Source: Rhodoplanes serenus
GTDB taxonomy: Bacteria > Pseudomonadota > Alphaproteobacteria > Rhizobiales > Xanthobacteraceae
DNA length: 64,000 bases
NCBI GenBank assembly: GCA_009720755.1
Contig: WNKV01000001.1
Span: 310,001-374,000, forward strand
Reading direction: 5' to 3'
The translations under genes were made by a program, and so were the position numbers. Position 1 is the stretch's first letter. Each line of letters opens with the position of its first letter. Positions 1-64,000 of this stretch are shown piece after piece. The notes beneath the pieces were generated by a model, which searched no databases, was not told where the DNA came from, and saw nothing but the letters and a program-made list of their open reading frames with translations.

Positions 1-19
1 GGCCGGGCCTCGCCCGGCC
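1..19. terminator. Perfect GC inverted repeat at window edge
   Basis: Eight bases, a three-base loop (ctc) and the exact complement form a strong hairpin. It probably ends a transcript entering from outside the window. No T-tract follows on the plus strand, so terminator function is only inferred. Confidence 0.35.
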
Positions 20-96
20 GTCCTGCATTCGGAGCCGTGATCCGTTGACCGGGCAGCGACGCTGTCCCACCATCGCGGCGAGGGGGACGACGACGG

Positions 97-450
97 ATGA
101 GACGCGCGACGAGAGGCAACTTCGCCGGCTTGGCGGCCGGCGTGGCTTTGGGGCTCACCGCCCTGTCGCTCACCGCCTGCGCGACGCCGTCGACGACGGC
201 GCCCAACACCGCCCCGCTCGAGCTCGGCATGACGCCGGCCGCCGCCGCGATGGCGCTCGGCGCGCCGCTCGAGCCGATGGCCGGGCCGCCCGGATCGGAG
301 GTCTATGTGGCCCGCGTCCCGGCCGGGACGCCGGGCATCTTCACGGTCGACGGCCTGGTCTGGCTCCAGTTCCGCAAGGGCCGGCTGACCGGCATCAAGC
401 GCGACTGGCATGTCGGCCCCAAGGGCGGGCTCCAGAGCCGTCCCTTCTGA
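97..450 (+). CDS. Small putative lipoprotein, SmpA/BamE-like fold possible
   Basis: This 117-residue protein has a basic N-terminus, a hydrophobic stretch at about residues 10-25 and the lipobox LTAC, so it should be cut and lipidated at Cys27 and anchored to a membrane. The mature part contains LELGMTPAAAAMALGAP and later FRKGRLTGI, a pattern like the small SmpA/OmlA/BamE-type lipoproteins in which a helical 'G-M-T' start is followed by beta strands. That family link is a guess from pattern only. The start was chosen because it gives an intact signal peptide. It stands alone, facing gmd tail to tail. Confidence 0.7.
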   Translation: MRRATRGNFAGLAAGVALGLTALSLTACATPSTTAPNTAPLELGMTPAAAAMALGAPLEPMAGPPGSEVYVARVPAGTPGIFTVDGLVWLQFRKGRLTGIKRDWHVGPKGGLQSRPF

Positions 451-501
451 TTCGCGGGGCCGGTGGACGGCGATCGGGTGGCGGCGATCAGGCGGGAGCG
501 A

Positions 502-1566
502 TCACGTCGGGACGCCGGCATTGTGCCGGCGCACTGCCGCCATGTCGGCATCGACCATCTCGTTCACGAGCTGCTCGAAGGTGACCTCGTGGCGCCAGCC
601 GAGCCGCTCGCGCGCCTTGCTCGGATCACCCTGCAACAGATGCACCTCGGTCGGCCGGAAGTAGCGCGGATCGACCTCGACCAGCACGCGGCCGCTGGCG
701 ACGTCGGTGCCCTTCTCGTCGACCCCCTCGCCGTGCCAGGCGAGCGTGATGCCGGCGCGCGCGAAGGCGCGCTCGGTGAACTCGCGCACCGTGCGGGTCT
801 CGCCAGTGGCCAGCACGTAGTCGTCGGGCTCGTCCTGCTGGAGAATGCGCCACATGCCCTCGACATAGTCGCGGGCATGGCCCCAGTCGCGCCGCGCATC
901 GAGATTGCCGAGGAACAGCTTCGGCTGCACGCCGGCCGCGATCGCCGCCACCGCGCGGGTGATCTTGCGGGTCACGAAGGTCTCGCCGCGCAGCGGGCTC
1001 TCGTGATTGAACAGGATGCCGTTGGAGGCATGGATGCCGTACGCCTCACGGTAGTTCACCGTGATCCAGTAGGCGTAGAGCTTGGCGACCGCATAGGGCG
1101 AGCGCGGATAGAACGGAGTGGTCTCGCGCTGCGGCGTCTCCTGCACCAGCCCATACAGCTCGGAGGTCGACGCTTGGTAGAAGCGGACCTGCTTCTCGAG
1201 CCCGAGGGTGCGGATCGCCTCCAGCAGTCGCAGCGTGCCGAGCCCATCGGCATTGCCGGTGTACTCGGGCGACTCGAAGCTGACCGCGACATGGCTCTGG
1301 GCCGCGAGATTGTAGATCTCGGTCGGTCGGACCTCCTGGACGATGCGCAGCAGATTGGTCGAGTCGGTGAGGTCGCCGTAGTGGAGCGTCAGCGGCACGC
1401 CCTGGACGTGCGGATCGTGCAGCAGGTGGTCGATGCGGGCGGTGTTGAACGACGACGAGCGCCGCCGCAGCCCGTGCACCACATAACCCTTCGCGAGCAG
1501 CAGCTCGGCCAGATAGGCGCCGTCCTGCCCGGTGATCCCGGTGATCAATGCGATGCGGTCAGCCAT
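502..1566 (-). CDS. gmd: GDP-mannose 4,6-dehydratase
   Basis: The enzyme converts GDP-mannose to GDP-4-keto-6-deoxymannose, the first step toward GDP-fucose, GDP-rhamnose or GDP-perosamine for surface polysaccharide, in the cytoplasm. The 354-residue length fits the family. Residues 9-16 give the NADP-binding TGITGQDG loop; STSELYG and the Tyr-x-x-x-Lys pair in [11 protein letters not shown] form the short-chain dehydrogenase catalytic site, and the nucleotide-binding [11 protein letters not shown] segment follows. A longer reading frame continues upstream, but the ATG at 1566 opens directly on the Rossmann fold. No second-step enzyme (Fcl/WcaG or Rmd) lies in the window, so the final sugar is unknown. 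Confidence 0.95.
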
Positions 1567-1661
1567 GGTGTTGCCCGTCGAGATAACGCCAGCCGGGCTA
1601 GTGCACGCCCGCGGCTCCCTGGGGACCACGGCTTTGCAGACTGCGCCCGGCAAAGCAAGGT

Positions 1662-2285
1662 TCAATCGGCCGGCCGGCCCGCCGAGCCCGGACGGGGCGG
1701 CGTCGCCGCCGGCGCCCCCGGCGCCGCGGGGTCTCCCGCCGCGGCGTGGCGGGCGAGCAGCCGCACCTGCATGAGGGCGAAGCCCAGGGTCAGCGGCACG
1801 AAGCCGAACAGCTTGAAGTTGACCCAGAAATCGGTGCTCTGCGTGCGCCAGACCAGCTCGTTGACGGCCGCCATGACGACGAAGAACACGGCCCAGCGCA
1901 CCGTCAGCCGCCGCCACCCCTCCGGGGTGAGATCGAACACGGTGTCGAACACCATGGCCAGCAGCGGCTTGTCGCGCCACAGGCCGACCGCCAGCACGCC
2001 GGCGAACAGCAGATAGATCAGGGTCGGCTTGAGCTTGATGAAGGTCTCGTCGTGCAGCACGAGAGTGAGCCCGCCGAACACCACGACGATGACGGCCGAG
2101 ACCATCGGCATCACCGGCAGGCGCCGGGTCAGCGCCCACGACACGCCGAGCGCCGCCACCACGGCGACCATGAACACCGCGGTCGCCGCGAAGATGCCGA
2201 AGCGGGCATTCGTCGCGAAGAACAGAACGAGCGGCCCGACGTCGAGCGCCAGCTTGAGTCCGGGGTGCAGGCTTGTATCGGACAT
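1662..2285 (-). CDS. yciB: Septation protein A family inner-membrane protein
   Basis: This 207-residue protein has about five membrane segments and the family landmarks [10 protein letters not shown] near the N-terminus, [10 protein letters not shown] in the middle, and [16 protein letters not shown] followed by the [10 protein letters not shown](V)P block. Members (YciB/IspZ/IspA) are inner-membrane proteins linked to envelope maintenance and septation, but their chemistry is unknown. The start at 2285 gives the usual short N-terminus; the open frame extends 76 codons further but the extra part is not conserved-looking. The C-terminal 30 residues are Ala/Pro/Gly rich and probably disordered. 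It is transcribed alone, divergent from the next gene. Confidence 0.9.
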
Positions 2286-2542
2286 TGGTGGAAATCCTGA
2301 TCGGGGCGGAGGACCTATCACGCGAGCGGCGCCGGCGCCACCCGGGCGGCACGCTCGGTCACAGGCCATGAGGCCGATCGCCGGCCCCATGTCGCCCACG
2401 ATCGGTAGCCGGCCGCCGCGCGTGTGACTGCGCGGCCACAGCCGGCGGATGTCCACGGTGAACATCGCGGCAAAATCATGGTTCGAAATTGACCGACCGC
2501 CAAAACGCCTCACACTGGCGAATCAGGGAGCGAGGCAACGCC

Positions 2543-2791
2543 ATGTCGGATTTCAGGATCAGGGATTTTCTGGACCGGCTCGGGGGCCTGGGCCTGATGT
2601 TCTCGGCCACCCGCATGGCCGACGGCAGCATTCGCCTCAATCAGTGGCGCGGCATCAACTACTACGAGAACGAGGCCGAGATCCGGTCGATCTGGTCGGC
2701 CAGCATCGACGGACGGGAAGGCCGCCTTCAGGATGTCGCCCGCTATGTCGAGCTGACCCAGAGCCGCCCGCGCACCCTCGACGCCGCCTGA
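2543..2791 (+). CDS. Hypothetical small protein
   Basis: The product has 82 residues and no recognised family. It begins with a charged DFRIRDFLDRL helix, contains NQWRGINYYENEAEI and ends with a short basic tail. No signal peptide or membrane segment is seen. The start is supported by purine-rich AGGGAGCGAGG about 8-15 bases upstream, and codon use matches the GC-rich neighbours. It lies divergent from yciB with about 260 bases of shared upstream sequence. Confidence 0.55.
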   Translation: MSDFRIRDFLDRLGGLGLMFSATRMADGSIRLNQWRGINYYENEAEIRSIWSASIDGREGRLQDVARYVELTQSRPRTLDAA

Positions 2792-2983
2792 TCGCATCAT
2801 CGCCGTTTCTCCGCCCGCTCGGCTTGCCATGCCCGCCGGCGGCGGGCGCATGCCCGCGGCGCCGTGATCGCGCCATCGAATCGGCACGTCCGCCCCACGA
2901 AATCGCCCCTCCGGTCTGGTCGAACCATACCGGGGCAAGACCGCGGCCGTCGTCCGATCGACCGCCGCGGAGGGGAGAGGCGG

Positions 2984-4114
2984 ATGCGCGTGTGGGTGAG
3001 AGAGCTGGCCGTCGCGATGGCGGTGGGGGTGCTGATCGGCGGAGGGCCGGCGGTGCACGCCGCCCCGAACGACGCCGAGATCGCCCACGCCGAGACCGCC
3101 CACGCCGAGACCGCCCACGCCGGACCGAGCCGCGAGACGGCCCGCGCGCCGGCACCGGCACCGGCGGCAGCCGCCACCCCGGCCCCTGCCGGCTTCGAGT
3201 CCGCCGACGCGGTGCTGCGCTGGATGGCCGGGTACCGGGGCCGGCCGGAGCCGACCCGCCTGCCCGCCGCGATCGCGACGCTCAGTGCCGCCGGCGCCTT
3301 GGCGATCCCGGAGCGGGCCGGCCTGCCGGTCGGCTTCCTGGCCGGCGTCATCGCCGCCCAGCCGACCCGGGCCGACAAGCTCGTCACGGCGCTCGACCGG
3401 CTGCCCCCGCGCGACTCCTGGGTGATCGTCCGCGCCATCGCGTATTCGGGCCATCCCGACTGGAAGGGCCTGCTCGCCCGCACGGCGGCGCGGCTGCCCG
3501 CCCAGCGGGCCGCCATCGAGGGTTATGTGCAGGACCGCCTGCCGGTGCTCGACCGCCTGGCCATGGACGATCCGCCGTCGGGGTGGAGCCGGCTGCGCGC
3601 CTGGCTGCCGTTCGCCGCCGAGGCCGTGTCACCCCCCGCCCTCGAGGTCCGCCCCGAGGTCCTCGACACTCTGTGGGGCGTCTACTTCGCCACCGGCGAC
3701 GCCGCGCCGCTGCGCCGCATCGTGGCGCTGCTGCCGTGGTGGCGCGAGCGCGACGACCTCCGCCGCCTGACGGTGGGCTGCATGGCGCGCTTCACCTTGG
3801 TGGCCAATGCCACCCGCGACCCGGCCCTGCTGGCGCTGCTGCGCGAGGAGGCGACCCGGCAGCCGGCAGCCGGCGCGGCCGATCTGCGCGACGCCCTCGC
3901 GGCCGCCGAGAGCGACGATCTCGCGCGGGTGCGAACCGAATCGCTCGCCGCCATCCAGGCGCTCGAGCGCAAGACGCGCGACCGCAACCCGCCCGACCGC
4001 AGCAAGACGCTGGAGCCGAGCCCCGCCGGCGATCGCCCGGCGGCGGCGCTCCGCCGCCCGCGCGCCGAGCCCGACACCTTCACGGCGGCGGCCGGAGCGC
4101 CGGTCGATCGCTGA
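2984..4114 (+). CDS. Exported hypothetical protein
   Basis: This 376-residue protein has an N-terminal signal peptide (hydrophobic residues about 8-22, cleavage near VHAAP) and is probably periplasmic. After it come three near-identical five-residue units of the AHAET type, encoded by 15-base direct repeats at about 3073-3120, and an Ala/Pro-rich linker. The rest is Ala/Leu/Arg-rich helix without a motif I know, perhaps a helical-repeat protein. ATG 2984 is preceded by AGGGGAGAGG. The open frame reaches back to 2864, but the extra residues would destroy the signal peptide. Confidence 0.65.
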   Translation: MRVWVRELAVAMAVGVLIGGGPAVHAAPNDAEIAHAETAHAETAHAGPSRETARAPAPAPAAAATPAPAGFESADAVLRWMAGYRGRPEPTRLPAAIATLSAAGALAIPERAGLPVGFLAGVIAAQPTRADKLVTALDRLPPRDSWVIVRAIAYSGHPDWKGLLARTAARLPAQRAAIEGYVQDRLPVLDRLAMDDPPSGWSRLRAWLPFAAEAVSPPALEVRPEVLDTLWGVYFATGDAAPLRRIVALLPWWRERDDLRRLTVGCMARFTLVANATRDPALLALLREEATRQPAAGAADLRDALAAAESDDLARVRTESLAAIQALERKTRDRNPPDRSKTLEPSPAGDRPAAALRRPRAEPDTFTAAAGAPVDR

Positions 4115-4298
4115 CGACGGCGGCGGCCCGAGGCCGGCACACCCGGCCGCGCCACGCAGCTTCGGTCATCGCCGAATCAAATCCGCCGGCGCGGCGCTGT
4201 CGAGCGCCGGCCGGCGGAGATCGTGATGAAACGACTGGATCAATGCTGCTGGCGCAGAGGACCGGCCCGTGGGCCGATCCGGTAACGCGGAGACGCGA

Positions 4299-4478
4299 TT
4301 ACTTCTTCTCGACCTTCTCGGCAGCCGCCTTGGCGTCGATGAAGTTGTAGCGCGGGTTGTTCAGCACGAAGGCGTGGACCGCGATCGCCACCAGAAGGGC
4401 GACGATCCAGATCACCGGCAGCCAGGTCGACGGATTGAGGACCAGCCAAATCTTGTAGTCGTCTTGCGGGTTGGCCAT
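4299..4478 (-). CDS. pucA: Light-harvesting complex alpha subunit (LH2/LH4 type), copy 1
   Basis: This 59-residue bacteriochlorophyll-binding polypeptide forms the inner ring of a peripheral antenna in the photosynthetic membrane. The sequence shows the typical N-terminal [14 protein letters not shown] block, one membrane helix, and the BChl-ligating His in AVHAFVL, followed by [15 protein letters not shown]. The gene lies 17 bases after pucB copy 1 in the usual beta-alpha order. The second pair at 5220-5558 encodes an alpha subunit differing at only a few positions (V/I exchanges in the helix). Confidence 0.95.
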
Positions 4479-4495
4479 GACAGTTCTCCTTCAGC

Positions 4496-4642
4496 TCAGA
4501 ACCACGGCTTCCACGCCCAGACGAGAACGTGGGCGAGAACGGCGATCACCACGAAGGCGCTGAACGTGGTCTTGAACTGCGAGTGGAACTCGAGCGCCTC
4601 CTGCTCCGTCAGGCCCGACAAGCTCCTGTTCAGATCAGCCAT
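4496..4642 (-). CDS. pucB: Light-harvesting complex beta subunit, copy 1
   Basis: This 48-residue outer-ring antenna polypeptide has the family core LSGLTEQEALEFH, a polar N-terminus, one membrane helix and two His residues (EFH and LAHVLVW), the second being the BChl ligand, then the C-terminal WAWKPWF. It is first in the pucBA operon, whose promoter lies at 4962-4993, leaving a leader of over 300 bases. Copy 2 at 5412-5558 is clearly paralogous but differs at about a dozen positions, so the two antennae may absorb differently. Confidence 0.95.
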   Translation of the reverse strand: MADLNRSLSGLTEQEALEFHSQFKTTFSAFVVIAVLAHVLVWAWKPWF

Positions 4643-4961
4643 CTAGATACCCTCCATAAGGGTTTGCCAAGGAACGCCGTCCGTCGGCGCTCCACGCGGG
4701 TTTGCCGTGACGGAAATCGTCACGACCTTCTCTCCACCCGGCGACGCCGGGCGAGAATGACGAGCGCACGCGATGTCGCTGGAGAAAGCACGTCCAGGCG
4801 AGCGACACTGAGCGGCACATTTCGCAGCAGAACCAGGGTCGACAAAGCCCGACCGCGGCCGGGTCAACGATCTCCACTGCCGATCCGAAAAAGCCGATAC
4901 GGCAAAGCCTATCCGAGCTTGTGCAATCGAGATACGCACGGACCCGCTCTGTCGAAACGTG

Positions 4962-4993
4962 TGTAATGCTACCTTTACGGACCTATGTGTCAA
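4962..4993 (-). promoter_or_regulatory. puc copy 1 promoter: TTGACA box with degenerate PpsR site
   Basis: Read leftwards, TTGACA occupies 4993-4988. The segment 4962-4979 is TGT-N12-ACG, one base from the PpsR/CrtJ palindrome TGT-N12-ACA. The same two elements occur with identical spacing (26 bases between their left edges) upstream of copy 2, where the palindrome is perfect. PpsR is the aerobic/light repressor of photosynthesis genes in purple bacteria; its action here is inferred from the motif. Confidence 0.55.
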
Positions 4994-5132
4994 CGATGAC
5001 CAATACGTAGCACGGCAGCATTACGGAAGTCGCGCCGGCGCGTTACGACGATCGATCGAAGCACCCGCGCGCGAGCGTCGCGCGGCGGGGCAGGTCGGCC
5101 CCAGGCGAGGGTCGAGGGGGCGCAGGGGCGAG

Positions 5133-5167
5133 TAAAAAACTGAAAACGCCCGGCACGGGCCGGGCGT
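5133..5167 (-). terminator. Rho-independent terminator of pucBA copy 2
   Basis: On the minus strand ACGCCCGGC, a four-base loop and GCCGGGCGT form a nine-base-pair stem, followed by a T-rich run (complement of the A-tract at 5133-5146). It lies about 50 bases after the stop codon of pucA copy 2, so the two puc operons are probably separate transcripts. Confidence 0.85.
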
Positions 5168-5219
5168 CTCCACCACGCGAACGAAAGCTCGGAGGTCCCG
5201 GAGACCGGGCCGCGTCAAG

Positions 5220-5399
5220 CTACTTCTTCTCGACCTTCTCGGCCGCCGCCTTGGCGTCGATGAAGTTGTAGCGCGGGTTGTTCAGCACGAAGGCATGGAC
5301 CGCCACGGCGACGAGCAGCGCCGCGATCCAGATCACCGGAAGCCACGTCGACGGATTGATGACGAGCCAGATCTTGTAGTCGTCTTGCGGGTTGGCCAT
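5220..5399 (-). CDS. pucA: Light-harvesting complex alpha subunit, copy 2
   Basis: The 59-residue alpha antenna polypeptide has [14 protein letters not shown], a membrane helix with the BChl-ligating His (AVHAFVL) and the C-terminal [15 protein letters not shown]. It is nearly identical to copy 1, differing by conservative changes in the helix, which suggests a recent duplication of the operon. It follows its pucB by 12 bases. The operon ends in a clear terminator at 5133-5167. Confidence 0.95.
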
Positions 5400-5411
5400 T
5401 TCGAAATCTCC

Positions 5412-5558
5412 TCAGAACCAGGGCTTCCAAATGAAGACGAGAATGTGAGCAAAGGCGGCGAGCACCAGGAACGCCGTGAACGTGGTCTTGAACTGCGCGT
5501 GGAATTCGAGCGCCTCGTCCTCGCTCAACCCTGACAAACTCCTGTTCGGATCAGCCAT
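5412..5558 (-). CDS. pucB: Light-harvesting complex beta subunit, copy 2
   Basis: The 48-residue beta antenna polypeptide has LSGLSEDEALEFH, a membrane helix containing the ligand His in FAHILVFIW and the end KPWF. Compared with copy 1, the residues next to the ligand His differ (AFAHILVF against VLAHVLVW); such positions tune BChl absorption in this family. The operon is the one nearest the PAS-LuxR regulator and the phytochrome genes, a placement like the phytochrome-controlled LH4 genes of Rhodopseudomonas palustris. Confidence 0.95.
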   Translation of the reverse strand: MADPNRSLSGLSEDEALEFHAQFKTTFTAFLVLAAFAHILVFIWKPWF

Positions 5559-5815
5559 CACGACTCTCCATGAGCAGGGCCGGCGACGGTCGTGACACCG
5601 TCCCGCCGCGGGCCGGGTGGATCTTCGGAAGATCGTCGGAGGTCCGGTGGCGCACGACGGCCGGATTCGGACGCAGGTCCGGCCGGTGCATGTCGCAGAC
5701 ACGATGGCGTCTCTCCGCCGGACCCGACCCGTCGCCGCGACAATGACGCTCGACCAAGCCGGGCTTCACGGAGAAACCCCCGCCGAAAACCATCGGATAA
5801 CAGGCGATCTCCGAC

Positions 5816-5847
5816 TGTACTGGAGGCTTTACACCGGCCCGTGTCAA
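5816..5847 (-). promoter_or_regulatory. puc copy 2 promoter: TTGACA box and perfect PpsR palindrome
   Basis: TGT-N12-ACA occupies 5816-5833 exactly and TTGACA is read leftwards at 5847-5842, so the palindrome covers the spacer and -10 side of the promoter, where bound repressor would block polymerase. A TACGTA stretch just upstream of the -35 box is shared with copy 1. Repression by PpsR is inferred from the consensus. Confidence 0.6.
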
Positions 5848-5858
5848 CGCTCGTCACT

Positions 5859-6325
5859 ACGTAACACCGCGCATCTATTCCGTAACTCCTCGGCGCTATC
5901 TCGGCGACCGTCGAGCGCCGTCATGCGGCACGCCGAAACCATGGCGCTCCCCGATAGCCGCGCGGCATTATGGTTTGACGAAGGCCCCACGCCGGACATC
6001 GGCGCAGCAGAGGAGAAAACCACGACGGACACGCCCAAAGCCCCGGATGGCGGCCGCAGCCGCCACAGACCATCCATCATGTTCCGGTGTTACGTATTAA
6101 TTGTCGTTGACCCCGGCCGGCATCTTTCTATGCTCATTGTCGCTAGGTAATAGCCTCTTATACTCTCCGTTTCGCCCCTCTCAAGCCGTCGAGCCAGACG
6201 GCGCGGGTGGGGCGAGACACCAAGCTGCCGGCGGACCGTTCACGCGGGTGCGTTATTGCCCGTCGTGTTCGGTCCCTCGGCCGTTGGAGAGGCCCGGTCG
6301 ACGCAGCCGTCCCCGCGCTGCTCGT
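5859..6325. other. Intergenic stretch without a recognisable gene
   Basis: Between the puc copy 2 promoter and a short tandem repeat I see no coding signal. It has lower GC than its neighbours in parts (about 6090-6180) and may hold promoter or leader sequence, but no element could be assigned. Confidence 0.4.
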
Positions 6326-6414
6326 CCCTGCGCTCCCTGGCCCTGCGCTCCCTGGCCCTGCGCTCCCTGGCCCTGCGCTCCCTGGCCCCGTGTTCACTGG
6401 CCCGTGTTCACTGG
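6326..6414. repeat. Tandem 15-base repeat, six units
   Basis: Four perfect copies of CCCTGCGCTCCCTGG (6326-6385) are followed by two diverged units of the form CCCCGTGTTCACTGG (the last one base shorter). On the minus strand the array stays open as Gly-Pro-Gly-Ser-Ala repeats, but no start site or homology supports a protein, so I treat it as a DNA repeat between the puc operon and the regulator gene. Confidence 0.8.
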
Positions 6415-6517
6415 CCCCGCGCACCGGCGATGCGGTCTCGACCCGGTTCGCCGTCGACATGCGATCACGCAAGGACGCCGCGGGCAGCTCGCCCCCGGCG
6501 GCCCGAGATCGTCTGCG

Positions 6518-7243
6518 TCAGTTGCGGCGACCCGGCAGCCGGGCGCCCAGGGCGACGGCCTGCATGCGATTGTCGAGCCGCAGGCGGCGCAGCACGGCGG
6601 CGACGTGCAGCTTGGTGGTGTTCATGGAGATGCCCAGCAGCGCCGCGATCTCGGTGTTGCTCCGGCCCTGTCCGATCAGCGCCAGCACCTCGCGTTGACG
6701 CGGCGACAGGCTCGCCAGGTTCGACAGGCCCGGCCCGTCGTCCGGCCCTCCGTCGGAGGGCGGCGCCGGCCGCGAGCGATCCGGACCGGGCGGCGCCATG
6801 GACTTGAGGATGGTCTGCTCGATGGCGCTGACGATCCGATCCAGCTCGTTGCCCGGTTGGGCCGCGGTTGCGAGCGCCAGTGCCGTCTCGCTCGGCAGCA
6901 GGCCCGAAACATCGAGATGGAGCAGAACGATGTCCGACGGCGGCTCGCGGTCGTAGGGCAGCGCGACCACCAGGACGAGACCGCCGCCTCCCTCGCACAA
7001 CCGCACCCAGCTGAAGATCGGCTGCCGCCCGTCGCTCACATCGTGCAGGCTGCGCGCCTGCTCGGGCGAGCAGGCGCGGAAATAGTTCAGGCGCCCGAAG
7101 CGATCGGCCGTTCGCAGACCGGCGAGACCGGCGAGACGCCGCGAGGCCGCGTTCTCGTCACGCACCGATCCGTCCGGAGCCACGACGGCGATCCCGACCG
7201 GCAGAAGCTCGGACGACGTCATCCCATCGGCCAGATCGTACAT
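6518..7243 (-). CDS. PAS-like sensor with LuxR-type DNA-binding domain
   Basis: This 241-residue transcription regulator has residues 1-110 resembling a PAS fold (GIAVVAPDGSV, SRRLAGLAGL, later VRLCEGGGGLVLVVALPYD). After a Pro/Asp-rich linker, residues about 175-235 form a LuxR/GerE helix-turn-helix with LSPRQREVLALIGQGRSNTEIAALLG and the recognition helix NTTKLHVAAVLRRL. There is no receiver domain, so the signal is probably sensed directly by the PAS part. The start at 7243 has GGAGGGAG upstream. Placed between the puc operons and the phytochrome operon, it is a good candidate for an antenna-gene regulator. Confidence 0.8.
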   Translation of the reverse strand: MYDLADGMTSSELLPVGIAVVAPDGSVRDENAASRRLAGLAGLRTADRFGRLNYFRACSPEQARSLHDVSDGRQPIFSWVRLCEGGGGLVLVVALPYDREPPSDIVLLHLDVSGLLPSETALALATAAQPGNELDRIVSAIEQTILKSMAPPGPDRSRPAPPSDGGPDDGPGLSNLASLSPRQREVLALIGQGRSNTEIAALLGISMNTTKLHVAAVLRRLRLDNRMQAVALGARLPGRRN

Positions 7244-7550
7244 CTCGGGCCTACTCCCTCCGCGGCGGACGCGAGGAGCGATCCGACGTGCGCAACGCAA
7301 GGTCGGTAGCGCGACGGTATTATAGGGATCGCGGCCACGACCCAGATAGGGACCATCGCCCCTACACTCCCGCGGCTATCGCGTATGGTCGTACCGGCTA
7401 GAGCATTGTCCGGCGAAGTGGACGCCGGCTCGCCGTCGCGACTGCGATCCAATCACGATTTTCAATCACGACTTCTGAAAGAACCCGACCAGGCCGGATC
7501 GAAATCCGCGGTGACGCAACCTTGCGGACGGACGATCTCGGGCGCCGCCA

Positions 7551-8675
7551 TCAGAGCGGCACGCGCGCGAACAGGGTCGTGCCGCGATCGAGCATCGATT
7601 CGATCTCCAGCGTGCCGCCCACCAGCGACAGGCGTTCCCGCATGCCGAGCAGGCCGAGATGACGCGACGGCGATCCGGCCGGCGGCGCCTCGTCGATCAC
7701 CATGCCACGCCCGTCGTCCTCGACGATCAGACGGGCGCCGTCGTGATCCTCCTCCAGGATGATGCCGATCCGGCGGGCTGCCGCGTGACGAACGATGTTG
7801 GTGATCGCCTCCTGGAGAACGCGATAGAGCGCCGACTCGATCGCCGCCGGCAATCGGCGTTCGAGGGCGAGGTGAAGATCGAAGTGGAGCCCGCTGCACG
7901 GCTGCCATTCGGCCGGGATCTGCCGGATCGCCTCCTGCAAGCCGAGATCGTCGAGCACGGTGGGTCGGATCTCCCACGCCAGCCGGTGCAGCTCCTCGCT
8001 GATGCGCACCGTCAGGCCCTTCATCGACGCGACATCGCCTGCAATGTCGCCACCCGCGGCCGCCGCGCGCGTGACGGCATCGAGGCCGAGCTGCAACAGC
8101 GTGAGCGACTGGCCCAGGCTGTCGTGCAGCTCGCGCGCGATGCGCCGGCGCTCGGCCTCCTGGTCGTTGACGACGCGACGCAACACCTCGGACAGCTCGG
8201 TCTCGGCGATGGCCCGGCGCTCGGTCTCGTACTTGAGCTGGCGCGCCGTCGCCTCGGTCTCGATCAGCCGGCGGTCGAGCTCGGCGAGCGCCTGGGCGTT
8301 GCGCTCGGCGTACCGCATCGTGCGTTCGAGCAGCACATGATCGAACTCGCCCTTGACCAGATACTCGTTGGCGCCCGCCGCGGTGGCGGCCCGGTCCACC
8401 GCATCGCTGCCGAAGCCGGTGAGCACGATCATCGGCTTGAGAATGCCGTGGGCGCGCGCCACCCGGATCAGGTCGAGCCCGCTCTCGGGGCCGAGCCGGA
8501 TGTCGACGAAGTAGAAGTCGTGCGCATCGGCGGCGATCGCGGCCGACGCCTCGCCGTAGCTCGCCACCCAGTCGAGCGAGCGGTCGGGTCCCGGAATCCG
8601 TCGCAGCATCCGGCCGAGCGTGAGGAACTCGATCTCGGCGTCATCGACGAGCAGGATGCGACGGGCCGCCGTCAC
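7551..8675 (-). CDS. Receiver-histidine kinase hybrid (NarX/HisKA_3 type)
   Basis: The 374-residue cytoplasmic protein has an N-terminal receiver (ILLVDDAE, acceptor Asp in YFVDIRL), a helical linker, a HisKA_3 dimerisation domain with the phospho-His in RRRIARELHDSLGQS, and a HATPase domain (N-box LQEAITNIVRHA, G1 VEDDGRGM, G2 LGLLGMRERL). HisKA_3 kinases normally phosphorylate LuxR/NarL-type regulators, and one is encoded at the head of this operon. The GTG start at 8675 overlaps the stop of the preceding receiver gene and has GGAGG eight bases upstream. An ATG at 8726 in frame would give a long overlap and is less likely. Confidence 0.85.
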   Translation of the reverse strand: MTAARRILLVDDAEIEFLTLGRMLRRIPGPDRSLDWVASYGEASAAIAADAHDFYFVDIRLGPESGLDLIRVARAHGILKPMIVLTGFGSDAVDRAATAAGANEYLVKGEFDHVLLERTMRYAERNAQALAELDRRLIETEATARQLKYETERRAIAETELSEVLRRVVNDQEAERRRIARELHDSLGQSLTLLQLGLDAVTRAAAAGGDIAGDVASMKGLTVRISEELHRLAWEIRPTVLDDLGLQEAIRQIPAEWQPCSGLHFDLHLALERRLPAAIESALYRVLQEAITNIVRHAAARRIGIILEEDHDGARLIVEDDGRGMVIDEAPPAGSPSRHLGLLGMRERLSLVGGTLEIESMLDRGTTLFARVPL

Positions 8676-9133
8676 GGCCGTCCCTCCAGGCTGGGCAGCG
8701 AGGCGGTGGACATCCAGAACTGCCACAGCGACGAGATCTTGGCGACGTAGTCCGGGATGCTGGCCGGCTTGACCAGATAGGCGTTGATGCCGATCGAGTA
8801 GGCTTCGGTGATGTGCTTCGGGCTCTCGGAGGTCGACAGCGCGATCACCGGAAGCTGCCGCAACCCGTCGTCGGCGCGCAGGATGCGGACCACCTTGCGG
8901 CCGTCCAGGCGCGGCATGTTGAGGTCGAGCAGCACCAGCGCCGGCACCGGCGCGGCGCCCGCCGCCGCGAACGTCCCGCGCCGATAGAGATAGTCCAGCA
9001 TCTGCTCGCCGTCGTCGACGAAGCGCAGATCGGCCTTGATGCCGGCCCGCTTGAACACCTCCTGGAGAATGAACTTGTCGTGGTTGTGATCCTCCGCCAC
9101 CAGCACGGTCGGCGCGGCACTATCGCGGGTCAT
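8672..9133 (-). CDS. Single-domain response regulator, Rcp/BphR type
   Basis: This 153-residue receiver domain has no output domain. It shows the acidic pair in VAEDHNHD, the phospho-acceptor Asp in LVLLDLNMPRLDG, the Ser in ALSTSE and the Lys in YLVKPAS. Receivers of this kind are the usual phosphotransfer partners of bacteriophytochrome kinases. Its ATG overlaps the phytochrome stop codon (ATGA, 9130-9133), and its own stop overlaps the next gene, so translation is coupled through all three. Confidence 0.9.
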   Translation of the reverse strand: MTRDSAAPTVLVAEDHNHDKFILQEVFKRAGIKADLRFVDDGEQMLDYLYRRGTFAAAGAAPVPALVLLDLNMPRLDGRKVVRILRADDGLRQLPVIALSTSESPKHITEAYSIGINAYLVKPASIPDYVAKISSLWQFWMSTASLPSLEGRP

Positions 9134-11460
9134 CGCACCAAGCTCTCCAGAGCGTCGAAGCCACGCAGCGGCAGCACGATGCTGAACGTCGAACCGTCCC
9201 CGGGTCGACTCGCGGCGGTGATCGACCCGCCGTGTCGCTGCACGATCTTGCGGCAGATCGCCAGCCCGATCCCGGTACCCTCGTACTCGTCCGGACCGTG
9301 CAGCCGCTGGAACGGCTCAAAGATCTGCTCGCGGTACTTCTCGTCGAAGCCGATGCCGTTGTCCTCGATCGAGATTCGCACCCGCCGCGCCGGCTCTCCG
9401 GTCGCGGCGCGCTCGCCGTCGGGCGCGGCCGCGCCCGCTTCCGTCACGCTCCGCAGCGTGATCGTCGGCCGACGATCGGGATGACGGTACTTCACGGCAT
9501 TGGATACGAGGTTCTGCAACACCTGCCGGATCTGGCTGCGATCGCACAGAATCTCCGGCAGCGGCAGCGCCGTCACGGTGGCGCCGGTTTCCTCCAGCAC
9601 GGGCCGGAGATCGGTCAGCACGTCGGCGAGGACCTCGTCGAGCGCCACCGGGGCCAGCGGCCGTGCCTGCCGGCCGACCCGCGAGTATTCGGCGAGGTCG
9701 TTGATCAGCGCCCGCAGGCGCCGGGACGACGTCTCGATGCCGCCCACCATGGCGCCGAGCCGGCCCTCCGGGTCGGGCGGCAGCCCCTCCTTGAGCAGCC
9801 CGGCGAACGCCTCGATGTGGCGCAGCGGCTCCTTCAGGTCGTGCGACGCCACATAGGCGAAGGATTCGAGCTCGTCGTTGCTGCGGGCGAGCTGACGGTT
9901 GACGCCTTCCAGCTCCTCGGCCTTGCTGAGGATGACGTCGACCACGAGATCGCGAATCTCGCCGGCCGCCACCACCTCGTGCGGCTGCCATGGTCGTGCG
10001 CGCCCGCGCACCACCTCGCGCCAGGCCGCGAACGAGGCGCGCGTCTGCAACCGCTCGCCGAGCGGCCCGATCCGCACCGGCTTGTGCGGATCACCACCCC
10101 AGGTGACGGTCTGCGCCACCTCGGGACGGAACCACAGCATGAAGCTGGCGGAGGCGCGGCCGAGCGGCACCGCGAGCACGCCGCTGACCTTCTCGGGCTC
10201 CGGCGCGAAGGCCGGATCAACGGCCGCGATGCAGTCGGTCTCGAACACGTCGCGCGACTCGCGCCGCACCAGCCAGTCGACCAGAGCGGCAATCGCGGCC
10301 GGGGTGGGCGTCTGCCCGTAGCTGGTGCTGCCGTCCGGCCCCGACAGCGCGAAGCCGGTCGCATCCATCAGGGCCAGCATCTCGTCGCCGCCGCGCACGA
10401 GGCCCGCATGCAGCTCGCGGCGGCCACCGAGCTCGTGCAGCAGGCGCTGCTGGATGGTGCGCACCCGTACGCTGTGGCGGCTGATGGCCGCCTCCTCCAG
10501 CACCGCGATCTGCCAGGTGAGCACCTGGGCGATCAGCTCGCAGGCCTGCCGCACCTCGAAGGACACGAAGCGCGGCAGCGTGTTGTGGCAGGAGATCAGG
10601 CCCCACAGGCGGCCGTCGCGGACGATCGAGATCGACATGGCACCGTGCACCGCCATGTTGACCATGTACTCGATGTGGACCGGCGAGACGCTGCGCAGCA
10701 CGGCGTGACTCAGGTCGATCGGTGCGCCAGTCCTGGGATTGAGATTGGGCACCAGCGGTGACGGCCGGTAGCCGATGTCCGGGATGATGCGGACCGGGTT
10801 CGCGGTGTAGAGCGCCCGCGACTGCGCCGGAATATCGGAGGCCGGAAAGCGGAAGTCGAAGAGCGACGGGATGGTGTCGACCCGGTCCTCGGCGATCACC
10901 TGGCCACTCCAGTCCGGCGCGAAGCGGTAGATCTTCACCCGGTCGAAGCCGGTGATGCGGCGCACCTCGCCGGCCGCGACGGCGCATGCCTCGTGCAGAT
11001 CGCCCGCTGTCTGCAACCGGCGGATCGCCGCCCGGATGCCGCGAAAGAACGTCCCCGACGGGCGTGGCAGGTCGTCCCGCGGCTCCAGCTCCAGGATGGT
11101 CAGGCCGTCGTGGCGATGCAGGATGGCGTCGCAGTCGCGCTCGCCCGCCGTGGTCCGCAGCCCGACCGGCAGCGGGTTGAGGGTGGCGAGGTCGTCGCTC
11201 GCCAGCGCGGCGACGATCTGGGCCACGCCCGCCTCGGACAGGTGGGCCGCCAATGGCGCTCCCAGCACCGCGTCGGGCGGCCGCCCGGCCAAAGCCTCGA
11301 CGCTGGCACTGACCGCGACGGGACGCAGCTCCGGCTCGACGAAGGCGAGCAGCACGCCGTGCGGCTGCACATGGCCGGGTACGTGGATCGGCTCGCGGTC
11401 GCAGCTCGTCAGGTCCACCGCGACGTCGGCGCCGGTCGCCGGGCTCGTGGGATCGGCCAT
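9130..11460 (-). CDS. bphP: Bacteriophytochrome histidine kinase, second of pair
   Basis: The 776-residue red/far-red photoreceptor has PAS-GAF-PHY-HisKA-HATPase order. The biliverdin-binding Cys lies near residue 20 in TSCDREPIHVPG. The GAF domain has FPASDIPAQSRALY with the DIP motif. The PHY tongue has WGGDP but TRASF in place of the usual PRxSF. The kinase part has the His in SHDLKEPLRH, N-box LQNLVSNAVKYRH and G-boxes DNGIGF and GTGIGLAICRKI. The start at 11460 puts the Cys at its usual place; the open frame extends upstream. It is 19 bases after the first phytochrome gene and coupled to the receiver gene. Confidence 0.95.
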   Translation of the reverse strand: MADPTSPATGADVAVDLTSCDREPIHVPGHVQPHGVLLAFVEPELRPVAVSASVEALAGRPPDAVLGAPLAAHLSEAGVAQIVAALASDDLATLNPLPVGLRTTAGERDCDAILHRHDGLTILELEPRDDLPRPSGTFFRGIRAAIRRLQTAGDLHEACAVAAGEVRRITGFDRVKIYRFAPDWSGQVIAEDRVDTIPSLFDFRFPASDIPAQSRALYTANPVRIIPDIGYRPSPLVPNLNPRTGAPIDLSHAVLRSVSPVHIEYMVNMAVHGAMSISIVRDGRLWGLISCHNTLPRFVSFEVRQACELIAQVLTWQIAVLEEAAISRHSVRVRTIQQRLLHELGGRRELHAGLVRGGDEMLALMDATGFALSGPDGSTSYGQTPTPAAIAALVDWLVRRESRDVFETDCIAAVDPAFAPEPEKVSGVLAVPLGRASASFMLWFRPEVAQTVTWGGDPHKPVRIGPLGERLQTRASFAAWREVVRGRARPWQPHEVVAAGEIRDLVVDVILSKAEELEGVNRQLARSNDELESFAYVASHDLKEPLRHIEAFAGLLKEGLPPDPEGRLGAMVGGIETSSRRLRALINDLAEYSRVGRQARPLAPVALDEVLADVLTDLRPVLEETGATVTALPLPEILCDRSQIRQVLQNLVSNAVKYRHPDRRPTITLRSVTEAGAAAPDGERAATGEPARRVRISIEDNGIGFDEKYREQIFEPFQRLHGPDEYEGTGIGLAICRKIVQRHGGSITAASRPGDGSTFSIVLPLRGFDALESLVR

Positions 11461-11479
11461 GGCGCAGTCCCTTGTTCCT

Positions 11480-13801
11480 TCACTGTGTGCCGAAGCCCGG
11501 GCCCGGCGTCTCGTCGGCGGCGGGCAGCGGCAGCGAGAACCAGAAGGTGGCGCCCTGATCGGGCGCCGTCTCGACTCCCACCTTGCCACCGTGGCGCTGC
11601 ACGATCTTGCGGCAGATGGCGAGCCCGATGCCGCTGCCCTCGTACTCGTCGGGTCCGTGCAGCCGCTGGAACGGCTCGAACACCTGGTCGGCATATTTGG
11701 GATCGAAGCCGATGCCGTTGTCGGCGACGCAGATGCGGGCGAAGGTCTCGTCGGCCCCGTCGCGATAGGTCCGCTCGCCGCTCTCCAGCGCCGAGATGCG
11801 GATGCGGCAGGGCCGCGCCGGATGCCGGTACTTCAGCGCGTTGGACAGGAGGTTCTGCAACACCTGGCGCATCTGGTTGCGATCGCAGCGCACCACCGGC
11901 AGCCGCTCGCAGGTGACGGTGGCGGCAGCCTCGTCGATGCGTTGCCGGAGATCCGCCATCACCTCGTCGGCGATGTCGCCGAGATCGGCCGGTGCCAGCG
12001 GCTGGGCCTGGCGGCCGAGCCGCGAGAACTCGGCGAGATCGTTGATCAGGTTGCGCAGCCGCCGCGACGAGCTTTCGATCCCGCCCACCATGGCGCTGAG
12101 CCGATCGTCGCCGGACTGGCGGATCGACTCGCCCAACAGGCCGGCGAACGCCTCGATGTGGCGCAGCGGCTCCTTGAGGTCGTGGGAGGCCACATAGGCG
12201 AAGGATTCCAGCTCCTCGTTGCTGCGAGCCAGCTGGGTGTTGACGCTCTCCAGCTCCTCGGCCTTGCGCAGGATCACGTCGATGACGAGATCGCGCAGCT
12301 CGACGGCGGCGACGATCTCGTGCGGCTGCCACGGCACCGCCCGCCCGCGCGACTCCTCGGTCCACGCAGCGAACGACTTGCGCGGTTGCAGCCGGTCGCC
12401 ATCGGGACCGATCTCGACCGACTTCTCCGGGTTGCCGCCCCAGCGCACCGTCTGCGCCACCTCGGGGCGGAACCACAGCATGATGCGGCGCGGCGGCGTG
12501 CGCGACAGCGGCACGGCGAGCACCCCGCTGGCGACGTCCGCATAGGCGGCCGCCTCCGGCAGCAGGGTCGACAGCCGGTCGGTCTGGAACAGCTCGGAGC
12601 CGTCGGTGCGGCTCGCCCAGTCCACCAGCCGCTCGATGGCGGCGTCCGGCGGCGTGCGGCCGATGGTGGTGACGGCGTCGCGGCCGTAGAGACAAAGCCC
12701 CGAGGCGCCCATCAGCTCCAGCAGGGCCTCGCTGTTGCGGATGAGGCCGGCGCGGTGGTCGCGCAGCTGCTCGATGTCGCCCAGCAGACGGCGCTGGATC
12801 GCCTTGCCTTCGAGGCTGTGGCGGGTGACCGCCTCCTCCTCCATCACGCCGATCTGCCACGCCAGCACCTGGGCGACCATCTCGCACGCCTGGCGGGCGT
12901 CGTGGCCGATATGACGCGGCGCCCGGTTGTGGCAGGCGATCAGCCCCCACAGGCGATCGCCGCGCAGGATCGACACCGACATGGTGCCGCGGATGCCCAT
13001 GTTGCGCATGTATTCGAGGTGGATCGGCGACACGCTGCGCAGCACCGCAAAGCTGAGATCGAGGGGACGGCCGGTCGCCGGATGGCGATCGGGCACGATC
13101 GGGGACGGCCGGTAGTCGATATCGGGGATGAGCCGGATCGGGTTGAGGGCGTAGAGGGCGCGGGCCTGAGCCGGGATGTCGGACGGCGGGAAATGCAGTC
13201 CGAGAAACGACTCGATGTCCTCATGGCGGGATTCGGCGACGACCTCGCCGCTGAAGTCCGATGCGAAGCGATAGATCTTGACCCGGTCGAAGCCGGTGAT
13301 GGCGCGGACCTCGCGGGCTGCCGCCGCGCAGGCGTCGCCCAGCGTGCGGGCCGCCTGGAGCCGGCGGATGGCGCCGCTGGTCCGCCGGAAGAAGGCGTGC
13401 GCCCCTTCGCTGTCGGGGCCGCGTGGCTCGAACTCCAGCAGCACCAGGCCGTCGTGCCGATGCAGCACCGCGTCCAGCCCGAGCTCGCCCCCATCCCGCC
13501 GCTGCATGGCGACCGGCGAGGCGGCCGGCCCGTCGACCTGGTGCAGCAGCGTCCGCAGCCGGCCGATGCTCGCCTCGTCGAACACGGCGCCGAGCGGCCG
13601 ATCCAGCACCGCGTCGGGCTGCGGGCCGATCAGCGCAGGAAGGTTGGCGCTGACGCCGACGATGCGCAGGTCGGGCTCGCCGAGCGCGAACAGCACCCCG
13701 TGCGGCTGGATCGCGCCCGGGACGTGGATCGGCTCGCGGTCGCAGCTCGTCAGGTCCAGGGCGACGGCTCGGGTTTTTCCGGCTCCGATATCGATGCTCA
13801 T
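11480..13801 (-). CDS. bphP: Bacteriophytochrome histidine kinase, first of pair
   Basis: The 773-residue PAS-GAF-PHY-HisKA-HATPase photoreceptor has the biliverdin-binding Cys in TSCDREPIHVPG, the GAF motif FPPSDIPAQARALY, and a canonical PHY tongue (WGGNP ... PRKSF). Kinase motifs are SHDLKEPLRH, LQNLLSNALKYRH, DNGIGFD and GSGIGLAICRKI. It is a close paralogue of the second phytochrome over its whole length, so the pair arose by tandem duplication. In Rhodopseudomonas palustris a tandem pair of this kind controls LH4 antenna synthesis by light; the nearby puc genes suggest the same role here. Confidence 0.95.
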   Translation of the reverse strand: MSIDIGAGKTRAVALDLTSCDREPIHVPGAIQPHGVLFALGEPDLRIVGVSANLPALIGPQPDAVLDRPLGAVFDEASIGRLRTLLHQVDGPAASPVAMQRRDGGELGLDAVLHRHDGLVLLEFEPRGPDSEGAHAFFRRTSGAIRRLQAARTLGDACAAAAREVRAITGFDRVKIYRFASDFSGEVVAESRHEDIESFLGLHFPPSDIPAQARALYALNPIRLIPDIDYRPSPIVPDRHPATGRPLDLSFAVLRSVSPIHLEYMRNMGIRGTMSVSILRGDRLWGLIACHNRAPRHIGHDARQACEMVAQVLAWQIGVMEEEAVTRHSLEGKAIQRRLLGDIEQLRDHRAGLIRNSEALLELMGASGLCLYGRDAVTTIGRTPPDAAIERLVDWASRTDGSELFQTDRLSTLLPEAAAYADVASGVLAVPLSRTPPRRIMLWFRPEVAQTVRWGGNPEKSVEIGPDGDRLQPRKSFAAWTEESRGRAVPWQPHEIVAAVELRDLVIDVILRKAEELESVNTQLARSNEELESFAYVASHDLKEPLRHIEAFAGLLGESIRQSGDDRLSAMVGGIESSSRRLRNLINDLAEFSRLGRQAQPLAPADLGDIADEVMADLRQRIDEAAATVTCERLPVVRCDRNQMRQVLQNLLSNALKYRHPARPCRIRISALESGERTYRDGADETFARICVADNGIGFDPKYADQVFEPFQRLHGPDEYEGSGIGLAICRKIVQRHGGKVGVETAPDQGATFWFSLPLPAADETPGPGFGTQ

Positions 13802-13870
13802 GCGTTACGGCTGCGCCCCTTCCGTCTCGTCGCCTGTGCGCCGAGCGCCGCGGCCCAGCCGGCTCGCCCG

Positions 13871-14539
13871 TCACTCATGGTCGAACCACCCCTTGCCGAG
13901 CACATATCGCACGATCTCGACGCGCGAGTGGAAGCCGAGCTTGCCCATCGCGCGGGTCTTGTAGGTCTCGACCGTCTTGATGGCGATCCCGAGCCGGCCC
14001 GCGATGGTCTTGTTGCTGTAGCCCGCCGCCGTGAGGCAGAGCACCTTGATCTCGCGGTCGCTCAGCTCGGGCTCGGACAGCGCCGACCCGCCCTCGGCCG
14101 CAGGAGCCGCAGGATCGGCCGGCCCGGCGGCCCGCGCCCGCAGGGCCGGATCGAGATAGGAGCCGCCCTCGGCAACGGCATGCACGGCGCGCAGCAGGTC
14201 CTCGCCGACCGAGCGCTTGAGCACGTAGCCGACGCCGCCGACCTCGAACAGCTGCCGCAGATAGGCACCGTCCTCGTGGACGGTGAGCGCCACCACCTTG
14301 CAGTCTGGACAGTCCCGCCGGAGGTGCTTGGCGACGTCGATGCCAGCGAGCCCCGGCATCGAGAGATCCAGCACGGCGATGTCGGGGGCGAGCGCCCGGG
14401 CCAGTCGCACGGCGGCGCGGCCGTCGCGCGCCTCGCCCACCACCTCGATCGCGGGGTCACCAAGCAGCAGCGCCTTGACGCCGGCCAGCACGACCGGATG
14501 GTCGTCGGCCAGCAGGACGCGGAGCTTCTTGGCAGCCAC
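13871..14539 (-). CDS. NarL/FixJ-family response regulator
   Basis: The 222-residue protein has a receiver domain (LLADDHPVV, acceptor Asp in IAVLDLSMPGL, Lys in YVLKRSV) and a C-terminal LuxR-type helix-turn-helix (LSDREIKVLCLTAAGYSNKTIAGRLG, recognition helix IKTVETYKTRAM). It heads the phytochrome operon (69 bases before the first bphP) and is the likely output of the phytochromes or of the HisKA_3 kinase at the operon end. Two mutually exclusive hairpins lie just upstream at 14591-14625. Confidence 0.9.
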   Translation of the reverse strand: MAAKKLRVLLADDHPVVLAGVKALLLGDPAIEVVGEARDGRAAVRLARALAPDIAVLDLSMPGLAGIDVAKHLRRDCPDCKVVALTVHEDGAYLRQLFEVGGVGYVLKRSVGEDLLRAVHAVAEGGSYLDPALRARAAGPADPAAPAAEGGSALSEPELSDREIKVLCLTAAGYSNKTIAGRLGIAIKTVETYKTRAMGKLGFHSRVEIVRYVLGKGWFDHE

Positions 14540-14590
14540 GGTCGCCGTCCTCGGTTCGACACGACCCGACGGGATCGTTCCCCAGGCGCA

Positions 14591-14625
14591 GGGGCGGGAT
14601 CGTCCCGCCCCACTGTAGTGGGGCG
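14591..14625 (-). other. Two overlapping, mutually exclusive hairpins
   Basis: GGGGCGGGA/TCCCGCCCC (14591-14611, loop TCG) and CGCCCCACT/AGTGGGGCG (14606-14625, loop GT) share bases 14606-14611, so only one can form at a time in RNA. The site lies downstream of tRNA-Gly and about 50 bases upstream of the regulator gene, both read leftwards. It could be a tRNA terminator, an attenuator, or both. Confidence 0.5.
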
Positions 14626-14719
14626 ACCCGGCGTTCGGAACGGCGTCTTGGCACGGACTTTTACCTACGCGGCCGGCCCGGCCGCAGCGGCAATCGATGC
14701 TCTAAGTTGTTGAAAGGAT

Positions 14720-14793
14720 TGGAGCGGGTGAAGGGAATCGAACCCTCGTCATCAGCTTGGAAGGCTGTTGCTCTACCATTGAGCTACACCCGC
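14720..14793 (-). tRNA. tRNA-Gly (anticodon TCC), CCA encoded
   Basis: Read leftwards, the gene starts GCGGGTG and ends CACCCGC-T-CCA, forming a perfect seven-base-pair acceptor stem. The D-arm (GCTCAATGGTAGAGC), the anticodon loop CTTCCAA and the T-arm (GAGGGTTCGATTCCC) are all intact. The anticodon is TCC, which reads GGA/GGG Gly codons. Confidence 0.97.
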
Positions 14794-15096
14794 CCGCGGT
14801 CCGGCCCGATCGACAAGTCACGCGGCGGACACGGACGATGGCCGACGAGCGGCCCACCGGCTTCTCGCACAGGCGATGAACGACTGCAACCGCCTGTGCG
14901 ACGCCGGTCGGTCGCAGAGCCTCTCGAGGAACCCCGCTCGTGGTCGCTGGCCGCGCGTGGAGCCGGTCGGCCGGTCACGCCCGCTTTCGGGAAACCGCAT
15001 CCCAGGACCGGATTTCAGCAGAGCGTCGAGCCGCGCGCCCGTTCGAACGACGTTCGGGCCCACCTTATGAGAGTCGGCCATGCCTTCCGGCCGAAA
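14794..15096. other. Non-coding stretch between tRNA-Gly and island junction
   Basis: No credible gene, repeat or RNA is seen in these roughly 300 bases. The GC-rich composition still matches the native chromosome, which supports placing the island boundary at 15097 rather than earlier. Confidence 0.4.
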
Positions 15097-15141
15097 TGGC
15101 GCGCCCGACACGATTCGAACGTGTGACCTTTGCCTTCGGAG
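15097..15141 (-). other. Attachment-site fragment: 3' half of a tRNA-Arg (CCG)
   Basis: Read leftwards, the 45 bases run from an anticodon loop CTCCGAA through the 3' anticodon strand GGCAA, a complete T-arm (ACACG-TTCGAAT-CGTGT) and the acceptor 3' strand to CCA. The 5' half is missing: the sequence upstream (15142 onward) cannot form the D-arm or the GCGCCCG acceptor strand. This is the duplicated 3' end left by a tyrosine recombinase. It lies at the GC drop, 180 bases before the integrase start. The orientation implies that the intact tRNA is at the far end, outside the window. Confidence 0.8.
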
Positions 15142-15321
15142 CAATTTAGGCTGCCTATCCGAAAAACGCGATAGGGCACGCCATGATACGCCATACACTT
15201 GAAGCTGCTGGATTTTTTGAAACGGCGGCACGACACATGTATCCGAATGTTTGCCCTGGCTTTCCTCCTGCTGCTTACGTGATGCTTACGCGGGAGCGAC
15301 CGCTCATCCGGGAGGAGTGCC

Positions 15322-16677
15322 TTGCCTAAACTCACGAAGAGAGTCGTAGACGCGGCAGAGGTACGCGAAAAGGACTACGTCATCTGGGATGACGAACTGC
15401 CCGGCTTTGGGCTGCGATTGTTCACCACCGGCAAGCGAAGCTACGTCATTCAGTATCGCGCTGCAGGCCGTTCGCGCCGCTACACGATTGGACTCCATGG
15501 CGTCTGGACGCCCGAGACAGCGAGGCAGGAGGCGAAGGTCCAACTCGGCCGCGTGGCGAAGGGAGATAATCCCGCTGAGGAGCGCGAGCTTGACCACAGG
15601 GCCATCACGGTCAAAGAACTGTGCAATTTATATCTAAATGACCTCAGCGCCGGCCTGATTTTGGGTAAGCGAGGACGTCCGAAGAAGCCAACGACAATCG
15701 TAACTGACACAGGGCGTATCCATCGGCACATCGTCCCGCTCATCGGAACGCGGCGAGTCAAGGACCTGACCAAAGCTGACGTCGGTAAGGTCTTAAAGGA
15801 CATCATGGCTGGAAAGACACGCACCACAGTCAAAACAAAGAAGCTGCGGGGTAAGTCCATCGTACGCGGAGGGGTCGGCACGGCAACTCGAACTGTCGGT
15901 CTGCTCGGAGGCATCCTGACGTATGCCGTCGAGGCCGGCATTATCGAGACCAACCCGGCTCACGGTATCCGCAAGCCTAAAGACAGGGTACGAACGCGCC
16001 GCTTGTCGGAGGCGGAGTACCGGACTCTTGGCCAGCTCTTGCGAGAGAAAGGCGAGCAAGAGAAGTATACGACGACCGTGGACATTGTTCGTCAAATCGC
16101 GCTGACGGGATGCCGGCGCAGCGAGATCATTCAGCTGAGATGGTCGGAGGTCGATACCGAGGCAAGCTGCTTGCGGCTCGAGGACAGCAAGGAAGGCGAA
16201 TCGATCCGGGCTATCGGCTTGCCCGTCGTGGAATATCTCGAACGTCGGCGTGCATGCGCGGTCGGCACATACGTTTTCCCTGGGCAAGGCGAGGACAACG
16301 CATTCGGCAGCTTTCCGAACCATTGGAAGCAAATCTTCAAGAAGTCGCCGCTTGCCGACATTACGCCGCACGTTCTGCGCCATAGCTTCGCGAGCATCGC
16401 AAATGATCTGGGCTTCACCGAAGTGACGATAGCCGCGCTCGTAGGGCACGCCAAAGGATCCGTTACGAGCAAGTACATTCACACACTAGATACGGCGCTG
16501 ATCATGGCTGCGGACACCATCGCAGGCTATATCCAAGGCCTCCTGGACGGGGTGACTTTCAAGCAGACGGCTTACGCAATCGATCGTGATTCCCGGAAGG
16601 CGTCGCTTGCGCGCTTCTTCCATGCGGCTGTAGGCGATTGTCGGATGAAGAATGAGGAAGCGCCCCTGGCGGCGTAA
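15322..16677 (+). CDS. int: Tyrosine recombinase, P4/tRNA-island integrase type
   Basis: The 451-residue integrase has an N-terminal DUF4102-like arm-binding domain (MPKLTKRVVDAAEV ... DDELPGFGLRLF), a core-binding SAM-like domain and a C-terminal catalytic domain with Arg in TGCRRSEI, His-x-x-Arg in HVLRHSF, His in GHAKGS and the nucleophile Tyr in SKYIHT. It catalyses site-specific insertion and excision of the island at tRNA-Arg. It starts at TTG 15322, with GGAGGAG five bases upstream. The short direct repeat TGCTTACG before the gene could be arm sites. It appears intact, so the island may still be mobile if the other end is preserved. Confidence 0.9.
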   Translation: MPKLTKRVVDAAEVREKDYVIWDDELPGFGLRLFTTGKRSYVIQYRAAGRSRRYTIGLHGVWTPETARQEAKVQLGRVAKGDNPAEERELDHRAITVKELCNLYLNDLSAGLILGKRGRPKKPTTIVTDTGRIHRHIVPLIGTRRVKDLTKADVGKVLKDIMAGKTRTTVKTKKLRGKSIVRGGVGTATRTVGLLGGILTYAVEAGIIETNPAHGIRKPKDRVRTRRLSEAEYRTLGQLLREKGEQEKYTTTVDIVRQIALTGCRRSEIIQLRWSEVDTEASCLRLEDSKEGESIRAIGLPVVEYLERRRACAVGTYVFPGQGEDNAFGSFPNHWKQIFKKSPLADITPHVLRHSFASIANDLGFTEVTIAALVGHAKGSVTSKYIHTLDTALIMAADTIAGYIQGLLDGVTFKQTAYAIDRDSRKASLARFFHAAVGDCRMKNEEAPLAA

Positions 16678-16977
16678 GGTGAATGATGGCGAGCTTGTGG
16701 GGCCGGTCTAGCTAGTCGCCGCTCGCATTTCTCGAATTGGACCAGAGCAGCGAGCCGTTGCCGCTCTCAATAGCACTGCATCAGTTTCCAGCAGCGGACA
16801 AAATGCCGTGCGGCAAAAGTCATTGCCGCACGTCGGCATACGCTATCAGTTCGGGATCCACCTTTGCCGGGTAATCGAAAGTACCCTGACAGGCGTCTCC
16901 GTGAGCGGCGAGCGTGACTTTGCCTAACCCCGATATGGTTCAAGCGCGAGGTGAGCGGGGGGGCCTAGGGTTCATGC
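16678..16977. other. Stretch without recognisable gene after integrase
   Basis: No coding frame or clear element ends could be assigned here. It leads into insertion-sequence debris and probably is older mobile-element remnant. Confidence 0.3.
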
Positions 16978-17191
16978 TTAGGCCGCCAGCAGCTTGGGTA
17001 TACGGATGAGGTTGTAGGCAAGGATTGAGAAGATAAAGATGCGAATCGATCTCGTTAAATCGAGCCGACAACGTGCCGAGCACCTTATTCACCAGCACCA
17101 GGATCGCCCTCAATGGGTGATCCAGCGCGAACCGCTCCTCCAGCCGAATATACGAAAAAAGCCCCTCCGACCTTCGTTGCTCGCCCCGCAT
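16978..17191 (-). pseudogene. Remnant of IS1182/IS5-like transposase
   Basis: The N-terminus (MRGEQRRSEGLFSYIRLEER, then DHPLRAILVLVNKVL) matches the opening of IS1182-type transposases. It is joined, in another frame, to the typical C-terminal end RIFIFSILAYNLIRIPKLLAA and a stop at 16978. About 350 or more codons of the catalytic core are missing, so this is an internal deletion derivative with no activity. Confidence 0.7.
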
Positions 17192-17448
17192 CGAAAATCA
17201 CCCCGTCGTTTCAAACAACGGAATCAGGATCAGCCCTCGCAGTCGAGACAGTTTTTTCAGCAGCCTGCTAGTGCAAATGCGAGCCCTGAACTAACATTCC
17301 AACCGGACCCCTCCACTGGAGGCCGGTCAAAATCAAATCCGCGCTCCTCTGAAAAAGTGGATTGGTAAGTCAAGAGCGCCGCACTCCTTTGCCGTTTGTC
17401 GCCTCTGGTGGTCATGTTGCTCATGGGGCGGTATGCTTATGATAACTA
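17192..17448. other. Non-coding spacer between IS remnants
   Basis: No gene is supported. The sequence has moderate GC and no repeat that I can pair with an insertion-sequence end. Confidence 0.3.
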
Positions 17449-18290
17449 GGGTCAAAACTCATTAATTCTTGTGCTCTGACAATACGAGCCTGATTCGAAT
17501 TTGAAAGGGGATCGGGATCATGCGCGGCAATCCTTTTTGGCTGAGCGGCGAGCAGTGGAAGCGGATCGCCCCCTGTCTGCCGACAGATGTGCGGGGTGTT
17601 GAACGCGAAGATAATCTCCGTGTCATCAGCGGTATTGTGCATGTGCTGAAAAGCGGCTGCCGCTGGTGCGATTGCCCGCCCGAGTACGGCCCTTCGACGA
17701 CGATCTATAATCGCTTTGTGCGCTGGGCCCGGCGGGGCATCTGGGAAAACATGTTCCGGGAGCTTGCTGCGAGCGGACGTTCCGCCGACACGCAGATGAT
17801 CGATTCCACGCACATCAAGGCGGATCGCTCGGCGGTGGACGGAAAAGGGGGGAGCAGAAGCAGGCTATTGGCCGCTCGCGCGGAGGGCGCAACACGAAGA
17901 TTCATGCACTCGCTGATACTAAAGGACGCCTTCTCGCCATCCTCCTGACGGGAGGCGAAGCGCACGATTGTCCGGTTGCGGAACGCCTGATCCGCCGCGT
18001 GAAGCCACCCAAACGGATGCTCGGCGACAAGGCCTATGACAGTGCCGAGCTGCGCGAAGAGCTGGACGAGCACGGAACCAGGCCGGTCATCCCCAATCGC
18101 TGCAACAGAAAGCAGCCATTCAGCTTCAGCAAACGGCTCTACAAGCTTCGCTGGCGCATCGAGAGCGCCTTCAACAGGCTGAAGGACTTCAGACGCATCG
18201 CAACCCGCTACGACAGGCTGGCCAGAAATTATCTGGCATCTGTATGCCTCGGTGCAGCTCTTGTATGCTGGATTTAATGAGTCTGAACCC
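17449..18290 (+). mobile_element. IS5-family (IS427-group) insertion sequence, 842 bases
   Basis: The ends are imperfect inverted repeats: GGGTCAAAACTCATTAA on the left and, read inward from the right, GGGTTCAGACTCATTAA. The flanking dinucleotide TA is present on both sides (17447-17448 and 18291-18292), as expected for the TA target duplication of this group. It carries one transposase in two overlapping frames. Confidence 0.85.
17520..18277 (+). CDS. IS427-type transposase in two frames
   Basis: The first frame gives the helix-turn-helix half (FWLSGEQWKRIAPCLP ... VHVLKSGCRWCDCPPEYG ... IDSTHIKADRSA). At the AAAAGGGGGG run near 17845 the matching sequence moves to the next frame, continuing KQAIGRSRGGRNTKIHAL, GGEAHDCPVA, GDKAYDSAEL and ending with RIESAFNRLKDFRRIATRYD. 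DDE residues are visible in IDSTHIK, GDKAYD and the RxxxExxF-type helix. Members of this group make full transposase by programmed frameshifting at such a run, so the element may be active. Confidence 0.8.
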
Positions 18291-18377
18291 TAATACCGGG
18301 TCCCTGAAATTATGACTCTTGGTCGATTCCCAGATTGAGGCGGGTCAGATTCGCTGGGTGAACCAAGGAGGTCCGTC

Positions 18378-19438
18378 ATGTTGGCTCCGATACCGTTGCG
18401 CCGCGATTTCGATGGCTCACAGCTTCGCGCTCTGGCTAGGAAGACCAAGGACGGGCCTGAAGCTCGGCGGCTTCTGGCGCTTGCCACGATTTATGGTGGC
18501 GCAACACGCACCGAGGCGGCCAAGACGGCGGGGTCGGCCTTCAGATCGTCCGGGACTGGGTGTTGCGCTTCAACGCGCGAGGGCCTGACGGTCTCCTGGG
18601 ACGGCAAGTCGCTGGGGCAGCCATCCAAGCAACGACAGCCAACGCCAGGCGCTGGTCCGCATGATCGAAAGCGGTCCGATCCCGGCGGTCCATGGCGTGG
18701 TGCGTTGGCGGCTGATCGATCTGGCGCAATGGATATTCGAGGAATTCCGCATCACGATCGCCAAGCAGACGCTCAGCCGGGAGCTGCGCGCTATGGGCTA
18801 CCGCAAACTCTCCGCCCGACCGCGCCACCAAGCGCAAGCAGCGGGCGCCATCGAGGATTTTAAAAAAGCTTCCCCACCCGTCTGGAGACGGTCGCGCGCC
18901 AGAAGGGCGTCGGCTGCGACACGATAGGAATCTGATTCGCCGACGAGGCCCGCATCGGCCAGAAGAACAAAATCACGCGTCGCTGAGCCAAGCGTGGCAC
19001 CTGCCCCAGCGCGCCACGCGACCAGCGGACTGCTTCCACCTATATCTTCGGCGCGATCTGCCCCTAGGAGGGCAAGGGCGCGGCCTTGATCCCGCCGGCC
19101 TGCAACAGCGAGGCGATGAACCTGCATCTTGCGGAGATCGCCAAAACCGTTACGCCTGCTGCCCATGCCATCCTTCTGGTCGACCAAGCTGGCTGGCATG
19201 TGTCGAAGCGCTTCGTCGTGCCGGCCAATATCACCATCATTCCGCTGCCGCCAAAATGCCCTGAACTCAACCCGGTCGAAAACATCTGGCAGTTCATGCG
19301 CGACAACTAGGCTCTCCAACCGCGTCTTCAAATCTACGACGATCTCGTCGACCATTGTTGCGCGGCCTGGAACAAGCTCGTCGATCAGCCCTGGCGCATC
19401 ATGTCAATAGGACTGCGCCAATGGGCACACGAGTTCTG
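18378..19438 (+). pseudogene. Degenerate IS630-family transposase
   Basis: Pieces in several frames match an IS630 transposase in order: RALARKTKDGPEARRLLALA and GATRTEAAKTAG; then GVVRWRLIDLAQWIFEEF and LSRELRAMGYRKL; then HAILLVDQAGWHVSKRF and LPPKCPELNPVENIWQFM; finally DHCCAAWNKLVDQPWRI. At least three frameshifts or stops interrupt it, so it cannot make a functional protein. The ends of the element could not be located with confidence. Confidence 0.8.
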
Positions 19439-19598
19439 ATCAACGAGACTTGGTATAACTCCAAGGAGATAAGGAAATAATCATGAGTGCCCATGATCAT
19501 ATCTCGCTCCGCGCTCTTCCACGCTGGGGGGCTCCGTCGCGATGATGGCGGCAGGCAGGCGAAGAATTAGCGCAAACCGTTTTTATTCGATCGCGTAC

Positions 19599-20201
19599 TT
19601 AGTTGAAAGCTAAGCCTTGTATCTGGCCGCAATTTTCGTGCGCGCCGCCAGCTATCGGTTCACCATCCTTGCTCCGTTGTGCCATTATTTTTACCTTCGC
19701 GTGCGCAAGTCTCAAAAAGAGATCGCGGCGACGAACGATTGGCCACCATGCGTATAAAAAGGTCTCGATCGGCTTCCAGTTGGCAACCCAGCCGAAAATA
19801 ATCAGACTTTCCTCGAACACGCGGTTGAATGGTGTCGGAGCGTTGGCGTGAATCGCCTGACTTGCCACGATCGCGGCCGTGAGCACGGTTAGTCCGACTG
19901 CGAGCGATCGCCACCCAATTCGAAACGTCTCACGAAGCTCAAATGCAGCTTGTTCGGCACGATGGGCAAAATGCTGGTTGATTCCAATCGGAATCTCTTG
20001 GGCAAGTGGCTGACTGAATCCGGCTTGGGACAAATAGATCAAAATATGGACGGTCGCCGACCGGGGCAGGTCGCGCGCCCAACTCACGATAAAGTCTTCG
20101 GCGTCTCGATCAAGATCCCTCTCGCGAAATGGAAAGGGATCAAGGGTGTGAAAGAGCTGCGAGATATCCTCGACACGAACCTCTATCGTGTTGTCCGGCA
20201 T
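19599..20201 (-). CDS. Hypothetical membrane protein
   Basis: The 200-residue protein has a soluble N-terminal part with LDPFPFRERDLDRDAEDFIVSWARDLP and a pair of hydrophobic segments at about residues 98-112 and 130-150, then a basic C-terminal tail. The RERDLD...FI..WA motif recurs, as I recall, in small unannotated proteins of stress islands; no function is known to me. It is the last gene of the leftward Hsp20-HtrA-M16 operon, starting one base after the DUF5335 gene ends. Confidence 0.65.
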   Translation of the reverse strand: MPDNTIEVRVEDISQLFHTLDPFPFRERDLDRDAEDFIVSWARDLPRSATVHILIYLSQAGFSQPLAQEIPIGINQHFAHRAEQAAFELRETFRIGWRSLAVGLTVLTAAIVASQAIHANAPTPFNRVFEESLIIFGWVANWKPIETFLYAWWPIVRRRDLFLRLAHAKVKIMAQRSKDGEPIAGGAHENCGQIQGLAFN

Positions 20202-20202
20202 G

Positions 20203-20553
20203 TCATCTTTCCGGCGGAAGCAACATCAGCGGATCCATCAGTTTGACGATTTGCTTTCGGCCTTCTCCATCGACAATTTCCAAGTTTGCAAGGCCGGCTG
20301 CTCCCTCGTCCGCAGCTAAGCTCCGGGGCTTATGGATGATGTGATCGAGGCCTTCGAGCGCCACTTCAATGATATCGTCCTTCGGATCATAAGTAATGCC
20401 AAAGATGAGAATCTGCTTGGCGACGATTTGGTCCCCTATCGGAAGACCCGCAACCTCAATTTCTGCCCGCTTTCCCTCTAGGCCATTGGAGATTCGATCG
20501 CAGTAAGATTTCCATTCGCTCTTTTGAAGTTGACGGACAGGCATTTGTTTCAT
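20203..20553 (-). CDS. DUF5335 family protein
   Basis: The 116-residue protein has the DUF5335 pattern: an N-terminal WKSYCDRISNGLEGKRAEIEV, then GDQIVAKQILIFGITYDPKDDIIEVALEGLDHIIHKP. Its function is unknown. It is cytoplasmic, with no signal or membrane segment. It is placed between the M16 peptidases and a membrane protein in the same operon. Confidence 0.75.
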   Translation of the reverse strand: MKQMPVRQLQKSEWKSYCDRISNGLEGKRAEIEVAGLPIGDQIVAKQILIFGITYDPKDDIIEVALEGLDHIIHKPRSLAADEGAAGLANLEIVDGEGRKQIVKLMDPLMLLPPER

Positions 20554-20595
20554 GCTCCTCTAGCGGCGACACTCTCGTTTATTTTCGACATCAAA

Positions 20596-21915
20596 TCAAA
20601 GGCCATTAGGTTCGCCCGCAACGGCGAAAGTCAGGGCATCAGTCGAAAACACCTTTCTGGCCGTACGTCTCACTAATTCCGGATCAATTGACTCGATCCT
20701 ATTGCGCCATTGCTGAATGTAATCGATACCTTGCATCATACGTTGGACAGCAAGAAGTCTTGAAGAAATAGCGGACGTGCCGTCCATCGATACGGGCAAC
20801 ATGTCCTTGAGATAGGACTTCGCCGCTGTGATTTCTTTGTCTGAAATCTCTCCTTGGGCCATACGGCGCCACTCCGCCTGAATTGTTTCGATCGCTGGCT
20901 GTGTCTTGACGTTTTCCGTCGCGAACCGACCGATGAGAAGATCGGCTTGCGAAAGTGTCTCCGGGGCGGTGCGAATTGAGTACACGAGTCCCCGTCGTTC
21001 TCGCAGTTGAACGAACAATCGCGATGTCAGTGTCCCGCCTCCCAGGATGTGATTTAGCACGAGCAGGGGAAGGTATTCGGCCGAGGTCGGAGAAATGCCC
21101 GGTTGGCCGAAAACACATGCGGATTGGGGAAAGGGCAGACGCACAATGGCAGGCGCAAATGTTCGATACTCGGCCTTTGCACGAGCGTCGATTCCTCGAC
21201 CCTTCGACCCATTTGGGAAACCACGATCAAGCAAATCCGATAATTCAGCGGCATTCACGTCGCCCGCTGCTGCCACAACGAGTTTCGAGTTCGTTAATCG
21301 AGACTGAAAGTTTTGCAAATCAGCCGACGTGATGCGGCCATTTGCTTCACGAGAGCCGAGCGGAGGATACTTATACGGATGTTCCGGGAAAGCAGCCTCC
21401 CACCACGCGCGTGAGGCGACATAAGCTGGATCGTTGTCAAGGCGCGCGAGATCAACGTCCCGTTTGATCCTGACCCGCTCGATGGCTTCAAGATCGAAGC
21501 GCGGCTGCAACAAAGCCAATCGGAGCAAATCGAATGCACGATTTCGATGCTCGCGTGCGACCTCGAGGTGTCCGACCAGCGCATCTCGGTCTGCGGCAAA
21601 GGATAGCGTAGCTCCGATATCCGCGAGTTGTTCCTGAAATGCCTTGGCATCAAATACACCGGCGCCCTCGGAAAGCATCTGAGCACCGAAATTGGCGAGT
21701 CCTCGTTTGTCATCAGGGTCAGACGCAGAGCCGGCTCCGATGAGGGCAAAGTCGACGACAATGATGGGAAGCTGCCGAGAGTCCGACAGCCAAGCCACGA
21801 TTCCGGAGGAACTGTTGACGGTATGTATGTCCAAGGGAAACGCCTGGTGAGTTTGCAAAAACATAAAAGTGGTCACCCATAGGAGATGCGAGGCGCTTTT
21901 TAGCCGCACAGACAT
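20596..21915 (-). CDS. M16-family peptidase-like subunit, zinc site absent
   Basis: The 439-residue exported protein has a signal peptide (SHLLWVTTFMFLQTHQAFPLD). The M16 fold is evident (DFALIGAGSASDPDDKRGLANFGAQML, later YLPLLVLNHILGGGTLTSRLFVQLRERRGLVYSI), but the HxxEH zinc motif is replaced by residues around LANFGAQML. It should be the non-catalytic partner of the M16 protein encoded seven bases upstream, as in other bacterial M16 heterodimers. Likely site: periplasm. Confidence 0.85.
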   Translation of the reverse strand: MSVRLKSASHLLWVTTFMFLQTHQAFPLDIHTVNSSSGIVAWLSDSRQLPIIVVDFALIGAGSASDPDDKRGLANFGAQMLSEGAGVFDAKAFQEQLADIGATLSFAADRDALVGHLEVAREHRNRAFDLLRLALLQPRFDLEAIERVRIKRDVDLARLDNDPAYVASRAWWEAAFPEHPYKYPPLGSREANGRITSADLQNFQSRLTNSKLVVAAAGDVNAAELSDLLDRGFPNGSKGRGIDARAKAEYRTFAPAIVRLPFPQSACVFGQPGISPTSAEYLPLLVLNHILGGGTLTSRLFVQLRERRGLVYSIRTAPETLSQADLLIGRFATENVKTQPAIETIQAEWRRMAQGEISDKEITAAKSYLKDMLPVSMDGTSAISSRLLAVQRMMQGIDYIQQWRNRIESIDPELVRRTARKVFSTDALTFAVAGEPNGL

Positions 21916-21922
21916 GCTTCAT

Positions 21923-23326
21923 TCACCTTTCGGTCAACAAAAACGATGTTACCGAGCGCGTTGGTTGGAAGAGATCGTGAGCGACAACTGCGATCTCTTC
22001 GGCGGTGACGGAGGAAATCAAATCTTGTCGTTGTTCGATGTCATTTAGCGCCGCTCCAGTCATGAGAGCAGATCCAACTGTAAGTGCGGCTTTGTAGGCT
22101 CCATCGCGGGCTTGCAAGCCAGCCATGATGAGCTTCTGTTTTGCGCGCGTCAGATCGGCAGGGGCCGTTGAAAGAGTCTTTGCGACAGTATTGATCTCCT
22201 CGTCGATTGCGCCCCCCAACTGTTCCATTGTAACACCCGGCTTAGGAATCGCGTTGATCGCGAACATCGTTTCGTCGATCGCAGCGGGGTCGTAGCTCGC
22301 GGACACGTCAGTCGCCAATCCGCGCTCCATCACCAGACGACGATGAAGAATACCGGTCGCTCCGCTGCCAAGGAGTTCAGCCAGAACTTCGATTGCAGCG
22401 GTCTTGGACCGATTTTCCGTTCCATAGGACGGAGCCAAATACAGACGAAGCCATAAGGGACGGCCCGCTCGCTGGTCCTTCATGATGACGCGCCGTTCCG
22501 CGAGCGAGGGCGGCTCGGTGGCGCGCTTACGCGTTACGGCGTGAGCAGGTAGCTTCCCATAGTGCTTGGTCGCGAGACGCCTGAGCTGCTCAAAATCGAC
22601 GTCGCCGGAAACGACGAGCAACGCATTACTAGGCCCATACCACCGACGATAAAAAGAAAGTGCATCCTCTTGAGTCCAAGAGCGAATTTCATGCATCCAG
22701 CCAATGACAGGAATTCCATAACGATGGTTGAGAAAAAGCGACGCAAGGGCTTGTTCGAGAAGCAATGCTTCCGGTTTGTTATCTGTACGCAAGCGCCGTT
22801 CTTCGACGATCACCTCCCGTTCGACAGCGACTTGTTGCGGAGTGAGCGCGAGATTGACCATGCGGTCGGCCTCAAGCTCCATGACTCTCTCAAGGTGAGC
22901 AGAGCCTACGGTCGCGTAGTAGGCGGTGAAGTCATAAGACGTAAATGCGTTCAGCTCGCCTCCAACCTCACCGATGAAACGGGCATAGGAGTCACCCGGA
23001 TTGGCTGGCGTCCCCTTGAACATCAGATGCTCGAAAAAGTGAGCAAGACCCGATTTGCCCGGCTCCTCGTCGGCTGAGCCGACGCGATACCAAAGCATAT
23101 GAGTGACGATCGGGAGACGGCGATCGGGGACATAGATGACCTTCATCCCGTTCGGCAGTTCGAAGGTCTGGGCATTTAGCGATTGTGCCTGAGCGATTGT
23201 CTGCAAGCTGCTCATGGTCGCATCGCCAATTGTAAGCGCCCAAACACAAACGACAGCCGTAAGCGACAATTTTCGAAGCGCAACGATAGCGCGCCAGCCT
23301 CTCGCCGATAACCTCCAAGAGGACAT
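21923..23326 (-). CDS. M16-family zinc metallopeptidase, catalytic subunit
   Basis: The 467-residue pitrilysin/processing-peptidase-like protein has the inverted zinc motif His96-Phe-Phe-Glu99-His100 and the third ligand Glu in VIVEERR about 75 residues later, the expected distance. C-terminal half motifs include AELLGSGATGILHRRLV. A hydrophobic N-terminal segment ending near AQA indicates export to the periplasm. It follows HtrA by 16 bases, suggesting a joint job in degrading misfolded periplasmic protein. The ribosome-binding site is weak, so the exact start is uncertain. Confidence 0.85.
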   Translation of the reverse strand: MSSWRLSARGWRAIVALRKLSLTAVVCVWALTIGDATMSSLQTIAQAQSLNAQTFELPNGMKVIYVPDRRLPIVTHMLWYRVGSADEEPGKSGLAHFFEHLMFKGTPANPGDSYARFIGEVGGELNAFTSYDFTAYYATVGSAHLERVMELEADRMVNLALTPQQVAVEREVIVEERRLRTDNKPEALLLEQALASLFLNHRYGIPVIGWMHEIRSWTQEDALSFYRRWYGPSNALLVVSGDVDFEQLRRLATKHYGKLPAHAVTRKRATEPPSLAERRVIMKDQRAGRPLWLRLYLAPSYGTENRSKTAAIEVLAELLGSGATGILHRRLVMERGLATDVSASYDPAAIDETMFAINAIPKPGVTMEQLGGAIDEEINTVAKTLSTAPADLTRAKQKLIMAGLQARDGAYKAALTVGSALMTGAALNDIEQRQDLISSVTAEEIAVVAHDLFQPTRSVTSFLLTER

Positions 23327-23342
23327 AGCCGATGCGCTCTGC

Positions 23343-24730
23343 CTACGTGATCAAGATAAAGAGCGACATGTCTCCACGCAGCACATCGAGCGCGGCGACA
23401 CGGCCTGCCTCCTGCAGGGCGGCCTGGAATTCAGCCACATTGCGGACGGGTTTGCGGTTGACGGCGACGATCACATCGCCGGCGCGCAAGCCGCGCGCGG
23501 CTGCCGGGCTTCCGTCCTCAACCTCGGCGACCACGACGCCCTGGACCTTGCCGTACATAGGCATACCCGGACCGATGTCGCGAACAACCGCGCCGCGTAA
23601 ACGCGGGATCGTTGTGCCCTTGTCGGTCTGTAAAGCGGCCGTTTGAGGAGAGGCCGAGCTTCGCTCGACGCGCGCTCGCAGCCGCCGCTCTGCGCCGTTT
23701 CGGAGGACTTTCAACTCGACGTCCTCACCGACGCGGGTCAGTCCAATGCGGTTACGCAGGTCGGATGCGCCGCGCACCGGCCGCCCGCCGAGGGCGGTCA
23801 CGACATCTCCGGCCTTGACGCCGGCTTTGTCGGCCGCCGAACCCGGCTCAACCTGCACGACGACCGCGCCTTCAGCCGTCGCGGGTACGCCTATCGCCTT
23901 CGCAATATCCGGCGTGATATCCTGCACCACGAATCCGAGCCTACCGCGTTGGACTTCGCCGTAGCGAATGAGCTGATCCATGACGGAGCGAGCCATGTTG
24001 CTCGATACCGCAAAGCCGATTCCGACATTTCCGCCGGAAGGTGCAATGATGGCCGTATTGATCCCGATCAGTTCGCCACTGAGGGACACCAGGGCCCCAC
24101 CGGAATTGCCCGGATTGATCGAGGCGTCGGTCTGAATGAAGTCCTCATAGCCTTCGGCATTGATGCCGCTACGCCCGAGCGCGCTCACAATGCCCATAGT
24201 AACGGTCTGCCCGAGGCCGAAGGGGTTGCCGATGGCGAGGGCGTAATCTCCGACTCGGACCTTGTCGGAATCGGCAAGCGGGAGCTGGGTCAGCCGATCA
24301 GCTTCGATTTGCACCAGCGCAATGTCGGTTGCGGAATCGCTGCCGATGAGCTTTGCCTTGAACTGTCGGCGGTCGCGCAACGTAACGACGATTTCGTCGC
24401 CTTGTCGACCACGTGATGATTAGTGATCACGTAACCCTTACCGACGTCGACGATGACGCCTGAACCCGCGCTCATCTGCGGAGGAATCTTGTCGGGATCC
24501 GGCAACTCAAAGAAGCGACGGAAGAACGGATCCCGGAGCAGTGGATTATCCTGCACCGGCGACCGCGACAGCACGGAAATATTGACTACCGCGGGCGCCA
24601 CTTTTTCGACCAGCGGAGCGAGGGTTGGCTGCGACGGAACGAGTGCTGCCTGTTGCGCGACTGCGGGAGCACTCCCGATCACGGCGGCAAAGCACAGGGT
24701 CAGAAGGACAGTTCGCACGTGCATTCTCAT
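23343..24730 (-). pseudogene. degP: DegP/HtrA periplasmic serine protease, single frameshift
   Basis: Two overlapping frames give a full HtrA: signal peptide ending in AVAQ, the protease domain with catalytic His in ITNHHVVD, Asp in SDSATDIALVQ and Ser in INPGNSGGALV, then two PDZ domains (VVVQVEPGSAADKAGVKAGD and VVVAEVEDGSPAAARGLRAGD). The frames switch near 24400, right after VDKA: restoring one G would read KADEIVVTLRDRRQF. All catalytic residues are intact, so this is either a recent loss or a sequence error. Start 24730 has GAAGGTGG upstream. Expected role: chaperone-protease for periplasmic stress. Confidence 0.85.
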
Positions 24731-24759
24731 CGCAGCCACCTTCATTGAGGGCTTCTGGA

Positions 24760-25263
24760 TCAAGCGCGCCGCACAGTAATCCGCTTTGTGGCGGCCGCAG
24801 CTTCCGGCTTTTTTGCAAGCTTGACGGTCAAGACACCATTCTTGAACGTGGCGTTGGCGGAGTCGAGATCGATGGTATCGGGCAGCGGCACGACTCGTTC
24901 GATCGAGCCAAAGGTCCGTTCCTGGAGATAATAGTCTTTCTCCTTCTTCTCGACCTCTGATTTTTTCTCGCCGCGAATCGTCAGCACGCCTTCAGCGAGG
25001 CTGATATCGATGTCTTTTTCGTCTATGCCGGGGAGTTCCGCCGTCACCTCGATTTCCTTGTCGCTCTCCGAAACATCAACGCTCGGCATTGAGATCGACC
25101 ACGCGGACGACGTGGACGGCCAAGGCAGATCGAATCCCCGCCAGAAACTGTCGAAGGCCCGATTGATATCGTTTTGCAACGATTGGAGCGGCTGGCTTTG
25201 CTCGCGCCGAACCGGCACCTGCCGTTTGCCCCAGTTCCAGGGGATAAGATCGCGGATATTCAT
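24760..25263 (-). CDS. Small heat-shock protein Hsp20 (third of tandem trio)
   Basis: The 167-residue ATP-independent holdase has an alpha-crystallin domain with SVDVSESDKEIEVTAELPGIDEKDIDISL and LTIRGEKK; the conserved end motif A-x-x-x-n-GVL reads ATFKNGVLTVKLAK. The N-terminus (IRDLIPWNW) is the hydrophobic oligomerisation arm. ATG 25263 is preceded by GGAGGAC. It lies 19 bases after the second Hsp20 and 29 before degP, in the same operon. Confidence 0.93.
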   Translation of the reverse strand: MNIRDLIPWNWGKRQVPVRREQSQPLQSLQNDINRAFDSFWRGFDLPWPSTSSAWSISMPSVDVSESDKEIEVTAELPGIDEKDIDISLAEGVLTIRGEKKSEVEKKEKDYYLQERTFGSIERVVPLPDTIDLDSANATFKNGVLTVKLAKKPEAAAATKRITVRRA

Positions 25264-25282
25264 TGGAGTCCTCCTTGAACGG

Positions 25283-25666
25283 TCACGCCGCGCGGACATT
25301 GATCTTTTTGGCCGGGGATGGCGTAGCCTTCGGCAGCGTCAAACGCAGCACGCCATCCTTGAATTCGGCGTCGATCCGATCGCCGTCGACCAATTCCGAA
25401 AGCGTGAATGCTCGTTCGTAGTTACCGTCCTCGTACTCGGCATGGACCAGCGTATACCCTTGAGGCGCGAAGGGCTTGGAACTCGCGGTGATGGTCAACG
25501 TCCGCTTGTCCAGCGTGACGTTGAGGCTCTGCGGATCGGCACCCGGCATTTCCAGCAGCATGACCACCGCATCGTTGGTCTCGTAGATATCGGCAGCCGG
25601 GAGGAATGTCGGAGCCTGGCTTACAGTCTCGGTCTGCGCTTTAGCGCCTGATGTGTTGTCGGTCAT
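25283..25666 (-). CDS. Small heat-shock protein Hsp20 (second of trio)
   Basis: The 127-residue Hsp20 has DIYETNDAVVMLLEMPGADPQSLNVTLDKRTLTI and AEFKDGVLRLTLPK, with a short N-terminal arm. It is much diverged from its two neighbours, so the trio is probably a mixed set rather than a recent duplication; mixed oligomers are possible. GGGAGG precedes the ATG at 25666. Confidence 0.92.
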   Translation of the reverse strand: MTDNTSGAKAQTETVSQAPTFLPAADIYETNDAVVMLLEMPGADPQSLNVTLDKRTLTITASSKPFAPQGYTLVHAEYEDGNYERAFTLSELVDGDRIDAEFKDGVLRLTLPKATPSPAKKINVRAA

Positions 25667-25682
25667 GGAGAACCTCCCTCGT

Positions 25683-26123
25683 TCACGCCGGGTTGATCTT
25701 GATCTGGCGGGGCTTGTCGGCAGGCGGCCGCGGCAGTTCGAGAATGAGAACTCCCCGCTCGAAGCGTGCGGAGGCCTTTTCGGAGTCGACGCGGAAAGGA
25801 AGAACCAGTGTTCGGGCGAATGCACCCACCGTGCGTTCTTCCCGGTGAACCGTCGCGTCCTTGCCAGGCGCCGCAGGCTCGCGCTTTCCGCGCAGCGTCA
25901 CCGTATCCTGGTGCACCGTAATGTCGATTTGGTCGGGCGCGACGCCCGGAATTTCCGCGGTGATGATGGCGCCGTCCGCCCCCGCCCAGACGTTGACGGG
26001 CGGGTACTCGGCCGGGACGGCAAACCTGAAGCCGCCGAAGGTGCGGTTCATTTCTTCCTGAAGTCGGCGCATATCGCGGGCCACGTCGGGCCACCGGCCG
26101 CCGAGCGCTAGATCAGTGAGCAT
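25683..26123 (-). CDS. Small heat-shock protein Hsp20 (first of trio)
   Basis: The 146-residue Hsp20 has VNVWAGADGAIITAEIPGVAPDQIDITVHQDTVTLRGKR and ARFERGVLILELPR. The N-terminal arm RDMRRLQEEMNRTFGG resembles class-A bacterial Hsp20. It opens the leftward operon Hsp20-Hsp20-Hsp20-HtrA-M16-M16-DUF5335-membrane protein. A Fnr/FixK-type operator lies 93 bases upstream at 26216-26229. Upstream ATGs in the same frame exist, but the start at 26123 has a GGGAG site. Confidence 0.93.
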   Translation of the reverse strand: MLTDLALGGRWPDVARDMRRLQEEMNRTFGGFRFAVPAEYPPVNVWAGADGAIITAEIPGVAPDQIDITVHQDTVTLRGKREPAAPGKDATVHREERTVGAFARTLVLPFRVDSEKASARFERGVLILELPRPPADKPRQIKINPA

Positions 26124-26215
26124 GGCTAAAACTCCCTTTATCCCCTTCAGATCAACCGATAGCGCCCTCACGCATCGGCGCCTTGACATCAAGGCTGCAT
26201 TTGCGTGGCTCAGCA

Positions 26216-26229
26216 TTGACGGTCGTCAA
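26216..26229. promoter_or_regulatory. Fnr/FixK/NNR-type operator (TTGAC-N4-GTCAA)
   Basis: A perfect 5-4-5 palindrome, extended to CATTGAC/GTCAATG, sits between the divergent Hsp20 operon and hdeD. The pattern equals the binding site of Crp-Fnr superfamily regulators (Fnr TTGAT-N4-ATCAA, NNR TTGAC-N4-ATCAA). It is one of several copies in the island. Confidence 0.65.
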
Positions 26230-26401
26230 TGTGGCGCACCGAACGGAATGCCATCAATGATCAATGGCCAAGCGCATCAGGCTTGCATATTGTAGCACTT
26301 CGCCAGTCCGAGGGTGAGCCGGCTCACGATCACTCTAGCAACGGTCAAGTCTGGCAGCTTCGATGAGACTATTCGGCAGGTTGGTTTGAAAGGGCCTAAT
26401 C

Positions 26402-27016
26402 ATGAGCTACCAGAGTTTCGCAGAAAAAGACGTCAACTATGACGACTCCGGCCGTCGGCTGTTGTGCTCGTTGAGCACCAATTGGTGGGCATTTGTAATT
26501 CGCGGCGTTTTGGCGTTGATTCTCTCTGCTCTGGCATTCTGGATGCCAACACAGGCGTTGCTGGCGTTTACGCTCGTTTTTGGTGCTTTCTCGTTTGCCG
26601 ACGGTGTGTTGGTCTTGATCGCGGCAGTGTACAATGTCCGCAAAGGCGAGCGCTGGGGATGGCTTGCCTTCAGCGGCATCCTGGGCGTTCTAACTGGCAT
26701 TGTGGTGATCGTCTGGCCGCTCACGGCTACCTTGGCGCTCGCGTCGTTTTTATGGGCGAGCATTGCGGTCTGGTCGATTTTCACCGGAGCCTTTGAAATT
26801 TTCGCCGCTATACGCCTTCGTCATGAAATTAGGGGCGAAATCTGGCTAATTCTTAGCGGAGCGATTTCGGTTGTCCTCGGAGGCATTGTCGTTTGGCTCT
26901 TCTTGACCAAGCCTGTTGAAACTTTTGTGGCCGCCGGTTGGCTGCTGGCGACCTACGCTTTGTTTTCTGGCATCATTCTCACGATCCTGGGGCTGAGGCT
27001 GCGCCGACTGCGCTGA
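26402..27016 (+). CDS. hdeD: HdeD/DUF308 family inner-membrane protein
   Basis: The 204-residue protein has six predicted membrane segments in three pairs, with the DUF308 repeats [38 protein letters not shown] and [19 protein letters not shown]. HdeD is linked to acid resistance in E. coli and is a standard member of heat-resistance islands, but its molecular activity is unknown. It is divergent from the Hsp20 operon and probably transcribed with cbpA-cbpM-ftsH, which follow after 150 bases. Confidence 0.9.
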
Positions 27017-27167
27017 TGGATTAGGTCGAGCCCGCGGATCCCCGGAGTGCGCCGCTCGTCTGGCGGCTTTGCGTCGAGCCCCCGACCGTAGCAGAATTAG
27101 CTTGTGCGCATCGGCTCTGCAGACCGGGCCGGTCACGGAAAACCACATATTGGTTCGGGGGCCCCGA

Positions 27168-28079
27168 TTGAACGCAGATCCCTACAACGTCCTCGGCGTC
27201 AAGAAGGACGCTAGTCAGGACGACATTCAGAAGGCCTACCGCAAGCTTGCCAAGAAGCTGCACCCCGACCTCAACCCCGGCAACAAGCAGGCAGAGGAGC
27301 AATTCAAAGCCGTTTCAGCGGCTTACGATCTCCTGAGCGATCCGGAAAAGCGCGCGCGATTCGATCGTGGCGAGATCGACGCCTCGGGCCAGGAGCGGCC
27401 GCGGCAGCGCTACTATCGGGATTTTGCCGGCGGGGCGGCCGGTGACCATCCTTATGCATCATCAGAAGGATTTTCCGATTTCAGCGACGAGGGTGATCTT
27501 TTTTCCAGCCTGTTCGGCCGGGGCGGCCGGATGAACCTGAAGATGCGCGGGCAGGATGTGCATTACCGCCTGCCCGTCGAGTTCCTGGAGGCGGTCAATG
27601 GTGCGACGCGACGCATCACGCTCTCGGACGGCTCCACCGTCGATGTTACCGTCCCGCCCGGCGCGCGTGACGGCCAGCTTCTGCGGCTTGCCGGCAAGGG
27701 GGGCGCGGGGATCGGCGGCGGTCCGCCGGGCGACGCGTTTGTTGAAATTGTTGTGAAGCCACATCCGCTGTTCACGCGCAAAGATGACGATATCCATCTG
27801 GAATTGCCGGTCTCGCTCACCGAAGCCGTGCTGGGCGGTAAGATTTCCGTTCCCACACCGACGGGAGCCGTGTCGATGAACGTCCCAAAGGGCTCCAACA
27901 CGGGCACGGTTCTGCGCCTGCGCGGCAAGGGTGTCGCGCGTTCGAACGGGACGCGGGGGGACGAGTATGTGAAACTAAAGGTGGTCCTGCCGGAGAAGCC
28001 CGATCCCGAGTTGGAGAAGTTCGTTCAAAGTTGGACCGCTGGCAAAGCCCACGATCCCCGCCGCGGCATGGAGGCGTAG
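27168..28079 (+). CDS. cbpA: CbpA/DnaJ-type co-chaperone
   Basis: The roughly 303-residue J-domain protein has [23 protein letters not shown] followed by the essential HPD in LHPDLNPG, a Gly/Phe-rich linker ([16 protein letters not shown]) and two DnaJ C-terminal beta domains ([34 protein letters not shown]). There is no zinc-finger, so it is CbpA-like rather than DnaJ. It stimulates DnaK ATPase, and a dnaK copy lies in the same island. The start is uncertain: TTG 27168 fits the family, while an ATG-like start would be 33 codons earlier. Confidence 0.88.
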
Positions 28080-28430
28080 ATGCTCCATATCCCAGAATTT
28101 GTTTTGCGCTTGAAGGTGAGCCAGGACGTTGTCGAGACGTGGGTTGAGGAAGGATGGCTACGCCCGCAAAGAACCGACCAAGGACTGGCCTTTACGGAAA
28201 TGGACATGTCCCGCGCGCAAATGATTCGCGATTTGCGCGAAGATCTGGGCGTCAACGAAGAAGGCATCGCCATCGTTCTCGATCTGATCGACCAGATGCA
28301 CGGTCTCAGAAAGACGCTGCGCGAATTGTGCGAAGCCGTCGGCGTCCAGTCGCCCGAGCTGCAACAACGTATCCTTGCCGATATGCGCAGCCGGCGGCCG
28401 ATACCGATGAAAGGCCCGGAGACCCCATGA
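28080..28430 (+). CDS. cbpM: Chaperone modulator CbpM
   Basis: The 116-residue MerR-like helical protein has FVLRLKVSQDVVETWVEEGWLRP and MDMSRAQMIRDLREDLGVNEEGIAIVLDLIDQMHGLRKTLREL, both characteristic. CbpM binds the J-domain of CbpA and inhibits its action on DnaK. The ATG follows directly on the cbpA stop codon, indicating coupled expression and fixed stoichiometry. Confidence 0.9.
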   Translation: MLHIPEFVLRLKVSQDVVETWVEEGWLRPQRTDQGLAFTEMDMSRAQMIRDLREDLGVNEEGIAIVLDLIDQMHGLRKTLRELCEAVGVQSPELQQRILADMRSRRPIPMKGPETP

Positions 28431-28477
28431 GCACGCTCGATCCGTTACCATTTGGGACGCGCCATGCAGTTCAGTAA
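28427..28477 (+). CDS. Possible 16-codon coupling ORF before ftsH
   Basis: An ATG overlaps the cbpM stop (ATGA) and opens a 16-codon frame ([16 protein letters not shown]) that runs through the ftsH start codon and stops at 28477. Ribosomes ending here could restart at the ftsH ATG at 28464. It may equally be chance. Confidence 0.25.
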   Translation: MSTLDPLPFGTRHAVQ

Positions 28478-30344
28478 GGAAACGACTTTCAACATCTGGT
28501 ATGTGGTTGCGGCCGTTTTCGGCGTTCTGTTGATTCAGCATTTCTGGATCGAGAGCCAGCGCGTCGAGCCGATCCCCTATAGCGAATTCGAGCGTTATCT
28601 CGATGATGGAAAGATCAACAACATCGTCGTCGGCAATCAGTTCATCCGCGGTTACTTCAAAGAGCCGCGCGACGGTCGCACGCAATTTGTGACCACGCGG
28701 GTCGATCCGGCTTTGGCCCAGAAGCTTGCTGAAAAGGGCGTGCGCTTTACTGGGGCCGTCGAAAGCACCTTACTTCGCGATATCCTCTCATGGGTTCTGC
28801 CCATCCTGCTCTTCTTCGGCCTGTGGATGTTCGTGTTTCGGCGAGTAGCGGAGAAGCAGGGGCTGGGCAACTTTCTGCCGATCGGCAAGAGCAAGGCCAA
28901 GGTCTATGTCGAGAAAGATATCAAGGTCACGTTCAACGACGTCGCTGGCGTCGATGAAGCCAAGGAAGAACTGAAGGAGGTCGTCGCCTTCCTGCGGGCG
29001 CCGCAGGAATACGGCCGGCTTGGTGCGCGTATCCCGAAGGGCGTCCTTCTGGTGGGACCGCCGGGTACGGGCAAGACGTTGCTGGCACGCGCGATCGCGG
29101 GCGAGGCCGGCGTGCCGTTTTTATCGATCAACGGCTCCGAATTCGTGGAAATGTTCGTCGGCGTTGGTGCGGCGCGCGTGCGCGACCTGTTCGAGCAGGC
29201 AAGAAGCATGGCACCCTGCATCATTTTCATCGACGAGCTGGATGCGCTGGGCAAGGCGCGCGGCGCATTTCCGGCCGTCGGCGGTCACGACGAGCGCGAA
29301 CAGACGCTCAATCAGCTTCTGGTCGAGCTCGACGGCTTCGATCCGGCGCAGGGCATCGTACTTCTGGCCGCCACCAACCGCCCGGAAATCCTCGATCCCG
29401 CTCTGTTACGCGCCGGCCGCTTCGATCGACAGGTTCTCATCGACCGTCCCGACAAGACCGGCCGCGTCCAAATTCTGAAGGTGCACATGCGGAAAGTGAC
29501 CTTGGCCGAGGATGTCGACCCAGAAAAGATCGCAGCTCTGACCACGGGATTCACTGGTGCCGACCTCGCCAATCTGGTTAACGAGGCCGCCCTCCTGGCC
29601 ACCCGCCGGGGCGCGTCGGCGGTTGCCATGCAGGATTTTACGGCCGGCATCGAGCGCATCGTCGCCGGTCTGGAAAAGAAGAATCGGCTGCTCAACCCGA
29701 ACGAGCGAAAGGTTGTTGCCTATCACGAGATGGGCCATGCGCTGGTTGCACTCGCGATTTCCAAAACCGATGCCGTTCACAAGGTCTCGATCATTCCACG
29801 CGGGGTAGGCGCGCTTGGCTATACGATCCAGCGGCCGACCGAGGACCGCTATTTAATGACCCGCGACGAACTCGAAGCCAAAATCGCTGTTCTGTTGGGC
29901 GGGCGTGCTGCCGAGAAATTGGTGTTCGGAAAGCTTTCGACCGGCGCCGCCGACGATCTCGCCAAGGTGACCGACATTGCCCGCAATATGGTGGTGCGCT
30001 ACGGCATGGACGAAACCCTCGGCTATGTCGTGTACGAACCCGAACGGCCTTCCTTCTTGGGCAATGTGCCAGGACAGGCGCCGAGCGAGCGTCAATTCAG
30101 CGAAACGACGGCTGAAGCGATCGACGCTGCCGTGAAATCGATCGTCCATGCCGTGTTCGATCGGACAACCGTAATCCTTACCGCCAACCGTGATGTTCTG
30201 GAGCGCTGCGTCAAATCCTTGCTCGAAAAAGAGACGTTGAACGAAGACGAACTGCGCGAGCTTACCCGCGATCTGCGTTCGCCTGGCACTCAGGCCATGG
30301 CCGCGCCGGCCATGACGGCCGCCGCTCAAGCCGCGAGGGCATGA
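28464..30344 (+). CDS. ftsH: ATP-dependent zinc metalloprotease FtsH
   Basis: The 626-residue membrane AAA+ protease has two N-terminal membrane helices (about 10-27 and 105-125) around a periplasmic segment, Walker A GPPGTGKT near residue 200, Walker [12 protein letters not shown], the second region of homology ([19 protein letters not shown]) and the zinc site HEMGH near 421. It degrades misfolded membrane proteins and short-lived regulators. Bacteria of this group carry a housekeeping ftsH elsewhere, so this is an extra island copy, as in heat-resistance islands. The first ATG of the frame is 28452; 28464 fits the usual start. Confidence 0.95.
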
Positions 30345-30347
30345 CCG

Positions 30348-31086
30348 ATGTTTCCGATCCAAAATGGCGTTCCGCACCGCAGCGCACCTTTTGTCACCTG
30401 GAGTCTGATCGCCACAAACGTGGCCGTGTTCCTCTACCAAGTCAGTCTCTCGCCGCCAGCACTCGATCGATTTCTCGTGGACTACGCGCTTATTCCGGGA
30501 CGTTATTTCGTTCCTCTGCCTTTCGTGCCCGAACCCACGCTTTCGGATTATCTGCCGTTTGCAACCCAATATGTTCCTGCATGGCGGATGGCTGCATCTG
30601 ATCTTGAACATGTGGACCCTGTTTCTGTTCGGGCCGACGGTCGAAGATCGAATGGGAGGAGCCCGTTATTTGCTTTTCTATTTGTTTTGCGGGATCGCGG
30701 CCTCGACAGCGCATGCGTATTTTAATGCAACATCGTTTGTTCCGGCTTTGGGCGCCTCCGGTGCGATCGCCGGCGTCATCGGCGCCTTCGTCCGTCTCTT
30801 TCCGCTGGCGAATTTGATCGTCGTCATTCCGATCTTCTTCTTTCCGTTCTTTTTTGAAGTTCCGGCACTCTTGTTCGCCGGACTGTGGTTTTTGATGCAA
30901 TTCGTGCAAGGAACGATCGAACTTGTCAGTCCTTCGGCGGGGGGAGGTATCGCGTGGTGGGCGCATATCGGCGGATTCATCGCGGGGGTGTTGCTGACAT
31001 CCGTTTTGACGCAGCCGCGGCGAACTTATCGGAAATACTACCTTGACGAGGGAATCTATGGTTTCACGCCCAATGGCCGACGCTGA
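30348..31086 (+). pseudogene. Rhomboid-family intramembrane protease, frameshifted
   Basis: The first frame (30348 on) gives FPIQNGVPHRSAPFVTWSLI and a first membrane helix up to LSDYLPFAT. From about 30570 the match continues in the next frame with MFLHGGWLHLILNMWTLFLFGPTVEDRMG. The catalytic Ser lies in ALGASGAIAG and the His in AWWAHIGGF. Removing one C of the CCC at about 30569 would restore a roughly 245-residue protein. It is in the ftsH transcription unit, four bases downstream. If functional it would cleave membrane-spanning proteins. Confidence 0.82.
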
Positions 31087-31107
31087 GCAATCCGGAGATC
31101 TGCCTTC

Positions 31108-31938
31108 ATGAGCATCAACGACATCTTCTGGCTGTTCTTCATGTTCACTATGCTGCAGCCGTTGCTTCGGCAACGCATGCTGGAGGCCATGCGAACGCGA
31201 AAGATCGCGCAGATCGAGCGGGATCGGAACTCGCGCGTCATCCTGCTTGTGCATCGGCAAGAAACAATGCGGCTGCTCGGCTTCCCGCTGATGCGTTACA
31301 TCGACGTGAACGACTCCGAGGATGTGCTTCGCGCCATTCATATGACCGATGACGATGTGCCGCTCGACATCGTGCTGCACACGCCGGGCGGACTGGTGCT
31401 GGCTGCGTTGCAGATCGCGCGCGCCATCCGCGCGCACAAGGCGAAAGTGACCGTTTTCGTGCCTCATTACGCGATGTCCGGCGGTACGCTCATTGCACTC
31501 GCAGCCGATGAGATCGTCATGTGCCGGCACTCTGTGCTCGGCCCGATCGATCCGCAGCTCGGGCAATCGCCCGCGGCCTCTTTGCTTAAGGTGATCGAGC
31601 AGAAGCCGATTGCGGAGATCGACGACCAGACCCTGGTTCTTGCCGATGTCGGCCGCAAGGCGATTGCCCAGGTTAAAGCTGCTGCCAAGGAACTCCTGAC
31701 GGATAAAATGCCCGAGGATAAGGCCGAAGCGCTCGCTGAAAAATTATCGACCGGACAATGGACGCACGACTATCCGATTTCGCCGACGGAGGCCAAAGAC
31801 TTGGGCCTGCCTGTCAGCACGAACATGCCGGACGCAGTGCTCGAACTGATGACGCTTTATCCCCAGCCGGTACGGTCGCAAGGGGGCGGCGTCGAATATC
31901 TTCCGGTGCCGCGACAGAAGGAAGCGTTGCGAAAGTAA
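31108..31938 (+). CDS. SDH-family Clp-fold serine protease, membrane-anchored
   Basis: The 276-residue protein has an N-terminal membrane segment (INDIFWLFFMFTMLQPLL) and a Clp/crotonase fold similar to SppA and the SDH proteinase family: VPLDIVLHTPGGLVLAALQIARAI, the nucleophile Ser in YAMSGGTLIALAADEIVM, and VLGPIDPQLG downstream with the conserved Asp. Such proteins are thought to act in membrane protein quality control. It is the fourth protease-type gene of the island's rightward unit. Confidence 0.82.
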   Translation: MSINDIFWLFFMFTMLQPLLRQRMLEAMRTRKIAQIERDRNSRVILLVHRQETMRLLGFPLMRYIDVNDSEDVLRAIHMTDDDVPLDIVLHTPGGLVLAALQIARAIRAHKAKVTVFVPHYAMSGGTLIALAADEIVMCRHSVLGPIDPQLGQSPAASLLKVIEQKPIAEIDDQTLVLADVGRKAIAQVKAAAKELLTDKMPEDKAEALAEKLSTGQWTHDYPISPTEAKDLGLPVSTNMPDAVLELMTLYPQPVRSQGGGVEYLPVPRQKEALRK

Positions 31939-31991
31939 CTTAAACAGGCGTGGTCAGAGAAAAGCCGGTGGCGCAGCGGACGGAGTCAACT

Positions 31992-32480
31992 ATGAAATTG
32001 CTCGAACATTTGGACATCAAGACCACGCAATGGGAGGTCGCCAGCGTCTACGAGAAATTCGAGCAAGTGGTCGTTCTCATTCTGACCGGCTTGATCATCG
32101 TCGTTATCGCCTCCGCGGTCTGGCATCTGGCAATTAAGATCCTATTCGGCCTCGTCCTGGCCAGTTTTGATCCGACAGATCCTGCTGTTTTTCAGACAGT
32201 GTTTGGCATGATGTTTACCGTCATCATCGCCTTGGAATTCAAACATTCCATCCTAATCATGGTGAAGCGGGAACAAAGCGTCGTGCAGGTGCGCACGGTC
32301 GTCCTGATTGCCATGCTCGCGGTGATCCGGAAATTCATCATCATCGATTTGTCATCCGCTACGGCCAATCAAATGTTTGCGCTGGCGGCGGGCGTCATCG
32401 CTCTTGGCGCCGTCTATTGGCTCGTGCGCGATCAGGACCGAAAGGCCGAGATCGCAGAGCGTGAGAGGCCGGCAACATGA
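31992..32480 (+). CDS. psiE: PsiE-like membrane protein
   Basis: The 162-residue protein has four hydrophobic segments and matches the phosphate-starvation-inducible PsiE family: FEQVVVLILTGLIIVVIASAVW, VFQTVFGMMFTVIIALEFKHSI and VVQVRTVVLIAMLAVIRKFIIIDL. Its function is unknown, though it is a regular member of stress-tolerance islands. ATG 31992 has GGAG seven bases upstream. The stop overlaps the thioredoxin start (ATGA). Confidence 0.88.
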   Translation: MKLLEHLDIKTTQWEVASVYEKFEQVVVLILTGLIIVVIASAVWHLAIKILFGLVLASFDPTDPAVFQTVFGMMFTVIIALEFKHSILIMVKREQSVVQVRTVVLIAMLAVIRKFIIIDLSSATANQMFALAAGVIALGAVYWLVRDQDRKAEIAERERPAT

Positions 32481-32917
32481 GTCAACACGTCACGCATATC
32501 GTTTGTCCTCATTGCGATGCCGTCAACCGCATCCCTGCGGACAAGCCGGCCAAAGAGGCCAAATGCGGCCGCTGTCATCGTGCGCTCTTCGACGGTCATC
32601 CGGCGGAGGTCATCGGCGAACGGCTGGAGAAGCATATCAAGTCAAATGAGATACCGGTCGTCGTCGATTTCTGGGCGCCGTGGTGCGGACCATGCCGCAT
32701 GATGGCGCCGGCCTACGAGCGCACTGCGGGACAACTGGAGCCGAACGCGCGGTTGCTGAAGTTGAACACCGAGAATGATCCAAGCGCTGCGGAGCGTTAC
32801 GACATAAGATCGATTCCCACCCTGATTATGTTTCGTAACGGCCAGATCGTAGATCGCGTGAGCGGCGCCATGGATGAACGCCGCCTTCAGCAATGGATCG
32901 CGTCGCACGCGCATTGA
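32477..32917 (+). CDS. trxC: Thioredoxin 2 (zinc-binding)
   Basis: The 146-residue protein has an N-terminal zinc ribbon with CPHC and CGRC, then a thioredoxin domain with the redox site WCGPC and cis-Pro in SIPTLIMF. It reduces disulfides in the cytoplasm and is typically induced by oxidative stress. It overlaps psiE by four bases. Confidence 0.95.
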   Translation: MSQHVTHIVCPHCDAVNRIPADKPAKEAKCGRCHRALFDGHPAEVIGERLEKHIKSNEIPVVVDFWAPWCGPCRMMAPAYERTAGQLEPNARLLKLNTENDPSAAERYDIRSIPTLIMFRNGQIVDRVSGAMDERRLQQWIASHAH

Positions 32918-33124
32918 GTGCCTTAACGCGCTAAAAATGAGAGTATGCAAATGGCAAGGAAACCTGAACCGGATCCTCCTGAAACCGATGACGATCCTGT
33001 CCTTGAAGCGGACATCGAGTCGTTTCCCGCCAGCGATCCGCCGGGCTGGATTCCGGCGCGAATCGGTCCTGCGGTGCCCATCCCGGCCGAAAAGTTGTCA
33101 AGCAAGCGACTTCAGGAGGTAACC

Positions 33125-33607
33125 ATGCATGACACCCGAATCGATTTGCCATCCAACGTTCGTGGAACCGCCATCGGATTGCTTCAGGCACGATTGACGG
33201 ACGCCGTCGACCTCGCAAGCCAGGCCAAACAGGCTCATTGGAACGTCAGGGGACCAAGCTTTATAGCGCTGCACGAACTGTTCGATCAGGTCGCAACGAC
33301 CGTGCGTGAGCATGCAGACATAATTGCCGAACGAATCGTAGCGCTCGGCGGCACGGCAGAGGGCACGGCGCGCGTTGCCGCCAAACAATCGACGCTTAAG
33401 GAATACCCACTCGAGATTATCGATGGGCGCGCCCATGTTTCCGCACTTGCTGATGCACTCGCTGCGTTTGGCGCGAATGTCCGTCGCAACATCGACGAGG
33501 CGGTTGAGGCGGGCGACCAGGGGACGGCCGACTTATTCACTGAGGTCTCCAGAAGTATCGACAAAACATTGTGGTTTGTCGAGGCCCATGGTCAGGCCAA
33601 GGCGTGA
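33125..33607 (+). CDS. dps: Dps-family DNA-binding ferritin, with possible N-terminal extension
   Basis: The 160-residue four-helix protein has the Dps ferroxidase pattern: QAKQAHWNVRGPSFIALHELFDQV and REHADIIAERIVALGG. It stores iron, removes peroxide and coats DNA. AGGAGGT five bases before 33125 marks a strong start. The same frame is open back to ATGs at 32945 and 32951, adding about 60 acidic, Pro-rich residues with ESFPASDPPGW, a motif I associate with separate small proteins. Either two products or a true fusion is possible. An inverted repeat (33625-33632/33648-33655) follows the stop. Confidence 0.88.
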   Translation: MHDTRIDLPSNVRGTAIGLLQARLTDAVDLASQAKQAHWNVRGPSFIALHELFDQVATTVREHADIIAERIVALGGTAEGTARVAAKQSTLKEYPLEIIDGRAHVSALADALAAFGANVRRNIDEAVEAGDQGTADLFTEVSRSIDKTLWFVEAHGQAKA

Positions 33608-33729
33608 TCTTTCGTGAAAAGACTGCAGGCGCTGAAGGAGACACCGTGCGCCTGCCCCTTGCGGCTCAGCGCCGCCAACAGGTGATATGACTGTTTTCGT
33701 TCAACCGGCCAGCGGAGACGCCCCTGTCC

Positions 33730-34653
33730 ATGACAGCAGACTTAGGTCAAAACGCCAGTCACTTCAGCTGGAATATCGTCACGCGCAACCTGCACGGACA
33801 CCCGTTTTTGCGAGAGAAACTTTACAGCAAAATTCGCGCTCTCGAACAGCATCTGCAACGTTTTCCCCCGGATGCTGTGCATCTTCTTATTGAACTCGAC
33901 CGGCACGCGCGCAAGGAGGAGCATCGGGCCGTTCTTACGCTCCGGCTGCCGTCGCACATCTTGCATGCTGACAAGTCGGCAAAGTCAGCTATCACCGCAT
34001 TGACGCATGCGGTAAAGGCGCTTCTGCAAGAACTAAAGGCTCTCAAAGAGAAGATGCGGGAAGAGCCGCAATGGAAACGCAAAGCGAGGCGCAAGAAGCT
34101 GTCATTTGCGTCCGGACCAAGCGAAGGTGGCGCGGTACCGCAAAGCGCCGCCGAAATCCGCGAAGCTTTCGTTGAAGGTCACCGCAGCCGGTTGACACGG
34201 TTCGCGCGCAGAGCTGTCAATCGCATTCCTAGCCAAGATGAGTCAGTCACCGATCGAGAGCTTGCGGAATTGGTTGGGGAGGCAAAAGACAAGCTTGCGG
34301 CTTTATCGAAGCGCCAAAAGCTGACAAATGATCGCGCGCATCTCTATCGCCTCGTCCGCAAGGCCATCGCACAGCGCGGCAGCGGCTCGCGAAAAGGGCA
34401 TCCTCCGATCGCGCCCTCATCGCTTACCGGAGAAGCCTCTCCGAAATCCGGTTTGTTGTCGGCGATGGATCAGGTGCTAGCTACGTTATCCCCTTTCGAG
34501 CAAGAAGTGTTCGATTTGCATTACGTCGAAGGCTTTGAGACGGACGAGATCGCGATGGTCACCCGAAAGCCAGAGAAACAAGTCAAGGATGCTCTTGATG
34601 TCATCGAGAATCAAATTCGTCGGAGTCTGCGCTCGGAGCCGGTTGAGACATAG
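33730..34653 (+). CDS. HPF/RaiA-like domain fused to sigma-70-like regions
   Basis: The 307-residue protein has residues about 8-105 following the beta-alpha-beta-beta-beta-alpha pattern of ribosome hibernation factors (HPFLREKLYSKIRALEQHL, then VHLLIELDRH, RAVLTLRLPSHILHADKSAKSAITALTHAVKALLQEL). A basic linker (WKRKARRKK) follows. The last part contains SAMDQVLATLSPFEQEVFDLHYVEGFETDEIAMVTRK, a sigma-70 region 4 helix-turn-helix; residues about 150-215 could be a degenerate region 2. It lies between dps and hsp20-lon. A second, related gene is at 63067. I infer a link between ribosome state and transcription; no function is established. Confidence 0.75.
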   Translation: MTADLGQNASHFSWNIVTRNLHGHPFLREKLYSKIRALEQHLQRFPPDAVHLLIELDRHARKEEHRAVLTLRLPSHILHADKSAKSAITALTHAVKALLQELKALKEKMREEPQWKRKARRKKLSFASGPSEGGAVPQSAAEIREAFVEGHRSRLTRFARRAVNRIPSQDESVTDRELAELVGEAKDKLAALSKRQKLTNDRAHLYRLVRKAIAQRGSGSRKGHPPIAPSSLTGEASPKSGLLSAMDQVLATLSPFEQEVFDLHYVEGFETDEIAMVTRKPEKQVKDALDVIENQIRRSLRSEPVET

Positions 34654-34690
34654 GAAGACAGCACCGAAGCGGTGTTAGGGGGTCAGATCC

Positions 34691-35110
34691 ATGGCATTTG
34701 GCGAAATCGAGCGGTGGATGTGGGCGGATGCTTGTGAGCTCCTGGCTCGCGCGGAGCGCCTTCATCGTCAATTTTTCACGCCTCTTGCCGTCGAAGGCAC
34801 AATCGGTTGGTCGCCGCCCGTCGACTTGTATGAGACGGAAAACGAATTCATTGCACTGATCGCGTTGCCGGGCGTGGCCCCGGGCGATGTCGAGATCAGT
34901 GTCCTGGGGCGGACGCTTGAAGTGCGTGGCCATCGTCGACTGCCGGCATTAGTCAGAGGCGCGGCCATTCATCGGCTCGAGATTCCTCAGGGACGTTTTT
35001 TGCTTCGGTTCAACTTGCCCGAGGCGGGCTCAGCGCTCGCGGCGCAGGGTTTTGAGGATGGCTGTCTCCTTCTCCGTCTCGCAAAATCGGCACAAGGCGC
35101 GAAACGATGA
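34691..35110 (+). CDS. Hsp20-like small heat-shock protein
   Basis: The 139-residue protein has an alpha-crystallin domain: SPPVDLYETENEFIALIALPGVAPGDVEISVLGRTLEVRGHRR. The C-terminal strand reads AQGFEDGCLLLRLAK in place of the usual n-GVL motif, so it is a divergent member. Its stop overlaps the lon start (ATGA), so it may hand substrates to Lon. Confidence 0.88.
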   Translation: MAFGEIERWMWADACELLARAERLHRQFFTPLAVEGTIGWSPPVDLYETENEFIALIALPGVAPGDVEISVLGRTLEVRGHRRLPALVRGAAIHRLEIPQGRFLLRFNLPEAGSALAAQGFEDGCLLLRLAKSAQGAKR

Positions 35111-37467
35111 ACGAACAAGTATCGCCATCAAATCAAAGCAACACCAAGCTTCCGCCGGGCGCACTGATATTGCTGCCCGTGCGCAACATGGTGCTGTTCC
35201 CCGGAGTCGTGATGCCGCTGACGGTGGGGCGGCAACGTTCCCAGGCCGCCGCTCAGGAGGCTTTGCGCGGCGAACGCCCGATCGGCATCGTGTTGCAGAC
35301 CGATCCGACGGTCGACGAGCCAAGCGACGATCAGCTTCATCGTATCGGCACAGTCGCAGAAATCCTGCGCTACGTGACGGCGCCGGACGGCACCCATCAT
35401 CTGATCGCCCGCGGCACGCGCCGGTTTCGTATCCAAAGCGTCTTGGCAGGATATCCCTTTCTGGCCGCGCAGGTGGAGGAAATCGGGGAAGCCGAAGTCC
35501 TCACGCCGGAAATCGAGGGCCGGGTGCAATTGCTGCGACAGCGGGCGCACGAGGCCATGCAGCTCTTGCCGAATGTCCCGGCCGAGCTTGTCGCAGGACT
35601 TGACGGGGTTCAGTCGGCCTCGGCGCTGGCCGACTTCGTCGCCAACCTGATGGACATCAAGCCGTCTGACAAGCAGGACATTCTCGAAACATTCGACGTC
35701 AAAACGCGGCTTGAAAAAACGATTCGGTTCCTGACCGAGCGTATTCAGGTGCTCCGTATCAGCAAAGAGATTGGCGAGCAGACGCAGGAGACACTCAGTA
35801 CGCAGCAACGCGAGCACATCCTGCGCGAGCAGATGCGGCAGATCCAGCGCCAGCTCGGCGAGTCCGACGATCGTTCCGCCGAGCTCGAAGAAGTGAAGCG
35901 CGCTATCGAATCGGCAGGCATGCCGAAGGAGGTCGAGGATCAGGCCAAGAAGGAGCTGCGGCGTCTCGAACGGATGCCAGATGCCGCCGGCGAGTATTCC
36001 ATGATCCGCACCTATCTCGACTGGCTCATCGAATTGCCCTGGTCAAAACTGGCCGACGAGAGGATCGACATTCAAGAAGCGCGCCGCATCCTCGACGAAG
36101 ACCACTACGATCTCGACAAGGTCAAGAAGCGCATTCTCGAATATCTTGCGGTGCGCAAGCTTAATCCGGATGGCAAAGCGCCGATTCTCTGTTTCGTCGG
36201 CCCGCCGGGCGTCGGCAAGACCTCGCTTGGTCAGAGCATCGCCCGGGCGACCGGACGTCCCTTCGCGCGCCTGAGCCTCGGCGGCGTTCACGACGAGGCG
36301 GAGATTCGCGGGCATCGCCGAACCTATATCGGTGCGCTTCCTGGGAACATCATTCAGGCTATTCGCAAAGCGGGCGCGCGCAATCCGGTCCTGATGCTCG
36401 ATGAGATGGACAAGCTTGGCGCCGGGTTTCACGGCGACCCTTCGTCGGCCCTGCTCGAAGTGCTCGATCCCGAGCAGAACCGCACTTTCCGCGATAACTA
36501 TCTGGGCCTACCCTTCGACCTATCGAAAGTGCTGTTCATCGGAACCGCCAATATTCCGGACAGCATTCCCGGCCCCCTGCGCGATCGCATGGAGATGATC
36601 TCGGTCCCCGGTTATACGGAAGATGAAAAACTGCAGATCGCCAAGCGCTACCTCATCAAGCGACAGCTCGATGCTGCCGGCTTGAAGGCCGAGCAATGCG
36701 ACATTTCCGACGAGGCGCTCCGGGGGATCATCCGGTATTACACGCGCGAGGCCGGCTGCCGCAACCTGGAGAGAGAAATCGGCGCGCTCTGCCGCCACGC
36801 CGCGATGCGTATTGCCGAGGGCAAAGACACCGCGGTCAAGATCGGCGAGGCGGACCTGCCAACGATTCTCGGGCCCCATCGCTTCGAGGACGAGGTCGCG
36901 ATGCGCACCAGCGTCCCGGGCGTCGCCACCGGACTTGCCTGGACGCCGACCGGCGGCGACATCCTGTTCATTGAGGCAGCGCGCGTGCCCGGAAGCGGCA
37001 AGCTCATTCTGACGGGGCAACTTGGTGACGTGATGAAGGAGAGCGCGCAAGCCGCGCTCAGTCTTGTCAAATCGCGCGCCGAGAGCCTCGGCATCGATCC
37101 TGCCCAGTTCGAAAAGTCGGATATTCACGTTCATGTGCCGGCAGGCGCGATTCCGAAGGACGGCCCGAGCGCGGGCGTTGCCATGTTCATCGCCTTGACC
37201 TCGCTTCTGACCGCCCGTACGGCACGAGGCGACACCGCGATGACAGGCGAGATTTCGCTCCGTGGACTGGTTCTGCCGATCGGCGGCGTCAAGGAGAAGG
37301 TCCTCGCTGCGGTGCGGGGCGGCATTGAAACGGTCATGCTTCCCGAACGAAACAGAAAGGATCTCGAAGATATCCCTCCTGATGCGCGACAACGGATCAA
37401 ATTCGTTTGGATGCGGACCGTCGATGACGCAATCGCGGCGGCGCTTGAACCGCCTAAGGGGAAATAG
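35107..37467 (+). CDS. lon: ATP-dependent Lon protease
   Basis: The 786-residue cytoplasmic AAA+ protease has an N-terminal LON substrate-binding domain (LLPVRNMVLFPGVVMPL), a coiled segment (QREHILREQMRQIQRQLGE), Walker A GPPGVGKT near residue 370, Walker B PVLMLDEMDK, and a C-terminal protease domain with the Ser in PKDGPSAGVAM and Lys in GGVKEKVLAA forming the Ser-Lys dyad. It degrades unfolded proteins and specific regulators. This is an island copy in addition to an expected housekeeping lon. It is translationally coupled to the preceding Hsp20. Confidence 0.96.
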   Translation: MNEQVSPSNQSNTKLPPGALILLPVRNMVLFPGVVMPLTVGRQRSQAAAQEALRGERPIGIVLQTDPTVDEPSDDQLHRIGTVAEILRYVTAPDGTHHLIARGTRRFRIQSVLAGYPFLAAQVEEIGEAEVLTPEIEGRVQLLRQRAHEAMQLLPNVPAELVAGLDGVQSASALADFVANLMDIKPSDKQDILETFDVKTRLEKTIRFLTERIQVLRISKEIGEQTQETLSTQQREHILREQMRQIQRQLGESDDRSAELEEVKRAIESAGMPKEVEDQAKKELRRLERMPDAAGEYSMIRTYLDWLIELPWSKLADERIDIQEARRILDEDHYDLDKVKKRILEYLAVRKLNPDGKAPILCFVGPPGVGKTSLGQSIARATGRPFARLSLGGVHDEAEIRGHRRTYIGALPGNIIQAIRKAGARNPVLMLDEMDKLGAGFHGDPSSALLEVLDPEQNRTFRDNYLGLPFDLSKVLFIGTANIPDSIPGPLRDRMEMISVPGYTEDEKLQIAKRYLIKRQLDAAGLKAEQCDISDEALRGIIRYYTREAGCRNLEREIGALCRHAAMRIAEGKDTAVKIGEADLPTILGPHRFEDEVAMRTSVPGVATGLAWTPTGGDILFIEAARVPGSGKLILTGQLGDVMKESAQAALSLVKSRAESLGIDPAQFEKSDIHVHVPAGAIPKDGPSAGVAMFIALTSLLTARTARGDTAMTGEISLRGLVLPIGGVKEKVLAAVRGGIETVMLPERNRKDLEDIPPDARQRIKFVWMRTVDDAIAAALEPPKGK

Positions 37468-37472
37468 CTCGC

Positions 37473-38081
37473 GTGCCGTCGACGCTGGAATTCGTCATTA
37501 CGACCTTCGTCACATTTTTTGTGGTGATCGACCCACTTGGCATTCTCCCGATCTTCATGGCCTTGACCGGAAAAAAGAGTGTCGCGATCCGACAACAAAT
37601 TGCAGTTCGCGCCGTCCTTCTTGCTGGCCCGATTTTGATCGTGTTTGCGTTCGCCGGCGATACTGTTTTTCGCTTTCTGGGCATATCGCTCCCGGCGTTT
37701 CGAATTGCCGGCGTCCCAGCGGACTACGGACTGCAACCGAGGCCGAAGAAGACGAGGCAGAGCAAAGCACGGACGTGGCGGTTTTTCCACTTGCAGTACC
37801 GCTCTGCCGGTCCGGGCGCAATGACCTCCGTCATTCTTATTATGGGAAAGGCAGGCAGCGATTTCCTGATTCAGCTTATCGCAATGTCTACCCTCCTCTC
37901 TGTGTTGCTGCTTTGCCTATTGGTCTTCCTTTTTGCATCGCGACTGATGGCCGTGCTCGGATTGACGGGCGTCAATGTCATAGGGCGCGTTTTTGGGATC
38001 GTGCTTGCGGGACTCGCCATTCAATATATGCTCGACGGGTTTGCCGCTTATATTGCAATTCTGAAACCATTTGACGCGTGA
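37473..38081 (+). CDS. MarC-family membrane protein with rearranged middle
   Basis: The 202-residue open frame has typical MarC ends: FVTFFVVIDPLGILPIFMALTG, FRFLGISLPAFRIAG, and after the middle PGAMTSVILIMG and NVIGRVFGIVLAGLAIQYMLDG. Between FRIAG and PGAMTS the sequence is abnormal: the expected hydrophobic helix is missing and a DVAVFPLAVPL block is visible only in another frame. A deletion and two compensating shifts therefore keep the frame open while destroying one helix, so function is doubtful. GTG start, six bases after lon. Confidence 0.7.
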   Translation: MPSTLEFVITTFVTFFVVIDPLGILPIFMALTGKKSVAIRQQIAVRAVLLAGPILIVFAFAGDTVFRFLGISLPAFRIAGVPADYGLQPRPKKTRQSKARTWRFFHLQYRSAGPGAMTSVILIMGKAGSDFLIQLIAMSTLLSVLLLCLLVFLFASRLMAVLGLTGVNVIGRVFGIVLAGLAIQYMLDGFAAYIAILKPFDA

Positions 38082-38163
38082 AGCCTATCGGCCAGCGGTC
38101 AGTCTGCAGATCGATCGCAGGCTCACAATTCGTCGTGGAAGCACGGCTTGTGCGATAAAACGT

Positions 38164-39852
38164 ATGCAAGACCTTCTCGCTATATCGGTCGTGTTGATCG
38201 CCGCAGCTGCGATTGCGGCTGGTCTATGCGCTCGAATGCGAATTCCAACCCTCCTTGGTTATATTCTAGCCGGGGTCATAATTGGCCCATCGGTCGGAAG
38301 GCTCGTGCAGCCCGGCGACGCATTGACGTTTCTCTCAGAAATCGGCGTCATTTTGCTGATGTTCACGGTCGGTCTCGAACTGTCAGTCGCCGAACTATGG
38401 GCAACACGCTGGCGTGTTCTTTCGGCCGGCGGGCTACAGTTTGCTTTGGGTAGCGTCGCATTCGGAGGAGTAGCGTATTTGCTCGGCGCCTCTCCAAGTG
38501 CGGCCGTCATGGTCGGGGCGGCCGCAGCGGTGTCATCGACGGCGATCTGCGCCAAACAATTGGCTGATCAGGGCGAGCTTACCACGCGCCATGGCCGAAC
38601 CAGCGTGGCCGTTCTGCTATTCCAGGACATTGCAACCGCTCCTCTTCTCGCGGCGCTTCCATTGCTAGCCAGTAGGACCGAGGCTGGCACCCAAATTGCG
38701 ATTGAAGTGGTTCGAATTCTGGCGATCCTCGGCATCATCGTCCTGGTGGGAAAACCGATTCTTTATCGGTCGTTGGCATGGGTTGCCCGTCACGGTCATT
38801 CTGAAGCCTTTCTGCTCGCTTCAATCTTGCTCGTTCTGATAACAGCGTGGATCAGCCATTATCTCGGAATTGAGCCTGCTCTGGGGGCATTCATTGCGGG
38901 TCTTGTTCTAGGGGAGAGCGACTTCCGACATCGCATCGAAGACGACATTCGTCCCTTCCGGGATTTAATGGTTGGATTGTTTTTTATCACGACTGGAGTG
39001 CAACTCAATCTTGCTCTTGTCACGCAATCTCCGCTCAGCGTGATTTTTTGGCTGTTCCTGCTGGTGCCAATCAAAATTGTTATCAGCGCGATAGCACTAC
39101 GTCTCGCGAAGCTCGGTTCGCTTGATGCCGGACGAGGGGCAATCATCCTGGGCCACGGGGGCGAATTCGGATTGCTGCTCGTGAGCTTGGGAATCAGCGC
39201 AGACTTTCTGCCCGCAACCATCGGACAGCCAGCGATGATCGCGATCGCAATATCCATGGCGCTGGCGCCGCTTTTGATTCGAGAACATGATCGGTTAGTG
39301 CAACACATATTCCGCGCCCACCGGCAACCACACCACCCTCAGCTCGAGGAGCTGGAAGGATTTGATCAGTCGAAGGACCTACAACAGCACGTGCTCGTTT
39401 GCGGTGCCGGCTCCCTTGGCCGGATCGTATCGAGAGCGCTCTTGAAAGCCGGCATATCTCATCTTTTGTTCGAAACGCGCTACGAGCCATTTGTGCAAGC
39501 GAAAGAGTTGGGATTGCCCGTCATTCTCGGAGATGCGAGCCGGCTCGCGACTCTGGAAGCGGCTGGTGTGGAGCGCGCCCGGGCGGTTGTCGTCACCTTC
39601 CACCAGCACCGACCGGCATTCAGGATACTTCGTGCGTTGCGGCATCGCTTTCCAAACCTGGCTTTGATTGCCAGCGCGAGAACCGAAGCAGCGGCGGAGG
39701 AGCTTCAGCTCATCGGGAACGTCAACGTGTTTCATGAACATATTGCCGCTGGGCTGGCGCTTGCGAGGCAATGTTTGCAGGAAGTAGGATTGCCCCGCGA
39801 TCGTCTTGAGGTATTATTCTCGCAAATGCGCCGGGAGCTCCACACCGAATGA
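38164..39852 (+). CDS. CPA2-type monovalent cation:proton antiporter (Kef family)
   Basis: The 562-residue protein has about twelve membrane helices of a Na/K-H exchanger (IPTLLGYILAGVIIGP; EIGVILLMFTVGLELS; ALGAFIAGLVLGES) and a C-terminal TrkA-N nucleotide-binding domain (HVLVCGAGSLGRIVSRALL). Kef-type systems adjust cytoplasmic pH during electrophile or acid stress, and kefB/kefC is a usual component of heat-resistance islands. Start 38164 opens directly on the first helix; the frame extends 31 codons upstream. Confidence 0.9.
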   Translation: MQDLLAISVVLIAAAAIAAGLCARMRIPTLLGYILAGVIIGPSVGRLVQPGDALTFLSEIGVILLMFTVGLELSVAELWATRWRVLSAGGLQFALGSVAFGGVAYLLGASPSAAVMVGAAAAVSSTAICAKQLADQGELTTRHGRTSVAVLLFQDIATAPLLAALPLLASRTEAGTQIAIEVVRILAILGIIVLVGKPILYRSLAWVARHGHSEAFLLASILLVLITAWISHYLGIEPALGAFIAGLVLGESDFRHRIEDDIRPFRDLMVGLFFITTGVQLNLALVTQSPLSVIFWLFLLVPIKIVISAIALRLAKLGSLDAGRGAIILGHGGEFGLLLVSLGISADFLPATIGQPAMIAIAISMALAPLLIREHDRLVQHIFRAHRQPHHPQLEELEGFDQSKDLQQHVLVCGAGSLGRIVSRALLKAGISHLLFETRYEPFVQAKELGLPVILGDASRLATLEAAGVERARAVVVTFHQHRPAFRILRALRHRFPNLALIASARTEAAAEELQLIGNVNVFHEHIAAGLALARQCLQEVGLPRDRLEVLFSQMRRELHTE

Positions 39853-39944
39853 ATATCAGTCGGGGTTATCGCGCAACTGAATAGGACTTGTTGCTCATCC
39901 CAATGGGTGCCTCGCGACCGGGTGTAGAGGCCGCAAAGAAATTG

Positions 39945-40730
39945 TCATGGAGAGTCCTGACGTGGCGAAAAGGCGCATAACAGATGCTCCTTGAGCAACG
40001 CCCACGCTTCTTCCGCATCGTCGGCGAACATAAACAGGCTCGTGTCCTGAGGCGCGATCATGCCTTCCGACACCAAGACATCAAGATTTAGAAGCGAGCG
40101 CCAGTAAGAGTGATCGAAAAGAAGAATTGGAATTTGTGAAATTTTGGCGGTTTGCTTCAACGTCAATATTTCAAACATCTCATCCAGAGTGCCAAATCCT
40201 CCGGGAAAGATTACGAGCGCATTCGCTCGCATCGCGAGATGCATTTTGCGTATAGCAAAATACTGGAATCGAAATGTCAGCTCGGGTGTCGAATAGGCAT
40301 TGGGCTGTTGTTCGTGAACGAGCGTGATGTTGTAGCCGATGGAAGGGGCATCGGCATCACATGCGCCTCGGTTGGCGGCCTCCATCAAGCCCGGTCCTCC
40401 ACCGGTCGCAATTACGTTATCGCGGACCGGGCCATTTGATCTCTTTGCGCCGCCACGTTCCGAAACGATGCGGGCGAATTCGCGAGCTTGCCGATACCAG
40501 GTCGCATGCCGGGGAGGCCCATTTTCACGCACGCGTGCACTGCCGAACACGACGACCGTCGAGCGCACGCCCCACGCGCGCAGAGCCTCTTCCGCTTTGG
40601 CGTACTCAAGTTGAAGCCGGATACCGCGTGTCGACTCTCCAAGAATGAAGTCCTGGTCGAGCGCGGCGATCTGATAGGTCCGAGACTGAAGCTGTTTTCT
40701 ATTGTCGATAGGGGTCGTTTGCGCTGTCAT
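39945..40730 (-). CDS. LOG-type Rossmann nucleotide-binding protein
   Basis: The 261-residue protein of the 'lysine decarboxylase-like' TIGR00730/LOG family has VVVFGSARV, ATGGGPGLMEAANRGA and PGGFGTLDEMFEIL, the phosphoribohydrolase signature PGGxGTxxE. Members cleave nucleoside monophosphates such as cytokinin ribotides; many bacterial ones have no proven substrate. It is divergent from dnaK across a 230-base intergenic region. Confidence 0.88.
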   Translation of the reverse strand: MTAQTTPIDNRKQLQSRTYQIAALDQDFILGESTRGIRLQLEYAKAEEALRAWGVRSTVVVFGSARVRENGPPRHATWYRQAREFARIVSERGGAKRSNGPVRDNVIATGGGPGLMEAANRGACDADAPSIGYNITLVHEQQPNAYSTPELTFRFQYFAIRKMHLAMRANALVIFPGGFGTLDEMFEILTLKQTAKISQIPILLFDHSYWRSLLNLDVLVSEGMIAPQDTSLFMFADDAEEAWALLKEHLLCAFSPRQDSP

Positions 40731-40846
40731 CCGGTAGTCCTTCTTAGTGGCACGATGAAATTCGCGTTTTTGCCGAGCCCCGGTCCGGAAATCCGGTTGC
40801 CGTCTCGGGAAATCCGACGCAGGATGCTGATCGAAAGATCGGAATG

Positions 40847-40860
40847 TTGATATCCGTCAA
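40847..40860. promoter_or_regulatory. Fnr/FixK-type operator (TTGAT-N4-GTCAA) upstream of dnaK
   Basis: A 5-4-5 palindrome with one asymmetric base lies about 100 bases before the dnaK start and about 120 bases before the divergent LOG-type gene. It matches the other island copies. No clear -10 box could be placed at class II spacing here. Confidence 0.55.
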
Positions 40861-40958
40861 CGTGATCGGGCAGCATGTCGGTTGAAATACAAGTAACGCC
40901 GAGATCCGGCTAGGCGTCGGGCTGATTTAACTCGTCCCCGGAACGAGAGGAGAACGTG

Positions 40959-42845
40959 ATGGCAAAGGCGATCGGGATCGATCTGGGAACGACCAATTCC
41001 TGCGTTGCCGTGATGGAAGGCAACCAGGCGAAAGTGATCGAGAACGCAGAAGGCGCCCGCACCACTCCCTCCATGGTGGCCTTCACCGATACGGGGGAGG
41101 TTCTCGTCGGGCAACCCGCCAAGCGCCAAAGCATCACGAATCCCGAAAATACGATCTTCGCCATCAAGCGCCTGATCGGTCGCCGGTACGACGATCCGAT
41201 GACGCAGAAGGACAAGGGCATGGTGCCCTATAATATTGTGCCAGGCCCCAATGGCGATGCCTGGGTGGAGGTCCGCGGCAAGAAATATAGCCCGAGTCAG
41301 ATCAGCGCATTCATTCTTACGAAGATGAAGGAAACCGCGGAGGCCTACCTTGGCACCAAAGTAACCGAGGCGGTCATTACGGTTCCTGCCTATTTCAACG
41401 ATGCTCAGCGCCAAGCCACCAAGGACGCGGGGCGTATCGCCGGACTCGACGTGCTGCGCATTATCAACGAGCCGACCGCGGCAGCATTGGCCTATGGTCT
41501 TGAAAAGAAGGGAACCGGCAAGATCGCTGTGTACGATCTCGGTGGCGGAACCTTTGATATTTCAGTTCTCGAGGTTGGCGACGGAGTATTCGAGGTCAAA
41601 TCGACGAACGGTGACACGTTTCTGGGAGGCGAAGACTTCGACAAGCGGATCATCGATTACTTGGCGGATGAGTTCAAAAAGGAGAACGGGATCGATCTTC
41701 GCGGCGACCGGCTCGCCCTCCAGCGCCTAAAGGATGCCGCCGAGAAAGCCAAAATCGAGCTATCAAGCGCGACGCAGACCGAGGTCAATCTGCCGTTCAT
41801 CACCGCCGACCAGCACGGTCCGAAGCATCTCACGATCAAGCTGTCGCGCGCCAAACTGGAAGCGTTGGTTGACGATCTCATTCAGAAGACGGTGCCACCA
41901 TGTCAAGCGGCACTGAAGGACGCCGGGATCGCAGCCTCTCAAATCGACGAGGTCGTTTTGGTTGGCGGCCAAACACGCATGCCTAAGGTTCAGGAGACGG
42001 TGCAGAAGCTGTTCGGGCGCGAACCGCACAAGGGCGTCAATCCGGATGAGGTCGTGGCGGTCGGTGCGGCGATTCAGGCGGGCGTTCTTCAAGGCGATGT
42101 TAAGGATGTCCTTCTGCTTGACGTGACGCCGCTTTCGCTTGGCATTGAGACGCTTGGCGGTGTGATGACTAAGCTAATCGAGCGCAACACGACCATTCCG
42201 ACCAAGCGCAGCCAGGTATTCTCGACCGCCGAGGACAACCAGACCGCGGTGACGATTCGCGTTTTTCAGGGCGAGCGTGAGATGGCGGCTGACAACAAGC
42301 TGCTTGGACAATTCGACCTGGTCGGGATTCCGCCTGCCCCACGAGGATTACCTCAGATCGAGGTTACTTTCGATATTGATGCCAATGGAATCGTCAACGT
42401 GTCCGCTAAGGACAAGGCAAGCGGCAAGGAGCAGACAATTCGCATCCAGGCTTCCGGCGGACTGACCGAAGCCGACATCCAGCGTATGGTCAAGGAAGCC
42501 GAAGCGCACGCCGAGGAAGACAAGCGCCGCAAGGAGCTGGTGGAGGCACGCAACCAGGCGGATGCCACTATCTACGGTGCGGAAAAGCGTCTCCAAGAGG
42601 TCGGCAATCAAGTTGCCCCGGATGCAAAGACCGCAGTCGAACAAGCAATTTCGGCTGCCAAGGACGCCATGGCTGGCGAGGATGTCGGCGGCATCCGGCA
42701 GGCGACCGAAAAGCTTGCGCAAGAAGCCATGCGCCTGCAGCCGACAGGCGGTGGAACCAGTACCTCCTCTGGTGCTTCTAGTGCCCCGGAGTCAGATGTT
42801 GTCGATGCCGAATTCGAGGAAGTGGACAAGCGAAAATCCGGTTAG
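40959..42845 (+). CDS. dnaK: Chaperone DnaK (Hsp70), island copy
   Basis: The 628-residue Hsp70 has the N-terminal ATPase start [15 protein letters not shown], phosphate and adenosine loops ([29 protein letters not shown]), the linker [15 protein letters not shown], the substrate-binding domain and a short acidic tail (VVDAEFEEV). ATG 40959 is preceded by GAGAGGAG. With ClpB and GrpE behind it and CbpA/CbpM at 27 kb, the island carries a near-complete disaggregation system. Confidence 0.97.
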
Positions 42846-42896
42846 CCGAGAGGTTTGTCTCTCACGAAACGTGTCGACAGGAACAAGAGTACCGCC

Positions 42897-45485
42897 ATGC
42901 AGATCGAGAAATATACCGACCGGCTTAAAGCGCTGGTGCAATCCGCACAATCGCTCGCGCTACGAAGCGGGCACCAGCAACTCACGCCGGTTCATGTGCT
43001 GAAAGCGTTGCTGGACGATGAAGACCGGCTAGCCCTCAATCTGATCGATGCCGCTGCGGGCGCTGGGGCGAGTGCCCAGGTTAAACAAGCGGCCGAACAG
43101 GAGCTGCAAAGGCTGCCCAAAGTCGAAGGCAGCGGCGCAGGCCAGATTTATCTCGCTCCGGAGGCGGCGCGGTTGTTCGATCAAGCCGAACAGCTATCGC
43201 AGAAAGCCGGCGATGCCTACGTCACCGTCGAATATATGTTGATGGCTCTGGCGATGGCGAGCGGCGCCGTTGGCGACCTCCTCAAGCGCGCAGGTGTCAC
43301 GCCTCAGGCGCTCAACAAGGCGATCGGTGACATCCGGAAAGGGCGAACCGCGGACACGGCATCGGCCGAACAGGGCTATGACGCGCTCAAGAAATATACG
43401 CGTGATTTCACCGAGGAGGCGCGTCAGAACAAGCTCGATCCGGTTATTGGTCGTGACGAAGAGGTCCGGCGCACCATTCAGGTGCTTTCGCGACGGACCA
43501 AGAACAACCCTGTTCTGATCGGCGAGCCAGGAGTCGGAAAGACGGCGATCGTGGAAGGCCTGGCGCAACGCATCGTCAAGGGTGATGTGCCGGAAGCCTT
43601 GAAAAGCCGTCGGCTGCTGGCGCTCGATCTTGGAGCGCTGCTGGCTGGGGCCAAATATCGAGGCGAATTTGAAGAGCGCCTCAAGGCCGTGCTGCAGGAG
43701 CTTAGCAGCGCGGGCGACGTCATTCTGTTCATTGACGAACTCCACACCCTGGTTGGCGCCGGCAAGGCGGAAGGGGCGATGGATGCTTCCAATATGCTCA
43801 AGCCTGCGCTTGCGCGTGGCGAACTGCACTGCATCGGCGCAACGACGCTGGACGAGTACCGAAAGCATATCGAGAAGGACGCGGCGCTCGCTCGACGCTT
43901 CCAGCCGGTGTTTGTTGGCGAGCCGTCGGTCGAGGAGACGATTTCGATCTTGCGCGGTCTCAAAGAAAAATACGAGGTCCATCACGGCGTTCGCATTACC
44001 GATGGTGCGATTGTCGCCGCCGCGACCCTGTCCAATCGCTACATCACCGATAGATTTTTGCCGGACAAAGCCATTGACCTTGTGGACGAGGCGGCTAGCC
44101 GCGTCCGCATGGAAGCCGATTCCAAGCCGGAGGAGGTCGACGAAATCGACCGCCGCATCATTCAGCTTAAGATCGAGCGTGAGGCCCTGAAGAAAGAGAC
44201 AGATGAAGCGTCGAAGGAGCGCCTCAAGAAAGTCGACCAAGAAATCGCCGAGTTGGAAAAGAAATCGGCCGATCTCACCTCGATTTGGAAGGCGGAGAAG
44301 GAAAAGCTCGCCTCCGTGCAGAAAATCAAAGAGCAACTCGATCAGGCACGCAGCGAACTGGAGAGCGTGCAGCGGCGCGGCGATCTCACGCGTGCTGGCG
44401 AGCTTATGTATTCCATTATCCCGCAACTGGAGAAGAAGCTCGCCGAGACCCCCGCGCAAGGACGGATGTTCAAGCAGGAGGTAACCGCCGAGGAGATCGC
44501 AGAAGTCGTGTCGCGGTGGACTGGAATTCCGGTTGACAAGATGATGGATGGCGAGCGCGAAAAACTGCTTCACATGGAAGATAAGCTGCGTGAACGCGTG
44601 GTGGGGCAGGACCAGGCCATTGTCGTCGTCGCGGATGCCGTGCGGCGAGCACGGGCCGGTCTTCAGGATCCCCATCGGCCGATCGGCTCATTCCTGTTCT
44701 TGGGCCCCACCGGCGTCGGCAAGACGGAGCTTTGCAAGGCGCTTGCGGAATTCCTGTTCGATGACGAACAGGCAATGGTTCGCATCGACATGTCCGAATA
44801 CATGGAAAAGCATTCGGTTGCCCGACTTATCGGCGCGCCTCCCGGCTATGTCGGCTATGAGGAAGGAGGTTCCCTGACGGAAGCCGTCCGCAGGCGCCCG
44901 TATCAGGTGATTTTGTTCGATGAGGTCGAGAAGGCACACAGCGATGTTTTCAACATCTTGCTGCAGGTGCTCGACGACGGGCGGCTTACCGACGGACAAG
45001 GCCGCACCGTCGATTTCCGCAACACGATCATCGTGCTCACCTCAAACCTGGGGGCCGAATATCTGGCCGCGCTTCCCGAAGGAAAACCGGCCGAGGAGGC
45101 GCGCGAACAGGTGATGGAGGTGGTGCGGCGCTCCTTCCGACCGGAATTTCTCAACCGTCTCGATGAGATCATCTTGTTCAACCGGCTCGGTCGCAGCGAA
45201 ATGAAGCGGATTGTCGACATTCAGCTTCGGCATCTGCAGTCGCTGCTGGCGGATCGCAAGATCACGCTCGAAGTCGACGACAAGGCGAAGACGTGGCTCG
45301 GCAACACCGGTTACGATCCGGTCTACGGCGCGCGACCGCTCAAACGCGTCATTCAGCGACAACTCCAGAATCCGCTCGCCAGCATGCTTCTGTCAGGAAA
45401 AATCAAAGATGGCGATACGGTCAAGGTAACCGTGCTTGATGGCCAGATTGCAGTGAACGGCTCCAAATTGGCGCAGGCAGCATAG
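42897..45485 (+). CDS. clpB: Disaggregase ClpB (Hsp104)
   Basis: The 862-residue AAA+ protein has an N-domain ([17 protein letters not shown]), a first ATPase with GEPGVGKT near 210, a coiled-coil M-domain (about 400-520), a second ATPase with GPTGVGKT near 602 and the conserved end [18 protein letters not shown]. With DnaK it threads aggregated protein through its pore. Typical heat-resistance islands have ClpK/ClpG with a longer N-terminus; this copy has ordinary ClpB architecture. Start 42897 is chosen over an in-frame upstream codon. Confidence 0.96.
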
Positions 45486-45496
45486 GATCTGTGACG

Positions 45497-46036
45497 ATGT
45501 CATCACCGCATAGCATAGAAGACGAGGCGGTTGCCACCGAAGCCACCGATGTCGCCACGCTTTTGTCCGAAAATGCGTCGTTGAAGGATCGTCTTCTGCG
45601 CGCGCTCGCCGACGCCGAAAATGCGAGGCGGCAAGCTGATCGGAAGGCTGAGGATACGCGCAAATTTGCCGTCGCAGAATTCGCACGCGAGTTATTGCCG
45701 GTTATCGATAATCTTCAGCGTGTGATCGAAGCAAGAAAAACGGTGCCATCTACACAGCATGATGCGCTATTGGAAGGCGTCGAGACGACCTTGCGATTAT
45801 TTCTCCAGACGCTGGAGCGATTTGGCGTCAAGAAGATCGCTGCGTCCGGGCAACGATTCGATCCATCCCTGCATGAGGCGCTAATGGAAGCAGAGGACGC
45901 ATCGCATCCACCGGGAATAATAACGCGGGTGCTGGAAGATGGTTATATGATCCATGACCGCTTGTTGAGGCCAGCACGAGTGGTCGTGTCAAAAAAGCAC
46001 CCACCCACCGACCACGGGTCCATATTGCAAGATTGA
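45497..46036 (+). CDS. grpE: Nucleotide exchange factor GrpE
   Basis: The 179-residue protein has a long helical N-part (LLSENASLKDRLLRALADAENARRQADR), FAVAEFARELLPVIDNLQRVI, and a C-terminal beta domain (FDPSLHEALMEAEDASHPPGIITRVLEDGYMIHDRLLRPARVVVSK). It releases ADP from DnaK. It is 11 bases after clpB and seven before the next gene, so dnaK-clpB-grpE and the NDUFS4-like gene are one unit. Confidence 0.95.
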   Translation: MSSPHSIEDEAVATEATDVATLLSENASLKDRLLRALADAENARRQADRKAEDTRKFAVAEFARELLPVIDNLQRVIEARKTVPSTQHDALLEGVETTLRLFLQTLERFGVKKIAASGQRFDPSLHEALMEAEDASHPPGIITRVLEDGYMIHDRLLRPARVVVSKKHPPTDHGSILQD

Positions 46037-46042
46037 TACTTC

Positions 46043-46507
46043 ATGTCGGCGGATCGCGATCACAATCGCTGCAAGGGATGGCCAAAGCTGCCTGGCACTG
46101 ACATGGCCGTGCCGGGAAGCGTGCCGCCAGTGCTGATATACAGAACCGAACGCTCGGTGACCCAGTCTGCTCCGGGTCGGCGCCGTTGGATACTGGAGTT
46201 TGAGCGAAGCGCGGCGCCGTTCATCGAGCCGTTGATGGGATGGACCGGAAGCAGTGATCCCTTTGCTTCGATTCGTCTGGAGTTCCCAGATTGCGAAAGT
46301 GCCGTCGGTTTTGCGGAAAAGAATGGGTGGGACTATCGGGTGATCGATCCTCCAGCTCGAAAACCGCTGATCAAAGGTTACGCGGATCGGTTCAAATATG
46401 AGCTTGCCGATGCGATGGCTCGCGCCGCTCACGGCAGATCAAAATGCTCGGAACAATCGAGCATAACCAGGACAGAGTCTCCGAGCGGCTGGCCGAACCG
46501 GAAGTAG
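46043..46507 (+). CDS. NDUFS4/ETC complex I subunit-like protein
   Basis: The 154-residue protein matches the conserved region of the 18-kDa complex I accessory subunit: VLIYRTERSVTQSAPGRRRWILEFE, FIEPLMGWTGSSDPFASIRLEFPDCESAVGFAEKNGWDYRVIDPPAR, then LIKGYADRFKY. Alphaproteobacterial respiratory chains have such a subunit encoded elsewhere. Finding one at the end of a dnaK-clpB-grpE unit is unusual and may mean a stress variant or a complex I assembly and protection role. It is a soluble protein without signal peptide. Confidence 0.8.
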   Translation: MSADRDHNRCKGWPKLPGTDMAVPGSVPPVLIYRTERSVTQSAPGRRRWILEFERSAAPFIEPLMGWTGSSDPFASIRLEFPDCESAVGFAEKNGWDYRVIDPPARKPLIKGYADRFKYELADAMARAAHGRSKCSEQSSITRTESPSGWPNRK

Positions 46508-46796
46508 CCGCGTAGTCAGCCCGTTATTGCGATACTGAGCAGGAACAAGCCACGTCGATGTTTTATCGGTGTAGCCCGATGATAGGCGCAAGGCGCGTGA
46601 GAGCGGTTGCGGCTGTTCCGCCGGCTCACGAGCCCCGTTTGTACCGGGGCCACGATGTTCATGGACCATCAGCGGAGGTCCGTCGATCCACGGAGGCGGC
46701 GTGCACCTCATCCGTGATTGGCAAGGGCACGCCAATGAGCCGCCGCGGCTTGCTCCGATCTGCCCAGAAAACACGGACAATTTGCAGGGATCGCCA
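46508..46796. other. Intergenic region with weak hairpin
   Basis: This is a convergent interval between the NDUFS4-like gene and a leftward Hsp20. A CCCCG/CGGGG stem at about 46630-46650 might be a terminator. No gene was recognised. Confidence 0.35.
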
Positions 46797-47339
46797 CTAA
46801 ACGGCCTTCACTTCAATCTTCTTTTCCGGCTTCTGCGCCCCGGGTGCCTTCGGGCGCGTTACGGTGAGCACGCCCTTTTTGAAGCTGGCATCGATTTTGT
46901 CGGCGTCAACGCCCTCGGGTATTCGGAAGTGACGCTCAAACGAGCCGAAATGCCGCTCGCGTAGATGATATCCCGTTTTCTTTTCTTCCTTGTCCTCTTG
47001 TTTTTCGCCGCGGATGGTCAAGGTATTGTTGGACACTTTGACCTCGATATTCTTCTCATCAAGTCCGGGAAGCTCCGCGCTGATTTCGTAGGCATTGTCT
47101 TTTTCGACAACATCAACGGCCGGAGTTGCGGCCAAAGTCAGCTCCCGCCGCCAAAAAGGATCGGCATCGAAAAGCGAACGACGGAAGGGAAGGCGCCAGG
47201 AACCTCGATCAAACTCGTCGAAAAGGCGGTCAACCTCGCGGCGCAGGCTCTCAAACGGTCTCCACGTTTGAGCCAACGCTCCCTTCTCACTCGTTTTCGT
47301 TTCGCTTTGAACCGTCAGACTTTTTTCCGTTTCAGCCAT
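46797..47339 (-). CDS. Small heat-shock protein Hsp20
   Basis: The 180-residue protein has an N-terminal arm (RPFESLRREVDRLFDEFDRGSW) and an alpha-crystallin domain (VDVVEKDNAYEISAELPGLDEKNIEVKVSNNTLTIRGEK; ASFKKGVLTVTRPK). It is close to the Hsp20 at 24760 in domain sequence and is the fifth intact Hsp20-type gene of the island. ATG 47339 has a GGAGGG site. Confidence 0.95.
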   Translation of the reverse strand: MAETEKSLTVQSETKTSEKGALAQTWRPFESLRREVDRLFDEFDRGSWRLPFRRSLFDADPFWRRELTLAATPAVDVVEKDNAYEISAELPGLDEKNIEVKVSNNTLTIRGEKQEDKEEKKTGYHLRERHFGSFERHFRIPEGVDADKIDASFKKGVLTVTRPKAPGAQKPEKKIEVKAV

Positions 47340-47442
47340 GACTGAGCCCTCCTACGATGGTTGAGTATCTTGGTGTGTCATTGCAAAATAGACCCTCGGC
47401 CCACGTCCGCGTCGCCACAACTCAGCGTGCCGGCCGCCATAC

Positions 47443-48096
47443 TTAATTGCTAACCGTGATGTGGTTTTCGACGTCGGTAACTGCCGGAGCGGCCCACGCG
47501 GCTCGTTCTGCTTCCTCTCGCTCCGCCCAGGAACGAACAGTACCTCTGAGAACGACCTTGCTTCCGCTTGTATCGACCGTAATGCGCTCAGCATCGACCT
47601 GGGCACTCCTGTGTAGCGCGGAAACAATGCGTCTTTTCACCTCCTTGGGAGCGATGTTGCCCTTCAGCGTGATCAGGTTGCTTATGCCCTTGACGCCGCG
47701 CAACCGGCGGATTGAGTTCGCCGCAATGCTTCGTTGGTAATCCCACCTGACCTCACCTTCGAGTGTGACCCAGCCCGCCTTTACGACAATCTTGATGTTC
47801 TCCCAGGAACCCGGCAGTTGAGCCTTGATTGCCGCGACGGCATCCCGGGCGATTTCCGGATCAGGCCTCTCCGTGATGCTCGGCAATCGCACCTCGATAT
47901 CATTGGCGACTGCATGGACGCCTGTTACGCGCTTCGCTGCCACTTCAGCTTCCAGCTTTTCATTGTAGCTTCGCACAAAGCCCGTGAGCGTCACAACGCC
48001 ATCTTTGACCGCAACCGCGATGTCTGTTGCTTCGATGTCCGGATCCCACCGAAGTTCTTCCTCGACGTCCCGTTTAACCTCGCGGTCATCGCGCAT
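47443..48096 (-). CDS. Triple BON-domain protein, OsmY-like
   Basis: The 217-residue protein consists of three BON domains (about 5-70, 78-145 and 150-217), each with the core G-x-V-x-L-x-G-x-V ([40 protein letters not shown]). BON domains bind phospholipid membranes; OsmY is a periplasmic relative. No signal peptide is seen, so this one may be cytoplasmic. An Fnr-type operator lies 60 bases upstream. Confidence 0.88.
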
Positions 48097-48156
48097 GGAT
48101 AGCCCCTCTGAATACCGGTGCGGTAAAACTCTTAAGCATACGCTTTTTGTCAGACA

Positions 48157-48170
48157 TTGACGCTAATCAA
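48157..48170. promoter_or_regulatory. NNR/Fnr-type operator (TTGAC-N4-ATCAA)
   Basis: An exact match to the TTGAC-N4-ATCAA class lies 60 bases before the leftward BON gene at 48096. A TATGCT hexamer (48140-48135, leftward) could serve as -10, though its spacing is shorter than classical class II. Confidence 0.6.
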
Positions 48171-48360
48171 TTTCATGATGGGCGCCGTTTTTACAAATCA
48201 GCGACGGGCGTTTGCCCCGCGGGGTCGAGCGCATCATTTGATTGGCGGCCATTCACTGTTCGGTCCGATCTCGCCCCAATCGCCCCAACTGACGCGCGCA
48301 GTTTGATCAAAATCGCTCCCGCCCCGTTGTCTCGGGACGGGAGCGACAAAGAAGCGCACA

Positions 48361-49023
48361 CTACGGTGAGATCACGATGTTGTTGGTGACGCTGCTGACC
48401 CCAGGAGCGGCCCGCGCGGAGCGCTCCGCTTCCTGCCGTTCCGCCCAGGATCGCACCGTTCCTCTCAAGGTGACCTTGCTGCCGTCGACGTCAACGACAA
48501 TCTTGTCAGCGTCGACTTTGGCGCTGCGGACCAGCGCGTCCTCAATCTTGCGTTTGACATCGCTTGGACTTACGCGCGGCTTGACGTGAATGAGATTCGA
48601 AATTGACTTGATGCCCTTGATCGAGCGAACCGCACGCTCAGCCCATTCCTTTTGATAGAACCATTCCACGTCACCTTCGAGTGTCAGGTAACCGTTCTTT
48701 ACGACGACCTTGATATCGTCGCCGGTGGTCGGCAAATCCCGCTTGATCGCCTTCACAGCCTCTTCGGCAATTTCTGGGTCGGTCCGTTCGCTGGCTAGCC
48801 GCACCTGAATGTCGTTGGCCACTCCTTTGACGCCGGACACCCGCTTTGCCGCTTTCTCGGCGTAGTAGGAGTCCATGTAGCTCTTCGTGAACCCCGTAAG
48901 GGTTACCACGCCATCCTTGACAGTAACGGCAATATGGCTGCTGTCGTCGATTGAAGGATCGTACTTGATCTCATCTTCGACATCACGCTTGATTGTTGAA
49001 TCCGTGTGAAAAATGGAAACCAT
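48361..49023 (-). CDS. Triple BON-domain protein, paralogue
   Basis: The 220-residue protein has the same three-BON layout as the gene at 47443 ([40 protein letters not shown]), clearly a duplicate. The start at 49023 has GGAG upstream; the open frame runs to 49284 but the extra part is not BON-like. Function is probably attachment to or protection of membranes under stress. Confidence 0.88.
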   Translation of the reverse strand: MVSIFHTDSTIKRDVEDEIKYDPSIDDSSHIAVTVKDGVVTLTGFTKSYMDSYYAEKAAKRVSGVKGVANDIQVRLASERTDPEIAEEAVKAIKRDLPTTGDDIKVVVKNGYLTLEGDVEWFYQKEWAERAVRSIKGIKSISNLIHVKPRVSPSDVKRKIEDALVRSAKVDADKIVVDVDGSKVTLRGTVRSWAERQEAERSARAAPGVSSVTNNIVISP

Positions 49024-49228
49024 GGTGGCGTCTCCACGTTGAACCGGACAGGATTGTCCCATACGTTTTTTCACACAGCTTCGCAGCCAACCGGCTCTCC
49101 TGGTCAATATTATGCGCTCGAATAGGTGGATGATTTGCCACATGTCGTGACACCGCGGCCGGATCGCGGCGATCATGCAACTCATTCCTGGTGAGCACGG
49201 GCGCTGCCGCTGCATAGGATTAGATGTC

Positions 49229-50230
49229 ATGGCAGGCATGCTTTCGGCCGCGCTACCTGAAGAGGTAAGGACCGGGGCACGCAAGAGGCGGCAACCAAGT
49301 TGGATAGCGCCGATGCTGGCGAGCTTGACGCAAGAGCGATTTTCCAGGGAGGACTGGCTCTTCGAACCGAAATGGGACGGCGAGCGCTGCCTGGTGTTCA
49401 GTCACGGCACCGAATTGGAATTGTTGTCACGTAACAGGACACGTCTGAATGAAAGATATCCCGAGCTTGCACCGGCATTCAATCAGTGTGCGATGAACTC
49501 TTTCATTGCTGATGGTGAAATCGTTGCATTCACGGGCGGCATAACGAGCTTCATGCAGCTCCCAAAGCGCATGCAGGTCGAGAATCCATCTCGCTCCTTG
49601 TTGCGACAGGTGCCGGTCTATATGTACCTGTTCGACCTTCTGTACTGGAACGGTTACGATTTGCGGCGCGTACCCTTTCGGCATCGTAAAGCACTGCTTC
49701 ACGACGCATTCCCATTCGGGCGCCGATTGAGATTCACCGCGCATCGTGAGAAGGATGGCGAAGCCTATTACCGCGAAGCGTGCCGCAAGGGCTGGGAAGG
49801 GATTATCGCTAAGAATGGCAACAGCCAATATGTCTCAAAACGAACGCGAGACTGGCTGAAGTTCAAGTGTGAGCAAGGTCAGGAGTTTGTTGTCGGCGGA
49901 TACACAGAGCCCCAGGGACATCGGATTGGCTTCGGGGCTTTGCTGCTAGGAGTGTACCGAGACGAGCGACTTCATTATGCGGGAAAGGTTGGAACCGGAT
50001 TCGATAGCGCGATGTTGAAAGTTCTTGCGCAGCGACTTCGAAGTATCGAAACGAATGTCTCGCCATTTGCCGACTACGATATCCCGCAACGAGGCGTCTA
50101 CTGGGTCAAACCGGAGCTCGTCGCACAGATTGCCTTCACGGAATGGACCAAGGATGGCCGGCTCCGCCATCCACGGTTTCGCGGTTTGCGTGACGACAAG
50201 CTGCCGTCAGAAGTGATACGGGAGGGTTGA
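49229..50230 (+). CDS. ligD: ATP-dependent DNA ligase, LigD ligase domain as separate protein
   Basis: The 333-residue protein has the adenylation site Lys in EPKWDGERC (KxDG), the nucleotidyltransferase motifs (ADGEIVAFTG; YMYLFDLLYWNG; WEGIIAKNG; RTRDWLKFKC) and an OB-fold (EFVVGGYTEPQGHR ... GVYWVKPELVAQIAFTEWT). In most bacteria this domain is fused with polymerase and phosphoesterase in LigD for non-homologous end joining; here these are three adjacent genes. The start is one of two close ATGs (49229, 49238). Confidence 0.92.
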   Translation: MAGMLSAALPEEVRTGARKRRQPSWIAPMLASLTQERFSREDWLFEPKWDGERCLVFSHGTELELLSRNRTRLNERYPELAPAFNQCAMNSFIADGEIVAFTGGITSFMQLPKRMQVENPSRSLLRQVPVYMYLFDLLYWNGYDLRRVPFRHRKALLHDAFPFGRRLRFTAHREKDGEAYYREACRKGWEGIIAKNGNSQYVSKRTRDWLKFKCEQGQEFVVGGYTEPQGHRIGFGALLLGVYRDERLHYAGKVGTGFDSAMLKVLAQRLRSIETNVSPFADYDIPQRGVYWVKPELVAQIAFTEWTKDGRLRHPRFRGLRDDKLPSEVIREG

Positions 50231-51184
50231 GTGGGCGCGAGCGAATTGCGATTGCGTGTTGAAGGACACGAAATAGCGGTTACAAACCCGGCCAAGTTGC
50301 TGTTTTCGGACGATCATATCAGCAAGTACGAGCTCATTGACTATTACCGGTGGGTGGCACCGCGGATGCTTCCGTTTCTGCGTGATCGGCCAATTGCCTT
50401 GGAGCGATATCCGAATAGCATCGGACAAGTTGGGTTTTTTCAGAAGTCTGTGCCCTCCTATTTTCCTGACTGGGTCAAAACGATTGAAGTTGAAAAGAAA
50501 CAAGGAGGCGTAACCCGTCATGTGATCTGCAATAACGGGGCCGTGCTGGTGTATTTGGCAAATCAGGCATGCATCACGCCACATATATGGATCAGCCGGG
50601 TCGACAAGCTCGAATGCCCAGATCAAATGGTGTTTGACCTCGACCCTTCAGCCGATGCGTTCGACTGGGTTAGGGCAGCGGCATTAGCTCTCAATGAACT
50701 CCTTCAAGAATTGACGCTGTCGGCCTATGTCAAATCGACCGGTTCGCGAGGATTGCATGTCATCGTGCCTCTTAAGCGGACTGAGTCATTCGAGTCAGTG
50801 CGCGCCTTCGCTCGCGCGGTCGCGATGCGTGTTGTCATGGAGGAACCAAGTCAGCGAACTCTGCAGCAGCGCACTGGCTCGCGGCATGGACGCGTGTTCT
50901 TCGACATCAACCGCAATGCTTACGCACAGACCGTTGCGCCGCCGTATGCGGTGAGAGCGCGGCCCAACGCTTCGTTGTCGATTCCGCTCTTCTGGGAAGA
51001 GGTGCGCTCCAAAACATTGCGGCCGGATGGCGTAACTCTTCGAGACATACGCAAAAGGCTCGATGGAATGATTGATCCATGGGCTGACTTTTGGCGCCGC
51101 GCAAGCGCACTCGGGAGTGCACGGCGTAAATTGGAGTTGCTCGGTGTCTCTGTCAGAGTACCGCAAAAGGCGAAATTTCGCTAA
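50231..51184 (+). CDS. ligD: LigD polymerase/primase domain as separate protein
   Basis: The 317-residue protein of the archaeo-eukaryotic primase type has VTNPAKLLFSDDHISKYELIDYY at the start, ALERYPNSIGQVGFFQK, the metal-binding VFDLDPSADAFDW and the SxH-type STGSRGLHVIVPLKR. It fills gaps and adds ribonucleotides at breaks in end joining. The GTG start at 50231 directly follows the ligase stop. Confidence 0.93.
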   Translation: MGASELRLRVEGHEIAVTNPAKLLFSDDHISKYELIDYYRWVAPRMLPFLRDRPIALERYPNSIGQVGFFQKSVPSYFPDWVKTIEVEKKQGGVTRHVICNNGAVLVYLANQACITPHIWISRVDKLECPDQMVFDLDPSADAFDWVRAAALALNELLQELTLSAYVKSTGSRGLHVIVPLKRTESFESVRAFARAVAMRVVMEEPSQRTLQQRTGSRHGRVFFDINRNAYAQTVAPPYAVRARPNASLSIPLFWEEVRSKTLRPDGVTLRDIRKRLDGMIDPWADFWRRASALGSARRKLELLGVSVRVPQKAKFR

Positions 51185-51746
51185 AACGCCAGAACCGGCG
51201 GGGCGTTTGCGCGCCCGGCGCCGCGGGCGCCTATTTGTTGTACAGAAGCATTGTGTAAGCCGTCTGCATTACGATTTCAGGCTTGAGGTCGGCGGTGTGT
51301 TGGCATCATGGGCGATCCCCAAGGGCCCCTCGATGAACCCCAGACAGAAACGTCTTGCCCTCAGAACTGAAGATCATCCTCTGGAATATGCGACATTTGA
51401 AGGCGTAATCCCGGAGGGTGAATATGGTGCCGGCGTAGTGATGGTATGGGATAAAGGCGACTATCGCCCGCAACACGACAAGTCGATTGAGGTTCAGTTG
51501 GCTCGCGGCAAAATTGATCTTGTGCTTAGCGGCGTCAAGCTCCGGGGCGGATTTACATTGATACAGATTGCCGTCCGGTCCGGCAGACCTAATCAAGGAG
51601 ATGCTTGGCTGCTGATTAAGCAAAAGGACGAATTCGCCGCCACTTCGTGGAATATCGAACAGGCGGCTCCTGATCGCTCAGTGATAACCGGACGCACTCT
51701 TGAGGAAATTGCGGAGGGTCGTTCGCGCCGACAGCGGGGACTTTGA
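51144..51746 (+). CDS. ligD: LigD 3'-phosphoesterase domain as separate protein
   Basis: The 200-residue protein has the phosphoesterase signature with His and Asp ligands in VVQKHCVSRLHYDFRLE, then WAIPKGPSMNPRQKRLA, TEDHPLEYATFEGVIPEGEYGAG, and DKGDY. It trims 3' ends before ligation. The GTG at 51144, with GGAG upstream, overlaps the polymerase gene by 41 bases. The order LIG-POL-PE differs from the fused PE-LIG-POL of Pseudomonas. No Ku gene is present in the window. Confidence 0.88.
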   Translation: MSLSEYRKRRNFAKTPEPAGRLRARRRGRLFVVQKHCVSRLHYDFRLEVGGVLASWAIPKGPSMNPRQKRLALRTEDHPLEYATFEGVIPEGEYGAGVVMVWDKGDYRPQHDKSIEVQLARGKIDLVLSGVKLRGGFTLIQIAVRSGRPNQGDAWLLIKQKDEFAATSWNIEQAAPDRSVITGRTLEEIAEGRSRRQRGL

Positions 51747-51817
51747 CCTGCCAAATATGTAGGTTGCAGTGGGGGTTGGCTAGCCCCCAAGACGAGCGGA
51801 ACCGGCGGACCCCCGTC

Positions 51818-51831
51818 TTGACAGTCATCAA
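51818..51831. promoter_or_regulatory. NNR/Fnr-type operator (TTGAC-N4-ATCAA) before usp
   Basis: An exact 5-4-5 match lies 80 bases before the universal stress protein start. A CATCAT hexamer (51855-51860) is a possible -10 close to class II spacing. Confidence 0.6.
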
Positions 51832-51910
51832 GGACTCGCGCTCGGCTCTCATGCCATCATGTTGTTGTCCTCAGTGGGGTGTGTTAACGCATCGATTCAC
51901 GAGAACCCTG

Positions 51911-52744
51911 ATGATCAAAGATGTATTCACTTGGCTCGACGGAAGCGTCTCGGACGAAATTCGTATGAGCGCCGCTCTCGATATCGTCCGGCAATTCGAA
52001 GGTCATGCGACAGGCTTGTTTTTTAGCGTATTACCTCCACCTCCAGCACCCATTGAAGGCGACCTCACAGGCGCACTTGGCATCGCGGCCCTGATGGATC
52101 AGGCGCGTGCCTCAGGCGATAAAATGGAAAAGACCATTGTCGACCGGTTAAAGCGGTACGGCGTGGCCATCGAGCTTCGCAGGTTCGACGTTCTAAGATC
52201 AGACATTGCAGATGTTGCCGCTCGCGAAGCGAGGTGCGCCGACGCCTTCGTCTTGATCAGACCAAACGGCTCGCAAGATCCCGATCGCCTCGTCGAGGGC
52301 ATTCTGTTTGGATCAGGCCGGCATATTTTGTTGGTCCCCGAAGTCGAGCGCCCGAAATCCATTGTTTTCAACCGGATTTTGGTCGCGTGGAACGCGAGCC
52401 GCGAATCGACGCGGGCTGTGGCCGAAGCAATGCCCTATTTGCGGATAGCGAAGGACGTCTCGGTCGTGATGGTTACCGAAGAGCCTCGCAAACAGATGGA
52501 AGGATCCGTGGGTGACGCGATCAAAAAGCATTTGAAGCATCACGGCGTTGCGGCGGAACTCCATCGGGTCAAATGCCGGAACGGTAATGTAGGCGAAACA
52601 TTGCTTGCGGAAGCCAAGAAAGCGAGAAGTGACCTGATCGTTCTAGGTGGATACGGCCATACTCGCCTTCGCGAGATGCTTCTCGGCGGTGTAACCTATC
52701 ATTTGATGCACAATTCGCCGGTGCCGCTTCTCATGGCGCACTAA
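51911..52744 (+). CDS. Universal stress protein, two-domain
   Basis: The 277-residue protein has a diverged first Usp fold and a clear second one (ILVAWNASRESTRAVAEAMPYL; end motif LGGYGHTRLREMLLGGVTYHLMHNSPVPLLM with the ATP-binding G-x-x-G-x9-G-T pattern). Usp proteins help survival in starvation and low oxygen. Start 51911 is favoured; the open frame goes back to 51743 but would cover the operator. It converges on phaC. Confidence 0.88.
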   Translation: MIKDVFTWLDGSVSDEIRMSAALDIVRQFEGHATGLFFSVLPPPPAPIEGDLTGALGIAALMDQARASGDKMEKTIVDRLKRYGVAIELRRFDVLRSDIADVAAREARCADAFVLIRPNGSQDPDRLVEGILFGSGRHILLVPEVERPKSIVFNRILVAWNASRESTRAVAEAMPYLRIAKDVSVVMVTEEPRKQMEGSVGDAIKKHLKHHGVAAELHRVKCRNGNVGETLLAEAKKARSDLIVLGGYGHTRLREMLLGGVTYHLMHNSPVPLLMAH

Positions 52745-52823
52745 TTAAACGAATACAAATTCAGGACGCAAGAGACGATCAAATGTTCCACACTCACGTT
52801 GTGGCGTTGTGGCAACAGTCGAT

Positions 52824-54662
52824 CTAGCGTTCAAGTACATAGGTGCCGGGCGCATCGGCAATTGGCGCAAGGCCGGTTGCCGGGTTCCCGAGTGGAGGCG
52901 GCGCGATCCGCCCGGTCGAGTGACGAGCCAGCCAGGACTGCCACACAGGCCACCAGCTCCCTTCAAAGTGCGGTGCGGTAGTCCGCCATGTCTCAGGATC
53001 AGTATCGCGGTCGGCTGAATTCTTTGTCGCCATCTGGAAACTGCGATTCTTATGGCCAGGTTCACTGACGATACCGGCATTGTGTCCGCCTGTCGTAAGC
53101 ACAAACGTAACATCCGTATCGGTCAAATGGTGGAGTTTAAACACAGACCTCCAAGGTGCGACATGATCTTTTTCCGTTCCGACTGCGAAAATCGGAACGA
53201 GAATGTCCGTCAGGAAGATCGTCCGACCGCCAACTTTATAGCGGCCGCTGACGAGATCATTATCCAGATAAAGATGGCGGAGATACTCAGAATGCATGCG
53301 ATAAGGCAGTCGGGTCGCGTCGGCGTTCCATGCCATTAGGTCGTTCATCGGCGGCCTTACGCCCAATAGATAGCTCCGCAGCGCCCGCGACCAGATCAAA
53401 TCGTTCGATCGGAGCAGATGGAACGCACCGGCCATCTGATGCGTGTCGAGATAGCCTTGCTCCCATGTTATGCCCTCAAGAAACGCAACTTCGCTCTCGC
53501 TGATGAACAATCCTAGCTCGCCAGGATCTGTGAAATCGACCAGCGTTGCCAGCAATGTGATGCTTGCGAGCTGATTGATCCCGCTTCGCGTCATCGCGGC
53601 CGCAGCGATCGCCAATAATGTTCCGCCAAGGCAATAGCCGACCGCGTGCGTTTTGCGATGATCGCAGATTTCGTCGATCGCCCTGAGTGCGGCGACTATG
53701 CCAAGTTCGCGATAGTCGTCCATACCAAGATCGCGATCCGATCCGGCCGGATTTTTCCATGAGATCATAAAAACCGTGTGCCCGCGCTCGACCAAATATC
53801 GAACAAGGGAATTGTGCGGGGAAAGATCGAGGATATAGTATTTCATGATCCATGCCGGGACGATGAGTACGGATTCGGCATAGACATCATCTGTAGTCGG
53901 CGAATATTGAATGAGCTCAATTAGGCGATTGCGATAGACCACTTTTCCCGGCGTAACGGCGACGTTCACGCCCACTTTGAATTGCTCGGCTCCGACCGGA
54001 GGCCTGCCGTCGACCAAACGCAGCCAATCCTCATGGAAATGCTGCATCCCATTAACCAGATTCAATCCGCCCTGCTGAATTGTAGCAGCGCTAACCTCCG
54101 GATTGAGCCATGGAATATTTGAACGCGATATAACGTCAAGGAGCTGGCGAGTAACGAATTCGACCACCCGCTCGTGATGTTTGTCGACTCCGTCAATGTC
54201 GGTGGTGGCGTTGTGCCACCATTGCTGGTGCAACAAGAAGTTCTGATAAATCAATTTGTGCGGCCACTGTTGCCATTCCTCGGCAACGAAGCGTTCGTCC
54301 TGCGGAAGGGGATCGATACAGGGCGAAGGGTTGGATGCACTGATACATCGCATCCAATACAACCCGATTCTGCCCGCCTTCCGCCACGCCTTTTCGACAA
54401 GCTGTGCCTGTTTCCCCGGCGACATCCAAAGATGCCCGAACCAATCAAAGTACGCTTCCGATAACCCAACCGGACTTATGCCGGCGGTAAGCCGCCCAAT
54501 ACGAGCTTTAAAGACACGGTCGATACTTCGCCAGGCAACATCAGATGCTCGATCCTTGTCGTGGCTTGCATCCGCAGGCCGTGTGTGAAAATCCGCCTGG
54601 ACAGGCTCCGTTGTCACCCGAGCTTCACCCTCAAGCGAAGGCGTTTTACTCGTGTCGTTCAT
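52824..54662 (-). CDS. phaC: Poly(3-hydroxyalkanoate) synthase, class I type
   Basis: The 612-residue alpha/beta-hydrolase polymerase has the N-terminal PhaC block (DWLRLVDGRPPVGAEQFKVGVNVAVTPGKVVYRN), VPAWIMKYYILDLSPHNSLV, the active-site Cys in GYCLGGTL near residue 340, Asp in GTEKDHVAPW and His in TTGGHNAGIV. It polymerises hydroxyacyl-CoA into storage granules. No phaA, phaB or phasin is nearby. Such a lone copy with stress genes is typical of low-oxygen regulons. A half Fnr-like site lies at 54676-54686 just upstream. Confidence 0.92.
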   Translation of the reverse strand: MNDTSKTPSLEGEARVTTEPVQADFHTRPADASHDKDRASDVAWRSIDRVFKARIGRLTAGISPVGLSEAYFDWFGHLWMSPGKQAQLVEKAWRKAGRIGLYWMRCISASNPSPCIDPLPQDERFVAEEWQQWPHKLIYQNFLLHQQWWHNATTDIDGVDKHHERVVEFVTRQLLDVISRSNIPWLNPEVSAATIQQGGLNLVNGMQHFHEDWLRLVDGRPPVGAEQFKVGVNVAVTPGKVVYRNRLIELIQYSPTTDDVYAESVLIVPAWIMKYYILDLSPHNSLVRYLVERGHTVFMISWKNPAGSDRDLGMDDYRELGIVAALRAIDEICDHRKTHAVGYCLGGTLLAIAAAAMTRSGINQLASITLLATLVDFTDPGELGLFISESEVAFLEGITWEQGYLDTHQMAGAFHLLRSNDLIWSRALRSYLLGVRPPMNDLMAWNADATRLPYRMHSEYLRHLYLDNDLVSGRYKVGGRTIFLTDILVPIFAVGTEKDHVAPWRSVFKLHHLTDTDVTFVLTTGGHNAGIVSEPGHKNRSFQMATKNSADRDTDPETWRTTAPHFEGSWWPVWQSWLARHSTGRIAPPPLGNPATGLAPIADAPGTYVLER

Positions 54663-54795
54663 GGCTAGCGCCCTAACAATCGTCAAGTCCTGGTTATCAA
54701 GGATGACTATAGCGACATATTCTCATTGGGACGATCCGAAGCGAGGCAATATTGATAGATGAAAATAGCATCATTCTGTCTATTTGATCGTACTT

Positions 54796-55344
54796 TCAAT
54801 TGTATTTTGAAATCCATTCAGCGTAACGATTCATGAAAGTCTGAAGGAAGCTTTTTGTTGTTTCGTTGTTGATGTTGCCGTGCTCATCGATCAAACCCTG
54901 GGAGAAATGAATATACACTTCTGGCTGTCCGAGCGTCGGAACGTCAAGATAACCAAGCACACTGCGTAGATGGGCTTGAGCTACCGCGGTGCCGATCGCG
55001 CCTATCGAAGCACCCGCTATTCCGGCTGGCTTGCCAGCCCACAAATTTTTTCCATATGGCCGCGATACCCAATCTAGAACATTCTTAAGCGCGGTCGGAA
55101 GCGAGCGATTATGCTCAGGTGTCACGAACAGAAGGGCATTTGCTGCGGTGACTTGCAATTTCGCGCGCGATACCGATTCGGGCGGCGATTGATCGAGATC
55201 TTGATTGTATAGCGGCAGATCATCGATTCGGACGAAGTCGCAATCGAAGTCGCTCGGTGCGAGTTTTACCAAAGCCTTTGCGAGCTTCAGATTGATCGAA
55301 TCCTTGCGGATACTTCCAACAATGATTGCAACTTTGCGAGCCAT
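54796..55344 (-). CDS. NADPH-dependent FMN reductase-like flavoprotein
   Basis: The 182-residue flavodoxin-fold protein has the phosphate-binding GSIRKDSIN loop, FVTPEHNRSLPTALKNVLDWVSRP and GIAGASIGAIGTAVAQAHLR, as in chromate/azo/quinone reductases of the SsuE/YieF group. It probably reduces quinones or metals with NAD(P)H to limit oxidative stress. An operator and -10 box in class II arrangement precede it (55442-55482). Confidence 0.9.
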   Translation of the reverse strand: MARKVAIIVGSIRKDSINLKLAKALVKLAPSDFDCDFVRIDDLPLYNQDLDQSPPESVSRAKLQVTAANALLFVTPEHNRSLPTALKNVLDWVSRPYGKNLWAGKPAGIAGASIGAIGTAVAQAHLRSVLGYLDVPTLGQPEVYIHFSQGLIDEHGNINNETTKSFLQTFMNRYAEWISKYN

Positions 55345-55441
55345 GAAAGCGATCCTCGTCGAATTTACAAGTCAATTGCCTCGGCTTATGTCCCATTTGG
55401 TCACTTCTCTTAATCCGCCAGTCTACTCCTGCTCAAATAGA

Positions 55442-55482
55442 ACTATATGACGCGGAGCAAGCATTGAATTGACAATAGTCAA
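55442..55482 (-). promoter_or_regulatory. Class II Fnr-type promoter of FMN reductase gene
   Basis: TTGAC-N4-GTCAA at 55469-55482 is a perfect palindrome. Leftward, TATAGT occupies 55447-55442. The distance between the two centres is 31 bases, which places the operator at about -41.5, the classical position for activation by Fnr/FixK proteins. Confidence 0.72.
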
Positions 55483-55530
55483 TGTTTCTCGTCAAAGAAT
55501 CTTTTGTGAGGTCACACATTGACCTGCCAA

Positions 55531-56187
55531 TCAAGTGTCACTTCTGTCATCGCCGAGCCACGGGTCAGGATTGATGGAAGACAGTGGAACGTCGGCCAAG
55601 GTCTTCTTCAGTTCCACCTCGTGAACGTGAACGTGCTCCGCGCCACACCGGCGCATGATTTCCTGCGCCTTATGTTCTGCTTCTGGGTCGCGAACGCGCA
55701 CCAATATGACTAGACCGCTCATCTTCAACTCGTCCTCCAAATCAATACTTTCCCCGGTACTGACAAGGCGATTTTTGATGATCTTGGCCAGCCCAGCCGC
55801 AGCAGCACCGCCGGCAAGCGCCGCAGCAGCTGCGGCAGCCAAAGCTCCACCTGATGCCACGATTGGGAGCACGGCTCCCACGGTGCCAATCGTTATCAGG
55901 GTTCCGAATACCAAGGCGGTCGCGGTGGTTTCATCATCCGGTTTGATCAACTCACGTCGGGGGGCATCGGGATGCTCCGCCGCAACGACCGGCGCGGAAT
56001 AGTACGCTCCCAGGGCGCGCATGACCGTCATTCGGCTCGCCATAAGGTCGATATCGCCTCGGTCGAATCCGGATCGAGTTAGATCATCCACGAGCCGATC
56101 AAGGCCTTCGCGGTTCTTAACCGTTCCCACCACCTCTCGAACACGGATCGTGTCTAGAACTTCATCCGCGGAACGATTATCGGTCAT
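55531..56187 (-). CDS. Hypothetical protein with glycine/alanine membrane hairpin
   Basis: The 218-residue protein has a soluble N-part (GTVKNREGLDRLVDDLTRSGFDRGDIDLMASR), a long Ala/Gly-rich hydrophobic segment at about 90-135 likely forming a membrane hairpin, and a C-part with MSGLVILVRVRDPEAEHKAQEIMRRCGAEHVHVHEVEL, an ACT-like or DUF1269-type fold. This layout is like general-stress proteins of the YflT/GsiB-neighbour type, but I cannot name a function. An operator with one mismatch lies 80 bases upstream. Confidence 0.7.
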   Translation of the reverse strand: MTDNRSADEVLDTIRVREVVGTVKNREGLDRLVDDLTRSGFDRGDIDLMASRMTVMRALGAYYSAPVVAAEHPDAPRRELIKPDDETTATALVFGTLITIGTVGAVLPIVASGGALAAAAAAALAGGAAAAGLAKIIKNRLVSTGESIDLEDELKMSGLVILVRVRDPEAEHKAQEIMRRCGAEHVHVHEVELKKTLADVPLSSINPDPWLGDDRSDT

Positions 56188-56266
56188 GAGATTACGTCCT
56201 GGTTATACTACAATTGGCCATCTCGGCCTGGCCGTACCAAGGATGTTCGGTTTGGCACATACCGCC

Positions 56267-56280
56267 ATGACAACGATCAA
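56267..56280. promoter_or_regulatory. Fnr-type operator, one mismatch (ATGAC-N4-ATCAA)
   Basis: Nine of ten defined bases match. It lies 80 bases upstream of the leftward gene starting at 56187, the same distance as the usp operator. A CATCCT hexamer (leftward 56245-56240) is a possible -10 at class II spacing. Confidence 0.45.
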
Positions 56281-56356
56281 TATTGAGTCGCCTCAGCCTA
56301 AAGAAACAGCCGCAACAAATTGTCAGCGACGTGAATTGAGCTGAGGTTCGTGCCGC

Positions 56357-56842
56357 TCAATGCAACCGTGTGCGCTGATCGGCAGATTGCAAGACAAGCG
56401 CCTTGTATATCAAGGCAAAACCCTGCATCGCAAGCAGATACTGGCGCAACCGCGTCGCGAAATTGTGCGCCATCTGAAGCAGCTCCGGATTGCTGCGTTC
56501 AAATTCCGCAATCGCTTCCATCGTGAACGCTTCAGTGCCTTGTGTGTCGATTTCCCGCACCAGCCGCGCACGCGTTTCCTCGCTGACAGCAGGAAGCGGT
56601 GATAGATCGCCTGACGTCGGCAATCCCGGGACCAGCAGACGGAAGAATATCGCAAATCCCAACATGACCTTCTGCGAATCGCCGACGTCTGCGGCACACC
56701 GCGTCGCCATATCCAAAATTTCCGGATTGTGCCGCTTGAGATGCGCTACGACTTCTGCCGTACAGACATCCGGCCCGCGTGTGTCGAACTCGCGGGCAAT
56801 TAACTCTCGAGTTTCTTCGGTGACACGCGGAAGCATGCTCAT
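56357..56842 (-). CDS. Hypothetical protein with two copies of a ~50-residue domain
   Basis: The 161-residue protein contains an internal duplication: LPRVTEETRELIAREFDT...EVVAHLKRHNPEILDMA (about 4-47) and LPAVSEETRARLVREIDT...EAIAEFERSNPELLQMA (about 82-125). Each copy is followed by a hydrophobic stretch (KVMLGFAIFFRLLVPG; LLAMQGFALIYKALV) that could lie in or on the membrane. I know no family. It shares an upstream region and operator with the rightward BON gene. Confidence 0.65.
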   Translation of the reverse strand: MSMLPRVTEETRELIAREFDTRGPDVCTAEVVAHLKRHNPEILDMATRCAADVGDSQKVMLGFAIFFRLLVPGLPTSGDLSPLPAVSEETRARLVREIDTQGTEAFTMEAIAEFERSNPELLQMAHNFATRLRQYLLAMQGFALIYKALVLQSADQRTRLH

Positions 56843-56987
56843 CTCGAATCGAGTTCGCCTTCAGTCTCCGTTCGCTAGCGCAAGCATTCGCTGTCTTGCA
56901 ATGCACATCGTCGCGTTTTCGACAGCGCGACATTGCGCACCCATCGTGGAATGAAGACAAGTAAATCATTCCCAACCCGGCGAAAAA

Positions 56988-57028
56988 TTGACGATTGTCA
57001 GGGCTGATCCCTGACCTTTGACTATTCA
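56988..57028 (+). promoter_or_regulatory. Fnr-type operator with -10 box before third BON gene
   Basis: TTGAC-N4-GTCAG (56988-57001, one mismatch) is followed rightwards by TATTCA (57023-57028) with 31 bases between centres, the class II spacing. The site lies in the divergent region between the duplicated-domain protein and the BON gene and could serve both. Confidence 0.55.
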
Positions 57029-57107
57029 ATGAGGCGCCATACTGAGCCTTCCAGCATCAGCAAAGGCAAGTGTTCTAAGTTGGCGAGAATAAGAGGAGGT
57101 GTTGGCA

Positions 57108-57710
57108 ATGCGGTCAGATCCCGACATCGAACAAGAGCTGAAACGACGCATTCAGTCCGATCCCGATACGAATAACGCCGACATTGCGACAACCGTCAAA
57201 GACCGGATCGTCACACTGACGGGCTTTGTGCGCAGCTTTCGTCAAAAACGGAAAGTGGAACTGTTGGCCAAAAGCATCGCGGGCATAAATGGCCTTGTCA
57301 ATGACGTCCAGGTGCGCTTGCCATTATTGCAGCGTCGGCCCGATCCAGAAATTGCTCGGGACGCACTGGAAGCGATCAGCCGGCGCTTGCCGTACTCGGG
57401 GGACCGAATACGCATCGTGGTTGAGGACGGGCTGATATGCTTGGAAGGTCAAGTGGAATGGGCCTACCAGAGCGAGGCAGCCGAGGAAGTTGCGGAAGCG
57501 GTACTTGGTGCCAGAGGCGTGGTCAACAAGCTAGACGTTCAGTCCTACGTTCAGTCCAGCGAGATCAGGCAGAAGGTCAGCCAAGCGCTCCTGGAGGCGG
57601 CGGCCTTCGACGCAAATAGCCGATCAAGTGAGTCCAATCACAACGAATTTATTTTGCTGGGAGCGGTTCGCTTTTGGGCAGAACGGGGTGCCCCCCGCCC
57701 ATCAAGGTGA
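57108..57710 (+). CDS. BON-domain protein with truncated third domain
   Basis: The 200-residue protein has two full BON domains ([26 protein letters not shown]) and a third that stops early after LLGAVRFWAERG. The paralogues continue through AERxEAERxAxAAPGV to a final strand, so the last 25 or so residues are lost here, probably by a frameshift at the CCCCCC run near 57693. GGAGG precedes ATG 57108. Confidence 0.8.
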   Translation: MRSDPDIEQELKRRIQSDPDTNNADIATTVKDRIVTLTGFVRSFRQKRKVELLAKSIAGINGLVNDVQVRLPLLQRRPDPEIARDALEAISRRLPYSGDRIRIVVEDGLICLEGQVEWAYQSEAAEEVAEAVLGARGVVNKLDVQSYVQSSEIRQKVSQALLEAAAFDANSRSSESNHNEFILLGAVRFWAERGAPRPSR

Positions 57711-57829
57711 GCAGCAATCAATTCGATAATGCGCCGTCGCAGTTCGATGAACGCGGCAACGAAACACTTATGCGAATGACAAATAATGTATGATATATGA
57801 TTTCAAGCTGAAGCCGTAAAGCAGCAGTC

Positions 57830-58270
57830 ATGAATCGTGCAATATCGGGCGCGCCGTCGTCCACCCAACCGCGGGCTTCGCCTAAGTGGCATGCAATCGG
57901 CGCCGATGCTGTCGATCGATTGCAGAGCCGATCGGGCGGCCTTACCGTTCTGGAAGCCAAGCAGCGTCTGGAACGGCATGGACTTAACAGGCTGTCGGGA
58001 TCGCAACCACGCAGCGTCATTTCTCGGTTCGTAGCGCAATTCAACAATCTTCTGATCTACGTCCTGCTGATCTCCGCCGCCATAACTGCTCTGCTCGGCC
58101 ACGGAATAGATGCAGGCGTCATCTCGGGTGTCGTTGTCATCAATGCCCTCGTCGGCTTCGTTCAAGAGGGTCGTGCAGAACGTGCTCTCGGCGCTATCAA
58201 AGCGATGATCAGCCCTCGTGCAACGGTTTTGCGCGATGGTCATAGACTCGCGATCGATGCGGACCAGCTA
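57830..58270 (+). pseudogene. N-terminal fragment of a P-type cation-transporting ATPase
   Basis: Residues fit the cytoplasmic N-terminus and first membrane helices of an E1-E2 ATPase of the Ca/Na (P2) type: GLTVLEAKQRLERHGLNRLSG, FVAQFNNLLIYVLLISAAITALLGHGIDAGVISGVVVINALVGFVQEGRAERAL and the actuator start PRATVLRDGHRLAI. An IS427-type element begins at 58271 and no ATPase sequence resumes on its far side, so about 700 codons with the phosphorylation site are gone. Confidence 0.88.
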
Positions 58271-59132
58271 GGCCGCGTGGACGAACCGGCACAGGGGGGA
58301 TTCCCCCGAGGCGGATGACGTGATTCGAGGCTGACCTCTGGAGAGGAGGTCGGCCTTGGTTCGGGATCGTTTGACGGATGCGGAGTGGGCGATCTTCGCC
58401 CCGTTCCTGACGGAGCAGTCGGCCCGCGGCGGCCGCCCACCGAAGGACCACCGGCGCACGCTGGACGGCATCTTCTGGATCACCCGAACCGGCGCGCCGT
58501 GGCGTGACCTGCCCGAGGAACTCGGGAAGTGGAACTCGGTCCACCGCCAGTTCCGGCGCTGGACCACCTCCGGCATCTGGGACGTGCTGTTGCAGGCGCT
58601 CGCCGACAGCGGCGGCGAGGCCGACATGCTCCAGATGATCGACAGCACCATCATCCGGGCGCACCACTGCGCTGCCGGAGGAAGGGGGGGACCCAAAGTC
58701 AGGCTCTCGGCCGCTCGCGCGGTGGCTTCTCGACCAAGCTCCACCTGCGTGCCAATGCCGATGGCCTGCCCATCAGCGTCGTGCTGACGCCCGGCGAGGC
58801 CCACGACCTAATCGCCTATGACGACCTCATGGCCGAGCGCGACAGCGATCCCGGCGTGCTGCTCGGTGACAGGGGCTACGACAGTGACCGCCTGCGGCAG
58901 GATGCGCGCGACCGGGGGGGCCCAGCCGGAGATCCCGACCAAGCGGAGCCGCAAGGTGCAGCACAGCGTCAACCGACGCCTCTACGCCCTGCGTTCCCGC
59001 ATCGAGTGCTTCATCAACCGTCTCAAGAACTGCCGCCGCGTGGCCACCCGCTACGACCACACCGCTTCCAGCTTTCTCGGCTTCGCCCTGCTCGGCTGCA
59101 TCCGCTTATGGATCAGGTTCGTCCACGCGGCC
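58271..59132 (+). mobile_element. IS5-family (IS427-group) element, 862 bases
   Basis: The ends are perfect inverted repeats of 17 bases (GGCCGCGTGGACGAACC, and its complement at 59116-59132) flanked by TA on both sides. It interrupts the P-type ATPase. The right flank is not ATPase, so a deletion or recombination followed insertion. It differs from the IS at 17449. Confidence 0.9.
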
Positions 59133-59135
59133 TAA
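58356..59135 (+). pseudogene. IS427-type transposase with two frame changes
   Basis: Frame one covers DRLTDAEWAIFAPFLTEQ, GAPWRDLPEELGKW and MIDSTIIRAHH. At a GGGGGGG run near 58684 the match moves to a second frame (GTQSQALGRSRGGFSTKLHL; GDRGYDSDRLRQDARDRGG). At another GGGGGGG run near 58914 it returns to the first (PEIPTKRSRKVQHSVNRRLY, IECFINRLKNCRRVATRYD). One shift is normal for this group; two compensating ones suggest decay or homopolymer miscounts. The stop codon uses the target TA outside the element. Confidence 0.8.
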
Positions 59136-59167
59136 TGGGGTGAAAAAGCATACACTCCTGAGCAAAG

Positions 59168-59190
59168 AGAGGGGCGCGACGCGCCCCTCT
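59168..59190 (-). terminator. Hairpin after the yfdX pair
   Basis: AGAGGGGCGC, loop GAC, GCGCCCCTCT gives a perfect ten-base-pair stem, 20 bases past the stop codon of the leftward yfdX gene. A short pyrimidine run follows on the minus strand. Confidence 0.7.
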
Positions 59191-59209
59191 TACGCCCTAT
59201 CCAGCGGTT

Positions 59210-60097
59210 TCAGAACAACTTGGACAGCTTTGCCTTGATTTCATCGAGCCAGCCTTTTCCGCCGCCTCCCCCAGCCGTCTTTTGCTTGACTTTCCTGAGT
59301 TCAGCATACAGGGGCTCAAAGTCCTTCTTCTTTCCATAGCCCAGCAGTTCTGCCATTTCCAACTGCTGCCGCGCTTCGTTCAAGAATGTCTCCAGGCGCT
59401 CATTGGACGCTTCGCTCCGCTGACCATCTTCTACCAAGGTCTCGGCGCGCTCCAGGAGCAGCCTGGCGCGCAGGGCGGGCAGCGGATGCACGCTGCGCGT
59501 CTCGACCAGCGTGCTGAGCGCTGCCTGCAGCGCGGCTTTGGCTTCTTCAATCTTGCCCTGATCGATCAGCGGCACGACTGACTTCACGGCTGCGGGATAG
59601 GACGCCAGAGGGATGTTGGTGACCGCGATCACGATTTCACTGGCCAGCAAAGCCAGCACGTGACGTGCCTGTTGCACCTCGCCATGTTTGAGGGCATCCA
59701 GCGCCTCGTCGGTCATCGCCTCAATGGTTTCCGTGTTGGCGAACAAGTCGTGCACGATGGTGCGCACATCAACGGGGGCCAGGGCAAGCGTGGGTTCGCG
59801 CGCAACAATCAGCTCCAGCTTTCCAGTCACTTCGGCCAGCATTGCCAATGCGCGTGCAGCGTCCTTGCCGTCAAGTGCGGCCAGCGCTGATTTGGTCAGC
59901 GCCAAGGCCGAGACGGCCTCATCGAGGACTTGTTTACGTTTGTCTGCCGCCTGCGAGCCCGTTTCCTTCTGAACCTCAGGCTGTACCTCCGTGACGACTT
60001 CAGGCTTGGCCTCTGGACTGACAGGAAGGCTGCTTACCGCGGCCTGTTCGTTTATTTCTTTGTTCGTCGCATTGGGATTCGATGTTTGCTCATTCAT
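59210..60097 (-). CDS. yfdX: YfdX family protein, no signal peptide
   Basis: The 295-residue protein has a Glu/Val-rich N-terminal extension (about 60 residues) in place of a signal peptide, then the helical YfdX domain: ALALTKSALAALDGKDAARALAMLAEVTGKLELIVAREP, LALAPVDVRTIVHDLFAN, ASEIVIAVTNIPLASYPAAVKSVVPLIDQGKIEEAKAAL. YfdX proteins are acid- and heat-island members thought to act as chaperones. It is paired with the exported copy 102 bases upstream. Confidence 0.9.
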   Translation of the reverse strand: MNEQTSNPNATNKEINEQAAVSSLPVSPEAKPEVVTEVQPEVQKETGSQAADKRKQVLDEAVSALALTKSALAALDGKDAARALAMLAEVTGKLELIVAREPTLALAPVDVRTIVHDLFANTETIEAMTDEALDALKHGEVQQARHVLALLASEIVIAVTNIPLASYPAAVKSVVPLIDQGKIEEAKAALQAALSTLVETRSVHPLPALRARLLLERAETLVEDGQRSEASNERLETFLNEARQQLEMAELLGYGKKKDFEPLYAELRKVKQKTAGGGGGKGWLDEIKAKLSKLF

Positions 60098-60199
60098 GGT
60101 GATATGCCTCGTATGAGTTAGTGAAAATAGGCGAATCTATTGGGGCTGACTGCGAACATCGCGAGACTGACCGACCGAACAGTCGGCCCCTTCATCACC

Positions 60200-61114
60200 T
60201 CAAAACAGCTTTTGGAGGCGCGTCTTCAACTCGTCGAACCATCCCTTGCCGCTTTTGCCACCAGCCGACTTTTGCTCAATGGACTTCACCTGATCGAAGA
60301 TGGGTTTGAAATCCGCCTTCTTGCCATAACCCAGGATCTGCGCCATCTCGATCTCCGTGCGCACGGACGACAGCAAGGTGCTGAGCTCCTCGTTCTGCTT
60401 GGCATCGCGCTTGTCGGTCTCGGCCAGCTTTTCAGCTTTTGCCATCGCGGCTTCAGCCCGTAGCACGGGCAGAGGAAAGGCGACCGAGGTCACCACCAGC
60501 GTGTTCAGTGCTCGGGCGAGTTCCGCCTTGGCGTCGTCGATCTTGCCGCTGTCGATGAGCCGTGCGGCCGACTTGATCGCTGCCGGGTACGTTGCCATCG
60601 GCAGGTTGTCGGTTTCGATCACGATTTCGCTGGCCAGATTGGCGACGATGGGCCGGGCCTTTTGCACCTCGCCATCACCCAACAACTCCCGAGACAACTC
60701 GACCGCTTTCTTCACCGTTTCCACGTTGGCGTGGATATCGTGGGTGATGACGCGTACATCGACCGGCGCCAAAGCAAGTTTGGCGTCGCGTGCCAATACC
60801 AGTTCCAGCTTTCCGCTGGCCAGTTCCAGCGCAGCGAGCGCCTCCTTGGTCTTCTTTGCATCAAGGAGTGTCAAAGCCTCCTGGGTCTTGGTGAGCGCCG
60901 TGATGCCGTCCTGAGTGAGCTCAGCACGCTTTTTTTCGGCTTCCCGGGCGGCCTTGTCATCTACCTGTGGCTGCGCCGCCTTGGATGCGGCAGAGGGTGC
61001 TGCAGCACCTGGGCTAGAACCTGCCGCCGATTGGGCCTGAGCCGGTCCGCTAAGTCCGACGACGACCGCCAGGGCAAGTGCGGAGAAGGTTGATTGGGGC
61101 TGTTTGATATTCAT
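60200..61114 (-). CDS. yfdX: YfdX family protein, exported
   Basis: The 304-residue protein has a signal peptide (FSALALAVVVGLSGPAQAQ), so the YfdX domain (ALTLLDAKKTKEALAALELASGKLELVLARD; APVDVRVITHDIHANVET; EIVIETDNLPMATYPAAIKSAARLIDSGKIDDAKAEL) is periplasmic. It is paired with the cytoplasmic-type YfdX, as in classic heat-resistance islands where YfdX1 and YfdX2 are adjacent to an Hsp20. The remnant of that Hsp20 lies directly upstream. Confidence 0.92.
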   Translation of the reverse strand: MNIKQPQSTFSALALAVVVGLSGPAQAQSAAGSSPGAAAPSAASKAAQPQVDDKAAREAEKKRAELTQDGITALTKTQEALTLLDAKKTKEALAALELASGKLELVLARDAKLALAPVDVRVITHDIHANVETVKKAVELSRELLGDGEVQKARPIVANLASEIVIETDNLPMATYPAAIKSAARLIDSGKIDDAKAELARALNTLVVTSVAFPLPVLRAEAAMAKAEKLAETDKRDAKQNEELSTLLSSVRTEIEMAQILGYGKKADFKPIFDQVKSIEQKSAGGKSGKGWFDELKTRLQKLF

Positions 61115-61136
61115 GATCTTGGGCTCCTAATTAAAG

Positions 61137-61310
61137 TTAGTTGACTGAGATTTCAATCTGTTTCGGTTTGGCTTGCTCGGCCTTGACAAGCCGCACTTCC
61201 AGCGCGCCGTCTTTCATCGAAGCCGTCACCTTGGTCGAATCAACGTTGTCAGGCAAGACAAAACTGCGCACAAAGTGACCTGCCACTGAACTTTCATCCA
61301 GCGGCGATTA
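61137..61310 (-). pseudogene. C-terminal remnant of an Hsp20
   Basis: Read leftwards, about 55 codons give HFVRSFVLPDNVDSTKVTASMKDGALEVRLVK and the end KQIEISVN, the second half of an alpha-crystallin domain. The N-terminal half is replaced by insertion-sequence remnant at about 61310. It differs clearly from the intact Hsp20s of the island and belongs with the YfdX pair. Confidence 0.85.
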
Positions 61311-61378
61311 GAGTCTCGACCGTTTCTGAACCGATCCTGAAGTTTGGACCACCTGCGGTTAGAGTTTCCCGGCTTCGA

Positions 61379-61535
61379 TCAGGGTGACGGGCTGGCTACG
61401 TCACCCGATTTCGTCAGCACAATCGGGGACTTGTTCCCGATGGCACCATGGGGCCGTTCCTCATTGTAGTATCGACGCCAATCCTCCAGCTTTTCGCGGG
61501 CATCCGCAAGAGACAGGAACCAATGCTGGTTCAGA
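61379..61535 (-). pseudogene. C-terminal remnant of an IS3-family transposase
   Basis: Leftward translation gives [37 protein letters not shown], the conserved end of IS3-type integrase-core transposases with the final Glu and the RPHGAIG motif. It is cut upstream by the IS110-type element. Confidence 0.85.
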
Positions 61536-61605
61536 TGGGGTAATCGGGGCTTGGGCTCGGCCAGCGTTGGCGCTCATGCTGCCGGTTTTTGGAGAGGAGC
61601 GCCCC

Positions 61606-62637
61606 ATGTCCTTGCTCTACGCCGGTCTCGATGTTTCGCTGGAGATGACCAGCATCTGTGTGGTCGATGCGGACGGCCGCATCGTCCTGGAGACGAAAGT
61701 GGCTTCCGATCCGGAAGCGTTGACCTGCTGCCTCGGCGAACTTCCGGGTTGCTTTGAGCGCGTCGGCCTGGAGGCTGGTCCGCTGTCGCAATGGCTCTAT
61801 TTCGGATTGCGCGATGCCGGCTTACCCGCGGTCTGCATCGAGACCCGGCATGCGAAGGCGGCGATCACGGCCATGAGCATGAACAAGACCGACCGCAATG
61901 ATGCGCGCTCGCTCGCCCAGCTTGTCAGGTCAGGCTGGTTCAAGTCGGTGCATGTGAAGTCGGTCGAGAGCCAGGAACTGCGGACGCTGCTTGGTAGCCG
62001 CGAGTTCTTCGTCAACAAGCTGCGCGACCATGAGAACGAGATCCGCGGGTTGCTTCGCCCGTTCGGCTTGAAGGTCGGCCAAGTCTCGAGTTCCGGCTTC
62101 GCCGGGCGCATACGCGATCTGGTGACGGATCGCCCGCGACTCAAGCTCTGCATGGAGGCCCTCCTGACAGCGCGCGAGACGCTCATGAAGCAGTTGGCGG
62201 CCCTTCACGGCGAACTGCTCAGGGTCACGAAGAATGACGAGCTGTGCGTACGCTTCATGGGGATTCCGGGGGTTGGGCCTGTGACGGCTCTCGCCTTCAA
62301 GACCGCCATCGACCGACCGGATCGATTCCGCCGGTCGAGCGATGTCGGCGCCCATCTCGGCCTGGCACCAAGGCAGCATCAATCCGGTGAGGTTGATAGA
62401 AGAGGACGGATCGCCAAAAACGGCGACCGGCTTACGCGCAGCGCCCTGTTTGCCGCCGCCAACGTGATGCTCAGTCGCTCGACCCAATGGACGGCCTTGA
62501 AGCACTGGGGCGTCTCGATCGCCAGGCGGAGTTCCCTGAAGAAGGCAAAGGTGGCGGTGGCCCCCAAGCTGGCCGTGATCATGCACCGAATGTGGCGAGA
62601 TGGCTCGCCCTTCCGCTGGACCGCCAAGGAGGCTTGA
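61606..62637 (+). CDS. IS110-family DEDD transposase
   Basis: The 343-residue recombinase has a RuvC-like DEDD domain (YAGLDVSLEMTSICVVD; VGLEAGPLSQWLYFGL; MNKTDRNDARSLAQLVR) and a C-terminal Tnp20 domain (IPGVGPVTALAFKTAI; SDVGAHLGLAPRQHQSGEVDRRGRIAKNGDRLTRSALF) with the catalytic Ser region. It is complete, with GGAGAGGAG before ATG 61606, and the element appears intact. Confidence 0.92.
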   Translation: MSLLYAGLDVSLEMTSICVVDADGRIVLETKVASDPEALTCCLGELPGCFERVGLEAGPLSQWLYFGLRDAGLPAVCIETRHAKAAITAMSMNKTDRNDARSLAQLVRSGWFKSVHVKSVESQELRTLLGSREFFVNKLRDHENEIRGLLRPFGLKVGQVSSSGFAGRIRDLVTDRPRLKLCMEALLTARETLMKQLAALHGELLRVTKNDELCVRFMGIPGVGPVTALAFKTAIDRPDRFRRSSDVGAHLGLAPRQHQSGEVDRRGRIAKNGDRLTRSALFAAANVMLSRSTQWTALKHWGVSIARRSSLKKAKVAVAPKLAVIMHRMWRDGSPFRWTAKEA

Positions 62638-62725
62638 GCTCCCATACTCCAAGATCGAGGCGAGGCACCTAGCCAGCCTGACCGAGGTCCCGGCAGGGAC
62701 GGGGGATGAGACGAAGGCCGCACGA
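62637..62725 (+). repeat. 89-base direct repeat, copy A (inside IS 3' region)
   Basis: It starts in the transposase stop codon and is repeated at 62885-62973 with a single G/A difference. It contains a GTCCC-GGCA-GGGAC hairpin. Confidence 0.95.
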
Positions 62726-62884
62726 GTGCATGGGCTGCAATGCTAGCTACGAAGCCCGCCGTTTAGCTTGGTCCGTCTCACCTTCGAAACCCATTATGCG
62801 GCGCACAGCGACCGCGGACAGAAGCGTGACCCTATGCCGGTGCGCACCACGGTTCGTGCTTGACGCCCAAGCCCCGATTACAGA

Positions 62885-62973
62885 AGCTCCCATACTCCAA
62901 GATCGAGGCGAGGCACCTAGCCAGCCTGACCGAGGTCCCGGCAGGGACGGGGGATGAAACGAAGGCCGCACGA
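62885..62973 (+). repeat. 89-base direct repeat, copy B (right flank of IS)
   Basis: This is a copy of 62637-62725, offset by 248 bases, and begins just outside the right inverted repeat of the IS110-type element. Beyond it the two copies diverge completely. Confidence 0.95.
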
Positions 62974-63066
62974 CAAGTCCGCCGAGTGACAGCGCAAAAG
63001 ACTGGCCCGGCGCGATATCGGTCGCGCCGGACCATCTCTTCGGAGAGTTATAGGAAGGTCCACGGC

Positions 63067-64000
63067 ATGAACGTCATTAGATCATTCCGCAATCTCGACC
63101 GGCACGGCCAACAGCGCGCGCCTGAGGTCATCGAGGAGGAGGTGCGGCAACTTGAACCGCACCTTGCGCGCTTTCGCGTGGATCTGGTCCGGCTCGAAGT
63201 CGTTGCCTCGCAGACGAGGGGCAAGAAGCGCATCAAAGTCAGCCTGCGCCTGCAACTGCCGTCGGGCGTGATCGCGGCGCGGGAAGAGGGATTCGAGATC
63301 GAGCCTGTCCTGCGCAAGGCCTTTGCCGACCTGCGCCACCAGGTCGATCGGCATGTGGCGCGCCTCAAGCACGAGCCTGAATACAAGCGTCCCGCCCGCC
63401 GGCGCCGGATCGGCGCCCCGCTGCCGCCCGCGCGGGATGCGGCGGAAGCGGACCGGCGCCAGCTCTTCTTTGACCTGATCGAGGATCATCTCGATACGAT
63501 CTATGACACCGTCAGGCGCGAGTTGACCTATCTCGAATGCAGCGGATCGGTACCGGAGGGATATCTGAGCGTTCGCGGTCTCTTCGATGCGACGATCCTC
63601 AAGGGGCTGGCCCGCTTCGAGGATCGGCCTTCGGAGTTTTCCGTCGGCGACTGGCTGAAACGGCTGGCTTTTGAGACCATCGAGGAAGAATCCCGCGCCG
63701 CCCGCCGCGCCGTGCCTGAGGATGCCGCCTCCATCGAGGCGGAACCCGAGGCCCCGGCGGAGGATCCGACCGAGGCGGATCAGGCGATGTTCGAGTTCTA
63801 CCAGCCCGACGAAGTGCTGATGCTGGAGGACCTCCTCGCCGACGACGGCGGCACAGACCCCGAGAGCCAAGCGGATCGGCATAAGATCGCCATGGTGCTG
63901 CACCGGGCAATCGCCGATCTTCCGTCGGTCGAACGCCGCGTTCTCTATCGGCTCCACCTCGACAACGCTACGATCGCGGAGACGGCAGACCTTTTCGGCC
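63067..64000 (+). CDS. Second HPF-like/sigma-70-like chimera, cut by window end
   Basis: At least 311 residues, open at the window edge. Residues about 15-105 resemble a ribosome hibernation domain (VRQLEPHLARFRVDLVRLEVV ... KRIKVSLRLQLPSGVIAAREEGFEIEPVLRKAFADLRHQVDRHVARLK). A sigma region 2-like part follows (LDTIYDTVRRELTYLE ... VRGLFDATILKGLARFEDRPSEFSVGDWLKRLAFETIEEE), then an acidic linker and region 4 (VLHRAIADLPSVERRVLYRLHLDNATIAETADLFG). GGAAGG precedes the ATG. It is more GC-rich than the island copy at 33730 and has a clearer region 2. Function is inferred only. Confidence 0.72.
   Translation, partial: MNVIRSFRNLDRHGQQRAPEVIEEEVRQLEPHLARFRVDLVRLEVVASQTRGKKRIKVSLRLQLPSGVIAAREEGFEIEPVLRKAFADLRHQVDRHVARLKHEPEYKRPARRRRIGAPLPPARDAAEADRRQLFFDLIEDHLDTIYDTVRRELTYLECSGSVPEGYLSVRGLFDATILKGLARFEDRPSEFSVGDWLKRLAFETIEEESRAARRAVPEDAASIEAEPEAPAEDPTEADQAMFEFYQPDEVLMLEDLLADDGGTDPESQADRHKIAMVLHRAIADLPSVERRVLYRLHLDNATIAETADLFG

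Follow-up and report, generated by a model that had tools for sequence, protein, structure and literature searches.

A 14-bp palindrome of the anaerobox (FNR/FixK) type recurs ahead of chaperone, protease and other stress operons in a low-GC island of Rhodoplanes serenus, an island that extends beyond the window, i.e., beyond the 64,000 nucleotides of contig WNKV01000001.1 (positions 310,001 to 374,000) analysed here. With a probability of roughly three in four, we view this island as an anaerobox regulon that is driven by a FixK-like Crp/Fnr protein when oxygen falls. The repeats, that is, would serve as operators for a Crp/Fnr dimer which, at part of the promoters, would touch RNA polymerase from about -41.5 (class II), with falling oxygen turning on the chaperone, protease, BON, Usp and flavoprotein operons of the island. 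Candidate regulators are two proteins of the island itself, Crp1, which is intact, and Crp2, whose start is uncertain. A chromosomal FixL-FixJ-FixK-like cascade may feed into island control as well, since the region upstream of Crp1 holds an exact copy of the operator. It is the sharing of one operator by many operons, together with the presence of FixK-like regulators, which suggests that the island is probably switched on at low oxygen.

A first-pass annotation of this DNA had offered a similar reading, i.e., control by the Crp-Fnr superfamily in response to low oxygen or NO, and this is supported by the intergenic clustering of the sites, by Crp/Fnr genes of both island and chromosome, and by a FixL/J/K-like set at C2. 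The operator is already known, and FixK is known to control genes for Hsp20, Usp and DnaJ; what would be new here, as a variant, is an island that appears to carry its own FixK-like cassette. Mobile stress-tolerance islands usually are discussed in terms of resistance to heat, chlorine or pressure. If the present reading is true, then the natural trigger, at least in this lineage, would be oxygen limitation, with chaperone operons standing behind anaeroboxes and the island possessing its own regulator. That is a directly testable prediction, and one which joins three literatures, those on tLST, on lxa and on rhizobial FixK.

Within the window the pattern TTGAY-N4-RTCAA occurs exactly six times, versus 0.17 expected (the mean of 100 dinucleotide shuffles, none of which reached six), so that the annotation's description of these sites as far above chance is borne out; its estimate of one match per 262 kb of random sequence was right arithmetically as well. 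A rescan finds all five of the exact sites that it listed, at 26216, 40847, 48157, 51818 and 55469, to be correct and outside of genes. The list was not complete, however, as a sixth motif, TTGACGGGCGTCAA (37962..37975), had been overlooked. That one lies inside a MarC-family gene (37473-38081) and probably is due to chance or is non-functional. Allowing up to one mismatch yields 15 matches against a shuffle mean of 4.88, and any single one-mismatch site (there are nine in the window) therefore is weak as evidence; over C11:335000-394000, seven of 11 one-mismatch sites are coding. The two that had been listed, at 56267 and 56988, are correct and both fall outside of genes.

The first exact operator, TTGACGGTCGTCAA (26216..26229), lies between hsp20a (minus) and hdeD1 (plus), which belong to two runs of genes identified by Pfam: hsp20a-hsp20b-hsp20c-degP-like-M16-M16 (20596..26123, minus) and hdeD1-dnaJ-cbpM-like-ftsH-rhomboid-SDH protease-psiE-trx2-ferritin-S30AE/sigma r4-hsp20d-lon-marC-kefB-like (26402..39852, plus). 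Its 14-mer recurs identically in the dnaJ/hsp20a gap of locus L050 and ahead of dnaK in L235. The second, TTGATATCCGTCAA (40847..40860), separates a LOG-type gene (minus) from dnaK-clpB-grpE (plus; with NDUS4, 40959..46507, Pfam). Next, TTGACGCTAATCAA (48157..48170) has its centre 67.5 bp from where BON1 (minus) is predicted to begin, with hsp20e downstream (both within 46797..48096, minus, Pfam), and for TTGACAGTCATCAA (51818..51831) the corresponding distance, to the predicted start of a universal stress protein gene, usp (51911..52744, plus, Pfam), is 86.5 bp. The window scan shows no site up to one mismatch between these two operators (48171-51817), and BON2 (48361-49023) and the LigD genes (49175-51746) thus are without an operator of their own.

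The last exact site (55469-55482) stands ahead of an FMN reductase gene, which along with phaC occupies 52824..55344 (minus, Pfam). Combined with a -10-like TATAGT whose centre is 31 bp away, it is a predicted class II-like promoter (55442..55482, minus). The one-mismatch operator at 56267..56280 precedes a 218-aa gene (55531-56187, minus), while that at 56988..57001 lies between a 161-aa gene (minus) and BON3 (57108..57710, plus, Pfam), with TATTCA, which scores weakly as a -10, found 31 bp off toward BON3. From 57002 to 64000, the part holding YfdX1/2, the window scan finds no site up to one mismatch. The annotation's statement that the operator is found upstream of most island operons consequently holds over about 20-57 kb and fails for the remainder.

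The island probably was acquired. A tyrosine integrase (15322..16677, plus) is found at about 0.5 kb from tRNA-Gly (14720-14793), close to the GC boundary, though no second copy of the tRNA-Gly end that could serve as a distal att repeat turned up in the 122 kb examined. Megablast of 21001-46000 against plasmids gave, among the matches listed (20 rows of 51 records), no near copy, only ftsH, dnaK or clpB.

Genome-wide scanning, which the first-pass annotation had recommended, shows 31 exact sites in the 5.5-Mb genome versus one for a reversed-pattern control, and 11 of the 31 sit within one 55-kb stretch of the island. Ten of those 11 are intergenic and one is coding, in DNA about 80% of which is coding, and genome-wide 28 of 31 fall outside of predicted genes (placement being by our own gene caller, with a noncoding fraction of 19% over all sequences counted and 20% in the island). 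The possibility, raised by the annotation against its own idea, that the motif is equally frequent in coding DNA thus does not hold for the island. The sites indeed are what is expected of FNR/FixK/DNR-type operators, i.e., 14-bp palindromes, TTGA-N6-TCAA, in promoter regions.

Might such a palindrome simply arise from low-GC intergenic DNA, or instead from TTGAC -35 boxes of constitutive promoters? The island's GC content is 57.6% versus 70.9% in the flank, TTGAC is similar to the -35 consensus, and the Crp1 site resembles a -35. When that same intergenic DNA is modelled as a second-order Markov chain, however, 0.115 exact sites are predicted where ten are seen (in 11,757 intergenic bases). 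The reversed pattern, beyond its single genomic occurrence, is seen zero times in each of 80 related loci (the best 80 of at least 395 relatives), and the same gene classes are preceded by the operator in other genomes. Chance or composition as the source of the sites accordingly is exceedingly improbable, being ruled out by the shuffles, the reversed pattern and the intergenic Markov model.

Class II Crp/Fnr activators centre near -41.5. In a set of sites pooled with those of related islands, 14 of 44 are accompanied by a -10-like hexamer at a distance of 31-32 bp, and among 66 oriented flanks those two offsets (31 and 32 bp) account for 15 strong hexamers of this kind versus 0.65 per other offset, the -10 weights, threshold and distances having been picked after the first examples had been seen. 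That pooled set includes L190, for which no Crp of the group is known; L117 contributes no site, and L192 (A. argentinense) was excluded as a close copy of L186, a related island borne on a plasmid of Azospirillum brasilense. The peak would place the operator where class II activators sit. Within this island, three of 11 flanks have a -10-like hexamer at the class II distance, and in the window a strong one is seen at 55469 alone among the five exact intergenic sites, the other four having weak ones or none. A different view is that the operators mainly repress, with Crp sitting over the -35 and silencing stress genes until the regulator leaves. The Crp1 site does overlap, as judged by eye, a -35/-10-like pair (TTGATC, 17 bp, TAGAAT), an arrangement that fits repression or plain promoter use equally, and auto-repression of fixK2 has been reported (PMC9104804). 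As the pooled spacing is that of class II activators, we consider predominant repression to be unlikely.

Turning to the putative activator, three Crp/Fnr genes, Crp1-3, lie directly beyond the window in the same island, with Crp3 possessing a premature in-frame stop. The first-pass annotation allowed that its idea would be refuted were the genome to lack Crp-Fnr regulators, but there are five, i.e., these three and two that are chromosomal, all with an E-T-[VI]-S-R recognition helix (E, T and R are invariant and S is found in 81 of 86 alignment rows). Crp1-3 thus have the Crp-type HTH with E..SR helix of the FixK sub-family. The best PDB match of Crp1 is FixK2 (4i2o, E 4e-25), and for Crp1-3 the best NCBIfam model is FixK (NF050806), but at 90, 85 and 96 bits, below its cut-off of 300, which is why they are described here as FixK-like rather than as FixK. 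The chromosomal FixK-like protein, at 229 bits, likewise is under that cut-off. Crp1 is 25-38% identical to most relatives and 51% to Crp2.

In FNR, three Cys ligands are spaced C-X2-C-X5..7-C near the N-terminus. That pattern is absent from Crp1 and from trimmed Crp2 and Crp3, and by eye from the longer Crp2/Crp3 frames, so that an FNR-type Fe-S regulator is ruled out for Crp1 and, as far as the frames are readable, for Crp2/Crp3; FNR needs four Cys ligands for its [4Fe-4S] cluster (PMC2908626). Crp1 does have Cys 44, 73 and 86. Equivalent positions of the sensor domain are Cys in its paralogues as well, and all other alignment rows lack these cysteines, save one row at one position. The three cysteines could form a separate redox sensor. 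The solved FixK2 structure is of a C183S variant (PMC9104804), and in alignment Crp1 has Ser at the position of native C183.

No FixLJ-type genes are found beside Crp1-3 in their own island, but FixL-like, FixJ-like and FixK-like genes are together at C2:210922-214014. Exact sites outside of the 55-kb stretch number 20. Ten proteins beside such chromosomal sites were tested. Six of them fall into respiratory, haem-related or stress classes, namely COX1, a class I/II aminotransferase, NnrS, a cytochrome c, a multihaem cytochrome and Usp. The other four (a glycosyl hydrolase, a histidine kinase and two without a Pfam match) indicate that unrelated genes, too, adjoin these sites. The annotation's own criteria, among them placement ahead of unrelated genes, do not refute its reading. 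Sites precede a COX1-type oxidase gene and an NnrS/cytochrome c pair, NnrS being linked to NO. An assignment of nitrogen-oxide genes to the C6 site was dropped, as the neighbour test gives COX1.

These chromosomal genes raise the prospect that the main reader of the sites is the chromosomal FixK (or the Crp/Fnr protein at C6), with Crp1-3 decaying or binding elsewhere and the island having been adopted into the host's microoxic regulon. The stop codon of Crp3 and the uncertain start of Crp2 are in keeping with this, as is use of the same motif ahead of respiratory genes such as COX1. FNR, FixK and DNR targets moreover are virtually identical (PMC2908626), so that the operator does not reveal the signal. 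The island Crps nonetheless belong to a stress-island regulator group that is apart from chromosomal FixK, and Crp1 is intact with its recognition helix conserved. We therefore see host adoption as a real possibility, if one to which we give somewhat over a third of our belief, and retain an island-encoded FixK-like activator as the preferred reading.

Membership of that group comes from the regulator tree, in which one label change suffices to set apart Crp1-3 together with the Crp proteins from seven other stress islands (none of 500 shuffles was as low), a sharing of regulators that is partly built in, as the related islands were found by Crp similarity (best 80 of at least 395 relatives) and 'stress island' is our own label for loci having at least three relatives of proteostasis type. 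One locus, G540:C374, was reached from a BON query as well. Outside of this genome, all three Crp matches below E 1e-60 are in stress islands, whereas three weaker ones inspected (G540:C393, G619:C186 and G616) are not, and an earlier tree placed beside the Crp group two Roseomonadaceae sequences whose loci have at most one Hsp20 relative.

Exact operators are present in six of the seven islands, 20 sites in all, at hsp20, hdeD, BON, dnaK, dnaJ, usp and trxC genes among others. Four of the 20 are not cleanly intergenic, being within genes (L186 7574, L240 9589) or overlapping gene ends (L048 10612, L241 660). L117, with a Crp and a PAS-REC-GerE regulator, has no operator even at one mismatch, and the hsp20abc loci L188, L189 and L191 have no exact site, L191 having two one-mismatch intergenic ones. 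The expectation that each Hsp20a or BON relative would have an operator also fails, as exact sites are near seven of 27 and five of 12, respectively (about 1.5 kb searched on each side). The motif also clusters where proteostasis operons are lacking, e.g., at Bradyrhizobium usp/acetyl-CoA ligase loci, and hence is not stress-island-specific.

In all seven related islands a FixJ-like response regulator is encoded no more than two genes away from Crp. Pfam identifies it by receiver plus GerE domains in four of them, and in the other three BLAST shows it to be a FixJ relative; a kinase of PAS type or FixL-like is encoded as well in L048, L240 and L241. It is because of this pairing that low oxygen is favoured over NO. 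A signal of NO or nitrogen oxides (DNR/NnrR type) would employ virtually identical targets, and one chromosomal site adjoins the NnrS gene, but another adjoins the COX1-type gene and two of the related islands have kinases that are FixL-like (by BLAST); we view that signal as improbable. Low-oxygen wiring looks, from these gene neighbourhoods, to be common to related islands in other bacteria. Whether they constitute a distinct alphaproteobacterial kind of island (plus one MAG labelled gammaproteobacterial) is an even bet. In such islands a FixJ-like regulator, a stress-island-specific Crp/Fnr and anaeroboxes would co-travel with Hsp20, DnaK-ClpB, HdeD and BON, and heat-resistance-type chaperones would be deployed in response to low oxygen or in dormancy rather than in response to heat. 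Under the same island-kind reading, and with our confidence equally divided, the present genome would have lost the response regulator from beside its Crp genes and multiplied Crp to three copies.

Among known systems, the FixK2 regulon of Bradyrhizobium diazoefficiens is similar in box and in its Hsp20, usp and DnaJ targets. There the 14-bp box is TTGA/C-N6-T/GCAA, fixK2 is induced by FixLJ, and boxes are listed at hspC2 (Hsp20), usp, groEL5, nitroreductase-dnaJ and host-attachment genes (PMC9104804), with Hsp20, Usp and DnaJ induced by microoxia (PMC6515984). That regulon, however, is part of the cell's microoxic regulon, whereas here there is a low-GC island beside an integrase, with its own Crp copies and with genes for dnaK-clpB-grpE, ftsH, lon and hdeD. 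In Rhizobium leguminosarum, the sHsp RLV_1399 has an anaerobox, TTGA-n6-TCAA, centred -87.5 from the start codon and is induced about 50-fold microaerobically, dependent on FnrN (PMC11784457), but this is a single gene rather than a whole island. The lxa locus of Burkholderia cenocepacia consists of 50 low-oxygen-induced genes, including six Usp plus heat shock and BON proteins, and the Crp/Fnr protein BCAM0049 has been proposed as its oxygen-sensing regulator (PMC9104464, PMC6127331, PMC9733578). The likeness to lxa is by description rather than by sequence, and its six Usp compare with one in this window.

The tLST resembles the island in its Hsp20, FtsH (67%), HdeD (62%), Trx and KefB relatives and in YfdX1/2 (88-90%). 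The set yfdX1-yfdX2-hdeD, ftsH, trx, kefB and hsp20 is present over about 40 kb in a different order, with near-identity limited to the yfdX/sHsp20-GI part, an enterobacterial-type fragment of yfdX2, yfdX1 and a 47-aa sHsp20-GI remnant (59210..61280, minus; proteins 88-94% identical). ClpB is found here versus ClpK in tLST, the sole match to ClpK (ClpK/ClpG) in 122 kb being the ClpB gene, at 47%. Alphaproteobacteria with mostly the homeostasis part of tLST are on record (PMC8290217). The text of the tLST review contains neither the word FNR nor the word oxygen, and its expression section names Cpx and growth phase. Membership in tLST as a reason for the sites is unsupported, given the site-free yfdX fragment of the window and zero exact operators in 23 kb of an E. 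coli tLST. The latter, taken as a comparison free of sites, does contain a single near-match, a TTGA-N6-TCAA that departs from the pattern by one mismatch and stands 184 bp ahead of the first of its hsp20 genes.

An FNR/FixK-type operator, i.e., the anaerobox TTGAY-N4-RTCAA, occurs exactly six times within the 64-kb window, at 26216, 37962, 40847, 48157, 51818 and 55469, while shuffled versions of the window contain a mean of 0.17 exact matches, with none of 100 shuffles reaching six or more. The first-pass annotation had listed five of these places, all correctly, but had overlooked 37962, which lies within a MarC-family gene. The remaining sites are found between hsp20a and hdeD1 (26216), between a LOG-type gene and dnaK (40847), and before BON1 (48157), usp (51818) and an FMN reductase gene (55469). 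With up to one mismatch allowed there are 15 window matches versus 4.88 expected, and the near-matches at 56267 and 56988 therefore are supported by position more than by sequence. Past the window, as the island continues, exact sites are seen before crp1 and between BON4 and an SDR gene and, as judged by eye, in front of a small ORF and of a truncated BON gene, the latter with two sites 60 bp apart (L036:17604-17677, L036 being the stretch just past the window).

Across the whole genome (5.50 Mb, 51 contigs) there are 31 exact places, with one for a reversed-pattern control. Eleven fall within the 55.5 kb of C11:336216-391677, i.e., on the contig carrying the window (which spans C11:310001-374000), and the other 20 lie elsewhere. 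Within C11:335000-394000, 10 of 11 exact sites are intergenic, in a region of which only 20% is noncoding. Modelling the island's intergenic DNA (11,757 bases) as a second-order Markov chain yields 0.115 sites, with a maximum of two in 400 runs. Genome-wide, 28 of the 31 are outside of genes as predicted here. One chromosomal site, C6:96739, is 86.5 bp ahead of a COX1-type oxidase gene, and others are near class I/II aminotransferase, NnrS plus cytochrome c, Usp and multihaem cytochrome genes, with four of ten tested chromosomal neighbours being of other or unknown kinds.

The island also encodes candidate regulators, that is, three Crp/Fnr genes (PF13545) at C11:381.2-384.7 kb. Crp1 is intact at 243 aa, the start of Crp2 is uncertain, and Crp3 (L036:9971-10702) has an in-frame stop within its sensor domain and probably is a pseudogene. 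E-T-V-S-R, the recognition helix, is of FNR/FixK type. The closest solved structure to Crp1 is FixK2 (4i2o, E 4e-25), with FNR at E 4e-7. As the best NCBIfam model for Crp1-3 is FixK, but with scores far under its cut-off, and as no FNR-type cysteine pattern was found, they are described here as FixK-like. Cysteines 44, 73 and 86 of Crp1 are common to the paralogues (L036:7210-10702), and in an 86-row alignment only one other row has such a cysteine, at one position. An exact operator lies 68.5 bp from the predicted Crp1 start, and by eye TTGATC and TAGAAT, with 17 bp between, resemble a -35/-10 pair at that site. Adjacent FixL-like, FixJ-like and FixK-like genes are present on the chromosome (C2), as is a second set of kinase, regulator and Crp genes (C6).

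Crp relatives (the best 80 of 395) led to 80 named loci. One or more exact sites are present in 65 of them, with zero for the reversed pattern in every one of the 80; many of these are Bradyrhizobium usp/acetyl-CoA ligase clusters rather than stress islands. I use here 'stress island' as my own label for loci with at least three proteostasis-type relatives. A Crp of the same group is found in seven other stress islands: L048 (a MAG named Gammaproteobacteria; five exact sites), L050 (Rhizobiales Ga0077545; two), L186 (Azospirillum brasilense plasmid NZ_CP059451.1; six, one covering the opening codons of a gene annotated as usp), L235 (G540:C374; three), L240 (G442; two, one within a called ORF that precedes the Crp homology), L241 (G571; two) and L117 (a Caulobacteraceae MAG; none). 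Two of the sites, L048 10612 and L241 660, partly cover the end of a gene. L050 has the 14-mer at 26216, TTGACGGTCGTCAA, unchanged in the gap from dnaJ to hsp20abc, and L235 has it ahead of dnaK. In all seven islands a FixJ-like response regulator adjoins the Crp gene or is one gene apart, with PAS-REC-GerE architecture in L050, L117 and L186, REC-GerE in L048, and FixJ relatives by BLAST in L235, L240 and L241; L048, L240 and L241 have in addition a PAS-type or FixL-like kinase. On a tree of 53 rows, a single label change accounts for the ten stress-island rows, and none of 500 shuffles (mean 9.4) needs so few; support for the group is 96/81 without L117 but only 66/40 with it.

Promoter geometry was considered for exact sites that lie outside of genes and no more than 350 bp from a gene start, i.e., 66 oriented flanks of 44 sites from this island, the chromosome, L186, L048, L050, L235, L240, L241 and L190. 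Hexamers resembling -10 elements are most frequent 31 and 32 bp away from the centre of the operator (eight and seven, respectively), versus a mean of 0.65 and maximum of two at offsets outside of 30-33, with these 31/32-bp hexamers numbering 3 in 11 island flanks, 8 in 31 from related loci and 4 in 24 chromosomal ones. This is the spacing expected of class II activators, whose centre is at -41.5. A strict pattern, operator plus 21 bp plus TANNNT, has five places genome-wide (control zero); within the window, clear -10 spacing is seen at 55469 only.

Most likely the island operons are subject to oxygen-limited, FixK-like activation, with binding, activation and signal all being things I infer. 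That is, oxygen limitation would result in more active FixK-like protein, supplied by chromosomal FixK via FixLJ as well as by island Crp1 or Crp2, which would bind anaeroboxes and thereby activate chaperone, protease, BON and Usp operons. Parts of this are familiar: passages in published work describe FixK2 boxes preceding Hsp20, usp, dnaJ-operon and groEL5 genes (PMC9104804), a rhizobial sHsp with an anaerobox and FnrN dependence (PMC11784457), an lxa locus induced at low oxygen (PMC9104464, PMC6127331, PMC9733578) and target sequences that are almost identical among FNR, FixK and DNR (PMC2908626). Among the open-licence papers listed by searches, no title or abstract opening describes a proteostasis island that carries a FixK-like cassette of its own along with anaeroboxes.

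Inside the island is a remnant (59210-61280) related to the E. coli tLST, consisting of YfdX1 and YfdX2 (59210-61114; 87.5% and 89.8% identity to their E. coli counterparts) and an adjoining 47-residue sHsp20-GI remnant (93.6%). Identities to other E. coli tLST proteins are 67% for FtsH, 62% for HdeD, 47% for Trx and 44% for KefB. No operator with up to one mismatch is present in the yfdX/sHsp20-GI fragment, nor any exact one in the 23-kb E. coli tLST (L187). The latter does contain a single TTGA-N6-TCAA, TTGAGTCGCATCAA (L187:5523-5536), 184 bp ahead of its first hsp20 gene, and therefore is not entirely free of such sequences.

Some 16 kb into the window, GC falls from 66-73% to 54-62%. A tRNA-Gly (14720-14793) adjoins this drop, as does a tyrosine integrase (15322-16677). 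From about C11:395,000 GC is again at least 64%, and conjugation-type genes follow from there (CagX, VirB8, TrbL, T2SSE, coupling protein), possibly as part of the same element. As no att repeat was found, that the island was acquired is something I only infer. By Pfam, its genes include five Hsp20, DnaJ, a MerR-type CbpM-like protein, DnaK, ClpB, GrpE, DegP-like, two M16, FtsH, rhomboid, SDH protease, Lon, two HdeD-type (DUF308), PsiE, thioredoxin, ferritin, MarC, KefB-like, NDUS4, three BON (a fourth being recognised through similarity), LigD parts, Usp, PhaC, FMN reductase and two YfdX. An unusual fusion at 33730-34653 joins an N-terminal S30AE (ribosome hibernation) domain to a C-terminal sigma-70 region 4-like domain. 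A cation-ATPase N-terminal fragment (57830-58318) lies about 10 kb from the 825-aa body of a P-type ATPase (L036:4131-6608), and the two, separated by an IS110 transposase gene, look like a split or duplicated gene.
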